A DNA stretch of 64,000 bases from NCBI GenBank assembly GCA_036245525.1, contig BTPG01000004.1, positions 213,549,751 to 213,613,750 of the forward strand, in the 5' to 3' direction. Below the pieces are notes generated by a model. It had not been told where the DNA came from, did not search any database, and saw nothing but the letters and a program-made list of their open reading frames with translations. A program made the position numbers and the translations under genes. Below are positions 1-64,000 of this stretch, piece by piece (position 1 is the stretch's first letter; each line of letters opens with the position of its first letter). Origin of the DNA: Semisulcospira habei (taxonomy: Eukaryota > Mollusca > Gastropoda > Semisulcospiridae).

Positions 1-23
1 CCTCCCACAATGAGAAATGTAGT

Positions 24-386
24 ATTAAAGTACCATTGCACGTAAATTTGAAGACACATTTCAGCCGCAATTGTGTTTATTATGACTTGTCGACACACCT
101 AATGAACGTTAACAGCAGTTGGGACACGCAGTAAAAGGACACGCGTAATCGCACTTATATATTCTGCACAGCGGTTAGCGTGTCAATCTCTTTGTAGCTG
201 TTTCTCATACTGATAGCGTTGTACTTCCAGAACGGAGTGGAGTCATTGTCAGATATAAAGACGACGTGTGCTGAACTGTATTGTCCTGTGTCTAAACGAA
301 CTATAGCTAGACCTGTGTGTAGCGTTTCGTAACCATCTGTTACAGAAGTGTATCTTTGAACAGTTACGGTGGTAGTCGGCCTTCAA
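24..386. repeat. Dispersed repeat R1, copy 1
   Basis: This stretch is highly similar to 51381-51922. Both copies run from TTAAAGTACCATT through TTAACAGCAGTTGGGACAC and TGATAGCGTTGTA to TTGAACAGTTACGG in the same order and orientation. The second copy is interrupted by a separate insertion. No long reading frame is conserved between the copies, so R1 is probably an untranslated piece of a mobile element. Its class is unknown. Confidence 0.7.
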
Positions 387-435
387 GTGGATGTGCAGCC
401 GATCAAACTACACGCATATATAGATAATAGACTTC

Positions 436-640
436 GCTCGCTAAGCCCTGAGGCCGAAATTATCAAATTATGGCGATATCCTCCAAGGTCTGGTTCACAG
501 TTCTGGAGACGGTTCGACCGTGACAACTGAAGGGTGGTGTCGGAATAGCTTGGCGCCTCTAGGCGCCAAGCTATTCCGACACCAACCTTCAACTATATCA
601 CGGTCCACCCGCGTCCTGTTTATAGCGCGTCAGGGCTTTA
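436..640. mobile_element. Palindromic element, family A
   Basis: The core is an inverted repeat of about 45 bases per arm around GGCGCCTCTAGGCGCC, with arms containing AGCTATTCCGACACCA and GACCGTGA. The outer ends are also inverted: AAGCCCTGA on the left and TCAGGGCTT on the right. Other copies of this subtype, such as 5097-5309, show TTAA at both outer ends. Confidence 0.75.
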
Positions 641-1009
641 TGGGTTTTAATATGAATAAGGTAAATGCGCTGCAATGAGATAATACCTACCGTGTTTCAT
701 TTAACCAGAACAAACCACCCACACGGCGCCCATTCCTAAACTCAGAGCGTGCCTACCCCGAAATCCCATCTACCCTTTTACGTGGGTACCCACTTTGTCC
801 GTCCCCTGCACGGCAATAAGCCGATGACCTCAACTTGACAGATGTGAGGTCACGTCCATTTAAATACCTGCCCGTTAACCCGGAGTTTGAACACATGCCA
901 AGGCACCCCCCTCCCCCCCCCTCCCTCCCCCGCCTCGCCCCTCGTTTTATCTTAGCCCTTATCATGCGGAATATACCAGTGTGTGAAATAAGTTTGACTA
1001 AAATAGCTC

Positions 1010-1175
1010 AAGGGCAGTGTCAGAATAGCTTGGCGCCTCTAGGCGCCATGCTATTCTGGCACCACCCTTGAACTAAAGCCACTGGTCTATATCCTTATCT
1101 GCAAGTACTATAATGTAGCTTGCATATGGCAGTGTACAAATTTGAAGCTGTTAGCCTCAGTATGATATGGGTTAA
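1010..1175. mobile_element. Palindromic element, family A (left end truncated)
   Basis: The hairpin core at 1010-1074 has arms AGAATAGCTTGGCGCC and GGCGCCATGCTATTCT. The right flank ends in ATATGGGTTAA at 1172-1175. The same flank appears in reverse orientation in the copy at 4216-4376, so the two are the same subtype. The left terminal part is missing. Confidence 0.7.
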
Positions 1176-1203
1176 AGCCACCTAGTCGACACTAGAGGGT
1201 TAA

Positions 1204-1485
1204 TTGTTCGCACTGTCTCCTTTACAAATGTTCTTAGTTGTATGTCTTACAATAATGCTGGACAAAAGAGCGGACTTAAAAATTATGATGTCCGAGTGTT
1301 GTAAAATGAAAGACTTTTCTGCTCTTCTTCTCCTTTGTATGCAGGAGAGTTCCTTCCGTTACACTCTAAATGCGGTGGAAAACCTCTGGTTCGTGTGCCT
1401 ACACACATGGATTGTGAAAAGAAGGGTAGAGATGTCTTTTTTGAGGCAAGAGAACATTGATAACCCGTTGTATCGCGAATTTTAG
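1204..1485. repeat. Dispersed repeat fragment shared with 58850-58975
   Basis: A reading frame of 93 codons is open here, but I do not regard it as a gene. Its stretch encoding TIMLDKRA, together with the following pyrimidine-rich run and GAGTTC.TTCCGTTAC, recurs in reverse orientation at 58850-58975 with many differences. It is best read as repeat sequence of unknown class. Confidence 0.4.
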
Positions 1486-1704
1486 CAATCGAAGCCTGCC
1501 GTAAAGCAGATCGCTTTAAACATAATTTAGACCTCTTAACTCATTGATTTTCAAGTACATTGGCTGACGTTTTAATGGATAAGCGAAGAATGGATGATTG
1601 CAACTTATTAAACTGTATGCTGAGGGGTAAATCATACATATGTTTTAATTCCGTCGATTTAACATCATTCATTTACTTAATCATTGTCACTTATTCTCCA
1701 AGGG

Positions 1705-1790
1705 TTAACCCCTTGACTGCTACTGACGATACGGATCAGCGGACGCGTCTTTTCCGCTGATCGGTATAGTCAGCAGAAGTTCAGGGTCTA
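1705..1790. mobile_element. Palindromic element, family I
   Basis: It starts with TTAACCCCTTGACTGCTACT at the TTAA at 1705-1708. The centre is GGATCAGCGGACGCG..CGCTGATC, and the mirrored arm contains GTCAGCAG. Copies at 11536-11613 and split at 28790/31931 share the ends. The right TTAA is decayed here. Confidence 0.6.
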
Positions 1791-2056
1791 TTCCTTTGTA
1801 ATTCATTGTTGCTTTTGTGGAGTCGTCGTGTGCTGCTATGATATTGTATTTAACAGCTGTGTTCTATATCAAACAAGAAAACAAATGCATTTTTTCAAGA
1901 AAAAAAATCGCGTTGGTCCACATGTACCTGAAATGACTGATAATATCAGTCTGACCCAGGAGAGCCACACTGGCCATGGTGACACGACGATCTAGTGTAG
2001 GCAGGAACCAGGTTGTTGCATATGTGTAAAATATCTTGCGAAAACAATTTCTTACG

Positions 2057-2104
2057 AAACGGAATACCTACCCCTATCAAACGGAATACCTACCCCTATC
2101 AAAC
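2057..2104. repeat. 22-bp unit in tandem, two copies
   Basis: The unit AACGGAATACCTACCCCTATC with its preceding A is repeated directly with a period of 22 bases and then stops. Nothing coding is visible around it. Confidence 0.8.
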
Positions 2105-2162
2105 AAAGGAATAACATTGCCCAGGAATATACAGGCTTAGAAAAGGCAATTTATTGTGTTGT

Positions 2163-2205
2163 AACTGTATTTTCTAAGCGTGTTTCTTTCTCCGTTGGGT
2201 TCTTC
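2163..2205. mobile_element. Fragment of family F palindrome
   Basis: TTTCTAAGCGTGTTTCTTTC followed by TCCGTTGGGT matches the right arm end of the large palindrome at 5786-6039. Only this end is present. Confidence 0.55.
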
Positions 2206-2547
2206 TCTCCTTATTCCGGTCTGCACTTCGCTTGGGGCGTATGACCTCATGGTACCACTATCCATAATTACGTGCCTACGCTTTTCGACATAGCTAGGTC
2301 TGCTCCCATTTACATCACAAATTCATTCTGGAAGGAGGTAATCGGGAACAAGCTATGACGCGTGTATTATTTTTGAATGGCTATCAGCTGTGCTGGCCGC
2401 CTACATATCCCCTGCCACTATCCCCTCCCCTCCCGTAAGCAAAAGGTCCTTGGGCTGACGTCGCCCCAATGACCTCGTGCTAAGGTAGTCCACAATCACA
2501 ACATGGCTCCGTTGTACTAATGATACACGGGAGTACACCTCGGCAGA

Positions 2548-4064
2548 GAATTGATTGATTATTGGTGTTTAACGCCGAGCAGGCGACTAAGGCCATCTCA
2601 CGGCGGGATGGGTAAAAATCTGGTCGGCCTGACTAAACGCAAGGTCTTAAGACAAGATGTAAATATAACTTAAAAATATGGCAGGCTAAAATGGCGCACG
2701 AGTCTTTAAAAGAAACGTCTACAGACTCTCAAAAAGGGCAAAATAGGGAAATTCACATAGTCTATGAATGCTCAGATCTTGTTAAAAATATTGCGTTCTC
2801 TCAAAAAATTGAAGATTTGTCCGGGGGGACATCCCGGAACAAAACCTTCAAGGAGTCTGCTGTGAAGTGTTTATATCTGGTGTCAATGAGATCGGCACGC
2901 TACAGCAAAAAGTGTCGAACAGAAAACTGCTCGTCACAGGCAAAACACCATGGACGCTCATCCTGTTTTAGTAAGTAAGATTGCGTAACATACGTGTGCC
3001 CGATGTGGAGCCGAGTAAGGACAGTCTCCTCACGGCGGCTGCCGCAGCGATGAGGTAGACTGTCGGACACCGTAGGAAGAGCTTCATGCAGCTTGTTCTC
3101 TTCCTCTTTGTCCCACTCGGACTGCCACTCGCGGGCTATGTACGCACTAATCATAGGTTTAAAATCACTATGAACAGTCTGTGTGTCGGGGACAGGGTCA
3201 TTGCGGGCACTGTTGGCAGCAGAATCTGCGATCCTGTTGCCTTCGATGCCCACATGCCCTGGGACCCAAATAAAAATGATGTCATAATATTCCTTCAAGT
3301 CCGCGTAAAGCTCTCTAATCTGCACCAGCAGGGGGTAGTCTGTTCCCACGCCCTGAAGGGCCTGCAGGGCAGAAAGAGAGTCAGACAAAATCAGGAAGTT
3401 CCTTTCCCGAGACTGATAGGCATGCTTGAGTGCCAGCAGAATTGCCTGCAGTTCTGCACTAAATACGGAGGAATGGTCAGGGAGGCGGAGCTTAAATGGG
3501 CGTCTAGTATGGCGAGAAGACACCGTAGCCGCAGCCACTCTCCCATCCTCAGACTTAGACCCATCCGTATAAATACGACAATAGCCAGGAAAACTTGAAA
3601 GGAGTTCATTGAGGCTCTGTTGGTATATGGCTGGTGGAGTACAGTCCTTCTTGTGGGCGGTCAAGTCCAGCAAGATGTCAGAAACTGGTAATAGCCTGGG
3701 TGGAGGTTGGACGTTTAGGTAGAAGTCAAGGCCAAAGTGGAGTGTTGGCACCAGTGAGCCGCAACCCAAAGGGAACCTCAGCCATCAGGATCCTCTTCTC
3801 CCCCGACACGGGTCTCCAAGCACGGCAAACACTTGGGATCCAAAGGACCAAAAGCTCACGAGTATTTTTAAGGACCAATCCAACATGGTACGATCTGGGT
3901 TAGCACAGCTCCTTAAAAACCGGACCAGTGAAAAAGACTGAACAACATATCTGCTGACATCAAGTCCTAATCCTGGACAAAGACGGCACCCCTCTGCTAG
4001 CCCACTCAGTCAGTGACTGAGGAGACTACCCACCCACGCCACGTGGATGCCGGTGCCTAGTGGG
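2548..4064 (-). mobile_element. Internally deleted I/Nimb-like LINE with target-site duplication
   Basis: The element reads on the minus strand from 4064 (5' end) to 2548 (3' end). The 3' end TTAACGCCGAGCAGG..ACTAAGGCCATC matches the 3' ends at 37600 and 42220. Next come the C-terminal and RNase H parts of ORF2. Near 3712 the sequence jumps directly into the 5' untranslated region, matching 45764-46110 of the larger copy, so everything from ORF1 to most of reverse transcriptase is missing. The 9-bp direct repeat CTCGGCAGA at 2539-2547 and 4065-4073 brackets the unit, so it was probably inserted in already deleted form. It cannot encode its own mobilisation. Confidence 0.75.
2900..3700 (-). 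pseudogene. LINE ORF2 remnant: RNase H domain and cysteine-rich tail
   Basis: The minus-strand reading frame contains the RNase H signature YTDGSK, a downstream SAELQA segment with the second acidic residue, ILSDS with the third, and WVPGHVGIEGNRIAD with the last. This is the type I RNase H found in non-LTR retrotransposons of the I superfamily. A cysteine/histidine-rich tail (CFACDEQFSVRH) follows. It lacks the reverse transcriptase part and a start of its own, so it is a fragment. Paralogous copies lie at 37812-38930 and 42422-43192. Confidence 0.85.
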
Positions 4065-4073
4065 CTCGGCAGA

Positions 4074-4200
4074 TTGATTGATTGATTGTACATTGCTTAA
4101 CGTCCCGACAGAGAACAAAGCCTGACTCCAACACATATGGGTCCTCGTGAGCAGTAAAATATCAAAATGCATCATGTATACTTGTGTCCCTCAATATTGT
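4074..4200 (-). mobile_element. Tail fragment of a SINE-like/LINE element
   Basis: TTGATTGATTGTACATTGC followed by TTAACGTCCCGACAG is the tail end of the element seen complete at 8869-9257. The similarity stops soon after the first 40 bases. It begins inside the target-site duplication of the preceding LINE, so it probably arrived later at the same site. Confidence 0.55.
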
Positions 4201-4215
4201 AGGCACGTTGTGAGT

Positions 4216-4376
4216 TTAACCCATATCATACTGAAGCTAAAAGCTTCAAATTTGTACACTGCCATCAGTATGTTATAGTACTTACAGATAAGGATATAGA
4301 CAACTGGATTTAGTTCAAGGGTGGCGCCTAGAGGCGCCAAGCTATTCTGGCACTACCCTTGAACTAGATAAGGGAT
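4216..4376. mobile_element. Palindromic element, family A (TTAACCCATATC subtype)
   Basis: The left end is TTAACCCATATCATACTGA at 4216. The core CTTGGCGCC/GGCGCCAAG hairpin lies at 4310-4365, with arms reaching TTCAAGGGTGG and CTACCCTTGAA. Part of the left arm has been lost, so the two arms are unequal. Confidence 0.7.
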
Positions 4377-4429
4377 AATATATGTGCAGAACGCCACGGA
4401 CTATGTGGGCATAAGCATGTAAAAATACG

Positions 4430-4870
4430 TCGTAAAAGTAACACAAAGTGACCGAATCCTTCCGGCATACCCATGTCCCTCTAAACAAAAACATGTGTGT
4501 TCAATATTATGCACATCACGGACCTTGATGGCATACAAAACCGACACAGCATTAAGTGACCAAATGCCTCACGTATTCCTATGTCCCTCCACATGCAGAC
4601 ACGCTGTTTGTTCAATAGGTGCACACGAAGAACCTTGCTGGCATAAAGCCGTAATACTAACACAAAGTGACCAAATGCCTCAGTTACACCTGTGTACCTC
4701 CACGCACGCTGTGTGTTGAATATATATACATATGAAACACGCAGAAAGACCGACAGAGTGGCAAACCACTGCAGCTGCCCGTATCTGTGTCCCTCCGCAT
4801 GTAGACATCTGCGCGTTCAATATAGGAACACGATGGACCTACGTGTACAAAAAATACGCCACCACCCCAA
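4430..4870. repeat. Degenerate minisatellite, about 106-bp unit, four copies
   Basis: Units start near 4437, 4548, 4659 and 4752. Each carries AAGTGACC or a relative, then TGTCCCTC or TGTACCTC, then TGTTCAATA or GTTGAATA, then GGACCT or GAACCTT. Several open frames cross it on both strands, but they follow the repeat period and show no recognisable domain. Confidence 0.6.
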
Positions 4871-5096
4871 CACGACGTGACAAAGACATTCTGCACACAA
4901 AGAAGGCGCTTGCCTCGCGGTGTGCCGAGAACTGTGAACGTATCGATGATGCTGTGTAATGGACGGCGGCCTGTTGGTAATGACAAAGGTAACTGACGGA
5001 ATATATATATAATGTGGTAGGGAAAAAATGGTTAATTTAAAATAACTGTGTACCGCCGCGTGATTCTGGACTCTGTGTCGTTTCACGTTCTGCCAG

Positions 5097-5309
5097 TTAA
5101 CTCCTTACGCCCTGAGGACCGTCCGAAATTATCAAACGTTTGTAGATATCCTCTGAGGTCTATATCACAGTTCTGGAGACAGATCGACCATGATATTTCA
5201 AGGTTGGTGTCAGAATAGCTTGGTGCCTACAGGCGCCAAGCTATTCTGACACCAACCTTGAAATATCATGGTCGATCCACATCCAGTCTTTCAGGGCTTT
5301 ATGGGTTAA
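5097..5309. mobile_element. Palindromic element, family A, TTAA-bounded, 213 bp
   Basis: TTAA lies at 5097-5100 and 5306-5309. The inner ends are inverted (CGCCCTGAGG; TCAGGGCTTTATGGG). The core has arms of about 45 bases that include GATCGACCATGATATTTCA and its mirror, around TTGGTGCCTACAGGCGCC. No reading frame is present. The TTAA at both ends is what piggyBac-type transposition produces; the assignment to piggyBac is an inference. Confidence 0.8.
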
Positions 5310-5488
5310 GGCAAAAGACAGTAATTCTTTTAAGGTTTGTGAAAAGCAAGATTTACGGGGGGAAAAAATGCTAATTTGAAATAACTGTGAACAGCCACGT
5401 GGTCCTGGACTTCACGCCTTCGAGTCGTTCCACGTTGTACCCAGAGGAAACAAATGCCCATTTGGTGTGGAAAGCAAGACTTTCGCCG

Positions 5489-5560
5489 TACAGTCGACTC
5501 CGCTTATAACAAGGTCGGATATAACAACTGTCGGTTATAACAAAACTTTTTCATAGGTCC
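5489..5560. mobile_element. Possible Tigger/pogo-type terminal repeat
   Basis: TA is followed by CAGTCGACTCCGCTTATAAC, then AAGGTCGGATATAACAAC. This resembles the ends of Tc1/mariner-Tigger elements (CAGT..CTC.TATAAC) next to a TA target. A related CGGATATAACAAC lies at 8720. No transposase frame is seen, and the opposite end is not obvious. Confidence 0.4.
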
Positions 5561-5620
5561 CGGCAGCACTTTCTAGATGTAAATGTCTGGATTTTAAATT
5601 TCATCACTAGTGTGCGTCAG

Positions 5621-5785
5621 TGATTTTAGGGCTGTAATTTGATTTTAGGGCTGTAATGTGATTTTAGGGCTGTAATGTGATTTTAGGGCTGTAATTTGAT
5701 TTTAGGGCAGTAATTTGATTTTAGGGCTGTAATGTGATTTTAGGGCTGTAATGTGATTTTAGGGCTGTAATTTGATTTTAGGGCT
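5621..5785. repeat. 19-bp satellite, left block
   Basis: Tandem copies of TGATTTTAGGGCTGTAATG, with the last base G or T, give about eight units. The array resumes at 6080-6213 after a palindromic element, so it was one array before the insertion. Confidence 0.85.
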
Positions 5786-6079
5786 AAGAAGTACCCAACG
5801 GAGAAAGAAACACGCTTAGAAAAGACGGGTACAACACAATTTATTAATATTTCGGGTAAATACCCTTTGTCAAAATAGACAAACAAACAACATTCCTTCT
5901 GCCATTGAAGATAAGTAGCGGCTAATCTCTATGTTTGTTTGTTTGTCCATTTTGACAAAGGGTATTTACCCGAAATATTAATAAATTGTGTTGTACCCGT
6001 CTTTTCTAAGCGTGTTTCTTTCTCCGTTGGGTACTTCTTTGCATATTACACGCTTGGCAGTCACCTTTTTGGTCTGGAT
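5786..6079. mobile_element. Large palindromic element, family F
   Basis: The palindrome spans 5786-6039. Arms of about 105 bases begin AAGAAGTACCCAACGGAG and end CTCCGTTGGGTACTTCTT, with a short loop around CATTCCTTCTGCCATTGAAG. The trailing part CTTGGCAGTCACCTTTTTGG belongs to the same family, since it recurs at 8791-8825 and 61350-61375. The element splits the 19-bp satellite. Confidence 0.8.
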
Positions 6080-6213
6080 TGATTTTAGGGCTGTAATGTG
6101 ATTTTAGGGCTGTAATTTGATTTTAGGGCTGTAATGTGATTTTAGGGCTGTAATGTGATTTTAGGGCTGTAATTTGATTTTAGGGCTGTAATGTGATTTT
6201 AGGGCTGTAATTT
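6080..6213. repeat. 19-bp satellite, right block
   Basis: About seven further units of the same 19-base repeat as 5621-5785. The G/T variation at the last base is mixed in both blocks. Confidence 0.85.
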
Positions 6214-6265
6214 GCAAAATAACTGACACGCACATACTCGATTATGTTACCTGGATTGTGTTTAT

Positions 6266-6640
6266 GCGGAATAGCGCGTGCGTTCGTGCGTGCGTGCGTG
6301 CGAGAGCGTGCGTATGTGTGCGTGTGCGTCCGTTTGCAATATACGTAACTTGATTATGTGGATTGTTCCCCGGAAGAGTAACTCAAGCCTCGACAGCCTT
6401 TTCTATATCACATTACATTATTACCTGTACATATCACCTATTTAAAAAATCGCTAAAGTCAACCAAAGGGATAATTTCTTTTTATGACCATTACCTCCAA
6501 ATGGCGCTCAGTGTGTCTGTGTGTGTGTTTTATGTGTGTTTTGTGTGTGTGTGTTGTGATGTGTGTGTGTGTGCGTGCCTGTGATGGTGTTTGCGTGTGT
6601 GTGCGTGTGAGTGAGTGTGTGTCTGTGTATCTAGATCTAC
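6266..6640. repeat. GT-rich microsatellites
   Basis: A (GTGC)n-like run lies at 6266-6340 and long (GT)n runs with interruptions at 6505-6640. The open frames across this stretch are rich in Cys and Val only because of the repeat. Confidence 0.85.
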
Positions 6641-6860
6641 ATCCTATTCCAACCCCCCAAAATTGTCCTTGTAAGACGCAATTCAGTTTTCTTTAAATAT
6701 TGCAATTAAGATCTGGGTCCCCCTCAATCATAAAGGGTTAAATGTCAACAAAAACCAAAAAAAAGAAGAAGAAGAAACAGAAGTAACAGCCTACCGAATC
6801 ATTAACTGTACCACAGTCGTAATAACTGTCATGCTAATCGCCATCATGGTGGTCTGTCGT

Positions 6861-7074
6861 TTAACTCGCTCAGCCCAGACACACCACAACAAGACATGGA
6901 TGGGGCATGATAGTTCCAGGATGGTGCCAGAATAGCTTGGCGCCCATAGTCGCCAAGCTATTCTGGCACCACCCTGGAACTATCATGCTCGATCTGTCTC
7001 CAGAATTGTAATACAGTCCTTCAGAGGGCAACTTCAAAATGTGGGCATTTCGGTCCTGGGGCAGAATGTGCTAA
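6861..7074. mobile_element. Palindromic element, family A, 214 bp
   Basis: TTAACTCGCTCAGCCCAGAC begins at 6861. The hairpin core is GAATAGCTTGGCGCCCATAG with its mirror arm, and the right end is GGTCCTGGGGCAGAATGTG followed by CTAA at 7071-7074, a one-base decay of TTAA. Its length is the same as the copies at 20730 and 51079. Confidence 0.8.
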
Positions 7075-7107
7075 CTGCCTCAAAGTCGTAATAACTGTCA
7101 TGCTAAT

Positions 7108-7320
7108 CGCAATTATGGAGGTCTGTCTTTCAAAGTATACTGATAGCCTAGTGATAGGACTTTTATTAATGGAATACTATGCCCTGCACAAGCAAAAGAC
7201 ATCAAGTTCCTTTTTGTGAAAAGCAAGATTTTCATTGCATTACAATGACACGCCCGCTTTTCACAAAATCGACTTACAGTCCTTTGCCTGTAGAGGGCAG
7301 TCAATAAACGTGCTTATCAA
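7108..7320. mobile_element. Palindromic element, family E
   Basis: The inverted core TTGTGAAAAGCAAGATTTTC ... GCCCGCTTTTCACAAAAT lies at 7204-7271. Similar cores occur at 7946-8006, 8055-8100 and 60106-60152. Outer limits are uncertain. Confidence 0.5.
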
Positions 7321-7539
7321 AGTGACTCATGAATCTGACTACGTCTGCTATTTTCTCAGAAATCCACACCAGCAGTTTCAAGAACGGTGCTTCTAAAAAA
7401 AAAAAAACGCAACCTTTGCTGCAACCCGATGATTTATTTTGTGCAACCTTGCGGATTACGCTTATCGCTTTCGTTCAAACCAAAAACATCATCACCATTC
7501 TACAGGTCTTTCACTCTTTCAGCGAATATATAGTTATCC

Positions 7540-7625
7540 TACCGGGGCAAGCGGCATGGATCCTCATGAACCCCCGCTTTGCGGGGGCTCATGAGGATCT
7601 ATCCCGCTTGCAGACCGCTGACGCA
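7540..7625. mobile_element. Palindromic element, family C
   Basis: The nearly perfect hairpin has arms GGATCCTCATGAACCCCCGC and GCGGGGGCTCATGAGGATC with outer GCAAGCGG and CCGCTTGC. It is the family C core with several substitutions in the outer arm. Confidence 0.7.
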
Positions 7626-7924
7626 GTGTGAGGTAGCAGTCTTGGATCATTGCCTGCTGGAGGGATTAAGTCACCTGGCAAATGCAAAGCATGTCGTCCT
7701 TTTACCGGCAGGGATTAGCATAACAGGTGCGCACGAAAGGTGTGCAGAGAGAAAAAGAACGGTAATTCGGTGATCGACATGAAATGTGCCGATCTGAGGG
7801 GTAATATATTGCAGGCCGGGTGTTTATTTGATCTACGATAAGTTCGTTGCTGTCTGAAGCAGCAACACTGAGGTGGTCATTTGGACCGGCCAGCGGTGAG
7901 TGTAAACGACTTAAGCCTGTAGAG

Positions 7925-8110
7925 GCAAAATACGTTAAGTCCGATGATATAAAAAGCGAGATTTTCACTGTATTAAAATGAAAATCTAGTTTTCACAAAA
8001 TGGACTTGCCTGCCTTTTGCCTTCACAGAGCAGATAATTGTACAAAAGCGTCATTTTCATTATCTTACAATGAAAATCTAGCTCTTCACAAAATGGAATT
8101 GCCGTCTTTT
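7925..8110. mobile_element. Two family E hairpins side by side
   Basis: Each unit contains an AAAATGAAAATCTAG..TTTTCACAAAATGGA arm with its mirror, and a shared tail CCTTCA.AGAGCAGATAAT. The two copies lie in the same orientation about 90 bases apart and diverge from each other. Confidence 0.45.
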
Positions 8111-8264
8111 GCCTTCAAAGAGCAGATAATTATACCAAAGCCATGTCTAAACAAACAATGCGAAATTTTCAAGACTGATTGTCTTGCTCCGTTCGGTTAT
8201 AGATAGGCCAAAAGCTAAAGAGCTCACAGACACGAAAATATAAATGAGGCAGCCCTTTGTAACC

Positions 8265-8352
8265 ATATTTTTGACTGTCGGTAGCGCGTTTTGTCGCGAC
8301 GATCCTGCAGGAATCATCGCGACAAAAAGCGCTACCGGCAGCCAAAGGGGTA
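8265..8352. mobile_element. Palindromic element, family B
   Basis: GACTGTCGGTAGCGCGTTTT on the left and its mirror AAAAAGCGCTACCGGCAGCC on the right flank the centre GATCCTGCAGGAATC. The CCAAAGGGG at the right is the usual terminal part; the flanking TTAA is decayed (GTAA). Confidence 0.75.
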
Positions 8353-8436
8353 AGATCATAACAAGATACGGTAAACTTCTGTTCTAACCAGGTCGGAAAA
8401 ATCGATAGCGAGATATGTAATTTGACTTTAGTGCGG

Positions 8437-8660
8437 TTATGTTTGCTACGAACGACTCCCAACAACGAACGAGAGCGACGACGCTTGTGCCATAAGCATA
8501 GACAACATTCTCAAACATCTCCAAGAGGCATAGATCCTCATGAGCCCTCCGGGCTCATGAGGATCTACGCCTCTTAGAGATGTTTGAGAGTTGTGTCTAT
8601 GCTTATGCGACTTCGCTCTAGTTCGTTGTTGGGGGTCGTTCCTTGCAAACGAAACCTCGC
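8437..8660. mobile_element. Long-armed family C palindrome
   Basis: The central hairpin CTCATGAGCCCTCCGGGCTC is extended by arms through CCAAGAGGCATAGATC, AACATTCTCAAACATCT and GCATAAGCATAGACA out to GAACGA.AACGAGAGC on the left and its mirror on the right. Each arm exceeds 90 bases. A sister copy lies at 9957-10202. Confidence 0.75.
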
Positions 8661-8790
8661 TGTTTCAGAGGTGCAGACGAAGTTGTTTCAATGGTGAATT
8701 ACTTCGCTTACAACGCACGTCGGATATAACAACATAAATGTGTGCCCCCTGGCGATCGTGTTATATCCAAAGTTAAAAAATCAATCCAGA

Positions 8791-8868
8791 CCAAAAAGGT
8801 GACTGCCAAGCGTGTAATATGCAAAGAAGCACCCAACGGAGAAAGAAACACGCTTAGAAAAGACGGGT
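8791..8868. mobile_element. Left part of a family F element
   Basis: CCAAAAAGGTGACTGCCAAG continues through CACCCAACGGAGAAAGAAAC to CTTAGAAAAGACGGGT, where a SINE-like element is inserted. The F sequence resumes at 9258 with a duplicated TTAGAAAAGACGGGT. Confidence 0.75.
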
Positions 8869-9257
8869 TTGATTGATTGATTGTACATTGCTTAACGTCC
8901 CGACAGCAACAAGGCTTTCTCAGGACGTGCCTGCACTGCTTGTAAAAAAAAAACAACTAAACAGAACATTGAATGTATGTCGCCAACCGGTCAAATACGT
9001 TAAATAAACCTAACACATGGGGCCTAAATAAAGCTAAGACCATCTAGCAACACACATCCAATATCAAGAGCTACAGGCAGTGCAGACAGTAGGGAGAGTT
9101 TTAAAAAGGCAAATACAGGTGAATGGACTTCGGGTAGACAGAAACACATGCCCCAGAATAGAGAGAAAAACTCACCCTGTGGGGCTGACCAGGGTGACCC
9201 TGGGAACTAAAAAATACCTAACCCCACCCAAGTCCCCCAGGGCAGACCCGGGTGGGG
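8869..9257 (-). mobile_element. SINE-like retroelement, 389 bp, with 15-bp target duplication
   Basis: The insertion is bracketed by TTAGAAAAGACGGGT at 8854-8868 and 9258-9272. Read on the minus strand, it starts CCCCACCCGGGTCTGCCC and ends GGGACGTTAAGCAATGTAC followed by a (TCAA)n tail. The tail and long duplication indicate target-primed reverse transcription by a LINE. No tRNA-like A/B boxes are visible in the 5' part, so it may instead be a deletion derivative of a LINE. Other copies are at 14816-15606, 39073-39459 and 39777-40170, all with the tail towards lower coordinates. Confidence 0.85.
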
Positions 9258-9350
9258 TTAGAAAAGACGGGTACAACACAATTTATTAATATTTCGGGTA
9301 AATACCCTTTGTCAAAATAGACAAACAAACAAACATAGAGATTAGCCGCT
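9258..9350. mobile_element. Right part of the interrupted family F element
   Basis: It continues ACAACACAATTTATTAATAT, then GGGTAAATACCCTTTGTC and the loop with AGATAAG, matching 5830-5925. The second palindromic arm is absent here. Confidence 0.7.
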
Positions 9351-9697
9351 ACTTATCTTCAATGGCAGAAGGAATGTGGCAACTGAAGGAGGTGACGTAA
9401 AATAAAAGAAAAGGAAGAACAAAAGTGCGGAAAAAGTAAAAATGACGTCAACGAAAAATCGCGTAAGAGAGAGACTCGGAAAGAACCTGAACACGAGAGA
9501 CAAGAGTGTGTGCAAGCATATCCAAAGTTAATCACAGAAAGGGAGTGGCATATAGGCTGTATTCTCAGTGCCAAAGGCGATGACAGAGGAAAACAAAATG
9601 CAAAGTCATTTCGAAAAGTTAGCTTATGCTGTGCAAATATGTACTTGACAAAGACTTCCGTGTCGCGCTATGTTAGGACCATTTGCTTGCCACGAGT

Positions 9698-9741
9698 CCC
9701 CCCCACCCCCCCCCCCCTCCCCACCCCCCCCCCCCCCCCCC
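9698..9741. repeat. Poly-C tract
   Basis: A nearly pure C run, interrupted by A and T, encodes only poly-proline or poly-glycine frames. It is a likely site of sequencing or assembly length error. Confidence 0.8.
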
Positions 9742-9956
9742 GCAAGTCTATGTGAGTTCAGCATTACAATAACGATATCGCGAATAACGCGTTTGGACCA
9801 TATGGCTCCCGGGTACCGCGATATACTGAGGCTGACCTGTACATCTGCTGTTTTGCTGATATGACATTTGCTGTTTTGTATCAGGTACAAAGTCCGAAAT
9901 AACACACACAAATAACAAGCACAAAAGGGACCAAACGTGAGACTAGTAAAGTTTCG

Positions 9957-10202
9957 TTTGCAAAGAACAACTCCCAACAGCCAACGAGAGCAAAATCACG
10001 GCGGATATCCAGATTGTACCATAAGCACAGACAACACTCCAAACATCTCCAAGAGGCATAGATCCTCATGAGCCCAGGGGGCTCATGAGGATCTATGCCT
10101 CTTGGAGATGTATGGAGTGTTGTCCAAGCTTATGGCAGATGCTGGCTGTCAGCCAGGACTTCGCTCTCGTTCGTTGTATCGTCAATAGCAATCAAGGGGT
10201 TA
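9957..10202. mobile_element. Long-armed family C palindrome, TTAA on the right
   Basis: The core GGCATAGATCCTCATGAGCC/GGCTCATGAGGATCTATGCC is extended by CTCCAAACATCTCCAAG and AACTCCCAACAGCCAACGAG arms. The right end is CAATCAAGGGGTTAAC at about 10190-10203. It is the sister of 8437-8660 and lies 440 bases before the TRPV start codon. Confidence 0.75.
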
Positions 10203-10494
10203 ACACAACCATTATCTCAAAAACAAATACAAACATGCCAATTGTATAATCTTAATGTTTCAGAATGACGGCCTTTTTGCAGCGCGCCTACACGACAGCG
10301 GAGGATTTTCAAAGTTTAAAAAAAAAAAAAAATGTTTAAGCCGTGTTTGACAGTGCAAATTTATGTTTTGAAAACGAAGAGAGTGGCAAAGACCCCACGT
10401 GCAGCTGAGAACCCTTGCAGCACGACAGATATATTATAAAGTCATGTCCCACGTCTGATTGACGGGGAAGACTGTCACCCACGATAACTGCACC

Positions 10495-10587
10495 ATGTCA
10501 CAAATGCGACCGCACTTTGACGAATCTGGAAGAGACGTGGTGGAAGGACAATACGCCCTCACTGGATCCTTCCACGTTCCAAACTAG
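10495..10587 (+). other. Upstream open reading frame before the TRPV start
   Basis: An ATG at 10495 opens a 30-codon frame ending in TAG at 10585-10587, in a different frame from the channel start at 10643. If the transcript begins upstream, this would be a uORF that could dampen translation. A CACGTG E-box lies near 10396 and a TATTATAAAG element near 10430, but neither is proven to be a promoter. Confidence 0.3.
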
Positions 10588-10642
10588 TTTCGATACAACC
10601 TCTAACAAGGAACGTGGTGGCGTAGTTGCCGCGACCCCAGTC

Positions 10643-11056
10643 ATGTCTGGAAGAAGGGAGAACCCGAGAAAGTATTACCGAAGTCTGCTACAGCGCTCCG
10701 TGCCTCAGTTCATGGACGCGCTGAGCAGCAACATCATGCAGGGGCCGCCGTGCCGCGAGCACGCCCTCATCCAGATCGAACTGCTGGTCGACAACGACAT
10801 GACGGACGTTCTCGAAAAACACCGCGTGAACGAGGACGAGAGTCTGCTGCAGCTGGCGGCCATTTTTCACGGCGACGTGGAGGTGATGGAGCGACTAGGG
10901 AAGGCGTGCCCGCGGCTGCTGCTGCACCAGAGGCAAGGCGAGTACGAGGGGCAGACAGTGCTGCACACGGTGGTCAGCAAACAGAACATCCCCGCTGCGG
11001 AAGCCATCCTCAGACACCCCAGCCTGAGGGAGGCATGGGTTCTTCTCTATGGCAAG
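10643..11056 (+). CDS. TRPV exon 1: N-terminus and first ankyrin repeats
   Basis: Begins [17 protein letters not shown]. Ankyrin signatures include [20 protein letters not shown] and [13 protein letters not shown]. The exon is GC-rich, unlike the introns. The donor is GGCAAG|GTTGGT in phase 0. The open frame continues upstream of the ATG without a stop to 10517, so a longer N-terminus from an unseen upstream exon is possible. Confidence 0.85.
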
Positions 11057-14000
11057 GTTGGTTTGGGTTTTGGACTACCCGTATCGTTTGTGGGAGCATT
11101 CCAGATAGACAAACTTGGGGAGAACGCCACGTGTATGCTTCCATTCAAATGAGATGCTTAAAATCTCATTTGGATAGATGGGTACTTGTGGCGTACACAC
11201 ACGCGCGGAGTGTGACACAAGCTAACTTCTATCCAAATGAGACGCTTAGCACACACTTTGAATAGAGGTGTACTTGTGGCGTGGACACACTCGGGGGGTA
11301 CGTCACAAGCACACTTCCAGTCAAATGAGATGCTTCGCATCTCATTTGACTAGAAGTGTACTTGTGGCGTACTCCCCCGTGGGTCTGTCTGAGGAGTGCT
11401 CCCGCAAACAAAACCGTACGAACATAGTTCAAAGAGTTGCAACCTAATAATCGCCTATGGTGTGGATAGTTTGCCCCGTATCGACGAAAGCGCTTTCCAT
11501 ATTGCATTACCTCAAGAAATAATGATTACCTGTGATTAACCCCTCGACTGTTACTGACGATACCGATCGGCGGAAAAGACGCGTAGTTACGTCAGTAGCA
11601 GTCAAGGGCTTACACTGGGTATTATTTGCTGTGGCCGGGCAGAGGTTAAACACTAGTTGAAACCTTCACTCGGAATCGAGATATACGTCCATTTTCAGCG
11701 ACCAGCTACCCCAAAGACTAAAGAAACCACTCTGCTTTCTTTTGTTCCCACACACCAGGCAGTGGGCCCACGGTTCGTAGCCACGGTGATGATGGGCGAG
11801 CTGCCCTTGTCTGTGGCGGCCTTGACCTTCAATCTGCCCATGGTGGACATTCTCCTGAGTCACGGGGCGCGCATCTACGCCACCAACTCAAACGGCGACA
11901 CCGTGTTCCACACCCTGGTGCGCTTCGCCGCCCTCTACCCGGAGAAGACGGCGGCGGTGGAGCAGATGATGCGCGAGGTGCACTCACGGCTCCAGACGCC
12001 GCCCGCAACCAGCCCGAGGTCGCCCCCTGGTCCGCAGGTAATTAAAATTTGTAAAGTGTATGGAAGCTCAACGCAGTCAATACGCTAAACTCCGACAACA
12101 GAAGTCCCAAATTTCGAAGTCGTCATTAATTAGTACATTGACTCGAGCCCTCGGGTTCACATTTTAAAATATGAAGTAATCCACTGGACACTTCATTGCA
12201 GTCATGAGACTGGTCAACAATGATAGTTCAAGGGTGGTGCCAGAATAGCTTGGCGCCAAGCTATTCTGGCACTACCCTTGAACTGTCATTGGGGAGCTGG
12301 GGAGCTCAGTCGGTAGAGTGTTCGACTCTCGTCCGAAAGGTCGTTGGTTCGAACCCAGCTGCGGTCAAAATGTGTACAGACCTCTTTTCGGTGCCCCGTT
12401 TTTGGCAAATACCTTTAGTGGTGGACAAAAGACGGTAAGCCCTCAACGTTTAACGTTTGTGAACCATCATAGTCGATCCATATCCTGTTTTATTTATTGT
12501 CTCAGGGCTGGATGAGATAAAAACGACTTCCAGCCACACAGGCCTAGCAGTGCAGCAAGATGTAAAGAGGCCACCCGTCAAAGGCGACCACTTTTTCACG
12601 GCACCTTCAGTGCACGCCCGCCTCACACACACTAGACTGTTCTCCCGTCTTTCTGTCTTGACCAGGCGGAACCCAAGGCCGTGTGGCTGATGGAGAACAA
12701 GGAAGGGCTGACAGTGTTGAGGCTGGCCGCGGCCCTGGCCCAGCCCTCGCTCTTCAAGCTCGTCTTGGGGCTGGAGGGCGTCTACTGTCAGCTGGACCAG
12801 CACGACGGCCTCTTCGACTCGCTCCTCTACGACGTCACGGAGATCGACCCGGTGGCCAAGCGCCGCTGGCACGAGGTCAACTCCGGCGGGCGGCGCAAGA
12901 ACGAGGTGGCACCGGTCAGGGCGGAAGGCATGGCGTCGCCGACCCACCAGCGAATGTTGGATGTCGGCTGCTGCCCGACTCTAGACACCCCTGCACCCTC
13001 CGCCACTAAAGGTAATTAATTTGGGCTTTTCCAGTTGTGAGATCAACCTGGAATTCAGTAATAGAGCCAACGCTGATTGACCACCTTTTTCTTTGCAAGG
13101 AGAGGGAAGTGGTCTTAAAAAACAGGTGCTCTCTAAAGAGAAGTCTTGAACGACAAAAGCGTCACCTTTCATGAAAAACCATCATTTAGGTGGCTACAGC
13201 CACGTAATTGATGGTCTTTAATGACAGGTGATCTCTTACAAGAGTGGTCGCTCCAAAAGGTTGGGTTTCAGGCGCATCTGAGGCCCACCTCATCCTGCCC
13301 TTTACAGATGCGATGTGATATCTATGAGAATGTCTCTTTTATAACGTTTCAAAATTTAGCACTGAGGTACAAAGTGCAAAATTTGGGAAAAATTCATAAA
13401 GACTTCAAGACAGATAGACCAAGGCAGGTCAAGGTTGGTGCATGAACATCTTGCCACAAAACGAGCAGCTCGGCGACAGAAAAGGAGATGGGGGGGGGGG
13501 GGGGGGACTCATAAGGATCTATACCTCTTGCAGCTGGGCTGTACCTGTACCTGTACTCAATGCTCCTGGGCAGTTCACGAGATAAGATTTCACTAGCAAC
13601 ACTTATAACACCAAACGAATCTAATACTATTCCACTTATTTCCACAGGGGGGAGGTACCCATCAGAGGGCGGGGGCCGTACCGCGTCAGTCCTGGAGATC
13701 ATCTGCGAGACGGGGCGCGTGGAGAAGGCCTTCGAGATCCTCAATACCTACGTCGTGCGCTCCATCGTCAAAAACAAGTGGCAACACTACAGGTAAAGCG
13801 TACTCAGACGATGGTTCCTTTGTTGCCGATCATGCGAGATTAGCTTGGTTGGTTAATTCGGGGTTTAATAATAATAATAATAATAAAAAATAATTACGGT
13901 ATTTATAATGCGCTTATCTTATAATAATTATAACTCTAAGCGCGCACTTACAACTCGCGCACGCAAGCGCACGCTTTGGACAATGACTCACGTACCACAA

Positions 14001-17000
14001 ATAGTGAAATACATTACGACAATCAGCTTGGGGTGGGGAGTGTGGTGATATAGTGCTAGAACTGTTGAAAGAGGTGAGTTTTGAGGGCGAACTGGAAGGA
14101 GAGAGTGTTTCTGACGGAGAGAGAGTGGGAGAGTGTTCCAGGTGGATGGACCGTATACAGAGAAAAAGCGGGGGCCGAAAGTGCTGAGTTTGGTGCGGGG
14201 GATGTGGAGGCGGAGAGGGTCGGAGGCGGAGCGGAGGGAGCGGGGAGGAGTGTAGGGGTGAAGTAAGTTGGAGAGATAGGCAGGAGCGTAGTTGTTCAGG
14301 GATTTGTAGCAGAGAGACAGAATCTTGTATTGGATGCGTTGGGGGATGGGGAGCCAGTGAAGGAGTTGAGCAGGGGAGTGATGTGGTCGGATTTTTTCTT
14401 TCTGAGGACGAGTCGGGCAGCATTGTTCTGGACGCGCTGGAGAGTGAAAGTGGTGGAGTGAGGGAGGCCGGAAACGAGAGAGTTGCAGTAGTCGATGCGA
14501 GATAAGATCAGTGAGAGACAGCAAGTGTGGTGGCAGCTTCGGTAGTGAGGTATTTTCTGATCTGACTGATGCGGCGGAGGTGGAAATAGCATGCCTGGGC
14601 CGTGGCGGAGACGAAGCTGGTCATGGAAAGAGAGGAATCGAGGATAACGCCGAGGTTTTTGGCCGAGTCAGAGAGGGAGATGGGGGTGCTGTCGAGTTGA
14701 AGGTGGAGAGAGGGAGGGAGCTGGGAAAGTTTCTGGCTTCCGTTTTGTCGTCGTTCAGTTTAAGCTTGTTTGCTGTCATCCAGTTTTTCACGTCTTCGTA
14801 GCAGTCAGCCGTGCGTTGATTGATTGTACATTGCTTAACGTCCCGACAGCAACAAGGCTTTCTCAGGACGTGTCTGCACTGCTTGTGAAAAAAAATAAAA
14901 AAAAAATAAACAGAACATTGATTGATTGTACATTTGCTTAACGTCCCGACAGCAACAAGGCTTTCTCAGGACGTGCCTGCACTGCTTGTGAAAAAAAAAA
15001 AAATAAACAGAACATTGAATGTATGTCGCCAGCCGGTCAAATACATTAAATAAACCTAACACATGGGGCCTAAATAAAGCTAAGACCATTTAGCAACACA
15101 CATCCAATATCAAGAGCTACAGGCAGTGCAGACAGTAGGGAGAGTTTTAAAAAGGCAAATACAGGTGAATGGACAAAGGGTAGACAGAAACACATGCCCC
15201 AGAATAGAGAGAAAAACCCACCCTGTGGGGCTGACCAGGGTGACCCTGGGAACTAAGAAGTACCTAACCCCACCCAAGTCCCCCAGGGCAGACCCGGGTG
15301 GGGATAAACAGAACATTGAATGTATGTTGCCAGCCGGTCAAATACGTTAAATAAACCTAACACATGGGGCCTAAATAAAGCTAAGACCATTTAGCAACAC
15401 ACATCCAATATCAAGAGCTACAGGCAGTGCAGACAGTAGGGAGAGTTTTAAAAAGGCAAATACAGGTGAATGGACAAAGGGTAGGCAGAAACACATGCCC
15501 CAGAATAGAGAGAAAAACCCACCCTGTGGGGCTGACCAGGGTGACCCTGGGAACTAAAAAATACCTAACCCCACCCAAGTCCCCCAGGGCAGACCCGGGT
15601 GGGGGTAGTCAGCCGTGCGAGTCAGTAGTGACCGAGTGTTGTCGAGTTTGTCTTTCTCTAGTAGTTGTGAGTCGTCACCGTAGAGGTGGTGGTGTATGTG
15701 GTGGGACTGGATGATGTTGGACAGGGGAGAGGCGTAGAGTGTGAAAACGACCGGGCCCAAGACGGACCCCTGTGGAACTCCGCAGGAGAGCGTGACTGGG
15801 TTGGAGGAGACGCCGTCGATGGTGACGGGGGTCGAGCTGGGAGGGGGGTCGAGTTCGCAGGTTTTCAAAGGCATGGACTTTATGGTCTTGAGGACTTCAT
15901 CCTGAGAGACGGGGCGGAAGGACGAGAGGGGAGTGCCGAAAAAGGAGGGGGGGGGGGGGGGAGTCGGGAGGGCAAGGCGGAGAACGCAGAGTGTCGAGTG
16001 TGTTGCTCAGAGTTTGCATTTTGTCGGAAAAATAGGTGAAAAAAGCGGTCGGGAGTTCTTCTTTGCTGTGTGTGTTGGGGAGAGGAGAGTCTTTAGAAGT
16101 GCCTAGGAGTGTGTTTCATGGTAGCGTAGAGGGTTTTGGAAGAAGTGGACTGCAGGATTTTGTTTTGAATGTGTTTCCGTTTGGAGTCGGAGATCATTCT
16201 GCAGACTTTGGATCTAGTTGTTTGGAAGATCTGTCTGTGAACGGCGAGGTCGGATGAGCGCCAGCGGCGTTCCGCTTGTCGGCGCTCGCGCTTGGCCTCA
16301 GCTATGTCGTCAGTGAGCCAGGGGGAGGGGGGTCGGTTGGGTATGGAGCAGGTGGTGACAGGTGCATGGGTGTCTAGAAGTTTTCGAAGGGAGGAATCGA
16401 AATGGGATGCAAGATCGGGAGAGGAGGCGGGATCCAAGAGTAGGTCGACAGCTTCATCGAAGAAGCTTTCTCGGTTGACAGATTTTAGTTTGCGACGAGA
16501 GACAAGGAGCTGGGTTTTTTTTCGGGGGAGGTAGGTTGAGGGAGACGAGAATAGCGAGGTGGTCAGAGGGAAGCACAGAGGAGGTGTCAGAGTCGAGAAA
16601 GAGTTGATCGGAGGTGCGGGTGATGATCCAGTCGAGGGTGTGGCCGAGTCGGTGGGTAGGTTTGGTGACGTGTTATATAAGATTGTAGTTTGAAAGTGAT
16701 GTGCAAAGGCGTTTTGTGTCAGGGTGGTCGGGTTTGTCGAAGTGGAAGTTAAAGTCGCCAAGAAGGATGTGTCTTCCAGGTCGTGTGCTGTAGTGGTCGA
16801 GGGGGAGGTCAAACTCGGTGAGGAACATGGAGTTTGTGAGTTTGTTTTGAGAGCTTGGAGGGGGGCGATATATACATGAGAAGATGAGGGACTGGCCAGG
16901 GAGCGTTGCTACGGCCTCGACAGATTCAAAGGAGGGATGAGCAAAAGGGAGAGACTGAGAGGAGAGGTGAGCGGAAAGACAATCCCTGTAGATGATGGCA

Positions 17001-20000
17001 ATGCCACCCCCTCTGGAAGCACGCGGGAAGGAGGCCAGGCGGTAGCCACTCGGAGTGACGCTGCCGATGATGGGTTCATCGCCAGCTGAGCGGAGCCACG
17101 TTTCGGTGATCACGACAACATCTAACGTCTACGGTACCTATTTGATCATGGACGGCCCAAACGGGCGGGTAAAGGGGGGGGGGGGGGGGAGAGACGGGGA
17201 CAGGGATAGCTGCTGCCTCTGGAGTACGACCTGAACACTGACCCATTCAGGCGCACCGCATTGATTTACCAGGACCTTTCAACGGACATGCTGTACAGAG
17301 CGACCCAGTCTTTTTGCCTGGGCGTGATCACGCGAGAGAACCACGAGCGGCTTAAAACTAGGCCTAGGCCATCTCTTTAACCCCTTTGGCTGTCGGTCGC
17401 GCATTTTGTCGAGGTGATTCCTGCAGGAACCACCTGGACAAAATGCGTGACCGACAGCCAAAGGGCTACATTTCCAAACTGTACGTTGACAAGAACAACG
17501 AGTGAACTTTCTGCCTGCAGATTGTGGTTCATCGGCTGGGCCATTGTCCACGTTTTACTCATGGCCCTCCTGACTGCCTACGCCATCTTCAAAGCCAGGG
17601 CCATCAGCCACAGCCTCGTTCCACCAACACCACCAGCGAACGCATCAACGGCCTCCCCGCCCGTCACCCACACCTCGGAGGAGACGTTCGTCACCGTGGC
17701 GGCGTGGCTGACGCTGCCGCTGTCGGCGGTGGTGGTGGTGTGGGAGGTGATGCGCGTGGTGCGAGGTCAGCCGCTCAACCTGTGGCTGATTCACCACAAT
17801 GGGCTGTACAGGGTGGAGCTGGTGGTCTTCGCGCTCAGTCTCTTCATCGACACAGTGTGGTATGTGCGTGTATTCAACATGCCCAAGGGCACGAGCTGCT
17901 CCGCTAGCAGCGGTAGAGATGCGTGTAATCTCAGCGAAAGTTGCTGAAGGGAAAATTTTGAGAAATTAACACTTTCATCGTCGAGAAAAACTTGACCGGG
18001 GCCCACCTGCAAGAGGCATAGACCCTCAAGAGCCCCCGCAGTTGCGGGGGCTCTTGAGAGTCTATGCCTCTTGCTGAAAACATGCGTGTTCCTTTTGAAG
18101 GCTAGGGACCTTTAACATTAGATTCACAGTGATTTTAACCCATTACAGCCTGAGGCTCATTTTTTATTAAAAATGCTTATTGTCCTATTGGGGTTACATA
18201 AGTACATTACAGATTAGGACTAGTAAATAAATCAACCATTCTGGTTCAAGGGTGGTGCCAGAATAGCTTGGCGCCCGAGGCCAAGCTATTCTGGCACCAC
18301 CCTTGAACTGTCATAGTGAAATTAATTTCAAGCTGTAGTGTATCAGGATGAAAAGGGTTAACGAAACAATCTGTGTGACAATGACAGGTTTAACGTCACT
18401 CTTTGGCAGGTACTTGAGCAAAGGTCCGGACAACAACCACTTCCTGGTGCTGGCCCTGCTGGTGGGCTGGTGGTTCACCACATTCTTCCTACGCCCGCTC
18501 AAAAAGTTCAGCTTCTTCACCGTCATGCTGCAGAAAGTCCTGCTCGGGGACATGCTCAGGTGATGCAACCAGACAGACCTCTAACAAACCAAATACGTGC
18601 CCAAAAAGTAATGCAACCACACAGATCTCTCACACACCAAATAAAGGCCCTGGTGATGCAGCCACACAGACCTCTCACAAACCAAAAATACATGCCCAGT
18701 GCAAAAAGTTGAAGTGACTGAAATGGTACGCAGACAACCGGTCATTATATCTCATAACCCATGGCCGGCAAGAGGCATAAATTCCCATGAGCGGCTCATG
18801 GGAATTTATGCCTCTTGTAGATGGAACAGGCTGCCTGAAGGGGAAGCTTGCTGTCTGAACCCAAAAGCTGAAATTCAGCTATCTATGATTTTGAAAAAAA
18901 ACTGAAGCAGTCTCTGGCTTCTCAGGACTGAACACTGTCACCCATGCAGTTAGGTGCCGGGGCAAACGCCAGCATAAATACCGTGAGGAATTACTCAGCG
19001 CTGGACAGTAGCAGATCAGTCAGCGCTGGACAAACAAGCAGTTGGGGCGTCTATTGCTGAGTAATTCCCCCTGTTATGAGTACATAGACCGCCTACACAT
19101 GGGCGACTGTCCAAACATTCGACATCACTGAAGAAAAGTCCACGGGCTGCCTTACCTATGTCCAGCTATGGTGAAGGGACAATTAGTTGTTCATACTACC
19201 TTTATTTCCAAAGCAAACTGAAAGGGTTGGCTCAGCTTAAATCAATGAGTCTGAATGATTTTACCAAACGAAGAACCCATAGTCTTTACAATGCCTCAAT
19301 GTGGGAAAACAACCAGATGGATCATGACAGTTAAAGAGTGAAGCTAAATTAAATAGCGTGGCGGTTCTAGGAGGGTTTTTGAAATGTACACACAGTGACT
19401 AAAACGATTAAGCCTTTGGCTGTTGACAGCACTTTTTGTGGCGATGATTCCTGCAGGAATCGATGCCACAAAACACGCTACCAACAGCATAAGGCATAGG
19501 TGCCACAATAACGCCTAGATCTACATCCACAGATTTTCAGCCATAATCTTGCTGGAGCTGCTGGCCTTTTCTGTGGCCATGTACATCACGTATCTACCAT
19601 CGACGGAGCCTCTCCCTGAGGAGTTCGAGCACCTGGGGGTAACCTGCATGACCATGTTCAACCTCATGCTGGGACTGAGCGAGCTGGGAGTCCTGTACTC
19701 AGCGCCTACTCCATGGCTGGCGATACTGCTCTTTATCTTCTTCATTTTGCTGACGTACCTGCTGATGCTGAATGCTCTCATAGCCATGATGTCCAACACT
19801 TGCTCCCTTGTCTCCGAGAACAAGGTAAAGTTCACACCACTTAACCCTTTGGCTGTAGGTAGCGGTTTTTGTCACGATGATTCCTCTAAGAATCATCATG
19901 ACAAAAACCGCTACAAACAGACAAAAGGGTTAAAATTTCCCTGCCACTGGATGCACATTCTGTTTCTGAAATCTCTGTTCAATCAACGACCAAAAGCCAC

Positions 20001-22126
20001 AACCAGCCAAGAAATAAGGATTTGAAACGGACGCGGGGGCTCATGGGGATTTATGTCTTGCAGCTGGATCGTGTTCACTTTTTCTCAGCAGTGAAGGGGT
20101 TACAGGTTAACCCCCTTGGGAGTGCGGGCCAGCCACCGGCACTGTCAATCTATGATCTCAAGGCAGATCAGGTATATGTTTGACAGTCTGCGATGCTTTC
20201 CAGTATCTCAACCCTTTGGCTGCTGATAGCAGGAATCATCGCGACAAAAGCTGCTACCAACAGCCAAGGCTTACCCCTATAATTATGGCCACTGGAACTG
20301 AAAGAATTCTCTTAGATCAATATGGTCTACAGCACCCTGAGACCATTTTCGTAGATACTGCACTATATATAGGACAGATTATTCTATCCACCATCACCAC
20401 CATAATCATCTTCATCATGACCTATTTGTACTGAGAAAACTAGCATTGTCATTTATACATGTATTCATCATGTGTAACATTTTAATTGGTGCACAGCTAA
20501 GCCAATGGGAGCTGCAGCGTCTGTCAGTGGTGTTGCTATTGGAGAGCATGTTGCCAAGCAACTGCTTGTCCTACAATTCGGGTCGCCCCATGCACGTGGC
20601 TCGATACGACCTGAGACGCAAACAGATGATTCAAGAGGTCCGCTACTTTACCAAGGTGTGTGAAACAGTCGTCTCATTTCCTTGAATTATTTGATAATTT
20701 AATCAAATGAGGTTTTTTAGGTGGGTGCATTAACTCACTTAGCCCCGACACAACACAGCAAGACATGGATCGAGCATGATAGTTCAAGGGTAGTGCCAGA
20801 ATAGCTTGGCGCCCATTGGCGCCAAGCTATTCTGGCACCAACCTTGAACTATCATGTTCGATCGGTCTCGAGAATTGTAATACAGTCCTTCAGAGGGCGA
20901 CTTCAAAATTTGGGGATTTTGGTCCTTGGGTAAAACATGTTAACAAGTTTGTAAACAAATGATCATAAAACAAGGTTTGGAATGGTAGTATGTCAAGCAA
21001 AAAGACAGTTTGTCCACTCTGACCTCACACTGACTGTGCATCAGGATAAGGATTAATAAGAAAACAAAAAGAAATAAAAATACACACACACAAACTGGCA
21101 GCCTTAACCCTTTGGCTATCAGTAGGGCTTCTTACTGTGACAGACAAAAGGTACTACTGACAACCACAGGGTTAAACACTATCCTTGCAGATAACGGCAA
21201 ACGGTAAATGCTGTATGTTGTATTTACAGGTGACATCAGTTCAAACAGACTACAGCGACGGCCGAGCTATCCTCAAACGCAAATCCATGATGCAGACACA
21301 TCGCTTTGACGACATTCACGCTGTCATGGCCTCCATCAACAGCCACTCCCACATTGACCTTCTCGCCTCGTTCACCCACCAACATGCCCTGCTCCATGGC
21401 CCCAGTCCTTACAACGGTAAAGACGCAAAACTACCTGCTCTTCAGGAAGAAAATGAGGACAGTTTCAGATCAGTGCAGCAGCTGCAGCCAAGGCAAGATC
21501 TCCAGGGGTTTGGTCCTGTGGGAAAATCAGAGAGTTACTCCTCATTTAGGAAACAAACGGCTGTGAATGTGGATGAAGCGAATCAAATTGCAGGCAGAGA
21601 CTACGCGACCATCAGGCAAAGACTGCTCACCAACATCATGGCTGCACAATTCTCAAGTCAGCTGGCTCAGCGTCACTTACACCGGGAACCTGCCGACGAT
21701 TATGACGGTGGACGCAAAGCTAGAAGCAGTGTCACTGAAGATAATGAGAACCTGGCAGACCCGAGCACTGATACAGATCATGACATGCTTCAAACTCCAG
21801 ACCAGGGACAGAAATTTGCACACACACCGAGAAACATCCAGCTTCAAGACAGGGCAACAGACGATAGCGCAGCCCTTGCACTACCTGAACAGGAATACCC
21901 CAAGGCTCACAGTCTGTCCTTCTCTCCAGACAAAGGGAAACAACCCCTTCCAAAATCACAGTCTGAGGGAGGGGACTTGCTGGCACTGCAGGTGGAAAGA
22001 GTCGACAAAATGAGCCAATCAGAGCCTGCCACAAACCTGGGCCGCGTAAAAGCTCCACCAATGCTCCCCTCTCCTGATGTGTTTGTCATCAGTCCAAAGT
22101 ACATCAAAATGTCCACAGAGGCCTAG
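10643..22126 (+). CDS. TRPV-family cation channel, nine exons (whole gene)
   Basis: Joining 10643-11056, 11759-12037, 12666-13011, 13648-13792, 17521-17859, 18410-18559, 19533-19824, 20497-20655 and 21230-22126 gives 3021 nt, 1006 codons plus stop. Every junction has GT..AG and matching phases (0,0,1,2,2,2,0,0). The protein has an N-terminal ankyrin repeat domain, six membrane segments with a pore loop between S5 and S6, a TRP helix and a tail of about 300 residues. TRPV channels are tetrameric plasma-membrane cation channels; invertebrate members act in mechano-, osmo- and chemosensation. The order of ankyrin domain, S4-S5 linker ([13 protein letters not shown]), S6 ([10 protein letters not shown]) and TRP helix (WELQRLS) identifies the family. 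It is not close to vertebrate TRPV1-6 and could be a Nanchung/Inactive or OSM-9 relative. The start at 10643 is the first in-frame ATG. Confidence 0.9.
11126..11390. mobile_element. Palindromic element, family H, in TRPV intron 1
   Basis: Several nested inverted segments share the motif CAAATGAGATGCTT/AAGCATCTCATTTG with flanking GTACTTGTGGCGTA and TACGTCACAAG. The motif occurs about four times in alternating orientation. A related unit with ACACTTCTAT..AGATCTCGTTTC lies at 60475-60640. Confidence 0.55.
11536..11613. mobile_element. Palindromic element, family I, in TRPV intron 1
   Basis: It starts TTAACCCCTCGACTGTTACT at 11536 and ends GTCAGTAGCAGTCAAGGGCT followed by TA. The right TTAA has a single change. 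It lies about 145 bases before exon 2. Confidence 0.65.
11759..12037 (+). CDS. TRPV exon 2: middle ankyrin repeats
   Basis: The acceptor follows a long pyrimidine run ending CACACCAG. The exon encodes [19 protein letters not shown], the TRPV ankyrin-repeat motif usually seen as GE.PLS.AA, followed by [20 protein letters not shown]. The donor is CCGCAG|GTAATT, phase 0. The exon ends in a Pro/Ser-rich linker. Confidence 0.9.
12222..12290. mobile_element. Palindromic element, family A, in TRPV intron 2, split by a SINE
   Basis: The core GGTGCCAGAATAGCTTGGCG/CCAAGCTATTCTGGCAC is followed by CTTGAACTGTCAT. The usual right flank (CATCATAGTCGATCC..CAGGGCT) appears only at 12466-12512, beyond a tRNA-like insertion. 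Confidence 0.7.
12293..12465 (+). mobile_element. tRNA-derived SINE in TRPV intron 2
   Basis: GAGCTCAGTCGGTAGAGTG matches an internal pol III A box in a D-arm context, and GGTTCGAACCC at 12350 matches the B box in a T-arm. The T stem pairs, but the acceptor stem does not, so this is not a functional tRNA. A non-tRNA body follows to about 12465. It splits a family A element. Confidence 0.65.
12666..13011 (+). CDS. TRPV exon 3: distal ankyrin repeats
   Basis: The acceptor is CTGTCTTGACCAG. It encodes [20 protein letters not shown], then [13 protein letters not shown] and a variable linker. The donor is CTAAAG|GTAATT in phase 1. GC-rich third positions support coding use. Confidence 0.88.
13499..13545. 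mobile_element. Half of a family C element after a poly-G run
   Basis: A run of G followed by ACTCATAAGGATCTATACCT and CTTGCAGCTGG is the right arm of the C hairpin. The left arm is missing. Confidence 0.5.
13648..13792 (+). CDS. TRPV exon 4: end of ankyrin domain and linker to S1
   Basis: The acceptor is TTATTTCCACAG. It encodes [20 protein letters not shown] followed by VKNKWQHYR. The KW pair just before S1 is typical of TRPV linkers. Entry in phase 1 and exit in phase 2 match the neighbouring exons. Confidence 0.88.
13988..14760 (-). pseudogene. LINE reverse transcriptase C-terminal domain
   Basis: The frames read [10 protein letters not shown], then [26 protein letters not shown] and [15 protein letters not shown], the conserved tail of L2/CR1-type ORF2 proteins. 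At least one frameshift separates the parts near 14350-14520. Confidence 0.8.
14816..15606 (-). mobile_element. SINE-like element, triplicated, inserted in the LINE
   Basis: The 13-bp repeat AGTCAGCCGTGCG lies at 14803-14815 and 15607-15619, so one insertion or one compound locus occupies the space. Inside are a tail-only copy (14816-14920), a full copy (14921-15303) and a copy lacking the tail (15304-15606), all in the same orientation and very similar. This looks like template switching or repeat insertion into the A-rich part. Confidence 0.85.
15620..16590 (-). pseudogene. LINE ORF2 linker and partial reverse transcriptase
   Basis: The minus-strand frame at 15874-15620 has [19 protein letters not shown], the GVPQGS motif of reverse transcriptase, and [10 protein letters not shown] in place of the usual YADD catalytic box. 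The segment CELDPPPS runs straight into TPVTIDGV, skipping the region that normally lies between. Upstream, [20 protein letters not shown] is the LINE linker. Confidence 0.75.
16673..17113 (-). pseudogene. LINE endonuclease domain
   Basis: [26 protein letters not shown] and [10 protein letters not shown] are the EEP endonuclease motifs in order. The partner SDH motif falls in the next frame segment (16560-16600). Confidence 0.8.
17217..17340. repeat. SINE body copy shared with 58495-58640
   Basis: GGAGTACGACCTGAACACTG, CATTCAGGCGCA and TTGATTTACCAGGACCT recur at 58503-58580. The 58 kb copy continues into a tRNA-like head, so this is a headless SINE fragment. Confidence 0.55.
17377..17465. 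mobile_element. Palindromic element, family B, just before TRPV exon 5
   Basis: TTAACCCCTTTGGCTGTCGG at 17377 runs to CCGACAGCCAAAGGGC, with the centre GATTCCTGCAGGAACC. The right TTAA is lost. It ends about 55 bases before the exon 5 acceptor. Confidence 0.8.
17521..17859 (+). CDS. TRPV exon 5: segments S1 to S3
   Basis: The acceptor is CTTTCTGCCTGCAG. Membrane segments: S1 [21 protein letters not shown]2 around [20 protein letters not shown]3 around [18 protein letters not shown]. The S1-S2 loop contains NAS, a possible extracellular glycosylation site. The donor GTGTG|GTATGT leaves TG, completed by the G of exon 6 to give Trp. Confidence 0.9.
17966..18118. mobile_element. Palindromic element, family C, in TRPV intron 5
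   Basis: The core 18008-18072 has perfect-looking arms GCAAGAGGCATAGACCCTCA/GAGAGTCTATGCCTCTTGC around GCCCCCGCAGTTGCGGGGGC. The left flank TTAACACTTTCATCGTCGAG is a decayed terminal part. Confidence 0.75.
18135..18361. mobile_element. Palindromic element, family A, TTAA-bounded, in TRPV intron 5
   Basis: TTAACCCATTACAGCCTGAG begins at 18135. The hairpin GGTTCAAGGGTGGTGCCAGA and its mirror surround GGCGCCCGAGGCC. The right end is AAAGGGTTAA at 18352-18361. It ends 48 bases before the exon 6 start. Confidence 0.8.
18410..18559 (+). CDS. TRPV exon 6: S4 and the S4-S5 linker
   Basis: The acceptor is CTCTTTGGCAG. It encodes [20 protein letters not shown] (S4; GW is conserved in TRPVs) and [18 protein letters not shown], the S4-S5 linker. 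The donor CTCAG|GTGATG is in phase 2. After the donor the intron repeats a segment with CACACAGA.CTCTCACA about four times. Confidence 0.9.
18762..18825. mobile_element. Palindromic element, family C (short), in TRPV intron 6
   Basis: CAAGAGGCATAAATTCCCAT and ATGGGAATTTATGCCTCTTG form a hairpin around GAGCGGCTC. No flanking TTAA remains. Confidence 0.7.
18950..19080. repeat. Inverted repeat in TRPV intron 6
   Basis: GAGGAATTACTCAGC near 18989 and GCTGAGTAATTCCCC near 19052 are inverted. Between them CAGCGCTGGACA occurs twice. No family assignment. Confidence 0.4.
19408..19495. mobile_element. Palindromic element, family B, before TRPV exon 7
   Basis: TTAAGCCTTTGGCTGTTGAC at 19408, centre GATTCCTGCAGGAATC, right arm CTACCAACAGCATAAGGC. 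It ends about 38 bases before the exon 7 start, so it overlaps the usual branch-point region. Confidence 0.75.
19533..19824 (+). CDS. TRPV exon 7: S5, pore loop and S6
   Basis: S5 is [20 protein letters not shown]. The pore helix and filter are [14 protein letters not shown], and S6 is [20 protein letters not shown] followed by ALIAMM. At the position of the vertebrate GMGD filter this protein has GLSE, keeping the Gly and an acidic residue. The donor is AACAAG|GTAAAG, phase 0. The acceptor CTACATCCACAG has a weak pyrimidine tract. Confidence 0.9.
19841..19933. mobile_element. Palindromic element, family B, TTAA-bounded, 93 bp, after TRPV exon 7
   Basis: TTAACCCTTTGGCTGTAGGT at 19841 and AAAAGGGTTAA at the right end, with arms GTAGCGGTTTTTGTCACGAT/ATCATGACAAAAACCGCTAC. 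It starts 16 bases after the exon 7 donor. Confidence 0.85.
20030..20110. mobile_element. Partial family C element in TRPV intron 7
   Basis: Only the right arm (CGGGGGCTCATGGGGATTTA) and the right terminal part (GCAGTGAAGGGGTTA) are present. Confidence 0.55.
20208..20272. mobile_element. Deleted family B element in TRPV intron 7
   Basis: CAACCCTTTGGCTGCTGATAGC jumps to AGGAATCATCGCGACAAAAG and CTACCAACAGCCAAGG. Most of the left arm is gone. Confidence 0.65.
20497..20655 (+). CDS. TRPV exon 8: TRP helix and proximal C-terminus
   Basis: It encodes [20 protein letters not shown], the amphipathic TRP helix with its conserved Trp, then [18 protein letters not shown]. The acceptor is GGTGCACAG and the donor TTTACCAAG|GTGTGT, phase 0 at both ends. 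Confidence 0.88.
20730..20943. mobile_element. Palindromic element, family A, TTAA-bounded, 214 bp, in TRPV intron 8
   Basis: TTAACTCACTTAGCCCCGAC at 20730 and CATGTTAA ending at 20943. Arms include GATCGAGCATGATAGTTCAA. It has the same length and subtype as 6861-7074 and 51079-51292. Confidence 0.85.
21104..21175. mobile_element. Shortened family B element before TRPV exon 9
   Basis: TTAACCCTTTGGCTATCAGT at 21104 and CACAGGGTTAA ending at 21175. The centre is deleted. It ends 54 bases before the exon 9 start. Confidence 0.7.
21230..22126 (+). CDS. TRPV exon 9: C-terminal tail
   Basis: This exon encodes 298 residues and ends in TAG. The tail is hydrophilic and rich in Gln, Ser, Asp and Lys with no membrane segment, as expected for a cytosolic TRPV tail, but I recognise no motif. 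The chosen acceptor is GTATTTACAG at 21229. Another in-frame acceptor (CCTTGCAG at 21190) would add 13 residues. Confidence 0.85.
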   Translation: MTSVQTDYSDGRAILKRKSMMQTHRFDDIHAVMASINSHSHIDLLASFTHQHALLHGPSPYNGKDAKLPALQEENEDSFRSVQQLQPRQDLQGFGPVGKSESYSSFRKQTAVNVDEANQIAGRDYATIRQRLLTNIMAAQFSSQLAQRHLHREPADDYDGGRKARSSVTEDNENLADPSTDTDHDMLQTPDQGQKFAHTPRNIQLQDRATDDSAALALPEQEYPKAHSLSFSPDKGKQPLPKSQSEGGDLLALQVERVDKMSQSEPATNLGRVKAPPMLPSPDVFVISPKYIKMSTEA

Positions 22127-22344
22127 CGTTGAACTTTCCCCAGGTCTATTATAGTGTTTGTACATTTCCAGTCAAATGCGAAATGAAATAACTCACTACA
22201 TCTGAGCAACAACTAGCGAGGATCTTGATCAGCAGGAGACATATATTCTGATGAGTGCATCTTCAGGGGCACATAATCTATGGATCTTGCAGACAGGACA
22301 GGCTTGGTGAGCTTGGGCCTGGGGTCAGTTGCATGAGTGAGCTG

Positions 22345-22425
22345 TCCTCGGCCAGCCACTAAGCAAGGTGCTCTGCTACAGTGTAGCACCTTGCTTAGTG
22401 GCTGGCCAAGGACTAAGCTTACACA
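22345..22425. repeat. Strong hairpin downstream of the TRPV stop
   Basis: TCGGCCAGCCACTAAGCAAG and CTTGCTTAGTGGCTGGCCAA are perfect mirror arms around GTGCTCTGCTACAGTGTAGCAC. A weaker relative lies at 23160-23230 (CCCTTGGGCCGACGTCAGC / GCTGATGTTGGCCCAAGG). Confidence 0.8.
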
Positions 22426-23437
22426 TGCAAATGACCCTTGCAGAACAGACGTGAAAGACTGGACTCATATGAAATGTTTACAGAAAGTCATGCTTGGGCT
22501 GTACTTTGTCACATGTCAGGCCATTTTGTCTACCCGATGGATGATTGAAAAAGTGGTTTTACTGTTTCAAAATCAAACTGTCAAGCTTAGAATCAGAGCA
22601 AAAACCTGTTAAATGTGTGTTTAGCCCTTTGGATGTTGGTAGTTTTCTGCAGTTCTGTAAGATTTTAATGCACACTTAGACTCAAAGCAAAATACATCAA
22701 AATGTGTGTTTAAGTAACCCTTAATGTTAGTAGTGCTTTTCTGTAGTTTTTGACGCCTGTGGTAGCACCTCTTGTTATGATGATTCCTTGCACAGCAAAC
22801 TGTATTTGCACTTCATGATCACCAGAAGGTGTGCAACCCCATGCAAGAACAACCCATGCGATGTGAATAACACATGTGCCACAACTCATGCCCCCTCCAC
22901 ACCTCCCCCCTTTTTCTTTAGGGACAGTCCAATACTGGACATAGGGGATGGAAGCCAGCGCTTGCTTCATAATGAAGATTAGCCTCAAAGTAAACTGTGC
23001 TCTCCACAAATTCATCTTTCTAGTCACAGTAATGAAAAAGCAGCCATAGCCCCCAAACCCCCTACGAACCCTCACTTAGATTCTCTACAAAGCCAAACGC
23101 AGTTTATACTGCAGTGCTACTTTACGCAGACTTGAGAAGAAAATCCACTAGGTCAGCAAACGGCCCTTGGGCCGACGTCAGCCTTAGCTGGCCAGTGCGG
23201 TCCAGCTAATGCTGATGTTGGCCCAAGGACATTTTGCTTCCCAAGCATCCCCGTGCGAGCCACAGACCTGTGCGCATTATGCCCAATACCGTGGCATACT
23301 GCAGTGCACAATAGCGAGTCTGGCCCGTAACATGAAAAGAAACATGATCGACACCAGAAATAATATAACCCACTGTGTCATGCAAGTTTAGCCCTTGTCT
23401 CTCCACAGTATGTGTTTTTTTGGTGTTGCCATAGTGT

Positions 23438-23491
23438 TTAACTCATTCGCGGCCAGCCGCATCCGGATGCGGCTGGCCACGAATGAGCTAA
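23438..23491. mobile_element. Palindromic element, family D, 54 bp
   Basis: TTAACTCATTCGCGGCCAGC..GCTGGCCACGAATGAGCTAA is a nearly perfect 54-base palindrome centred on CATCCGGATG. One base of the right TTAA is changed. Confidence 0.85.
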
Positions 23492-23646
23492 TTGTATTTT
23501 ATTTTGTATACACTTATTCTGCAGTCAGGTTTCAATCAGTCCATTTACAATCATGCACACAAAACCAAGGCAGTCAGTGACACACACGACCGTCAATTTC
23601 AATATTGCATGGTCAGCATTTCTTAGGGCTTGCTGTGGCACAAAAA

Positions 23647-23741
23647 TGAACCCTTTGGCTGTCAGTAGCACTTTTTGTCACAATGATTGCTGCAGCCTGA
23701 GTCATCGCAACAAAAAGTATTACCAACAGCCAAAAGGTTAA
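23647..23741. mobile_element. Palindromic element, family B, 95 bp
   Basis: TGAACCCTTTGGCTGTCAGT on the left and CAACAGCCAAAAGGTTAA on the right. Arms are somewhat diverged at the centre. Confidence 0.75.
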
Positions 23742-23874
23742 AGTGAGTCATTTGTACTAAACAAGAGTGAAACCCATGCGTCTCGGTCATTATTTTGTCC
23801 CCAGATAAAAACATCTCAAAAAAGGTGTCGCGTAAAAGTACATGAATGTAGTCTGGATAAAAAAATCTTTGCTA

Positions 23875-23945
23875 GCAAGAGGCAAAGATGCTCATGGGCC
23901 CCTGCAGCAGCAGGGGACCATGAGCATCTGTGCCTCTTGCAGATG
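23875..23945. mobile_element. Palindromic element, family C
   Basis: GCAAGAGGCAAAGATGCTCA and TGAGCATCTGTGCCTCTTGC flank GCCCCTGCAGCAGCAGGGG. Terminal parts are not recognisable. Confidence 0.7.
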
Positions 23946-24359
23946 GAAGGTTGTGGCTGCAGGACTGCAAGCATCTCTCACCTCTGGGTGAAAGTGAAAC
24001 TCGAGAGGATGGGAAGTCAACATAATATAGAGACGTATTTTGTTAGTCTAAAACAGAATCAGTCAGAAGTAGTTTGTGTGACAATAATACAGTGTAATGA
24101 AAAATAAAGTGTCACGTCACTAAATTTCAGCACTACATCTTAACCCGTTATATTTGCCTACTTATATTGAAGGTCAAAGGAAGGGTAGAACAGTTTTAGC
24201 TGGGGGCAAGACATAACATGGAGAAACCATTGTACTGGCACACTTTAACAATCATGTAGTAGATCACTTCAAGAAGTGAGCACACAACTTGGCCTCATTA
24301 TCATGAGAGAGAGTGAGGAAGCTGATAAAGAAAAAAGTAGCCAAACTCATATTACCCCG

Positions 24360-24549
24360 TTAAGCCCTGAGGAGGACTTTGTACAATTTTGGACTATCTC
24401 AGTGTCATCGAGACAGATTGCCCATGATATGTCAAGGGTGTTGTCAGAATAGCTTGGCGCCTGGACGTGCCAAGCCATTCTGACATCACCCTTGAACCAT
24501 CATGGTTGATGAATATCCTGTCAAATCGTGTCAGGGCTTTATGGGTTAA
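24360..24549. mobile_element. Palindromic element, family A, TTAA-bounded
   Basis: TTAAGCCCTGAGGAGGAC at 24360 and TCAGGGCTTTATGGGTTAA ending at 24549. The core is decayed (GGCGCCTGGACGTGCC). The right TTAA is shared with the next element. Confidence 0.75.
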
Positions 24550-24690
24550 CCCATTTAGCCCCAGCACCTTAGGCGCCAAGCTAATCTGGCATTACCCTTG
24601 AATTATCATGGTCAATCCATCTCCTGTAACTGGCACATAGTCGTTACACTTCCAAAAGTTGGGAAATGCGGCCAGGGGGCTAAAAGGGTC
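24546..24690. mobile_element. Truncated family A element sharing TTAA with its neighbour
   Basis: TTAACCCATTTAGCCCCAGC leads directly into the second arm GGCGCCAAGCTAATCTGGCA and the right flank GGGAAATGCGGCC. The left arm of the hairpin is missing. It lies against the 3' end of the last seen CUB exon. Confidence 0.65.
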
Positions 24691-24909
24691 AAGTATGATC
24701 AAGTTTGCTCATACCTGGATTAGTCTCTCCGCCCGTCTTTGTGATGTTGAGCGTGGCATTTGGCAAGTTGAACTGCTGGAAAGACAAGGCCACAATGCCC
24801 GTAGCATTCTCACTCGAAGAGTATGTGCACACAAACCCTGTTCTGTTCGACAGGTAGAATGGTGACCGCACCAGGGAAGCTCGGTCAAAAGGAAACTTTT
24901 GCTCACATT
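24689..24909 (-). CDS. CUB gene exon 5: start of a second CUB domain
   Basis: The acceptor is TTGTTCTTTCAG. It encodes CEQKFPFDRASLVRSPFYLS and GFVCTYSS, the CUB pattern with SP.Y and two cysteines, then IVALSFQQFNLPNATLNI. A donor AATCCAG|GTATGAG at 24715/24714 would leave phase 1; without it the frame stops at 24691-24689. Confidence 0.7.
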
Positions 24910-27900
24910 CTGAAAGAACAAAATAAAGCCTTTTTACATACATCTGATCTTAGGCTGTATTTCTAAATAGCATCGCAGTAGGCGACATGGCACAAAAGTA
25001 GCTGAGCAGGAGAAGAAAAATTGCTTTGTGTGTTTCACTATAGTAGTGCGAAAGGTGTCATTGCTTAGAATTGTTGCGATCTGTTGTCGCATATGGAAAA
25101 CCATGTTATCTTCACAGCGAAAATGTGGCTGAATTGCCTTTAAATCACTTGATGGGGAGATAAAATTTTGTCACACCGCAATCATGCCACTGTCACGTCA
25201 AACATAATTATGTAAACGCCCGTTCTTTATTTCTATGTTCTCGATTCGTGTTGCTGTCACCACCGCTTTTGTGTTGCTGTCATGCTACTATGTGGACACA
25301 ACCCCTCTTAGACAGCTAGAGGCGTAGATTCTCATGAGCCCCTGCAACTGCAGGGGCTCATGAAGATCTATGCCTCTTTTGGATGGCATGAGATGGTCTG
25401 CATACATAAGTCTATACAGACATGAAAAGAAGTAATTCACAGGCTCACTCTTAGTACTGTAGTCCACAATCATGGTGCTTCCTGTGTTGTTTGCCGACAA
25501 CATCACTTCAACGTAGGCTGTTGGCGCACTGATCACAACCAAGAATGGTTCTGTAACAAAGTTTTTCATTTTAATATGGATAACTAAGTATCATGCACAC
25601 GTACACACATACACATGACTGAGGAAAAGAGGGCCAAATGCCTGGTTGTCTAGGTTGTTTGACATCGGAGTGCACATTTTTCTCAAATATCTCTCACAAA
25701 AAAACACTTTTCTATACAAATCTTAGAAGAAGTATCATTCAGTGACAGTTGACCTAATATGATTTACTTATAAGAAACTCAAACAATGTGTCAGGTTTGC
25801 TGTACAGTCGTAAAATTTCAGAATCTTTTCATGAAATGACTAATTTTATATCCCTGAATGTGCCCCAGATATATTAAACCCAGTATAAGATACATCCATT
25901 TTCACATGAATGAGCAAGCTGATGAAGTGTTTAAACCTGAAACAGTGCAGGCATACATGAAGTCTGCAAGCTTGACCTAGATATTGAAATCTGGCCGTTT
26001 CCCGTCAGGGCTCTATTAGGGTATTGAAAATGGCTTGTTCTTGTCTTTTCACCAATTGTGTTTTTACAACTATACAGCAACATCAACAAATCATAGAAGT
26101 TATGAAAAAATAGCCTATATTAGGTCAACTGGCACTAAATGATATTTGTTCTTAAAGTGGTACAGAAAAGTGTTTCTTTGCAGAGATATTTGCAAAAAAT
26201 GATGTGCACTCCGATGTCAAACGGTCTATATTAAACATCCCAAACGCCAGCAATGCACGTGAAAATAACAAACAGAACATTCAATGTTTATCGTCAGCCT
26301 GTCTTAAAAAAAATTCCCCCCTTTCAATTACTCACCGCTGCTGCCGGTGATATTCGACACAGGGATGTTGGTCTTGTTCTCATTGTCATAAAAAACAACG
26401 TAGTCTGTCTTCTGCATCATCAGTTTGGAGATGAGGAGAGAGGTGTATTTGGTGGTGGTGTCTCGCATGATGGTGAAGTTACACGCGCCCATCTGGAGGT
26501 TATTTGGAAGGACGATCGTTCCTGTTACGTTACTGAACACACCACCACATGGACTTTCTGGGGCAGCTGAAAAGCGGCAAGTAAATAAATGAAAGACAGT
26601 AAACTTTGCATATAACAAGTCGCATGGGGACGCAAATTTTCTCCTTGTTATATAATCAATGTTATGCTATAAGCCAGTTAACCCCTTTAACCCCAAGGCC
26701 GGATTTCCCAAATTTTAGAGGTGTCACCAAAGAGTGCCAGATTAGCTTGGCGCCAAGCTAATCTGGCACTACCTTTCAATTATCATGGTCGATCAATCTC
26801 CTGCTGTAGTGCGTCAGGGCTAAACGTCTTGAAAAAGTGAAAAGCTGTTTGTAATGAAAATAGTGCTGTTATATAATCAGACTTCTGATATATCCGACAA
26901 GCAAAGGCAACTGTAAAATAAATAAATAAACATCTCCCTTCACTCAATGCCATCCTCTTCACTAATCAGAAATATAAACACCAACCAACTGCAAGAGTTA
27001 CGCAGGCTTATAAGAATCTATGCCTCTTGGCGAAACCACCTGTGAACTCTGTTCCTTTTGGTGGCTGGGGATCACCGACACAGCATTTACAATTTCAAAA
27101 ATATGTAATATCCACTGGCAGTGAATGGTTTCACCCGTTTAGCCCCAACGCACTACAGCAGGAGATGGGTCGACCATGATAATTCATCGGTAGTGCCAGA
27201 TGAGCTTGGCGCCTGATGGCGCCAAGCTCATCTGGCACTACCCTTGAATCATCATGGTTAATCCATCTCCTGTTACTGGTAAACAGTTGTTAGGTGACAC
27301 CCCAAAAATTTGGGAAATACAGCTATGGGGTTAAATAGGGTGAAGGCAGCGTCTTCTTTCACACAGACTGTATCAACAACTCGAGTTTCAGTCAAACTGA
27401 ATGAACCGGATATAGCATAACAGCAACACCTTACCTGCACTGTCTGTCCGCATAAAAGGCAGTACACCTGAAAACAGTATAAAAAAAAGGGTCATTATGA
27501 CAGTGCGCATGTGTTGAAAGGGAAAGTGCAGTGCTGGTACACTTCAGCTGCTTCAGAGAAATCTGGTCTACGTTAAACATGAGTTTCCATATAGTGACAT
27601 GACTATGGTGCAGTCGGAGACATGTGTTTCTGTACAGCAGCATGGCCGGCATAATCATGCCCCTATTTAAGTTATTTAATTTGTTTAAAAAATTGGTCGT
27701 GTACTGAAAGCCAGGCTTTATTCACTCACTGCAGAACTATGGTGGACCTGTTATTGCTCAATGGGGTGATACAATTTTGTCATGTTGTTGTTGCCTGCCA
27801 TTCCACTTTCTCATTCTTTACTGATACATGTATTTCTTGATTTTTATCACTGTTGCCTGGCTATATGGATTAACTCATTTGCAGCCAGCCGCATCCGGAT

Positions 27901-28094
27901 GCCCAGCTTATGCCGCACATCCGGATGTGGCTGCCCACAATTGAGTTAAGCACACCTTCAGTCAATTACATCCCATATGTACACAAATTAACAACAAGCC
28001 TCACATTTAGACTTTGTAAGAAATCAACAACAAAAACCTCACCTGCTACAAAAGCAAATGCAGCCACCAACATCCGTCTGCCTGAAGAACGCAT
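24689..28094 (-). CDS. Secreted CUB-domain protein, five exons seen (whole gene)
   Basis: Exons from 5' to 3' are 28094-28043, 27467-27435, 26566-26336, 25550-25449 and 24909-24715 or 24689. All introns are phase 1, as is common for shuffled extracellular domains, and all have GT-AG ends. The product starts with a hydrophobic signal peptide (MLVAAFAFVAG), then one complete CUB-like unit (Cys-x21-Cys) and the first half of another (Cys-x25-Cys). Many N-glycosylation sequons (NVT, NFT, NKT, NIT, NNT, NRT, NAT) support secretion. CUB domains mediate protein or sugar binding outside the cell; the partner is unknown. If the last exon reads through its donor, the protein ends at 24689 after 212 residues. 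If not, at least one more exon is missing. Confidence 0.7.
25310..25385. mobile_element. Palindromic element, family C, in CUB intron 4
   Basis: AGAGGCGTAGATTCTCATGA and TCATGAAGATCTATGCCTCT flank GCCCCTGCAACTGCAGGGGC. Confidence 0.7.
25449..25550 (-). CDS. CUB gene exon 4: second half of the first CUB domain
   Basis: The acceptor is ACTTTGTTACAG. It encodes PFLVVISAPTAYVEVMLSAN and STMIVDYSTK. The short beta-strand-rich segment fits the C-terminal half of a CUB fold. The donor is CTAAGA|GTGAGC, phase 1. Confidence 0.7.
25654..26232. mobile_element. Inverted-repeat element of about 575 bp in CUB intron 3
   Basis: The left arm TTTGACATCGGAGTGCACAT at about 25658 and the right arm ATGTGCACTCCGATGTCAAA ending near 26222 are mirrored. 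Each arm runs about 115 bases to CAGTTGACCTAATAT and ATATTAGGTCAACTG. The 340-base interior has no open frame of note. It is a typical non-autonomous DNA-transposon layout, not one of the TTAA families. Confidence 0.75.
26336..26566 (-). CDS. CUB gene exon 3: first half of the first CUB domain
   Basis: The acceptor is CCGCTTTTCAG. It encodes PCGGVFSNVTGTIVLPNNLQ, matching the CUB opening CGG..., and ACNFTIM with the second Cys. Four N-glycosylation sequons are present. The donor is GCAGCG|GTGAGT, phase 1. Confidence 0.8.
26678..26830. mobile_element. Palindromic element, family A, in CUB intron 2
   Basis: TTAACCCCTTTAACCCCAAG begins at 26678. The core AGATTAGCTTGGCGCCAAGC is a palindrome with no spacer. 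The left arm is shortened, and the right end GTCAGGGCT lacks TTAA. Confidence 0.7.
27129..27334. mobile_element. Palindromic element, family A, in CUB intron 2
   Basis: CACCCGTTTAGCCCCAACGC on the left, hairpin GCCAGATGAGCTTGGCGCC with mirror, and ATGGGGTTAA ending at 27334. Confidence 0.75.
27435..27467 (-). CDS. CUB gene exon 2: 33-base microexon
   Basis: The acceptor ACTGTTTTCAG and donor GTGCAG|GTAAGG are both strong. It adds VLPFMRTDSAG after the signal peptide, keeping phase 1 on both sides. It is too short to be found by length, but the phase match on both sides supports it. Confidence 0.65.
27870..27949. mobile_element. Palindromic element, family D, 80 bp, in CUB intron 1
   Basis: TTAACTCATTTGCAGCCAGC at 27870 and CACAATTGAGTTAA ending at 27949, with GCATCCGGATGCC and ACATCCGGATGTGG inside. 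The length equals that of 63791-63870. Confidence 0.8.
28043..28094 (-). CDS. CUB gene exon 1: signal peptide
   Basis: ATG at 28094 starts MRSSGRRMLVAAFAFVAG: two or three basic residues followed by a hydrophobic core. The donor is GTAGCAG|GTGAGG, phase 1. A second ATG at codon 8 could serve equally. Confidence 0.7.
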
Positions 28095-28185
28095 GTCTGC
28101 AGTTAACTGCTTGAAAACACACAAAACATCTCCATTTGAACTTATTCAGCTCTGGCAGATAGCTTATTCCAGTTTGACACAGATC

Positions 28186-28300
28186 AGTTTTCACAGGTCT
28201 AGGGTAATGCCAGATGAGTTTGGCACCTTCTCAGGTGCCGAGCTAATCTGGTATTGCCCTAGAACTATCACAGTTGATTCATCTCCTGTAAATTATGAGC
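28186..28300. mobile_element. Palindromic element, family A (diverged)
   Basis: GGGTAATGCCAGATGAGTTT with mirror AGCTAATCTGGTATTGCCC around GGCACCTTCTCAGGTGCC. It lies about 100 bases upstream of the CUB gene start codon. Confidence 0.65.
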
Positions 28301-28339
28301 TTTCACCTATGCAAGTCTATCTGACATATTCTGCACTAC

Positions 28340-28505
28340 ATGTATAACCCATTTAGTCCCAACAAAATACAGCAGCAGAGTAGACACCAAGACATGGCGC
28401 CAAGCTAATCAGGCACTATACTTGAATTATCATGGTCAATCCATCTCCTGCAACTGGTATGTGACTCACACCTCCAAAATTATGGAAATGTACCCATGGG
28501 ATGAG
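28340..28505. mobile_element. Half of a family A element
   Basis: AACCCATTTAGTCCCAAC on the left, then only the right arm GGCGCCAAGCTAATCAGGCA and the flank CATGGTCAATCCATCTCC. Confidence 0.6.
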
Positions 28506-28617
28506 GCAAGTACATCCTGCATCACAGTTCACAAAAACTTGTTACAAACTGAAACTACAGATTGCCAGTGTGATGCTGTTTTTACATCAAGGGTGCCACG
28601 TTTTTATATACTTTAAT

Positions 28618-28670
28618 TAACCCTTTGCTGTCAGTAGCATTTTTTGTCACGATGATTCCTGCATACTCCA
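28618..28670. mobile_element. Left half of a family B element
   Basis: TTAACCCTTTGCTGTCAGTA followed by TTTTTGTCACGATGATTCCTG. The right arm is absent. Confidence 0.65.
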
Positions 28671-28789
28671 CATCTGTTTTTTATACGAATAATGACACAG
28701 TCGTAACGCTTTGTTCTTATGGTCATGAAATATTTAAGCACAAAGCACAGCCCAGGGTGTGTGATAAAACCCATGACACTGAAGGCTAA

Positions 28790-28840
28790 CCCCTTCACTG
28801 CTATGGACGATACCACCCAATGGAATATAGACACACAGCT
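28790..28840. mobile_element. Left half of a family I element, split by a LINE
   Basis: CTAACCCCTTCACTGCTATG stops at the LINE tail. The mirrored end CCAATAGCAGTCAAG lies at 31931-31945 on the other side of the LINE. Confidence 0.5.
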
Positions 28841-31800
28841 GTATGATGATGATGATGTCCACTTGTAATGCGCATCGACTCCATGCTAGCAGCATGCTCA
28901 GGGTGCAAAAAAAAATAAATAAATAAATTTTTTAAAAAATAAAAGAAATAAAAAGAAATAAATAAAAACAACACACGCAACTTCTGGTGCAAAGTAGTCC
29001 TAGAATTAAAAGTCAAGAAACAGTTGGGTTTTGAGGTGCCCCCTGAAGGTGCCAATGCAGTCAATGTCCCTCAAGGATTGTGGTAGTCCATTCCACAGCC
29101 TAGGTCCGCAGTGTAAAAATGCCCGGAAACCAAGTCACTTCTTTGTGTGGCTTTCAACACTTGGGGTGCAGAGTTTGGACCGGTCAGCAGAACAGAGCTG
29201 CCTCGGAGGGTTATGGCGTGGGACTATTTCCCAGAGGTACTCTGGTGAGTCTGGGTCGTTTATAGACTTGTGGCACAAAGTGAGAATCTTGTGATCAATT
29301 CTTTGCTTGACTGGAAGCCAGTGCAACTGCTTAAGGAATGGTGTGATATGCTCCCTTCTTTTGGTTCTTGTGACAATTCTGGCGGCCGTGTTCTGAACCA
29401 GTTGAAGACATCGGAGTTGTTGCTCTGGCAGACCCCAAAGACAACTGTTACAGTAGTCCAGTCTGGATAGGACAAGGGCAACGGCGATAGCATTTGCAGC
29501 TTTGGCTGTCAGGACAGATCGTAGTTTCCCAAGGGAGCGAAGATGGAAGTAGCATCCCCTGACAACAGCACTGATGTGGTCTTCCATGGTAAGACTGGTA
29601 TCGACAAAGACACCAAGATCTCGGACAGTCTTGCAGAAAGGGATGAGAGACTCACAAACACGGATGGCATCAAGAGATTCCACACACAGTTTGTTCTTGG
29701 GTCCACACAGAATTGCCTCAGTCTTATCATCATTTAACTTCAGCATGTTGGTTGACATCCTGAACTTGATTTCTTGGCAGCACAAACTCGATTTTCTGCA
29801 CTGTCTGAGAAGCGGAGACACTGTCAGGATGAAATGAGTCATAGAGACCAGAGTCATCTGCAAACAACTGTCGCCCTAACCTGTACTTGTCAATCACACA
29901 TCCTAACTTAGTGTAGAGAGAGATCAGAACAGGCCCTAAGATGGACCATTGAGGGACCCCGCATACTAGCCACCCAGACGCCACACCATTAACACTGACG
30001 TACTGGAATCTGTCCTCAAGGTATGACCGAAACCACTGTAAGACACAGTCCGTGATACCAAACTCAAGCTGAATTTCTGCAGCAGTATCTGGTGATCTAT
30101 GGCATCAAATGCCACACTGAGATCCAGCAGTACCAGGAGTGAGTGGTCACCACAATCAGCTGCACAGAAGATGTCGTTTAAGACATGCAGCACTGCGGTC
30201 TCTGTAGAATGACCTGGCCTGTATGCAGACTGAAATTTATCCAGTAGCTGGTACCTAGACACACCTATCAGCCAGTCTATCAGCCACCACACTTTCTAAG
30301 AGCTTGGACAAATATGGAAGGTTTGATACTGGCCTATAGCTCTTAGGAGCAACAGGGTCCAAGTTTGACTTCTTCAAGAGAGGACGAATCACAGCAGTCT
30401 TAAAGGCTCCTGGAACAACACTGGTGAAGAGACTGCAGTTGATGATGTGAAGAATAACTGGCAGAAGAATGTCCAAATTCTCCAAGACTATTTTGGTGGG
30501 GATCGGGTCAACACTAGAGAACGTGGACTTGGATTTTGCAATGACTTTGTGCAGTTGATCAGCAGAGACTGGCACAAACACTGAGAAAGGGTCACCAGCA
30601 AAATCGGATGAATGTTCCTGGCTATCAGGTTTACCACTTGTGTTCTCCTTTAACAGCTGCTCTCTGATGGCATCAATCTTATCGTTAAAGAACTGGGACA
30701 GAGAGGCAGCAGCCAAGTCACTGCTCATGTCAGGAAGAATAGGAGATTTGGCCTCCTTGCCAAGCAGTCTGCTCATGATCCTGAACATTTTCCTAGGGTC
30801 TGAAGCGGCAGCATCAGATTCAGACTGAATATGTGTACTCTTTGCCTGACGAACCAACTGTGTGCAGTGATTGCGTGCCTTTCTATACAAGTCTTTGTGC
30901 ACTTCTAAACAGGTTCTACGATACTGACACTCTGCATGATGCCGCGCCTGCTTTGCAGCAAGAACATCGGAATTATACCATGAGGTATCAGGGCGAAAAG
31001 GAATTTGCTTTACAGTTTCTGGTGCATACTTGTCAAGTGTATCATTGTACAGTTGTACACACTCTGACACATCTGACGGTGGGGTCTTGATCAATGGTGA
31101 GTCACCAAGTTCACAACAAAAAGCTTGCACATTCATTCCTTTGATGTTTCTACACCAGACTTTCAGCTTTGGAGTCCTAGGTTTCGCCAGTTGCATGGAA
31201 AAAGTTATCAGAAAGTGATCAGAGAGCTGCATGTCCTCCACACACACCGTGTGAATAAGACTGGGTGACAGAGACGAAGGGGTAACAACCCAATCCAAAA
31301 TGTGGCCTCGTTCATGGGTTGGTATACCCGTACACTGACTGAGACAGGTCTAGGGAGCTGAAGAGCTGCATGAACTGCTTGGTATCAGAATCATTCTTAT
31401 TGTCCCAGTGAATATTCAGTTTTTGTGTTGTGACCACAGTACTTGGGAGGAAGAGTGAAAATTCCTCCCGAAATTCAGCATTTGTGTGCTTACTTATCTT
31501 TGATGGGGGAGGGTGGTACAAACAGAATAGCCTCACAGTCACTGATTTTTTAGAAATGGTGAAGTCAATGTTTTCAAAAGTAGTGAACATTTTTGTAGAG
31601 CACAATCTCACATTCATAGAACTCTTGTGAATCAGAGGCGCACCCCCACCACTTCTCAGTGAGCATAGTTTATTGATGACGGTGTAGCCTGGAGGGGTCA
31701 ATGCTGCGATGGTCACTTCATCCCCTTTTTCCTTCAACCAAGACTCTGTTATCACAAGAACATCAAGTTTCTTATCCACAATACAGTCATAGATATCACT

Positions 31801-31930
31801 AGTCTTCTTGCTTGCTGACTGTACATTCCAAAGACCAACATGCAGTCCTCTCTTGCGGGCAGTTCTTTTCCCCCCTCTAATACCTCTATGTGATTTGCTT
31901 TTGATATGTCCTGTGTGCCAAACAGTTTCA
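28841..31930 (-). mobile_element. L2/CR1-like LINE, nearly full length, decayed
   Basis: It reads from about 31930 (5') to the (ATC)n tail at 28841-28855. Endonuclease (31900-31310), linker (31298-30600), reverse transcriptase (30600-29870) and C-terminal domain (29800-29135) are all present. Frame changes occur near 31310, 30260, 29980 and 29860. There is no RNase H domain or gag ORF. It inserted into a family I palindrome. Confidence 0.8.
29135..31298 (-). pseudogene. LINE ORF2: linker, reverse transcriptase and C-terminus, frameshifted
   Basis: Motifs in order are DTSWYNSDVLAAKQARHHAE, LLKKSNLDPVAPKSYRPVSN, DKFQSAYRPGHSTETAVLHV, LLVLLDLSVAFDAIDHQIL (the first catalytic Asp region), CGVPQWSILGPVL, then FADDSGLYDS (FADD catalytic box) and SRLDYCNSCLWGLPEQQLR. 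GVPQWS carries a Trp in place of the usual Gly. The protein is split over four frames and cannot be made whole. Confidence 0.8.
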
Positions 31931-31944
31931 CCAATAGCAGTCAA
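31312..31944 (-). pseudogene. LINE endonuclease domain
   Basis: It contains LHVGLWNVQSASKK, VLVITESWL, GGGAPLIHKSS and RLFCLYHPPPSK, the EEP endonuclease order. The GDFN motif is replaced near TQKLNIHWDNKND, and the SDHF partner is in the next frame at about 31215, so activity is doubtful. Confidence 0.75.
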
Positions 31945-31956
31945 GTAGTTACATTT

Positions 31957-32178
31957 ATAACCCCTTCACTGCCAAGAAAAAATGACTACCATGTATGCTA
32001 CTGCCAAAGGCATAGATCCTCATGAGCCCCAGCAATTCAAGAATTGCGGGGGCACATGAGGATCTATGCCTCTTGCTCAAACCACTTTGTATCCATCGTT
32101 CATGAGATGGCTGGAGGTCTTTTGCGTTGAACAGACTTGAGACGTACAATGTACGATCAGTGGCAGTAAAGGGGTTAA
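31957..32178. mobile_element. Palindromic element, family C, full length
   Basis: TATAACCCCTTCACTGCCAA on the left and GTGGCAGTAAAGGGGTTAA on the right. The central hairpin has GGCATAGATCCTCATGAGCC with mirror. The left TTAA has an inserted or changed base. Confidence 0.8.
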
Positions 32179-32362
32179 GAATGCCTCCTATCTCATAGAA
32201 TTGAAAGCATTAGTTACACAATCATTTACTTGTCGACATTAAAAAACAACAATTACCATCACAAACAAGAAATATTGCCAAAAAATCTCACAAGCACAGG
32301 ACAGTGCAATGCAAACTACCACCACTTTGAACTCCGGTTTTATCTTCCCCAGACTTGTGACT

Positions 32363-32490
32363 TAATCCATTTAACCCCATAGCCACACTTCTCAAATTTT
32401 GGAAGCTTTACATAATGACTATGTATCAGTTGCAGGTGATGGATTGACCATGATAATTCAAGGATAGTGCCAGATTAGCTTGGCGCCTTC
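32363..32490. mobile_element. Left half of a family A element
   Basis: TTAATCCATTTAACCCCATA through GGATTGACCATGATAATTCA to AGCTTGGCGCC, where unrelated sequence begins. The right half is not found nearby. Confidence 0.65.
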
Positions 32491-33600
32491 AGTTTAAAGG
32501 GACATGTCTTCACTCACGACAGTTTAAAGGAACTGTGAGACGTTTATTTTAAAGTAGTTGATTTGATTTCATTTGTGTGAGAGCATACATGTGTTAATCG
32601 TAGGAAATGATCCGATATTAATATTTGAGCTATCATGGTTATGATTCACGTACCTTTTTAGTAAGATTTTCTTTCGTTTGCGCGTAGAGCGTAATTCACT
32701 TTGTTATTATGCTAGCTTAACCGGAAGCTTCTAGAAAAGTCGCACGGAGAATAGCGGTCGATCTTTGTTTTGCGTAGACTCGCGGAGTACAAATTAGAAC
32801 CTTCGAGCAGGTCGCACTGTCTTGTGACCTCGTATGTGTGTCGTCAGTACAGTAAGAAACATTTCGCTACATTATATTATAAACATTCAAATAGTCATAG
32901 TTGTTTACTGTGCGCGTGAAGTTGGCAGCCGGTTTTTTTTTTTGTGTGTGTTGTGAAAGATCGTGAAAGTTCTGGAAAATTCCGACTAGGTCGTAAACTG
33001 AGTACCATACTTTTGTGAGACGTCATTTTACATTGGGATTTGGGGCTGAAATGAGCAGCTGAATTTTTGTAGCCTATTGTAGTTATTCTAGAAAATTCTT
33101 TCTTTATTAATATTTATGAGTTTCAGTTACGGGTTCATTTCTGATTGGTTGCGTTGAATGATTTTCTTGGATTATTCTGGAAATTGGTTGTACTATAAAA
33201 GATTGGTGCTGGGAAGCACATATATACATTGTCTTGCATTGTCAGTTGTAGAGACACACAGTTTATCATAGGTACGTGGCCCTTATAGGGTGTACATTGT
33301 GAGAAACTCAGCATAACGGTGTGGTGTACGTTGTATGAGAAACTTTGTGTCGGCAGTGTGGACATTTGCGGAAGAGACATTGTATCAGTGTTGGTGCATT
33401 TGGAAATGCATTGTGTGGAGATCGCATCGCTGAATTAAAATATTGTTGGAACTGTTACTCCAGTATTGTCTACATCCTTGAGCCACGTGTGACGGGTTGC
33501 AGCTGAACGAAGTTTATTTAAAAGAACCTTACGTGCGTGTGTCTGGTGTGTTTATCATACTACGACGATTCTACCACTTGACAGTATGTTTAGAAAGGTC
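32491..33600. other. Unassigned AT-rich stretch with TATA-like elements
   Basis: No long reading frame on either strand. A TACTATAAAAG element lies near 33192, followed by ATATATACATTG. The sequence begins exactly where a family A element is cut off, so it may be the end of an inserted element, such as an LTR. I could not find terminal TG..CA with a target-site duplication. Confidence 0.3.
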
Positions 33601-33990
33601 TTGCCACAAAGTATCCTTGGGCCAAGTTTGAAGACTGTGGCTTGAATAGACTCCGAGAAAAAACGCCAACATTAAAGTTTACCACAGACGATGGCTGAAC
33701 GACCACTGGCTCAAAACATATACTCACTTTTGCTTCGCACATGATCTTCTTAAATCATTGAGACGCAGTGAGTCCAGTGCCAGCTTTAAACAGTCTTAAA
33801 ACCCATTTTTTCCCATCTTGATTATCAGTGTTCATGTATTTAGTCATTTTTTGTTCTTTTGTGTAATTGTACGTGATTTTGGTTTTGTCACCTTTTGTGT
33901 AATATTTTTCTTGTTCGTATGTACGGTGCCTAGAGCATCTTAACATGTATAGGCACCTTATAAATCATCATTATTATTATTATTAATAAC
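33600..33990 (+). mobile_element. LINE 3' end fragment with (ATT)n tail
   Basis: TATAGGCACCTTATAAATCA is followed by (TTA)n at 33968-33986. The upstream frame, SFKQS then a stop then NPFF, resembles a decayed ORF2 end of L2/CR1 type. Confidence 0.45.
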
Positions 33991-34601
33991 AGCTTCGACT
34001 GGCTGGATAAACCAAGTGAGGGGGAACCGGGGTCTCAAACCCTTGGTGAGGCAGGATTTGCTTGTCCTAGCATGCAAAGTCTGTCACCATCTGACTGGGT
34101 GGAGGAAACTCAATCTATGGTTCAACGGCCAAGAGGGTGGGACAGCAGTGCTCTGTGGAGTGCAAAGGGCACGTCAGAGCACAGAAGAAGACATGGCCAT
34201 CCACTGCAGCCAAGGAAGTTACCAGTTGTAATGTCTCATCGTGCCACTGGACTCTGATTTCTGCGGCTGAGAGGGTGGGGTTGCTCAAGCGCAACAGTAT
34301 CTCCAACAAAATCTCCTTCACGCGCAGGTTTTGTGCATGGATCTTCACCAAATCTGTTTCTTCATCTTCTTTTTCTGCTGCCTCCTCCAGAAGCCCTACG
34401 GCGATGGGGAACGGGCAAACCGACAGCAAGACATTACTACTGGGAGTCGTAGCTCTGAACCTGCACATAGGCGGCCTGTGGACCAGTGGTCGCTCTTCCC
34501 TGTACCAGGGGCAGCAGGGAAGTTCGGCAGCATCTCAGGCGACTCAGCAGCCCTCTTCAGGACAGCACTGCTCACCCTAGTAAGGGAGGGAAGTAGAAAA
34601 G

Positions 34602-35440
34602 GTGTTCCAAACATTGCCTGCCCTACACCAAACCGGTCAGCTTACCGCGGCTGGCGGTTTAACCCTTTTATGCGGTCGAAAACAAAAACAAAGAAAGAAA
34701 CTTATCCTCAGTACGTGGAATGTACGAACTCTGTTAGACAGAGATCTGACGCAGAGACCGCACAGAAGAACAGCCCTCATAGCCAGGGAGCTGGCGAGAT
34801 ATAAGATCGACATTGCGGCTCTTAGTGAAACCAGATTTGCTGACAAAGGATCAATCCGCGAACCTGAGGGTGGGTACACCTTTTTCTGGAAGGGCAAAGC
34901 TGAGAACGAGGACAGGATACATGGAGTTGGATTCGCCATCCACACCACACTCCTCTGACAGCTGCCTTCTCTTCCCACCGGCATCAGTGAACGAGTGATA
35001 AAGCTCTGTTTCCCCATCTCCCACACCTGACATGTCACTATCATCAGCGTCTATGCTCCGACACTCAGCAGCTCCGATGATGACAAGGAGGCGTTCTATG
35101 AGAGCCTCGACTCCCTCCTGAAGTCCACTCCTGCAAGTGACAAACTCATCGTACTTGGTGACTTCAATGTTCGAGTTGGATGCGAATGTGACTGCTGGGA
35201 AGGAGTGATGGGCCTACACGGGCTGGGCAAGATGAACAGCAATGGCCTGCTGCTGCTGACATTGTGCGCTGAGAATGGAATCGCCATCACCAACACTCTC
35301 TTCAGGCTGGCTAGTAAGTACAAGACAACATGGATGCATCCCGGGTCCAAGCAGTGGCATCCCATTGTCCGCCAGTGGGATATTCGCGAGGTCAGAATCA
35401 CCAGAGCCATGAGAGGAGCCGAGTGCTGAACCGACCATTG
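34602..35440 (+). pseudogene. RTE-like LINE endonuclease, frameshifted
   Basis: STWNVRTLLDRDLTQRPHRR, IDIAALSETRFADKGSIREP and GYTFFWKGK are followed, in other frames, by VYAPTLSSSDDDKEAFYES, LIVLGDFNVRVGC and TWMHPGSKQWH. The EEP endonuclease signatures are complete but split between frames. Confidence 0.8.
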
Positions 35441-35444
35441 GCTG

Positions 35445-37570
35445 GTGTGGTCTGTCCTCAACCTGCACATTGCACCAGCACACAAGAAGAGGCCGAAGCT
35501 CACCCGACCTTCATTCAACCTGGCCAAGCTGAAGCGCCCGGACGTCAAGGAAAACTTCCAGTCCCACCTTGATGACCTGCTAACTGCCCATGGACCATCG
35601 ACTGGCAATCCAACTGAAATGTGGAACCAGTTCAAGGGGATGGTGACGGAGTCTGCCAAAGACGTGCTTGGACCCAAACAGAGGGTCCACCAGGATTGGT
35701 TCGATGAGAACAATGAAGAGATCAACAAGCTACTGGAGCAGAAGCGCAGTGCCTTCATCGAGTGGCAGAATGACATCAACTCCATGTCCAAGAAAGACCG
35801 CTTCAAATACCTCCAGAGAAAAGCCCAGGGAGAGCTCCGCAACATGCAGGACACCTGGTGGAACAGCAAGGCAAAAGAACTTCAACACTTTGCTGAATCC
35901 AACAACTCCAAGGAGTTTTTTTTCAGCACTTACGGCCCTGCCAGACCCAGCACAACCCCCTCTCTTTTCTTCTGACGGCTTTACATTGCTGAAGGACAAA
36001 GGCAGCATCACTGAGCGCTGGAGAGAACACTTCTCAAATCTGCTCAACCTGCCTTCCACTGTTGACCCTGCGACCCTGGATATGATTCCTCAAAAGCAGA
36101 CACTGGATGACCTTGACCTCCTGCCCACCTTGGACGAGGTCAAGAAAGCTATCAACCAGACTAGCTCCAGCAAGGCTGCAGACATGGACAGCATCCCCGC
36201 AGAGATCTTCAAAGCAGCTGGACCCGAGACCCTTGATGCTTTCCTCAACATTCTGACAAGCATCTGGGCAGAGGAGAACATGCCACAGGAATTCAGAGAT
36301 GCTACAATCGTCTCCCTGTTCAAGAACAAGGGCAGCAAAGCAGACTGTGCCAATTACCGAGGGATCTCACTCTTTTCCATCGCTGGCAAGATCCTCGTGA
36401 GAGTCATCCTCAACTGCCTGATCAGCTCTGTATCTGAGGAAGCACTTTCAGAGGCTCAGTGTGTCTTCAGACCCGACTGCAGCACAGTCGACATGGTCTT
36501 CTCTGTGAGACAGGTCCAGGAGAAATGCAATGAGCAGCACATGGACCTCTACACCGTCTTCATAGACCTGGCCAAAGCATTCGACACCATGAACAGGGAA
36601 GCGCTTTGGGCCATCCTCGCAAAGTTCAGCTGCCCCAGAAAGTTCACCAACACCATCCGCCTCTTTAAAAGATGTAATGGTAGGAGTTGCCCAGTCAAAC
36701 AGCGACACATGCACACCCTTGGACATTTCCAATGGTGTGAAACAAGGTTGTGTTCTTGCCCCCATGATGTTCAACCTGTTCTTCACGTGTGTCCTGACCC
36801 ATGCAGTACGCGCCCTTGAGAAGGGAGTGTACCTGAAGTACAGACTAGACGGTTCTCTGTTTGACCTCCGTCGACTGAACACCAGGACTAAGACCATTGA
36901 GAGACTGATCCTTGAGGCGCTGTTTGCCGATGACTGTGCACTGATGGTGCACATGGAGTCTGACCTCCAGACCATCGTCAACAGGTTCACGGAAGCCTCT
37001 CGACTGTTTGGCCTCACCATCAGTCTCAACAAGACCGAGGTCCTGCACCAACCAGCTCCAGGCACAAGAACATCCCCACCCAAAGTGTATATTATTATTG
37101 AACGCACCGAGCTGAAGACTGTCAACCATTTCAGGTACCTGGGGAGCATCTCTTCCGACGGTACTATCAACAAGGAAATTGCAGCTCGCATCAGCAAAGC
37201 CAGCCAAGCCCTGAGTCGTCTGCGCACTCATGTGCTGAACAACAACAATGTCAAGCTCTCCACCAAGACCAAAGCCTACAAGGCAGTAGTCCTCACCAGT
37301 CTCCTCTACGGCTGTGAGTCATGGACGCTGTACAGAAAGCACCTCAAACAGCTTCCACATGAGATCTCTGCGCTCACTCATGGGCATCAAATGGCAAGAC
37401 AAGGTGACAAACCTGGAAGTCCTGGACAATGCTGACCTAGTGAGTGTTGAAACCTTGATCTTAAAGACACAACTTCACTGGGCAGGTCATGTCATACGCA
37501 TGGATAATTCTCACATGCCACGCCAACTCCTGTATAGCGCACTCTCAAAAGGCCACAGGAAGCAATGATG
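35445..37570 (+). pseudogene. RTE-like LINE reverse transcriptase and C-terminus, frameshifted
   Basis: Motifs are FKNKGSKADCANYRGISLFS, VFIDLAKAFDTMNREALWAI (catalytic Asp), DISNGVKQGCVLAPMMFNLF and EALFADDCALMVH (FADD box), followed by NHFRYLGSISSDGTINKEIA and LLYGCESWTLYRKHL. FRPDCSTVDM replaces the usual FR.G.ST. Frame changes occur near 35970, 36690 and 37350. Confidence 0.85.
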
Positions 37571-37811
37571 ACCAAAGAAACGTTTAGTTTAGTTATTTAG
37601 TTATTTGGGTTTAACGCCGAGCAGGTGACTAAGGCCATCTCACGGCGGGATGGGTAAAAATCTGGTCAGCAAGACTAAAAGCAAGGTCTTAAGACAAGAT
37701 GTAAATATAGCTTTAAAATGTCAGGCTAAAATGTCGCACATGTCTTTAAAAGAAACGTCTACAGGCTCTCAAAAAGGGCAAAATAAAAAAATTCACATAG
37801 TCTATGAATGC

Positions 37812-38950
37812 TCAGATCTTGTTAAAAATATTGCATTCTCTCAAGAAATTGAAGATTTTGTCCGGGGGAACATCCCGGAACAAAACGTTCAAGGAGTCTG
37901 CTGTGAAGTGTTTATATCTCATGTCAATTAGATCAGTACAATACAGCAAAAAGTGTCGAACAGAAAAGTGTTCATCACAGGCAAAACACCATGGACACTC
38001 ATCCTGTTTAAGTAAGTAAGAGCGCGTAACATACGTGTGCCCGAAGTGGAGACGAGTAAGGACAGTCTCCTCAAGGCGGAAAGGTAGACTGTCGGACACC
38101 ATAGAAAGAGCTTCATGCAGCTTGTTCCCTTCCTCTTTGTCCCACTAGGACTGCCACTCGTGGGCTATGTACGCACTAATCACAGGTTTAAAATCACTAT
38201 AAACAGTCTGTGTGTCAGGGACAGGGTCACTGCGGGCACCGTTGGCAGCAGAATCTGCGATTCTGTTGCCTTCGATGCCCACATGGCCCGGGACCCAAAT
38301 AAAAATGATGTCATAATATTCCTTCATCAAGTCTGCGTAGAGCTCTCTAATCTGCACCAGCAGTGGGTGGTCTGTGCCCGCGCCCTGGAGGGCCTGCAGG
38401 GCAGAAAGAGAGTCAGATAGAATCAGGAAGTTCCTTTCCCGTGACTGATAGGCATGCTTGAGTGCCAGCAGAATTGCCTGCAGTTCTGCACTAAATACAG
38501 AGGAATGGTCAGGGAGGCGGAGCTTAAATGGGCGTCTAGGATGGCGAGAGGACAATGCAGCCGCAGCCACTCTCCCATCATCAGACTTGGACCCATCTGT
38601 ATAAAGACGACAATAGCCAGGAAAAATTGAAAGGAGTTCATTGAGGCTCTGTTGGTATATGGCTGGTGGAGTACAATCCTTCTTGTGGGCGGTCAAGTCC
38701 AGCAAGATGTCAGGAACTGGTAGTAGCCAGGGTGGAGTGATGTGTTGCAGAGATTCCGAAACTTTGTCCAGGTCCACTCCGGCCACCTGCAGATGAGGTC
38801 GGACACGGAAGGAAAGTGGACGGACAGCTTCTGGATGAGCATCGTAAATCTCTGCAAACGACGGGTTAAAAACATAATCATAGGCAGGATTGTCTGGATG
38901 GGCATTCAGCTTCAGAACGTAGCTGGGCATGAGGCGGATGCGGCGAAGCC
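37812..38950 (-). pseudogene. LINE ORF2 C-terminal part with RNase H
   Basis: The frame holds YTDGSKSDDGRVAA, SVFSAELQAILLAL, FLILSDSLSALQAL and FIWVPGHVGIEGNRIADS, all four acidic positions of RNase H. The frame then breaks and the cysteine tail CFACDEHFSVRHFLL is in another frame. Confidence 0.85.
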
Positions 38951-39072
38951 TGAGAGAAGGCTCCCCTGCCTCAGCATACAGACTAGGAACTGGAGATGTC
39001 CTGAATGCTCCCAGACATAATGCGCAGACCTTGATGGTGGATTGTGTTCAGACGCTGTAGAACAGACTTGGA

Positions 39073-39459
39073 TTGATTGATTGATTGTACATTGCTTAAC
39101 GTCCCGACAGCAACAAGACTTTTTCAGGACGTGTCTGCACTGTTTGCGAAAAAAAACTAAACAGAACATTGAATGTATGTCGCCAGCCGGTCCAATACGT
39201 TAAATAAACCTGTGACAAGGGGCCTAAATAAAGCCAAGACCATTTAGCAACACACATCCAATATCAAGAGCTACAGGCAGTGCAGACAGTAGGGAGAGTT
39301 TTAAAAAGGCAAAATACAGGTGAATGGACCAAGGCTAGACAGAAACACATGCCCCAGAATAGAGGGAAAAACCCACCCTGTGGGGCTGACCAGGGTGACC
39401 CTGGGAACTAAAAAGTAGTTAACCCCACCCAAGTCCCCCAGGGCAGACCCAGGTGGGGG
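39073..39459 (-). mobile_element. SINE-like element, 387 bp, with 14-bp duplication
   Basis: AGAACAGACTTGGA lies at 39059-39072 and 39460-39473. The sequence is the same family as 8869-9257, with the (TCAA)n tail at the low-coordinate end. It lies inside the I/Nimb-like LINE. Confidence 0.9.
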
Positions 39460-39776
39460 AGAACAGACTTGGAAGCCGAGCCATATACCACAGAGCCGTA
39501 ATCCAGTTTGGACCAAACAAGGGTCCGGTACAGTCGAAGTAAGACAATGAGGTCTGCACCCCAGTCAGTACGACCAACGACATGAAGAATGTCGAGGGCC
39601 TTCCGACAAAAGGTTCTAAGGTAGTTAACATGGTTGCAGAAGGTCAATCTTTTTTCAAAGATGACCCCAAAAACATTGCCTCTTCGGCCACCTTAATTGG
39701 CACTCCAGCAGGCTCAGGCTAGGTTCTGAAAAAAAAATTTCGACTGGTTAGTAAAATGCACACAGACTGTCTTGGA

Positions 39777-40170
39777 TTGATTGATTGATTGTACATTGCT
39801 TAACGTCCTGACAGCAAGAAGGCTTTCTCAGGACGTGCCTGAACTGCTTGTGAAAAAAACAAAAACAAAAAAACAGAATATTGAATGTATGTCGCAAGCC
39901 GGTCCACTACGTTAAATAAACCTACAACATGGGGCCTAAATAAAGCTAAAACCATTTGGCAACACATCTCCAATATCAAGAGCTACAGGCAATGCAGACA
40001 GTAGGGAGAGTTTTTAAAAGGCAAATACAGGTGAATGGACAAAGGGTAAACAGAAACACATGCCCCAGAATAGAGAGAAAAACCCACCCTGTGGGGCTGA
40101 CCAGGGTGACCCTGGGAACTAAAAAGTACCTAACCCCACCCAAGTCCCCCAGGGTAGACCCGGGTGGGGG
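39777..40170 (-). mobile_element. SINE-like element, 394 bp, with 14-bp duplication
   Basis: CAGACTGTCTTGGA lies at 39763-39776 and 40171-40184. Same family and orientation as the copy 300 bases away, but inserted separately, because the duplications differ. Confidence 0.9.
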
Positions 40171-40230
40171 CAGACTGTCTTGGAGGGCGAGAACCTGAAG
40201 CCGTTGAGAGACACCCACCCCTGGATGCAA

Positions 40231-42165
40231 TCAATGCACAGCTGCATGCGCCTCACAAGGGACGCAAGTCCTCGACCTCGTGCACACAAAGTCGTCCACA
40301 AACAAAGAGCATTCAGAATCATCCTTGACGGCCTTTACAATGTTATTTATTTTAATGCTAAATAAAACAGGAGATAGAATGCTGCCCTGCGGGACACCCA
40401 TCTCCTGTTCAAAGGAGTCGGAGAGGGTGGAGCCCACACGGACATAGAACGACTGGTTAGACAAAAATTGTGAATAAAAACGGATAGGTGCCCTTTAAAA
40501 CCCATGTCCGACAAATCAGACATTATACCATATTTCCAGGTAGTGTCATATGCCTTTTCAAGATCAAAGAAAATTGCATAGACATGTTGCTTGTTGACAA
40601 AAGCATCTCGGATAAAAGACTCAAAGCGGACTAGATGGTCAGTTGTACTACGGAAGCACCAGAAACCGCACTGGAGGTCTGTGATGAGACCCTGTGACTC
40701 AAGATGCCACACCAGTCGGGCGTTGACCAAGCGTTCCATAGTTTTACATAAACATGATGTCAAAGCTATTGGCCGGTAGTTGCCCGGGTCGGAAGGATCC
40801 TTACCCGGCTTGGGGTTTGGCACAACCACAGCCTGGCGCCAAGATGGCGGAAAATGACCGGTTATCCAGATATGGTTAAAGGCCTTGAGAAGTACATGGA
40901 GTGAATCCTCAGGCAGATGTGTTAGGAGCTGATAATGGATGGCATCTAATCCAGCAGCAGAGTCAGTACATTTCTGCATGGTTTGCTGCAATTCTGAAAA
41001 CATAAAAGGGGCATTATAGTCTTCCGAGTTATCCGATATAAAATCACAAGTACAAGACTCTCACTTCTCCTTCTCTCTCTGGAAGAAAGGTGAATAATGC
41101 TCTGTTGAAGAATTATGGGCAATGGTGGAGGCAAGCAAACTGGCCAGAGCCTTTTGATCCATGACCAAACTGGCACCATCTCTAAGATGGCCGACAGAAG
41201 CCGAACCACTCCTGCCCCTAATTCTTCGAACAGCCTTCCAGACTTTTTGGGATGAATCCTAGAAGATAAACATGAGACGAAGCGTCGCCAGGAAGCACGG
41301 CGTTCACGTTTAAAAATGTAACGGGCTTTCACCCGCCGTCTTTTAAATGTTAAAATATTCGCTTGCGACGTATTACGAAAAGCACGTCGCTGAGCAGATT
41401 TGCACATTTTTTGGGCCTTGCGGCACTCTTCATTGAACCATGGTACTCTCGGCTTCCAACGGAGTGATGTGGAAGTTCTAGGGATGGTTTCACCTGCTAT
41501 GTTCAACAAAATAGAAGTAAAACAAGAAACAGGTTTTTCAGCTGACATGACCACCTCCTCTGTAAGACGAGACTGACAGAGGGAGGTGAACAGAGGCCAG
41601 TTAGCTTTCTTGAGATTCCAGCGCCCCACCGGCGAATCCTCCTCACAGCTGACCGATGACAGGACTACTGGGAAGTGGTCACTACCACACAGGTCGTCGT
41701 AAACTTTCCAGTCGAAGTCCAGCATGAGAGAAGGATCACACACAGTGAGGTCTAGAACAGAACTAGATCCTGAATCTGAGTTAGAGTATGTAGGTGAGCC
41801 ATCGTTAAAGACACATAGATTAAGTTGAGAAAAAACAACTTCTAACATCTGACCTCTGCCATCATATTGGTCACTACCCCAAAGGTGAGCGTGACCATTA
41901 AAATCCCCCATGAAAATAAAGGGAGGGGGCAGTTGATCTACTAAGTTAAAAATATCATTACTACAGACTGCAGGGATGGTGGCAGGTAAATACTGCATAA
42001 GGTTATGGTCTTCTTCAAGGTAACCCGAGCTGCGACAGCCTGAAGACAGGTGTCGATGCTAACGGGGCTACATAAAATTTGGCTACTAATGAGAAGAGCC
42101 ACTCCACCCGAGCGCCTCTCCGAATCAGAACCTTTATGTATAACGTTAAAACCATTAAAGGACAC
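40231..42165 (-). pseudogene. LINE ORF2 endonuclease and reverse transcriptase, frameshifted
   Basis: Endonuclease: RRSGGVALLISS, FIFMGDFNGHAHLWGSDQYD and CGSDHFPVVLS. Reverse transcriptase: VVVPNPKPGKDPSDPGNYRP, VYAIFFDLEKAYDTTWKYGI (catalytic Asp), MGVPQGSILSPVLFSIKIN and FVDDFV in place of YADD. At least four frame changes and the two insertions break it. Confidence 0.85.
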
Positions 42166-42201
42166 AGGGTCAGAAGTCTTCAGGTAACTCTCCTGAAGAG
42201 A

Positions 42202-43692
42202 GTTAGTTAGTTATTTGGGTTTAACGCCGAGCGGGCAACTAAGGCCATCTCACGGCGGGAAGGGTAAAAATCTGGTCAGCCAGACTAAAAGAAAGGTCTT
42301 AAGACATGATGTAAATATACCTTAAAAATATGTCAGGCTAAAATGTCACACAAGTCTTTAAAGAAAACGTCGAAAGACTCTCAAAAAGGTCAAAATAATA
42401 GAAACATCAATCTATAAACGCTCAAATCTTATTAAAAATATGGCACTCTCTCAGAAAACTGAAGATCTTGTCCGTGGGCACATCCCGGAAGAAACCCTTC
42501 AAGGAGTCTGCCGTGAAATGTTTATACCTTGTGTCGATTAGATCAGCACAAGACAACAAAAAGTGTTGAACAGAGTACTGCTCGTCGCAGGCATAACACC
42601 ATGGACGCTCCTCCTGTTTAAGTAAATAAGAGTGCGTAACATACGTGTGGCCGATGTGGAGCCGAGCCAGGACAGTCTCCTCACGGCGGCTGCCGCAGCG
42701 ATAAGATAGACCGTCGGGCAACTTAGGAAGGGCTTCATGCAGCTTGTTAGCTTCCTCTTTGTCCCACTCGGACTGCCACTCACGGGCTATGTACGCACTA
42801 GCCACATGTCTAAAATCACTATAAACAGTCTGTGTGTCAGGGACAGGGTCATTGCAGGCATCATTGGCAGCAGAATCTGCGATCCTGTTGCCTTCGATGC
42901 CCATATGCCCTGGCACCCAAATAAAAATGATATCATAATATTCCTTCATCAAGTCCGCGTGGAGCTCTCTGATCTGCACCAGCAGTGGGTGGTCATTTCC
43001 CATGCCCTGAAGGGCCTGCAGGGCAGAAAGAGAGTCAGACAGAATCAGGAAGTTCCTTTCTCTAGATCGATAAGCATGCCTGAGTGCCAGCAGAACCGCC
43101 TGCAGTTCCGTACTAAATACAGATGAGTGGTCTGGGAGGCGGTGCTTAAATGGGCGTCTAGGATGGCGAGAGGACACTGCGGCCGCAGCCACTCTCCCAT
43201 CCTCAGACTTTGACCCATCGGTATAGATGCGACAATAGCCAGGAAAAATTGAAAGCAGTTCATTGAGGCTCTGTTGGTATATATGGCTGGTGGAGTAGAG
43301 TCTTTCTTGTGGGCAGTCAAGTCCAGCAAGATGTCAGGAACTGGTAAGAGCCAAGGTGGAGTGATGTGTTGCAGGGATTCCGAAACTCTGTCCAGGTCCA
43401 ATCCGGCCGCCTGCAGATGAGGTCGGACACGGAAAGAAAGTGGACGGACAGCTCCCGGATGGGTATCGTAAATCTCTGCAAATGATGGTTTAAAAACACA
43501 ATCATAGGCAGGATTGTCTGGATGGGCCTTCAGTTTCAGAACGTAGCTGAGCATGAGGCGGATGCGGCGGAGCTTGAGAGAAGGCTCCCCTGCCTCGGCA
43601 TACAGACTAGGAACTGGAGACGTCCTGAAGGCCCCAAGACATATCCGCAGACCCTGATGGTGAATTGTGTTCAGATGCTGTAGCACAGACTT
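42202..43692 (-). mobile_element. 5'-truncated I/Nimb-like LINE copy inside its own relative
   Basis: CTCTCCTGAAGAGA lies at 42188-42201 and 43693-43706. The 1491-base insertion carries the same 3' end and RNase H region as 37600-38950. It interrupts the endonuclease of the host copy: the frame before is at 43706-43756 and the frame after resumes at 42187 with SYLKTSDPVSFNGFN. Confidence 0.9.
42422..43686 (-). pseudogene. RNase H region of the truncated LINE copy
   Basis: It contains VFSTELQAVLLALRHAYRSR, FLILSDSLSALQALQGMGND and VPGHMGIEGNRIADSAANDA. The YTDGSK motif is shifted or changed (IPMGQSLRMGEW in another frame), and a frameshift lies near 43270. Not functional. Confidence 0.8.
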
Positions 43693-43755
43693 CTCTCCTG
43701 AAGAGATATTACTGAGGGGTTATAGAACTTGACTAAAAGACGTAATTCCTCAAAG

Positions 43756-44186
43756 TTACCTTGAAAACCAAGACAATTCCACTAAAGCAGAGAGTACATG
43801 ATTATGTCTTATCTGGGGGTAAAGAGTTTTTCCCCCCTTTTTTCTTTGCCTTGGAAGGAGTTGAAGAAACAGAGGGGGGCCGGCTCCCGGGCCCCCTCTG
43901 GTTCCTTGGAGTTGAAGGGGGGGTGGAGCTGCCGTAGCATCAGCAAATACAACTTCCACCCCCTCCATCCGCTCCTCCAATGCAGCATATTTGTTTTGAA
44001 GGGGGACATCAGTGTTCCCCTTCTGGGCCCGTGCGCACAGCAGTCCCATAGATTTCTTAGACTTCTGGTCCTGTTGTTGTTGTTTTGTTTATTTTGGTGT
44101 GTGGAAATAGTCTCCGCCGGACTTGGAGCAGCCATCTTGGCCGGAATGGAACTGATGAGTGACGCAATAAAGTTAACTGACGTCAA
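43756..44186 (-). pseudogene. LINE ORF1 C-terminal piece
   Basis: QNKYAALEERMEGVE is the conserved end of CCHC-type gag proteins of this LINE group, following KGNTDVP. The sequence upstream on the same strand has CCAAGATGGCTGC, a YY1-like site typical of LINE 5' regions, but I cannot tell whether it belongs to this element. Confidence 0.55.
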
Positions 44187-44610
44187 TCTTATAGGTGTTA
44201 GTTCTTTTTCTTACGAACTTTCAGTTCGTCAGCTATTGTTTCACGTCATACCTTCAGTTGCAGCCTCATTATCAGAAAAAAATAAGTTGCAAATTGTGTA
44301 ATTGTTTCTGTATATATTCTGAACAGGCTTTAATATTACTAAATTGTGGTTTAATTGTCTTTGCTAATCGTGTTTCTTTTTTCATTGGGATTTTCTTTCC
44401 ATACTAGTGATCATAAATCTGTACTGCGAATGAACTATTCAAGGAACCCCCTATCAGTCTATTTATATTTCGGTGACATAGTGCGGTAGACAATTTTTAG
44501 CTAAAACGTTAACCTTTTTTAGAAACGTGCCGTGCATTAGTTTTAAAAGAGTTTTAAAACCTCTGTTATCTAAAACGATTTTAACTTTAAAACGCTTTTA
44601 ATTTAGAAGG
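44060..44610. other. Unexplained 550-base block inside LINE ORF1
   Basis: ORF1 ends early at 44614 (GLSFLGPDA then stop), and its C-terminal piece resumes near 44050. The AT-rich block between them has no frame of note, no clear inverted ends and no direct repeat I can recognise. It is an insertion or replacement of unknown type. Confidence 0.45.
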
Positions 44611-44613
44611 CTG

Positions 44614-45435
44614 TCAAGCATCCGGCCCCAGAAAGGACAGCCCCTTCTCCACACGCACCTGCTGAATCATGCACTCGGATATCCAATGAGGGCATTTCTT
44701 GTCCGAAGCCATATGCACCCCCTGGCAATTCACACACAGGGGGGTGGCTGTGCAGGACTCAGCAGAGTGTCTGGGCTGAGTGCAACGGGCGCATGAAGCC
44801 TCTGCCTGGCGGCATGTCTTCTGCCCATGGCCATACTTTTGGCACTTAAAGCACTGGAGGGGGAGAGGGATGTACTTTTTCACTTTCAAGTAGTAACCTC
44901 CCCAGATGGTAGTAGGAGGGGTGGGGGTGCCAAACGTCAGGATGATGGTAGGGAGATGGATCTCCACACCACCTCGCTTGGAAGCAAAGCGCCTGACGCA
45001 AGTCACCCCTTGAGACTTAAGGTTCCGTACAAGTTCATCTTCTGACAGTTCTGCCAAAGCTTGATCTTTGATTACGCCTCTTGACGAATTCATAGTTTTG
45101 TGGGGTGTCACCTCCACTGGAGTGTCTTCGATGGAAGAGAGCCTCAGTAGCCCGCTGGAGTGTGCCCGGGTACGGCACTCCACCAGCATGTCACCAGACC
45201 TGAGGCGCTGGGCGTCAGGCCTGCCAACACAGCTCCTGAGGGTCTCCCCCACCAGAAAAGGATGCAACTTGGTAACAGGTTTCTCCTTCACCTTGCTATG
45301 GACAATGAGGAAGCGAGGCCATACGGCTGACGCCTGAGGCGTCGCCTCCTCACAGTCTGAGTCACTGTCATATTCAATGTTGGTGGCTATGTACCGCTTC
45401 TGTGCAAGTTTTTTTTTGTTTGTTGTTTTTTCCAT
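44614..45435 (-). pseudogene. LINE ORF1 (gag-like) with CCHC zinc knuckles
   Basis: The 273-residue frame contains ATNIEYDSDSD, ARTHSS-type linker sequence, then CFKCQKYGHGQKTC, CARCTQPRHSAESC and CVNCQGVHMASDKKC, three cysteine-histidine knuckles. These proteins bind LINE RNA and form the retrotransposition particle. The frame is intact to 44614 but its C-terminus is cut off by the block at 44060-44610. Confidence 0.85.
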
Positions 45436-46113
45436 ATTATAATAGTAGAGATATTCATCCCCTGGGGGCCCCTGCCCGCCACCGAGCCCAACAAGGGAAA
45501 GTGCAAATGTCGGCGGGTCTCCAGCCTACGCACAATGGAGACTGCCCGAAAGATATACTCAAGGGGGTTAGCCCGATTGAACCGTCTGAGCCACTGCCTT
45601 CTATCACACTGTTGAATGCAAGGGAATACTGGCGTAAAGCACCTAATCAGCAGCAGAGGCTATAGCATGGTGCTCCGTATATCAACCCGCATGTCAACAG
45701 TGGGATATGGCTCAACGTGACAAGAGCCGATTGACTAGGCTGGTACCACTAGCCTCCCCTTTAGGTAGAAGTCAAGGCCAAAGTGGGAGTGTTGGCACCA
45801 GTGAGCCACAACCAAAAGGAAACCTGAGCCACCAGGATCCTCTTCTCCCCCGACACGGGTCTCTAAGCACGGCAAACACTTGGGATCCAAAAGGACCAAA
45901 AAGTCACGAGTATTTTTAAAGACCAATCCGAAATGGTACGACCTGGGTTCGCACAGCTCCTTAAAAACCGGACCAGTGAAAAAGACTGAACAACATATCT
46001 GCTGACAGCAAGTCCTAATCCTGGACAAAGATGGCACCCCTCTGCTAGCCCACTCAGTCAGGGACTGAGTGGACTACCCACCCACACCACGTGGAGGCCA
46101 GTGCCGAGTGGGC

Positions 46114-46445
46114 ACCAAAGAAACGCTTTAAAGACTGCATAAAAGACAGCCTCATCTACTGCCAGGTAAAGGAACTTGAAGCGCAAGCGCAAGACAGATC
46201 TGGCTGGCGTGGCACCACCAGGAAAGCCTGCACGCTCTTTGAACACAATCTGGGTGAAAAGATCACAAGTGCCTGAGCTCCCAAAAAGACAGTGTTGACT
46301 CTCCCCACACAGCTAGGTACCAGTGCCCCCATTGTCCTCGCAGGTGTGGCTCCAGGAATTGCTGCCACACCCGCACTCACAAATAGAAAGCATGCACAAT
46401 GACGACATCATCGGCTTTCGATGGTCTACCCATTACTATTGCATA
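46114..46445 (+). mobile_element. RTE-like LINE, right part
   Basis: PKKRFKDCIKDSLIYC is followed by DRSGWRGTTRKACTLFE and a C-terminal CPHCPRRCGSRNC..H..TH zinc-finger-like end. The 3' untranslated part GACGACATCATCGGCTTTCG follows. It joins in frame with 37570 once the inserted LINE and one duplication are removed. Confidence 0.8.
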
Positions 46446-46568
46446 TATTGTGTGCATAAATCATGCATTTTTTGGGAGATTTTACACATTTTTGTGAGGT
46501 GTCTGCATACGCACATTCATCTTAAGGTCATAGCACTGTGATTTCATATCCATAGAAAAGCTTTAGGA

Positions 46569-47745
46569 ATGATGTCTTTTAGTTCCCTAGGATCCCATCC
46601 CTTTACTACTGACACAATGTTTACCCTGTCCAAGCTCTCCAAGGACCTCTATCATGTCTTTGTGGATTTTAAGAAAGCGTTTGACAGGGTGTGGCATGCA
46701 GCCCTTTGGTCCACCATGAAGCTATACAACATCAATGCCAACCTGATCAAAATCATAGCAAACCTTTACAACAAGGCCACTAGCGCAGTCTGCTTCAATG
46801 GCAAAATAGAAAACTGGTTTAGGACTACAGTTGGAGTTAGACAAGGCTGCTTGCTCTCACCTACTCTTTTCAACATCTTCCTGGAAAGAATCATGACGGA
46901 CGCTCTGAAAGATCATGAAGGAACTGTCAGTATTGGAGGCAGAACAATCACGAACTTGCGCTTTGCGGACGACATTGATGGCCTTGCAGGAACATAGCTC
47001 AGCTAGTGGAAAAGCTGGATAGTACAGCCATTGCATATGGGATGGAAATCAGTGCAGAGAAGACCAAACTGATGACCAATAACGCCAGTGGCATTGGCAC
47101 TGAAATCATGGTGGGAGGCCAAAAACTGGAAACAGTTAAGAAATTCAAATACTTAGGAGCCATTGTGACAGACGAGGGATCAAAACCAGAAATACTGTCC
47201 AGGATTGTGCAGACAACAACAGCACTGACAAGATTGAAGACCATATGAAAGGACAAAAACATCACACTCTGCTCCAAGATCAGACTGATGCGCTCCTTAG
47301 TCATCTCAGTGTTCTTGTATGCCTGCGAGTCATGGACCCTCACAGCAGACCTTGAAAGGAGGATACAAGCCACTGAAATGAGATGTTTTCGAAGGCTGCT
47401 TGGCATTTCATACAGAGATCACATCACAAACGAGGAAGTGGGAAGCAGAATCAGGCAAGCAATCAGGCCCTATGAAGACTTATTAGCCATTGTGAGAAGT
47501 GGTATGGGCATGTCACGCGTTCAGCAGGGCTTGCCAAAACAATCCTGCAAGGCACTGTGCAAGGAGGACGAAGGAGAGGAAGACAGAGGAAAAGATGGGA
47601 GGACAATATTCCAGAGTGGACAGGACTGAAGCTGGGCGATACGCTGAGAATGGCAGAGAACAGAGAGGAATGGAAGGAGCTGGTTGTCAAGTCATCAGTG
47701 GTGCCACAATGGTCGGCAAGACTACGGGATATAGATAGATAGATA
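46569..47745 (+). mobile_element. 5'-truncated RTE-like LINE with (ATAG)n tail
   Basis: Reverse transcriptase motifs are VFVDFKKAFDRVWHAALWST, VGVRQGCLLSPTLFNIFLE and LRFADDIDGLAG (FADD). They are followed by KKFKYLGAIVTDEGS, LYACESWTLTADL and, in other frames, RKRWEDNIPEWTGLKLGDTL. The tail ATAGATAGATAGATA is at 47727-47743. Frameshifts lie at 46995, 47250 and 47490. This is a different RTE lineage from the one at 34-37 kb. Confidence 0.8.
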
Positions 47746-47844
47746 AGCTCTCCTAACAATCGTTATTACCCTTTAAAGGACATAAAAATACATTTATATT
47801 TTTGTGTTTTGACAAAACACCCTCTCTTGTCTGCAGCCCTATGC

Positions 47845-48043
47845 CCTACTGCATGTGATGGATCGACCATGATAATTCAAGAGTAGTGCCAGATTAGTTT
47901 GGCGCCAGAAGGCGCCATGGGTAATGCCAGATTAGCATGACGCCTTCTGAATTATCATGGTCAATATATTTCCTGAAATAGTACATAGTCGTTTGGTGAC
48001 ACCTCCAAAATTTTGGAAAAACAGCAATGAGGTTCAATGGGTT
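47845..48043. mobile_element. Palindromic element, family A (rearranged)
   Basis: TTTGGCGCCAGAAGGCGCC is followed by a second AATGCCAGATTAGCATGACG segment, so the right arm has been altered. The outer flanks GATGGATCGACCATGATAAT and AATTATCATGGTCAATA are intact. Confidence 0.65.
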
Positions 48044-48965
48044 ATAAAGCCAAAAGCATGTTTGAAGGGTTACAAATATCCACAGATTTGTAAAGGCTAG
48101 CCATTTCTGCAGCGAACAGTCAAACTGAGACTGACGTGCACTCGCAGGTTTTGATTATACAGCATCACTCAAATTGCAGCCTCATGCCACATTTGTTATT
48201 CAAAATCTTTTACGGTCATTCGCACTGAAAACAAAAAAAACATGTGGGGGCCCAAAGGACATTTTCTTTAGTATTGTAATCGTTCTGGAGATGCTTTCTG
48301 CACCCATAACTGAACAGCCAAGCTCTGTGTTGTCAGACAGCCTGTTGTAAATTACTGTAGCATGTATTCCTAATTTTGTGGGCAGGCTCATATTTACTTT
48401 GTCCTGAAACTGTACTGGGATTCTATTAAAATTGTTTAATATACATCACCGTTTCATGAAATAATTGTAAAATCAGCATGTGGATACATGCCTGTGTTCT
48501 TTCATAATAATGTAATAGTGAGCCAATTTTATCCATGTCATATGCCTTCTTACGGACCGTGTGCGCACAACCACAAAACCCATGTAGATTGACTTAAACC
48601 CTCTTGTGCATGCAGCCACCAATATCTCAAAACACCCAAAATGCAAGTTAAGACTGATTTCGTGAGAGAGGGTCACTAATGGTGAATGCATGCAAGAGAG
48701 GCCGGGTTAAGTGCTGTAACAAGAACCCTCAATGTACAGAGGAAACAACGTACAGCAAAAGAAAATACCTCTAAATCTGAAGTGCTTACTTCCCTTAGAC
48801 CACATACTGGTTTAGAAGTGAATATTTAGTTTTCTGACAGAATTATTTTAATCACTAAAGAAAATCACATTTTCAAAATCATATGTATATAATGCAGACC
48901 TTTGTATAGAGAGAGTTAAATGTCATACATGTGAACAAATATTTTAAAACTCTTTGGTGAATGTA
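48044..48965. other. Interval with nothing recognised
   Basis: AT-rich sequence with only short frames on both strands and no splice-supported exon, repeat or hairpin that I can identify. Confidence 0.5.
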
Positions 48966-49054
48966 TTAACCTTTTGGCTGTCAGTAGTGCTTTTAGTCTC
49001 TGTGCTTCCTGCAGGAATCATGAGGAACGGCACTACCGACAGCCAAAAGGTTAA
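48966..49054. mobile_element. Palindromic element, family B, TTAA-bounded, 89 bp
   Basis: TTAACCTTTTGGCTGTCAGT at 48966 and CCGACAGCCAAAAGGTTAA ending at 49054. The centre CTTCCTGCAGGAATC is intact; the middle of the arms has diverged. Confidence 0.85.
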
Positions 49055-49184
49055 GCATTAATTATTATACATACCTCTATATGCACACTTACATGCAGTA
49101 CAGTACAGTGGCAGTGATAAGTGTGACCAGATTGTTTAACAACGATGCACACTTCCTATTCAGCAGTACCCGAACCCCTGCCTA

Positions 49185-49235
49185 CTGCAAGTGGCATAGA
49201 TTTTCATGAGCTCATGAAAATGTGTGCCTCTTGAT
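49185..49235. mobile_element. Short family C hairpin
   Basis: CAAGTGGCATAGATTTTCAT and ATGAAAATGTGTGCCTCTTG around GAGCTC. Confidence 0.65.
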
Positions 49236-49499
49236 TAGTCTGATTTACATCCTCAGATTGAGTTAGTGAGGTCCCTGCAAGTTTATGAGTATACGACTGA
49301 CAGTAACCTAGCAGCCGTATATATCGTATTCATATGCATTCCTCTGTCCTTGACCTTACCAATGGGTGACATTTTTCAACAACGGCCTACATGTCCCGGT
49401 ATCTTGTGACATCATGTGACTGCTGAGTAACTGCATTGAAACAATGAGACACGTGAGGAACGATGGATCTGACTATCTATACAGTTGTATTTAAAACAA

Positions 49500-49705
49500 T
49501 TAACCCCTTCCCTGTCACTGGACGTGCATTTTGTATCTGAAATCATTCTTCATTGAACCACTAAAAGCCATAACCGTTCAAGGATCAGGGATACAAATTG
49601 GTCTCAGCAAGAGGCATAGATCCTCTTGAGCCCCTGCACCTGCCTCTATCTATGCCTCTTGCAGTTGGATTGTGTACACCTTTCCCTTGGCAGTCAAGTG
49701 GTTAA
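49500..49705. mobile_element. Palindromic element, family C, TTAA-bounded, 206 bp
   Basis: TTAACCCCTTCCCTGTCACT at 49500 and GGCAGTCAAGTGGTTAA ending at 49705. The hairpin right arm is partly deleted (CACCTGCCTCTATC). Confidence 0.75.
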
Positions 49706-50545
49706 TAAACTCATTGGTAATAAAACTCAGGCTACACTAAACCATGATTTGTCTGAATAACAATTAAAGCGCCTCCACACAAAAAAAGGTTCCTACAGAA
49801 AATTCACACAGTTTCACTAACATTCAGGACCCCATTTTTAAAGAAAAATTAGATGTTGTTAGATTTTTATTATCCGATATCTCAAAAAGGCAAGAGCAAC
49901 ATCAGTGCTTTATCAGGGATCCCATTTTCACAGCAGTTTAATGAATCTGCAGTCCTCCAGGTGTAAATTTTGAGGGTACGCAGATCTCAGCAGGATGTGA
50001 AAAAAATATGATCAGTTAATTAAACTGAATCATAATTTGTATGTCATTTAATTTAAATAAATGAATCCATATGATATCACTCTTTCTCTCTCTCTCCCAA
50101 TGTTGTGACAGTGTGTGTGATTGTGTGTGTGTGTATATAATTTGTGTCCATGAATGTTTGTATAAAAAAAATTAAATTACACACAAAGATATGCCAATTG
50201 GCCCTCATATGCACCAATTTCTCATGAGCACCTGCAATCTGCAAGGGCTCAAGAGAATGTCATTCCATGTTTAAAGTCAGGCAATTAGGTAACCTCATCA
50301 ACCAGGCTGTGGCCCTAAATAAATTGCAGGTATTTTTACGTTTTTTTCCCCTCTCCAACATGATGCCAGCTGACTGTGTACAGCAGGTGACCAGGAAATC
50401 AAAGTGAATGTGTCGATCACAGCAGTTAACACATTCAACATGTAATGTGCACTTTATGAAGTTGGTATATATCAATCTAGCAAATAAACAGGCAACTCAC
50501 ACTGACCCCAGAGTCTAGTCAGTTCTGAACTTAGATGCACTAAAT
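49706..50545. other. Interval with little recognised
   Basis: No exon is supported. It holds a (TC)n run near 50085, a (GT)n run near 50110 and a degenerate family C hairpin at about 50205-50262 (CTCATGAGCACCTGCAATC..GGGCTCAAGAGAATG). Confidence 0.45.
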
Positions 50546-50601
50546 TCAACTCATTTGAGACATGCCGCATATTCGGAGGTGGCACGTCTCGAATGAGTTG
50601 A
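50546..50601. mobile_element. Palindromic element, family D
   Basis: TCAACTCATTTGAGACATGC and GCACGTCTCGAATGAGTTGA. Both TTAA ends carry single changes (TCAA and TTGA). Confidence 0.7.
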
Positions 50602-50624
50602 TCTGTAATTGTAAAATTCTGACA

Positions 50625-50797
50625 TGCTCTGAAAGGATATGGATCAACCATGACAGTTCAAGGGTGGTGCCTGTAGTCAATAACCTATTCCAACACCACC
50701 CTTGAACTATCATGGCCAATCTGTCTCCTGAACTGTGACCTACACCTAAATCTAATAAAATAATGATAATTTCATCTTCAGGATGTAATGAGTTAAG
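50625..50797. mobile_element. Palindromic element, family A
   Basis: ATGACAGTTCAAGGGTGGTG with mirror CACCACCCTTGAACTATCAT, around an altered centre. The right end is CAGGATGTAATGAGTTAA at 50793-50797. Confidence 0.7.
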
Positions 50798-51078
50798 TGC
50801 ATCTGCTTATCGACTCCTTTGTCACATTTTAGTATGTGATTTTGAATCTGAGTGCTCCAAAGACACACAGAAGCATGAACCCCTTTCATGAAGGCCAGGC
50901 CCAGTTGGTTATGGGGCTATTCAGACATTTGATTTCTTTTGTCCAATGCAGTCGTGTGCTTTTTGCTATGTTTTTGTTTTTACAAATGCAAATTAGCTGC
51001 ATTAATTTGATTAAAAACAGAATTGGAAGACTGTCTTTACCTGACAGCAACAAGAAATCTGCAAACAATTTAATGACT

Positions 51079-51292
51079 TTAACTCATTCAACTCCGACAC
51101 GCCACTGCAAGACATGGATCGAGTGTGATAGTTCAAGGGTTGTGCCAAAATAGCTTGGCACCCATAGGTGCCAAGCTATTCTGGCACAATCCTTGAACTA
51201 TCACGCTCGATCTGTTTCCAGAAGTGTAATACAGTCTTCAGGAGGCAACTTCCAAATTTGCGGATTTCGGTCCTGGAGCAGAATGTGTTAAA
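51079..51292. mobile_element. Palindromic element, family A, TTAA-bounded, 214 bp
   Basis: TTAACTCATTCAACTCCGAC at 51079 and CAGAATGTGTTAA ending at 51292. The core is AATAGCTTGGCACCCATAGG with its mirror. Confidence 0.85.
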
Positions 51293-51380
51293 AAAATTTA
51301 TTCAATTTTCAATGATTTCAGTTTCAATTTTCCTATTGTACTGAGAAGTAGTGTCAGAACACACCTTTGACATAGCTAGA

Positions 51381-51922
51381 TTAAAGTACCATTATGCGTA
51401 AATTTGCAGACACATTTCAGCACCGTTTGTGTTTATTATGCCTTGTTAAGAAGCCTAATGAACTTTAACAGCAGTTGGGACACACAACAAAAGCACACGC
51501 GTATTCACACGTATTTATTCTGTGCAGTCGTTAGCGTGTTAATCTATTTTGGGTCGTTTCTTGTACTGATAGCGTTGTATTTATAGAGCAGAGTGGAGTC
51601 ATCGTCAGGTTACATGATGTTATGACGTCATGTGCTGAACTGGATTGTCCTGTGTCTAAATGAACCATAACTATAATAATAAATAATACCGATTATTATA
51701 TAGGCGCTTTTCCCCAATTCTGCGAATCGCGACTCAAAGCGCCGCGAACTGAACCCAACATGCACGCTCACGTGACACACACGCATTCACTCTGAAGGCA
51801 CAGACACAGGACATTCACGTGGTGGGAAGGGTCAGCTCAGCTACTAGACCTGTGTACATCATTTTGTAAGCATCTGTTACAGAAGCGTATCTTTGAACAG
51901 TTACGGCAGTAGTGGGACTTCA
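51381..51922. repeat. Dispersed repeat R1, copy 2, interrupted
   Basis: It parallels 24-386. A foreign block at about 51673-51846 sits where copy 1 reads AACTATAGCTAGACC. The block starts with AATAATAATAAATAATACCG and contains CGCTTTTCCCC and CGCCGCGAACTGAACCCAAC, like the (ATT)-tailed LINE 3' end at 13866. Confidence 0.7.
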
Positions 51923-53044
51923 CAATACTAAACCCCTTGCACATGCAGACACAAGCATTGTTTACAGTACCAGTAGCTGCGTGCACAACAAGACTAAACA
52001 AATCTCAGTATTCCAAATAAATGAAGGTCTGGTAACTTCTGCTTTCAGCAAGTGTTTACATCTCAAGTCACATAGTTATCATGTTGATTTGGCCATGCAT
52101 TTTTAGTTCACTTATGCTCCACTCATGTGCATGCAAATCATTCACATCCGTCAACAGGTAAGGCTAACCTAACAACAAAGGATGGGGGGGAGGGGGGAGG
52201 AAGGGGGTGTAGAGGAAGAAGGCAGAAGGCGTATGTATGTTAACACTCTGGCCACTCGCCAAAATATGAAAAATACAGGGAGGGGAGGGGGGGTGGGGGC
52301 GCTATATGACACTTTCACAGTTATCGATGCAGGGTGCCTTAATGATTCAGCCGCCTTGTGTGTGTAGCCACCCCTACTGAAAACATGCACTACTGGTGGC
52401 TTCATGCAGAAGGTGGTAAACAAAGTAATTAAAAATAACACATTTACTATGCAGCCTTAGAAAAAAAAATATATTGTCAGTGAGAGTGAGGATTGCAATG
52501 TACAGGAGCTGGTGTATAAAATGACTTAGCTGTATAGAAATGAGGAAGAGGAAGAAATGCATTTGTCAATCTCTTTACCACTGTACATGCAAGCCAACAG
52601 TCCTAATCTGACAAAATTCACTTGTGCTCCACTTATGCAATCAGTAAACAGTACGCAGAAAGGGGTTTTATAAATTAGAGGAGTCATTCAATTTTCAAGC
52701 TTAACAATTTTTGTGCCTCGACTGCTGCATTCACAGCATATGTAGTTTTGCAAATGAGAATGAGGACTGCACAGTCTGGGAGGAGGTGTATACATGTTGT
52801 CCAGCTCTGGAAATAATTATGTCATGAAACACATGAATAACATGTATTCACCAATTTCAGTGTGATCCTGCACATAGGAAACCATGGCATGCATCTAAGA
52901 AAATGCAAAATGAGTTAAATTATTAGCATTTCAAAACTCCTCACTCCACTGATCATCATGCAAAAACAGAATTTGAAAGGCACACAAAATGGAACTATTC
53001 AACTTCAAGATGTAAAGTAATGTTTTTGCATGATAGTCAGGTAA
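51923..53044. other. Interval with little recognised
   Basis: No exon is supported on either strand. A purine-rich GGGGA run lies at 52180-52215 and another at 52275-52300. GTAAACA and CTCCACT.ATGC segments recur weakly. Confidence 0.4.
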
Positions 53045-53140
53045 GGATGATACTGATAGTTCAATGGTGGTGGAATAATAATGGTGGTTGAATAATACTT
53101 GGCGCCTAATACTTAAGCTATTCTGGTACCACCCTTGTGC
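53045..53140. mobile_element. Diverged family A element next to a LINE insertion
   Basis: ATAGTTCAATGGTGG..TTGGCGCCTAATAC..AGCTATTCTGGTACCACC. The right terminal part TAAAATCAGCCTCAGGATG, ending in GGGTTAA, lies at 53965-53992, after the LINE. Confidence 0.6.
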
Positions 53141-53164
53141 TAAAATGGTTTATATTCTTGTTTC

Positions 53165-53885
53165 CCTGCCACGGTCTTCGACAAAGTTCTATCTTTTGAC
53201 CCCCATATTCAGAACTGCATCAATAAGGCCAACAAAATGGCTGGAGTAATTAAGAGAGCTTTTAATTATTTGGACAAGGACATTTTTAGTAAACTGTATA
53301 AATCACTAGTCAGACCACATTTAGAGTATGCAAACACTGTATGGTACCCATGTTTAAAGAGACAATCAGCTGCACTCAAAAGGGTACAGAGACGAGCAAC
53401 AAAGCTGGTCAAAGAATGTAGAAATATGACTTATTCAGACAGACTCAGATACTTTGGATTACACTCCTTATGCGGACGTAGAATACGGGGAGACTTAATC
53501 CAAGTTTTTAAAATTTATAATGGCATCGACGACCTAAAGTGGAACGACTTTTTTGCAACACCATTCTGTGACAGAACCCGAAATTCTAAAGGGAAAATCT
53601 TTGTACAGCACTGTAACACTAACCTGCGGAAGTTTTGTTTTACTAACAGAGTTGCCATTGTTTGGAATGACTTACCAGTTTCATTAAAAAAAGCATCTAA
53701 TATAAATTCTTTTAAAAACCAGCTGGACGAATTACCAAAATTTAAAGAGATTTTTTATTTCTATGATGAATGATTTTATAGGAAAATTGCATGCATAGCA
53801 GACCCATAAAGGAACTAAAGAAAGAAAGGACATTTATAAAGGCCTCACGGCCTATTTTGTCCCCACAATACTACTACTACTACTA
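53165..53885 (+). mobile_element. CR1-like LINE 3' end with (CTA)n tail
   Basis: The frame reads KSLVRPHLEYANTVWYPCLK, LKRVQRRATKLVKECRNMTY and RRIRGDLIQVFKIYNGID, the C-terminal domain of CR1-type ORF2. It is open to TGA at 53771-53773. The tail CTACTACTACTACTAC ends at 53884. ACGGTC occurs on both sides (53171 and 53885), a possible short target duplication. Confidence 0.8.
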
Positions 53886-54122
53886 CGGTCAACCAATTGA
53901 CCATTATCTATCTCCTAATCTGTTATAATATAGCCTCCATAGGACAATAAGCAAAATTTATAAAATCAGCCTCAGGATGTAATGGGTTAACATTACATGC
54001 ATGCCAACAGTCCTAACCAAACCGTCAAACGCGTCAACCTAACTTCGGACAAATCGATCTGTTGTGTCACATTTGGTAGCCGGCTAAAGTGGTATGCGAC
54101 AAATAACAAATAAGATTCTTAC

Positions 54123-54287
54123 CTGTTGCAAAATGTTAAGTATTGGCAAAACGCGATGAAGCAAACGTATTTCAATGGGAAGAAAAGACCTGTCCTTTCC
54201 TACAGATCTGTAGGACTTCGAGGAATTTTGTCCTTGCTTCCGCACTGCTTTCGGTTCCCGTTTTGCGCAATATGAGAAGAAAACCAT
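54123..54287 (-). CDS. Candidate first exon of unknown gene
   Basis: The ATG at 54287 opens 55 codons rich in Arg, Lys and Ser, then meets a near-consensus donor CAACAG|GTAAGAAT in phase 0. No known domain is seen, and no following exon was found on the minus strand. A second ATG in another frame lies just upstream. It may equally be a 5' untranslated exon. Confidence 0.25.
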
Positions 54288-54379
54288 ACACGAATTTCAT
54301 CGTATGACGGACAATTCGCCCACATATCCTAAGTCGTCCAAACAACTAGGAGTTAGGATCATCTCACCGAAGTTAGTCA

Positions 54380-54500
54380 TCGTCGTCCAAAGTAACAGTC
54401 AAATGAGAATCTATATCTCCTGCTTTTAGAGGGACACGAGAGAATCTACAGCTCTTTTTTTTTTTTGCAGGGGCACACTGATGAGAATCTATGTCATTTG
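54380..54500. mobile_element. Degenerate family C half elements
   Basis: AATGAGAATCTATATCTCCT and GATGAGAATCTATGTCATTT are single arms of the C hairpin, about 65 bases apart. Confidence 0.4.
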
Positions 54501-54519
54501 CTTCTGCTGGGCCAGCATT

Positions 54520-55560
54520 TGAGTGTAGTAAACTGAATGGCATAACTAACTCGTTCGGCCGTTTGCCCAGACAGCGGGGTGTGCTCACTGAGACTAGGAG
54601 TCGGTTGCTTGGCTCAGGTTCACTTGTTTTTGCTTCAAGCAAGTTTGGAATTCAGTATGTACAAGTTTACCGGCAGTAGTAAGAGGCGAGGCTGTGTAGC
54701 TCAGCAGAATGTTTAGACGTGAAAAAGGCCAGCTGGTGTACTCATGGGCAGTGACCGCGCTTCGCCAAGTGTCGTTTTCTCCCTTAGTCTTCACGGGCAG
54801 GCCTCTCGCTGCAGTGCCAGTCAGCTGGTCACTGCAAAGTAATTTTCCCTGCAGAGATTTTGTTGGATTTTGTTTGTTAACTATGTATTCTTGTAAAAGT
54901 ACGATTGATTTTTCATCTGCAACTGAGAAACTGAAGTTTTTCAGTACAATAATATAGCGTTTAAAGTGCTCTAAGGAGTGTTGGCAATGGTTTCAGTACT
55001 GACAAACGCGTATTATGCTAGAAAAGCAACGGTTCTAAATCATGGAAGAATGCTTCACCATTTCAAGTTGTAAAGCATAAGATAATGATTTTGGTCGGGC
55101 GGGCAAGTTTTCTCAATATTATGTGCGAATCTAGCAAGACTCTCGGCCTGTGCTTACGAGCGCAGTGTTCCTGGCGACAAGGGCAAGTTCAGTGACCGGC
55201 ACCCGGCTTGACCGCATCCAGAGTCAAAATGCTATCGTTCAAAATGACATACAGATTCAGAAATTGATATTGTCCCATGCCAAGTTGACTATGAAAATCT
55301 TTCTTTTTATACATTAAAACAACATATGTGTCTCCCATATTCTCGCGTCCACTCGACGTACGTTCTATTCACCTCTTTTTTACCAAACGGTAATATTCTC
55401 AAATGGGTCGGTTAACAGGTTGCTCGGCTGTGTAGCATTTCCGGTTTGGCCTTTCAGAGAAGTGTTTACGTGTGCGCGTTGGAAAGTTTTTTGCGAAGTT
55501 TTCGTGTATATGCATAGATATTTTGTGTAGCCATGTAGTTATTTAAGTGTTCTGTTTTCA
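54520..55560. other. Interval with no supported gene
   Basis: Only short frames. An ETS-like CATTTCCGG lies near 55438, with pyrimidine-rich DNA around it, but no coding start follows. Confidence 0.35.
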
Positions 55561-55919
55561 AGTGTATCTCAAGCTAATAACACTATTTCTACACTTTGTT
55601 TGGTCTCTACTTTTGGGTGGCAAAATATTCTCATGTTATTTAGGAAATGTTTGAGACAACAAAACTTGTATTGCTGCACCATACATGTATACATTAATAT
55701 AATAATACTGAAAACAATGAAAGAATTGCGAGTAATGCATTCTAAGGATAATTCATGACACAAACAATTGACAATCTGAAACAAACTCTTTAATTTTATC
55801 AGCATGACAATAAATATGAATTACTGGGTACATTACTACAAGTTTCACTATTGTACCGACAAAACAGAACAAAATAAGTTTCACTATTGTACTGACAGAA
55901 CATAAAAAGTTGGAGGAAA

Positions 55920-55962
55920 AACAAAAAACAAACACAAAAAAAAAAAAAAAAAAAAAAAACCC
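55920..55962. repeat. A-rich tract
   Basis: A nearly pure A run of about 40 bases, which could be the tail of a plus-strand retroelement or simple sequence. The overlapping poly-Phe frame is not a gene. Confidence 0.8.
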
Positions 55963-56340
55963 ACATTTACACAAAAGTTGAAGATCACACACGCCCATGA
56001 TACAAAAACCGTATGAAAATATCAGGGCGTGAGTGAGACAACAACCTGCTGGCATCAGTAGGTAGGCCTTAGAGTCGGTAGTCCTAATCCCTACCAAAAA
56101 TATGGGGATATAACTTCAACGGAGATTTTGACACGTGCAACAAAACGCTGCGCAAAATAACTATCTCCGCCACGGTTTGGTCCGCTGACGATGAGGAGTA
56201 CCGGCAATTTAAAGCAAAACTTCCTCGAAACACACATGAACTAGACATAAAAATTCAGACTGACTTGTGTCGCTCGAGTGTGTACGGCCGGCCGATAAAA
56301 AAACAGGCCATTTCATCGGATAGTGTGCGATGTGATACAC

Positions 56341-56520
56341 TTTTTTCAAACAAAAAGGTTTCAAACACGAACAATAACGGCGAATGAAAGGTTTGTGGTC
56401 AAAACATGGTATTTGCAACAAGTCATACAGCTTTTTTTCGTTGTTGTGGCAACCTTTTACTGCGCAATGTCGGCCGCTAGATCGGGAACTTGTGTAGGGT
56501 TTTGTATTCACAGCTTCCAT
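56341..56520 (-). CDS. Candidate first exon of a THAP-like zinc-finger gene
   Basis: ATG at 56520 opens 60 codons with HCAVKGCHNNEKKLYDLL, then PCFDHKPF and YCSCLKPFCL. The opening C..GC.N resembles the start of THAP DNA-binding domains, and the following Cys/His residues resemble variants found in invertebrates. The donor AAAAAA|GTGTAT is in phase 0; the rest of the domain would lie on a later exon I could not find. Upstream on the same strand, ACTTCCGG (an ETS site) lies 20 bases before the ATG. A YY1-like AAAATGGCCGC occurs at 56570 on the other strand, which fits a TATA-less promoter. Confidence 0.4.
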
Positions 56521-56529
56521 GTTTGCAAG

Positions 56530-56600
56530 CAAAACCGGAAGTCGTCCCCAGTAGGTCGAAGGTCATGTTCAAAATGGCCGCACCCATCATTTCTAATTAA
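56530..56600. promoter_or_regulatory. Possible TATA-less promoter with ETS and YY1-like sites
   Basis: CCGGAAGT near 56535 and AAAATGGCCGC near 56570 lie just upstream of the THAP-like start codon. Both motifs are common in housekeeping promoters. The assignment rests on motif match only. Confidence 0.3.
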
Positions 56601-57329
56601 AAAGACGTGAATACGGCGCAGATTCAAACTGTTGGCAACTGCATGCCCCTGAGGGGAGAAGCCTTTAGGTCTACAGAAGGGTCGTGACAGGTCGTTTCGG
56701 CGGTAATTTTTTCGGCGACACCGTGATAAAGGGAGGCAAGTCCATTGACTAAAGCCGTCGCCACTCATTTACAGAAAATACAGGTGAATGAGACAAAAGG
56801 CAGAAAAAAAAAGAAAAGAATGCATAAAGAACTAAGAGAGCAAGACCGGTAAGAGGAACCAAAAATATACCTAACAGGTGTACCCAGTTGTCATAATTAA
56901 AGTGGTCTTGAAGGGATAAACTACTGATCGACTTGAGAACACATTTATTACTATTTAAATGACCCAAGTTTGTACAAAACAAACCGAATCAGAAAAGAGT
57001 TAAACTGTACATTTTATTTATTTTAAAATCACTCACACAAACATATAAAATAAATAATAACTAACTATGCAATAAGCATTGACTTGTCAACGGTCACTCA
57101 ACCCTAACCCCTCCTCCACCGACGCCTCCCCCCCCCCCCCCTTCTAAAAAAAACCCCCACATGTTCCGACTACTACCGCAAACAGGAAGTAGCAGTTTTT
57201 ACGAGCTTCCGCAGAGTCGTAGAGTCCGCAGATTCGTACCTAATCAAGAACTTAATCCCGAGTCAAGACCCCAAAACTTACAAAAGTTCCAAAGCAGGTC
57301 TAGAACGAACTATCGCCCAATTGAACTGC

Positions 57330-57412
57330 CGCCGAAACGACCAACGCCGAAACGACCACACGCCGAAACGACCAACTGCCTCGCCGAAACGGCTCGTCGC
57401 CGAAACGACCTG
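57330..57412. repeat. Short tandem repeat of CCGAAACGACC
   Basis: CGCCGAAACGACCAAC and variants occur about six times with a period of 12 to 18 bases. It lies in an open frame that looks coding only because of the repeat. Confidence 0.7.
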
Positions 57413-57693
57413 TTCTACAGAAGTAGCAACACACTGGTTGTCTCTCTCGATTCGCTGCACGGAGGGAGACAACTGAATACTGCGACAACGATGGTCGTCG
57501 TGCCGGCACGGATCATAGTCTAAACTCAGAACCGACCAAACTTCCAGCTGACACGGATTATTAACTGACCGAGGTCGGTCCGTGTAGTTGGTAGGTCCGA
57601 GTCCATGACTGAAGCAGACCATACGTCCGCCGTGCTCCGCTGATTTTCTTTCAGTTTGTACTCAGGAGAGTTCACGGTCTGTTCCCAATGCGC

Positions 57694-57694
57694 N
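57694..57694. other. Ambiguous base (N)
   Basis: The only N in the window, at the point where the right arm of a family A hairpin begins. The left arm is missing. Confidence 0.95.
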
Positions 57695-57780
57695 ATAGCT
57701 AATCTGACACTACCCTTGAATTATCAGGGTCGATCCATCTCTTGCTGTGGGGCGTTGGGAGAAAAAAAAAGAGTTAAGTG
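57695..57780. mobile_element. Right half of a family A element
   Basis: ATAGCTAATCTGACACTACC, then CTTGAATTATCAGGGTCGAT and CATCTCTTGCTGTGG. A family D half (TTAACTCTTTCTAGATGAGC) follows at about 57788. Confidence 0.6.
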
Positions 57781-58149
57781 TAAATGAGTTAACTCTTTCT
57801 AGATGAGCCACATAAGGATACGCGGCTTCTTCTCTGCGTGTTTGTACGGCTACAGCACGCATCAAATACGGATTTCATAGGCCTGAGGAACAGACTAGTG
57901 CAGACGATTCTCGCATATGAAACGAACCCAATGCGCACGGCAAAAAGTCATGCGCGGGCCCGATGGCCTTTCGCGCATTGGGTTGTTACTTACGGTTAAG
58001 GGGCAGTAGAATACCCGGTCTCAGTCTCTGTAACGGGTCCCGCGGAGTCTCAGACTCCGATGGATTCTGAAACTGAGAAGGCCGGGTAGAAAAGTCTTAT
58101 CTGAGGCAAGACAAGCACTATCTATAGCCTCACCTAGGTATCTGGTTAG

Positions 58150-58300
58150 TGGAGTGAAGACAAACACTGACAGTTTTACTGAGTCAGAGTCCGAAATAGC
58201 TCAGGCGGTTAAGCGTCGGAGCAAGAGAGCGAAGGGAATCGCCGGGTCGTGGGCAGGGGATCTAACTGTTGTCTGTCCAGCGCTGTGATTCCCCTTGGTT
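58150..58300 (+). mobile_element. tRNA-derived SINE head, plus orientation
   Basis: GTCCGAAATAGCTCAGGCGG, then TTAAGCG gives an A box, and GCCGGGTCGTGGG leads towards the B box, which is lost here (GCAGGGGATC). The same head occurs on the other strand at 58745-58640. Confidence 0.65.
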
Positions 58301-58399
58301 TGAGTACTGACAATTCTGCCAGCGCTAGCCTCACCTATCTGGTTTGTGAGTAAACACTGACTGATTACCACTGAGCCGTTGTATGGGCGAATTTTTTTT

Positions 58400-58760
58400 T
58401 TGAAGCCTTGGCCGGGACACTTCTTCGACGCACATTTCGGCTAGAGATCTGCTCCATGGTGGGCGGCACTGACGGACGGGTTATGGGGGGACTATTGCCT
58501 AGTGGAGTACGCCCTGAACACTGATCAATTCAGGCGCATTGCAACTGTGCGAGCCACTTTGATTTACCAGGACCTATCAACGGATGCTATGGAACAAGCG
58601 TCTTTTTTTCCCCTGGATCAGTTGCGAGTCCAGCTACCGGGACCGGAACGGGGTTTCGAACCCACGACCCGGCGATTCCCTTCGCTCTCTTGCTCCGACG
58701 CTTAACCGCCTGAGCTATTTCGGACTCTGACTCAGTAAAACTGTCGGTTCTACCCTTCTT
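58400..58760 (-). mobile_element. tRNA-derived SINE, minus orientation
   Basis: On the minus strand AATAGCTCAGGCGGTTAAGC (A box) and GGTTCGAAACC (B box) are about 60 bases apart, and the body continues through the sequence shared with 17217-17340. The head resembles a Leu/Ser-type tRNA with a long variable arm, but the acceptor stem does not pair. Confidence 0.7.
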
Positions 58761-58969
58761 GTCCCAATCCCAGCATGTCAGTGACTCAGCCTACGCACAC
58801 GTACCAGAGGTCGTATCAGTTCCCGGCACTGCCGTTTGAGCCGGCGTAACGGAAAGAACTCACCTGCGTTTGAAGGGGAAAAAAAGAAGAAAAGCCTTTC
58901 GTTTAAGACATTCAGATTTCTTATTTTAAAGTTAGCCCTTTTGTCCAGCATTATCGTAGAATATACTAC

Positions 58970-59173
58970 GAACGCACTACAGCAGGAGATCATGGTCGAC
59001 CGTGGTAATTCAAGGGTAGTGCCAGATTAGCTTGGCGCCTGTCGGCGCCAAGCTAATCTGGCACTGCCCTTGAATTATCATGGTCGACCCATCTACTGCA
59101 ACACTGAGGTGTATAGTCGTTAGATGACGCCTCCAAAATTTGGGAAATACGTGCGTCAGGCTGAATGAGTTAA
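58970..59173. mobile_element. Palindromic element, family A
   Basis: AGATTAGCTTGGCGCCTGTC and its mirror, arms extending to CATGGTCGACC. The right end CAGGCTGAATGAGTTAA is at 59157-59173. Confidence 0.8.
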
Positions 59174-59180
59174 TACTGGC

Positions 59181-59456
59181 CTAGATGCGCTTCTCATAAT
59201 TATAGTCTTCCCACATGCCCAGGGGGCGGGTAAACTGCCCATAACGCAGTATCGCCAGGATAATCAGTGTAAAGGCCGTGGGAATAATGGCCATCCAGCA
59301 GGGAAGGTGAACGAATGACCCGGGGCTGTCGTCCAGTGCCCAGTTCGCAAACAAAGGCACGGCTTGTCTTCGGCGGCCAGAGTTTGCCCAGGTCGGCCTG
59401 ATGAACGGTTGCGTACTGCGATGTCTTACCAATAACTCTAAGGCAAAGCGGGGCAA
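59181..59456 (-). CDS. Candidate terminal exon with a membrane segment
   Basis: The minus-strand frame ends in TAG at 59183-59181. Its last 40 residues include WMAIIPTAFTLIILAILRYG, a plausible membrane segment, followed by a short tail with FTRPLGMWEDYNYEKRI. GC-rich third positions set it apart from its surroundings. I do not recognise the family and see no obvious acceptor; upstream exons would lie at higher coordinates. Confidence 0.35.
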   Translation of the reverse strand: MPRFALELLVRHRSTQPFIRPTWANSGRRRQAVPLFANWALDDSPGSFVHLPCWMAIIPTAFTLIILAILRYGQFTRPLGMWEDYNYEKRI

Positions 59457-59529
59457 CTCAGTACATGTATTATGGAGTAGATTAAGATCGCTATAATCTC
59501 AAACCCTGATGAACAAACCGCACGGATGA

Positions 59530-59590
59530 AGGCCGTACGACCAAAAGACATGGATCACCATGGGCTCATGAGGATCTATGCTTCTTGAGA
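59530..59590. mobile_element. Half of a family C element
   Basis: CCATGGGCTCATGAGGATCT followed by ATGCTTCTTGAGATGG; only one arm is present. Confidence 0.5.
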
Positions 59591-59687
59591 TGGAGGGTTT
59601 TAGCGTCACTTCAGTAACAAGTGTCAACTGTATCGAATGATGACTGAGCTCTGCCGTCATTTTGCAAAGCCAGTATGCCCGTTTTGG

Positions 59688-60175
59688 GGGTAAGCGAGTC
59701 GAGATTTTCATAGTATAACTACGAAATCTCGCTGTAGTCTGACAAGTGGGCATAATGTCTTTTGCCAAATAACGACAGAGCTGTCAAAATGTTGAGTACG
59801 TGTTTAGACTAGTCAGTGGCTGTTTTATAGTGACATTTCTGGGGATATTTCGTGTATTAAACAGCGGGTGTGCAAACACTTGGTATACTTACCAGTGCAG
59901 CGGACATGTAGCTGTCATAGTCAAGAATTGTTTGCTGGCTCCGTGTCATGCTTGGGCTTCAAGTAATATCAAGTCTTAGGATGTCACACCAAAAACTGAT
60001 ACGTATGTAATGATACTGAAAAAAAAGCGTTACTGCTTGGTTTGACTTGGGGACTATTTGCCTGGTGAGGGCAATATGCAGTAAGTCCATGTTTGTGAAA
60101 AGCGAGATTCCCATAGTCATGCAATGTAAATCTTGCTTTTCACAAATTAATTGACTTACTGTCAGACTGTCGGTT
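59688..60175. mobile_element. Family E-like hairpins
   Basis: CGAGATTTTCATAGTATAAC with CTACGAAATCTCG lies at 59700-59733, and TTTGTGAAAAGCGAGATTCC with AATCTTGCTTTTCACAAA at 60103-60150. They share the family E core motif. Confidence 0.5.
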
Positions 60176-60194
60176 TATTGGTCAAGACGTGTTG

Positions 60195-60418
60195 GCACGT
60201 TCACTGCCAAGAAAAACTTGAAATGAACACCACACTACTGCAAGAGGTATAGATCCTCATGAACCCCCGCAATTGCGGGGGCTCATGAGGATCTATGCCT
60301 CTTGCTGAAACGAATTTCTATCCTTTTTTCATGGGACAGCCGGAGCTATGCTTTTTCGCGTTGAATTTACACAGATTTCAGACGTACAATGTCAGTACAG
60401 TGGCAGCGAAGTTGTTAA
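60195..60418. mobile_element. Palindromic element, family C, full length
   Basis: GTTCACTGCCAAGAAAAAC on the left and GTGGCAGCGAAGTTGTTAA ending at 60418. The central hairpin GAGGTATAGATCCTCATGAA..TCATGAGGATCTATGCCTC surrounds CCCCCGCAATTGCGGGGG. Confidence 0.8.
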
Positions 60419-60474
60419 TTAGCATCCAGCTGAATAGCACGTTACACGGTTAAAAAGGCTTTTACCTACAAGTA

Positions 60475-60640
60475 CCGTTTGCGGGAGTACTCCTCAGCTA
60501 AGACAGACCCACTCGGGGAGTACGCCACAAGTAGGCCTACACTTCTATTATGAGATCTCGTTTCAATAGTACGTGTGACGGACTCCCGGAATCCGCCTAT
60601 TTGGAGGGTACGTACTCCTGCAAACGGAACGGGTATTTTA
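60475..60640. mobile_element. Family H-like inverted repeat
   Basis: GTACCGTTTGCGGGAGTACT..ACGTACTCCTGCAAACGG are mirrored ends, with ATGAGATCTCGTTTCAATAG and GTACGCCACAAGTAGG inside. Related to 11126-11390. Confidence 0.55.
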
Positions 60641-60825
60641 TTTTGTTTCCCGGCAAATTTGTCTGATGGCAAGTTCGTACGCTGAATATTTCATAGTTTG
60701 GTTATATGCCGATTCAGTTTCACTTCGTGATTTTTCTTGTTTCATGTCACGGCGTTCGTTTTCTGGGATTTCGGACGTATAGTATTAATGCTGAATAAAA
60801 CTGACTGTGCGCTAGTTTTTAAAAC

Positions 60826-61026
60826 CCAAGGTCGCATTTCCCAAATCTTGGAGGTGTCACTTAACGAATGAGTACCAGATGCAGGAGATGGATCGATCTT
60901 GATAATTAGTCAAGGGTTGTGCCAGATTTGCTTGGCGCCTGAAGGCGCCAAGCAAATCTGGTACAACCCTTGAATTATCATGGTCGATACATCGCCTGCT
61001 GTAGTGTGACGGGGCTGAATGGGTAA
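60826..61026. mobile_element. Palindromic element, family A
   Basis: GCCAGATTTGCTTGGCGCCT and its mirror GGCGCCAAGCAAATCTGG. The outer arms GGAGATGGATCGATCTTGAT are intact; terminal TTAA is not. Confidence 0.75.
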
Positions 61027-61257
61027 ACACTGATTCTGTTTGAAATTATGATTCTTCAAACAGTAATCATTTCATTACAAAAGGCCGACCTTTCGTACCA
61101 GCTGATGATGGAGCGAGTAAGTGTCTGCACTGATTTAATGATCATGAGAGAGTAATTGCCGGGTGAGTGACTGATCGCGACTGTGGCTGTCGTGGGACCG
61201 AAGACGTATTGCTAATAGGGATGGTAGGCTGCAGACAGGTCCCTTTTGGCGGGTAGA

Positions 61258-61385
61258 AAATAACTCAACGAAGAAAGAGGCACACATAGAAAAGCCAGTC
61301 GACTGTCTTTTCTAAGCGTGCTTCTTTCTTCGTTGTATGCGCCTGGGAGTCACTTTTTGGGTCTGGTTTTCGGTGGGTAGACGAC
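61258..61385. mobile_element. Short family F palindrome
   Basis: CAACGAAGAAAGAGGCACAC and GCGTGCTTCTTTCTTCGTTG are mirror arms around AGTCGACT. GGGAGTCACTTTTTGGGTCTGG follows, as in the other F copies. Confidence 0.65.
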
Positions 61386-61574
61386 CGGCCCGCGCCGTGG
61401 TGGAACTGACGGTAAGATGGATGAATGAATGGGTGCATGTAGAGAGAGAGAGAGGGGGTAGTAATCCAAGAAAGACTCGATCAATACGCAACTTCATTTG
61501 GGAAGTCGGCCCTTAAAAAAACCCACACCATAATATAACGACTTCTTTTTTTTTTTTTTTTTTTTTTTTTGCAG

Positions 61575-63307
61575 AGTTTTACATCTGTGGCTGTACGGTG
61601 TGCCTGGTGATGTTTATCGTAACCCTGGGACTGGGGACAAAATACTCCGTTGTGCGACACTCGACACCAACATCGCCGACAGCCGTGTCGACACAGATCC
61701 TGGCAGGCGATGCCAACATCATGTTGTACAGAGTTGCTGGCCTTGCTGGAAAAGTTGCCTCTGGAAAGGAGGAACAGTTAGACAGAAACATGAGAAAAAA
61801 AATTGTGGATGAGTTTGTCGATATGGGGAAACGTATATCTAAAGACAATGATCTAAATTCAGGTATAGTTAGAAAACAGCCGCATATTGAAGACAAACCT
61901 ACAGACAACAGGCACTCTCAAGTGGACATAGGTAGCAGGTCATCTTATCCAAAGCCACGTGCAGTCAAAGAAAAATCGCGCCTTGAAATCAATCCACCAG
62001 ACAATAAGCGCTCTCAATCGGACTTCACAAATTACCGGCAATTACGTCGAGTTTCAAGAAATAAAATTCCGTTAGAAGTAAACTCTGGAGAAGGAAAACT
62101 TGCGACAATTGTCAGAAACGAAACGCAGCTTCAAACGAACTTTGGAGATGGCGAGCTGACTGATGAAAACAAGAATCTGTCCATCACGAACCGTACATCA
62201 CCAGGAAATTCGCTTACTTTGAAATCACACGCTGCTGAAGACAACAAGAATGACGCAGATACAACCAAGGTTTTAGTAAACAGCAAGCAAGTAATCGCTG
62301 ATTCAAAGAATGTACAAAGAAATGAAAATTTTTCTACAGATCCTCCAGTTCTGACAGTAGCTGTCACTACTATCAGAACTAGAGGATCTGTAGAAAGATC
62401 ACCAGCAGCATCATCTACGATCTCCTCCTTGGGCACAACCACCCAGACTTTGATCACCGGTCCACGCCTGATCTGCCATGCTCTGATAGGTCGCCTGGGG
62501 AACCAGCTGTTTCAATACGCCAGTATTTTAGGACTGGCATATTCCATGAACCGGACCGCGGTGTTCAGAGTCCCGCCGGACAGACACGAGATCCGTCTGG
62601 ACTCCGTGCTGAAGACTTCCACCCAGCACCCGGCACAGCTGCAACAGGAGTACGAGGCCAGGTGCGACAAGACCCGGTATTCGCAACACGAGAATGGGAA
62701 GTGCTGCATGTTTGCAGAACAAATAGCGACGCTTGATCCACGATATGACTACAACGTGGGCGGGTATCTACAGTCGTGGAAATACTGGCAAAAACACGAG
62801 GCGCGGGTCAAACACATGGTGGAATTTAACGATTTTGTAAAGAAGAACGCGTCTAACATTGTAACGCATCTCAGACGGACTTACAACGGCTCCACACTGG
62901 TAGGATTCCATCTTAGACTGGGCGACATCCTGCAGCAGTTTAATATAGACCTGGGCTACAAGCCGGCCACCCCGCGGTATATCAACACGTCTTTGGAGTA
63001 TTTTCACCGCAAGTTCCCGCAAGCCGTGTTTGTCGTCGCTAGCGACAGTATCCAGTGGTGCCGGCAACACCTACCGCCAGAGTACACGTACCATTTCTTG
63101 CAGCACAACTGGGCTCCGGTAGATCTTCTTGTGTTAGCGTCTGTCGACCACCTGATTACGTCATTCGGAACGTATTCTTGGTGGGCGGCCTACCTGAAGA
63201 ACAAAGGCACCGTGTTATACATGGAAGACTTTATCGTTCCAGGTACTTTCATAGGTAACCAGTTCAACAGGACAGACTTTATACCGCCTGGATGGATGCC
63301 TTTGTGA
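61575..63307 (+). CDS. GT11 alpha-1,2-fucosyltransferase-like protein, last exon
   Basis: The exon follows a long T run and GCAG, and enters in phase 1 with AG completing a codon. It encodes FYICGCTVCLVMFIVTLGLG, a type II signal anchor, a low-complexity stem of about 260 residues and a catalytic domain. Motifs are GRLGNQLFQYA, GFHLRLGD (family usually H.RRGD), VFVVASDSIQWCRQHL and LITSFGTYSWWAAYL, the GT11 motifs in order. Members transfer fucose from GDP-fucose in alpha-1,2 linkage to galactose in the Golgi. Sequons NRT, NAS, NGS and NTS support a lumenal domain. It stops at 63305-63307. The start codon is probably on an unseen upstream exon; ATG at 61610 would cut the anchor. The stem is unusually long compared with vertebrate FUT1/FUT2. 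Confidence 0.85.
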
Positions 63308-63312
63308 GTCAC

Positions 63313-63365
63313 ATAAACACATTCGCGACCGCGCAGCCGGATGCGGTTGGCCGCGAATGAGTTAA
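63313..63365. mobile_element. Palindromic element, family D, first of a chain of four
   Basis: TAAACACATTCGCGACCGCG and GGTTGGCCGCGAATGAGTTAA, centre AGCCGGATGC. It begins six bases after the fucosyltransferase stop. Its right TTAA (63362-63365) is shared with the next element. Confidence 0.75.
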
Positions 63366-63579
63366 ACCCCTTCTCTGCCACTGTACATACATTTTTGTTT
63401 CTGAATCTTGGTGCATTTAATAACTAAAAGACCCTAACCGTAAAAGAAACATGGATACGAATTGGTCTCAGCAAGAGGCATAGATCCTCATGAGCCCCCG
63501 CAGTCGCGGGGGCTCATGAGGATCTATGTCTCTTGCAGATGAATTACGTTTACTTTTTTCCTCGGCAGTGAAGGGTTAA
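63362..63579. mobile_element. Palindromic element, family C, second of the chain
   Basis: TTAAACCCCTTCTCTGCCAC at 63362 and CGGCAGTGAAGGGTTAA ending at 63579. The hairpin GAGGCATAGATCCTCATGAG with mirror surrounds CCCCCGCAGTCGCGGGGG. Confidence 0.85.
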
Positions 63580-63794
63580 CCCTTCGCTGCCGAGATAAAG
63601 TGACAACACCAACTGCAAGAAGCATAGATCCTCATGAGCTCCCATAGACGCGGAGGCTCATGAGGATCTATGCCTCTTGATTGTCCTACTTTGCATTGCA
63701 TCCGTGTTCCTGGGACGGGTGGGTTTCTTTCACGCTGACTAGTTTTCGGTGATTGTTTAACACAACCTGTGGCCACTGGCGGTGAAATTATTAA
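63576..63794. mobile_element. Palindromic element, family C, third of the chain
   Basis: TTAACCCTTCGCTGCCGAGA at 63576 and GGCGGTGAAATTATTAA ending at 63794. The orientation of the outer parts is opposite to that of the neighbour. Confidence 0.85.
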
Positions 63795-63870
63795 CTCATT
63801 CGAGACGTGCCCCCTCCGGATACGCGGAAGAAGCCTCGCATCCGGAGGCGGCACGTCTCGAATGAGTTAA
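63791..63870. mobile_element. Palindromic element, family D, 80 bp, fourth of the chain
   Basis: TTAACTCATTCGAGACGTGC at 63791 and GCACGTCTCGAATGAGTTAA ending at 63870, with CCTCCGGAT and ATCCGGAGG inside. Its left TTAA is shared with the previous element. Confidence 0.9.
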
Positions 63871-63898
63871 AGCGACCTACTCCAGGCAGTTAAGGGTT

Positions 63899-63904
63899 AA
63901 TAAA
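63899..63904 (+). terminator. Possible poly(A) signal of the fucosyltransferase gene
   Basis: AATAAA lies about 590 bases after the stop. If it is used, all four palindromes lie within the 3' untranslated region. Confidence 0.35.
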
Positions 63905-64000
63905 TGATGATGATGTTCATTTGTAGATTATAGAGCGCAAACGTTTTAAGGAAGAAGAGTAAAACTGCAGCCAATTCATCAGGTTATGACAGACTTAAGA
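63905..64000 (-). mobile_element. Possible LINE 3' end with (ATC)n tail
   Basis: GATGATGATGTTCATTTGTA followed by GATTATAGAGCGCAAACG resembles the tail of the LINE at 28841 (GATGATGATGTCCACTTGTA). It runs off the window. Confidence 0.4.

Follow-up and report, generated by a model that had tools for sequence, protein, structure and literature searches.

How hairpin elements of different sequence come to have the same TTAA ends, and how the two arms of such hairpins stay alike, were the questions raised by the window, i.e., the whole stretch of 64,000 nt that was analysed. Small non-coding elements crowded this stretch, with common TTAA ends and differing hairpins.

Ends and boundaries of the elements

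Matches to the hairpin families A, B, C, D and I were found at 57 places, some of them partial or weak (e.g., 13518, 20240, 28660, 59565 and 63347); further weak A-type matches at 12459-12519 and 53912-53989 were left out of this number. A census of ungapped hairpins yielded 34 with a score of at least 14, compared with 0, 0 and 0 in three surrogates. The palindromes spanned 38-117 nt. Ten copies carried an intact TTAA at both ends and comprised 72-227 bp, and one copy of family I held 54 bp. Boundaries were compared in these 10 copies only. The first 12 bases outside TTAA showed a mean pairwise identity of 0.262, which is about chance, and the first 12 bases inside showed 0.474. Of the 20 ends, 19 had C as the first inside base, 18 had T at position 5 and 17 had T at position 6. 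Flanks extending past TTAA had been named beforehand as one observation that would speak against the original prediction, and no extension was present in the 10 copies. The pattern of a target duplication, TTAA with no similarity beyond it, was seen in these copies, and a single TTAA was common to both members of five neighbour pairs, in one pair in changed form. The four elements stated to start and end with TTAA (5097-5309, 19841-19933, 49500-49705 and 63791-63870) did so when the coordinates were checked.

End motifs were counted on both strands, with expectations from 100 third-order Markov surrogates. TTAACCC and TTAACTC, both predicted as element ends, were enriched with 36 and 19 occurrences against 7.6 expected for each, and TTAACYCNTT occurred 32 times against 1.3 expected. 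Plain TTAA was at chance level (634 against 632 expected, corresponding to 317 sites), and the control motifs TTAAGGG, TTAAGRG, TATACYC and AATTCYC all fell below expectation. TTAAGCC, proposed as a third end type, was dropped with 5 occurrences against 5.5 expected; two of the five, at 19408 and 24360, belonged to a D and an A element, respectively, with an altered end. Around 56 hairpin centres, 59 of 112 ends matched TTAACYCNTT in at least eight of nine informative bases, where null rates led to about seven.

The elements are probably non-coding piggyBac-type TTAA MITEs, and the host is an animal that may be a mollusc. Printed piggyBac end motifs are CCCTT, CCCAT and CCCTC (PMC10813416), and the printed hallmark of piggyBac-type ends is CC[C/T]T, with CCCATTCCCTGCCACA as the end of AmiPB4 and CCCTTTCACTGCCA as that of CMITE VI (PMC2872659); the present ends resembled these published examples. 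Families D (CCCTTT or CCTTTT), C (CCCTTC or CCCCTT, the latter with C as fourth base) and part of A (CCCATA, CCCATT or CCCTTT) agreed with the hallmark or one of the printed motifs. No such agreement was seen for family I (CTCATT) or for those ends of A that start with CTC, the sequences being CTCATT, CTCCTT and CTCACT. A search of the window by tblastn with the Trichoplusia ni (T. ni) piggyBac gave no match, and Pfam identified no transposase among the 50 of 68 ORFs of at least 100 aa that were scanned. Mobilisation by a TTAA-specific piggyBac-type transposase, as originally predicted, was retained as the best reading of ends and boundaries, although the CTC ends of families I and A miss CC[C/T]T and the searched parts of the window held no transposase. 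Also present in the window were a GT11 ORF, with its closest match in Gigantopelta aegis at 36% identity, and a LINE, best matched by a JGI contig with 81% over 49% of the query. The single Rfam match at gathering score in the window was one tRNA.

Another TTAA-specific superfamily, Kolobok or Sola3, is very unlikely to have moved the elements. Sola3 targets TTAA. Kolobok also duplicates TTAA and occurs in molluscs, but its termini are given as 5'-RR and YY-3' (PMC9587614), against the C at position 1 in nearly all ends here. TTAARRR (99 against 106.9 expected) and TTAAAGG (12 against 12.3) showed no enrichment, and Kolobok was rejected on its termini.

Element structures and the common C hairpin

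Representative elements are listed in Table 1. The prediction that palindromes cover the whole element held for families D, I and, roughly, B, but not for A and C. Family D was palindromic end to end or nearly so, with 89-93 bp in three copies, as was family I with 54-80 bp. Family B formed a rough end-to-end palindrome with arms 77% complementary. Families A and C had short inverted ends and a central hairpin, and the ungapped core measured 96 nt in three of the A copies (213-215 nt long) and 66 nt in two of the C copies (about 218 nt long). Within A, whose alignment comprised 11 of 16 listed copies, subgroups such as A1 were defined by their flanks. The inverted right arm of one A copy (47835-48050) reached an alignment score of 33 as reverse complement and 13 in forward orientation.

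Table 1. Coordinates of elements and hairpins in the window
Feature	Position	Strand	Remarks
A element	434..649	-	tetranucleotides at ends changed
A element	5097..5309	-	TTAA both ends; ungapped core hairpin 5182-5277
A element, subgroup A1	6861..7075	+	right TTAA changed
A element	18135..18361	-	TTAA both ends; abuts C-type match 17973-18136 (without outermost 39 positions)
A element, subgroup A1	20730..20944	+	core hairpin 20768-20863
A element	24360..24549	-	TTAA 24546-24549 common to next element
A element	24546..24692	+	left hairpin arm lost
A element	27127..27334	+	left end abuts C copy 26969-27130 at changed TTAA
A element	47835..48050	+	right hairpin arm reads inverted in place, ~47915-47950
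A element, subgroup A1	51079..51291	+	TTAA both ends
A element	58930..59173	+	core hairpin 58994-59089; 46-nt arms, 93% complementary
A element	60816..61030	-	family A match
B element	1705..1796	+	left end GGGTTAACCC; left neighbour not identified
B element	11536..11613	+	family B match
C element	31958..32177	-	family C match
C element	49500..49705	+	TTAA both ends; central GCAAGAGGCATAGATCCTC hairpin, tip degraded
C element	60200..60417	-	family C match
C element	63362..63579	+	TTAA shared: left with I copy (one extra A), right with next C copy
C element	63576..63724	+	short arm and core
C-core hairpin	18768..18818		flanks without match in other copies; several paired substitutions
D element	17377..17468		right TTAA changed; four paired substitutions unique to copy
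D element	19841..19933		palindrome TTAA to TTAA
D element	48966..49054		TTAA both ends
Short D-like element	21104..21175		TTAA both ends
F element	8430..8661	+	palindromic arms unlike C flanks; C core hairpin central; no TTAA end seen
G element	9950..10203	+	F-type arms, C core hairpin, right end family-B-type TTAACCCCTTGATTGCTATTGACGATA
I element	23438..23491		54-bp palindrome including TTAA and changed CTAA end
I element	27870..27949		TTAA both ends
I element	63791..63870		80-bp palindrome, TTAA both ends

The core of C occurred both in C elements and within the different arms of the F and G elements, i.e., as an interior common to families whose ends differ. Different hairpins with common TTAA ends were confirmed, but calling the families unrelated, as had been done, overstates the case, given that F and G carry the C hairpin as well. 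Seven of 18 C hairpins had two flanks that matched no other copy, in a test that did not take in the hairpin at 20030; 13518 was an eighth case with one arm and one unmatched flank. The ends around the seven were at chance, with 1 of 14 scoring at least 8. Both the F/G arms and these seven places would fit a C hairpin that is a mobile or recurrent module spreading independently of TTAA ends. We consider this quite unlikely, as decayed flanks would give the same picture. Matches to the F/G seed profile ran about 40-60 nt beyond the C core at 59565 and slightly beyond it at 25348, a GATGG string lay just outside several lone C cores, and the lone cores showed neither an insertion boundary nor a duplication.

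Neighbouring elements were joined at a single common TTAA at 24546 (A/A), 63576 (C/C), 19930 (D/C) and 63362 (I/C), and C/A neighbours at about 27127 were joined at a changed TTAA. The motif GRGTTAACYC was seen four times against 0.16 expected, the occurrences at 1702 and 57786 being without an identified left neighbour. Since element ends account for a considerable part of the 317 TTAA sites, chains may arise by chance, and we do not claim that the ends of other elements are preferred as targets.

Co-variation of hairpin arms

The two arms co-varied within copies in families A and C, and more weakly in D. The same non-consensus base on both arms was found at 22 sites in A, compared with 1.1 expected under independence and a shuffled mean of 5.6 with a maximum of 16 in 5000 shuffles. 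Family C showed 16 (1.5 expected; shuffled mean 2.9, maximum 12) and D showed 11 (1.7 expected; shuffled mean 4.5), which for D was below the top shuffle of 12. Hairpins entered these counts if they were neither one-armed nor rearranged (13 of 22 in A, 14 of 18 in C and 6 of 8 in D); the alignment was uncertain near the tips and for the poorest copies (22262, 49010 and 19454), and this uncertainty may create or mask matched changes. In 10 A cores of equal length, 10 pairs carried double changes, where shuffling gave a mean of 3.5; none of 500 shuffles was as high, and slid controls gave 0-2. Divergence between the two arms of one copy was 0.064 in A and 0.088 in C. Between arms taken from different copies it was 0.138 in A and 0.155 in C, and none of 20000 re-pairings was as low as the within-copy value (12 A and 11 C hairpins).

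Templated copying from arm to arm or selection for pairing would account for this coupling, as would, in part, subfamilies. That templated copying is the cause has, in our judgement, close to an even chance. Subfamilies, whose sources would differ in both arms and whose copies would inherit the difference, are a possible but doubtful cause. Seven of 37 distinct matched changes were common to two to four copies, the flank-defined subgroups of A point the same way, and a 64-kb sample can conceal sister copies of the remaining changes. However, 30 of the 37 occurred in a single copy (8 of 13 in A, 11 of 13 in C and all 11 in D), and subfamilies leave unexplained how the same change first came to be present in both arms of a source.

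Selection for pairing, with compensatory changes following in hairpins that serve as small-RNA precursors or as DNA hairpins in transposition, is rather unlikely. It would accord with the core of A, whose conservation over the whole family exceeds that of most outer sequence, and with very stable stems (z-scores of -6.4 to -17.8 in all 10 folded). Yet in the closest trio core divergence (0.11-0.16) was about that of the flanks (0.12-0.22), several copies had an arm lost, inverted or broken, and no Rfam hairpin family reached gathering score in the window.

Proposed mechanism and comparison with known systems

In the proposed mechanism, the short ends (TTAA, CCC or CTC, one free base and TT) would be recognised by at least one TTAA-specific transposase encoded elsewhere. 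It would excise the element and rejoin it at another TTAA, sometimes one that ends another element, and such insertions would produce the observed junctions and chains with one shared TTAA. Between the ends lies a long palindrome, which in the case of the C hairpin is able to occur with different arms and ends. As copies diverge, the arms stay alike in A and C, and less clearly in D, most likely through templated copying between arms when the hairpin is extruded, or through selection for pairing.

A tentative extension, which we think somewhat improbable, is that palindromic TTAA MITEs record hairpin-templated mutation: strand switching would copy changes between arms, cores would be swapped between families, and arms would sometimes be inverted or lost. 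If so, full-length palindromes would be a steady state of templated copying and not a requirement of the transposase. Should the window be representative of the genome in its density of elements, the same few hairpins would exist there in very many copies. These would form a natural experiment for measuring how fast one arm is corrected from the other in an animal, separately from selection on RNA. The question of how many families can be served by a single transposase is also touched by these elements.

PALTTAA (Repbase name) of Caenorhabditis elegans comprises palindromic elements with TTAA duplications and resembles the present elements in both features. A literature search of partial coverage found no paper on PALTTAA and named no arm co-variation in MITEs; it brought up the coral CMITEs discussed below. 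Exact searches gave no match for the C core, D end and A core patterns in viral contigs, for the C core pattern in a genome contig set or for one I element in phages, sets from which records of the source genome may be excluded.

In RNA genes, template switching is described as producing multi-base compensatory changes that keep stems paired (PMC8794818). Multi-base compensatory changes were likewise found here, but in non-coding elements, in which pairing may have no RNA function. Ends of the piggyBac superfamily are described with TTAA, a CCC start and TIRs from 4 bp upwards, in agreement with the TTAA and CCC start of the present elements (PMC10813416, PMC11707139). The same sources describe 19-bp palindromic sequences within piggyBac ends, asymmetric from the tips and bound by the cysteine-rich domains of both monomers, whereas the palindromes in the window were central and spanned 38-117 nt.

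The CMITEs of Acropora corals are a close published precedent. They are described as elements of about 100 bp with TIRs of 13-14 bp, tied to piggyBac-like transposons (PMC2872659). Like the present elements, they have TTAA duplications, CCC-type ends, copies in tandem and several TIR families with a common internal region that surpasses the TIRs in conservation. The terms palindrome, hairpin and secondary structure did not turn up when the available text of that report was searched, whereas long hairpins form the cores here and in some families the palindrome takes up the whole element. The tandem arrays of CMITEs were ascribed to replication slippage (PMC2872659), whereas the chains in the window mostly join different families at one TTAA. 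The elements extend the coral precedent of TTAA MITEs with a common interior and different ends.

Ends, hairpins and target site

A hairpin scan of the window detected 34 hairpins, compared with none in three surrogates, and all 10 representative hairpins folded better than each of their 200 shuffles. Copies of the five hairpin families of small non-coding TTAA-ended elements were searched with 12 seed sequences. Together with the short D-like element this gave 57 places, some of them partial or weak: A 22, C 18 (two inside the elements F and G), D 8, I 6 and B 2. The motif TTAACYCNTT was present 32 times against 1.3 expected from third-order Markov surrogates (n = 100; surrogate maximum 4). 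TTAACCC (36) and TTAACTC (19) each exceeded an expectation of 7.6, and control motifs were not enriched. Four example elements matched the original prediction when inspected at their coordinates; TTAAGCC, also proposed as an end type, was not enriched (5 observed, 5.5 expected). At least eight of the nine informative bases of TTAACYCNTT were found at 59 of 112 ends, with null rates of 2-8% (A 27/44, C 11/36, D 10/16, I 9/12, B 2/4).

Palindromes spanning the whole element had been predicted throughout. They were found in D (TTAACCCTTTGGCTGTC...) and I (TTAACTCATTCG...) and, in looser form, in B (TTAACCCCTTGACTG...), whose arms are 77% complementary, but A and C have unequal outer arms around central hairpins of ~96 and ~66 nt, respectively. 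A has ends like TTAACYCNTTNNGCCC; of its four intact copies, three measured 213-227 bp and one 190. The intact C copy at 49500-49705 is 206 bp long and two others are ~218; the TTAACCC ends of C continue with CTGCC or CTGTC in many copies. When 11 A copies were aligned (windows of 20 columns), mean pairwise identity was 0.75-0.85 across the four core windows and 0.51-0.67 in 9 of 12 outer windows; of the remaining three, the first, containing the end itself, reached 0.79, and two with many gaps reached 0.70 and 0.73.

Among 10 copies with both TTAA intact, mean pairwise identity was 0.474 over the first 12 bases inside and 0.262 over those outside, so similarity did not extend beyond TTAA, as predicted. 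Since no adjoining base was fixed on either side, the target duplication appears to be TTAA alone. Several neighbours abut or share one TTAA (table). GRGTTAACYC occurred four times against 0.16 expected; at 1702 and 57786 the left neighbour matched no identified element.

Coordinates of individual features in the window
Feature	Position
Short D-like element	21104-21175
A copy, right arm inverted in place	47835-48050
Copies missing one arm	around 24569, 28394, 32489
Single shared TTAA, A/A	24546
Single shared TTAA, C/C	63576
Single shared TTAA, D/C	19930
Single shared TTAA, I/C, one extra A	63362
C/A junction, TTAA changed	~27127
C-type match without outermost 39 positions, abutting A element	18135
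ORF with GT11 fucosyltransferase domain	61598-63307

The window, of animal type with 45.7% GC, contains LINE reverse transcriptase and endonuclease ORFs. The best of three database matches to the GT11 ORF was from the gastropod Gigantopelta aegis (36% identity), and a 66-nt hairpin (62331-62396) lies in the open frame upstream of the GT11 domain. ORF 19549-20025 weakly resembles an ion channel (PF00520, residues 5-90, 25.7 bits, cut-off 25) and continues into the D element at 19841, which may therefore lie just inside the following intron. An Rfam tRNA match (12295-12367, 36.2 bits) immediately adjoins a family A hairpin; ARAGORN with the bacterial code detected no tRNA. A 19-bp minisatellite (GTGATTTTAGGGCTGTAAT) at 5563-6271 is broken by a palindrome (arms 108 nt, 98% complementary, spacer 44 nt) to which a shorter hairpin at 61266-61335 is related; minisatellite and palindrome recall the tandem-repeat-bearing Helitron-like elements of bivalves. 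At 11117-11377, direct and inverted repeats (88-nt unit) are nested around CAAATGAGATGCTTAGCATCTCATTTG-like palindromes.

Affiliation of the elements

The elements are likely of a known kind, piggyBac-type TTAA MITEs, with high density, palindrome-centred interiors and coupled arms. The predicted piggyBac-type spread agrees with the TTAA ends and duplication, but no transposase was located in the window: the T. ni piggyBac protein gave only chance matches there in tblastn (best E 1.1), and no transposase domain was detected in the 50 ORFs scanned out of the 68 of at least 100 aa. As a control, the piggyBac query retrieved piggyBat (9c0f) from PDB with E 1.3e-31. The CC[C/T]T hallmark printed in PMC2872659 is not shared by family I or by the CTC ends of A, and a second, related transposase may therefore be involved. 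Kolobok was ruled out by its termini, described as 5'-RR and YY-3' in PMC9587614, which are not those seen here.

Coupling of hairpin arms

The aspect of these MITEs most deserving further attention is the coupling of their arms. Arm divergence within a copy was about half of that between copies, with 0.064 against 0.138 in A (12 copies) and 0.088 against 0.155 in C (11 copies). None of 20000 random arm re-pairings was as low, for either family. The same non-consensus base occupied both arms at 22 (A), 16 (C) and 11 (D) sites, with 1.1, 1.5 and 1.7 expected under independent change and 5.6, 2.9 and 4.5 on average with arms shuffled among copies (maxima 16, 12 and 12), the alignment being uncertain close to the tips of the hairpins and in those copies that have decayed most. 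Coupling in D thus does not exceed every shuffle. A second tool, applied to 10 A cores, counted 10 pairs in which both arms had changed, compared with 3.5 on average after shuffling and 0-2 in slid controls.

As published in PMC8794818, compensatory changes of several bases can arise in RNA genes by template switching. Selection for pairing could also yield part of the coupling, and so could subfamily inheritance. Of the 37 distinct matched changes, 30 were confined to one copy in the window. In the three copies of A1, a flank-defined subgroup of A, the arms of each copy differed by 0.067, and between-copy divergence was similar in core (0.11-0.16) and flank (0.12-0.22), all from small numbers. 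The window sequence alone does not tell template switching, pairing selection and subfamily inheritance apart.

Possible exchange of hairpins and ends

The C hairpin occurs within C elements and inside F (8430..8661) and G (9950..10203), whose own palindromic arms differ from C flanks. At 7 of its 18 places, both flanks were without a match to any other copy. Seed matches of F and G extend beyond the C core at 59565 and 25348, so some lone C cores may be decayed F or G copies; these extended matches count against a free-moving C hairpin. A strong 70-nt hairpin near a lone C-type hairpin (22344-22413, GTCCTCGGCCAGCCACTAAGCAAGGTGCTC...) fits no family recognised here. Given the several contexts of the C hairpin and the B-type TTAA end carried by G, hairpins and ends look partly exchangeable. 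This resembles the TTAA MITE families of Acropora corals (CMITEs), in which, according to PMC2872659, the internal region is better conserved between families than the terminal inverted repeats.
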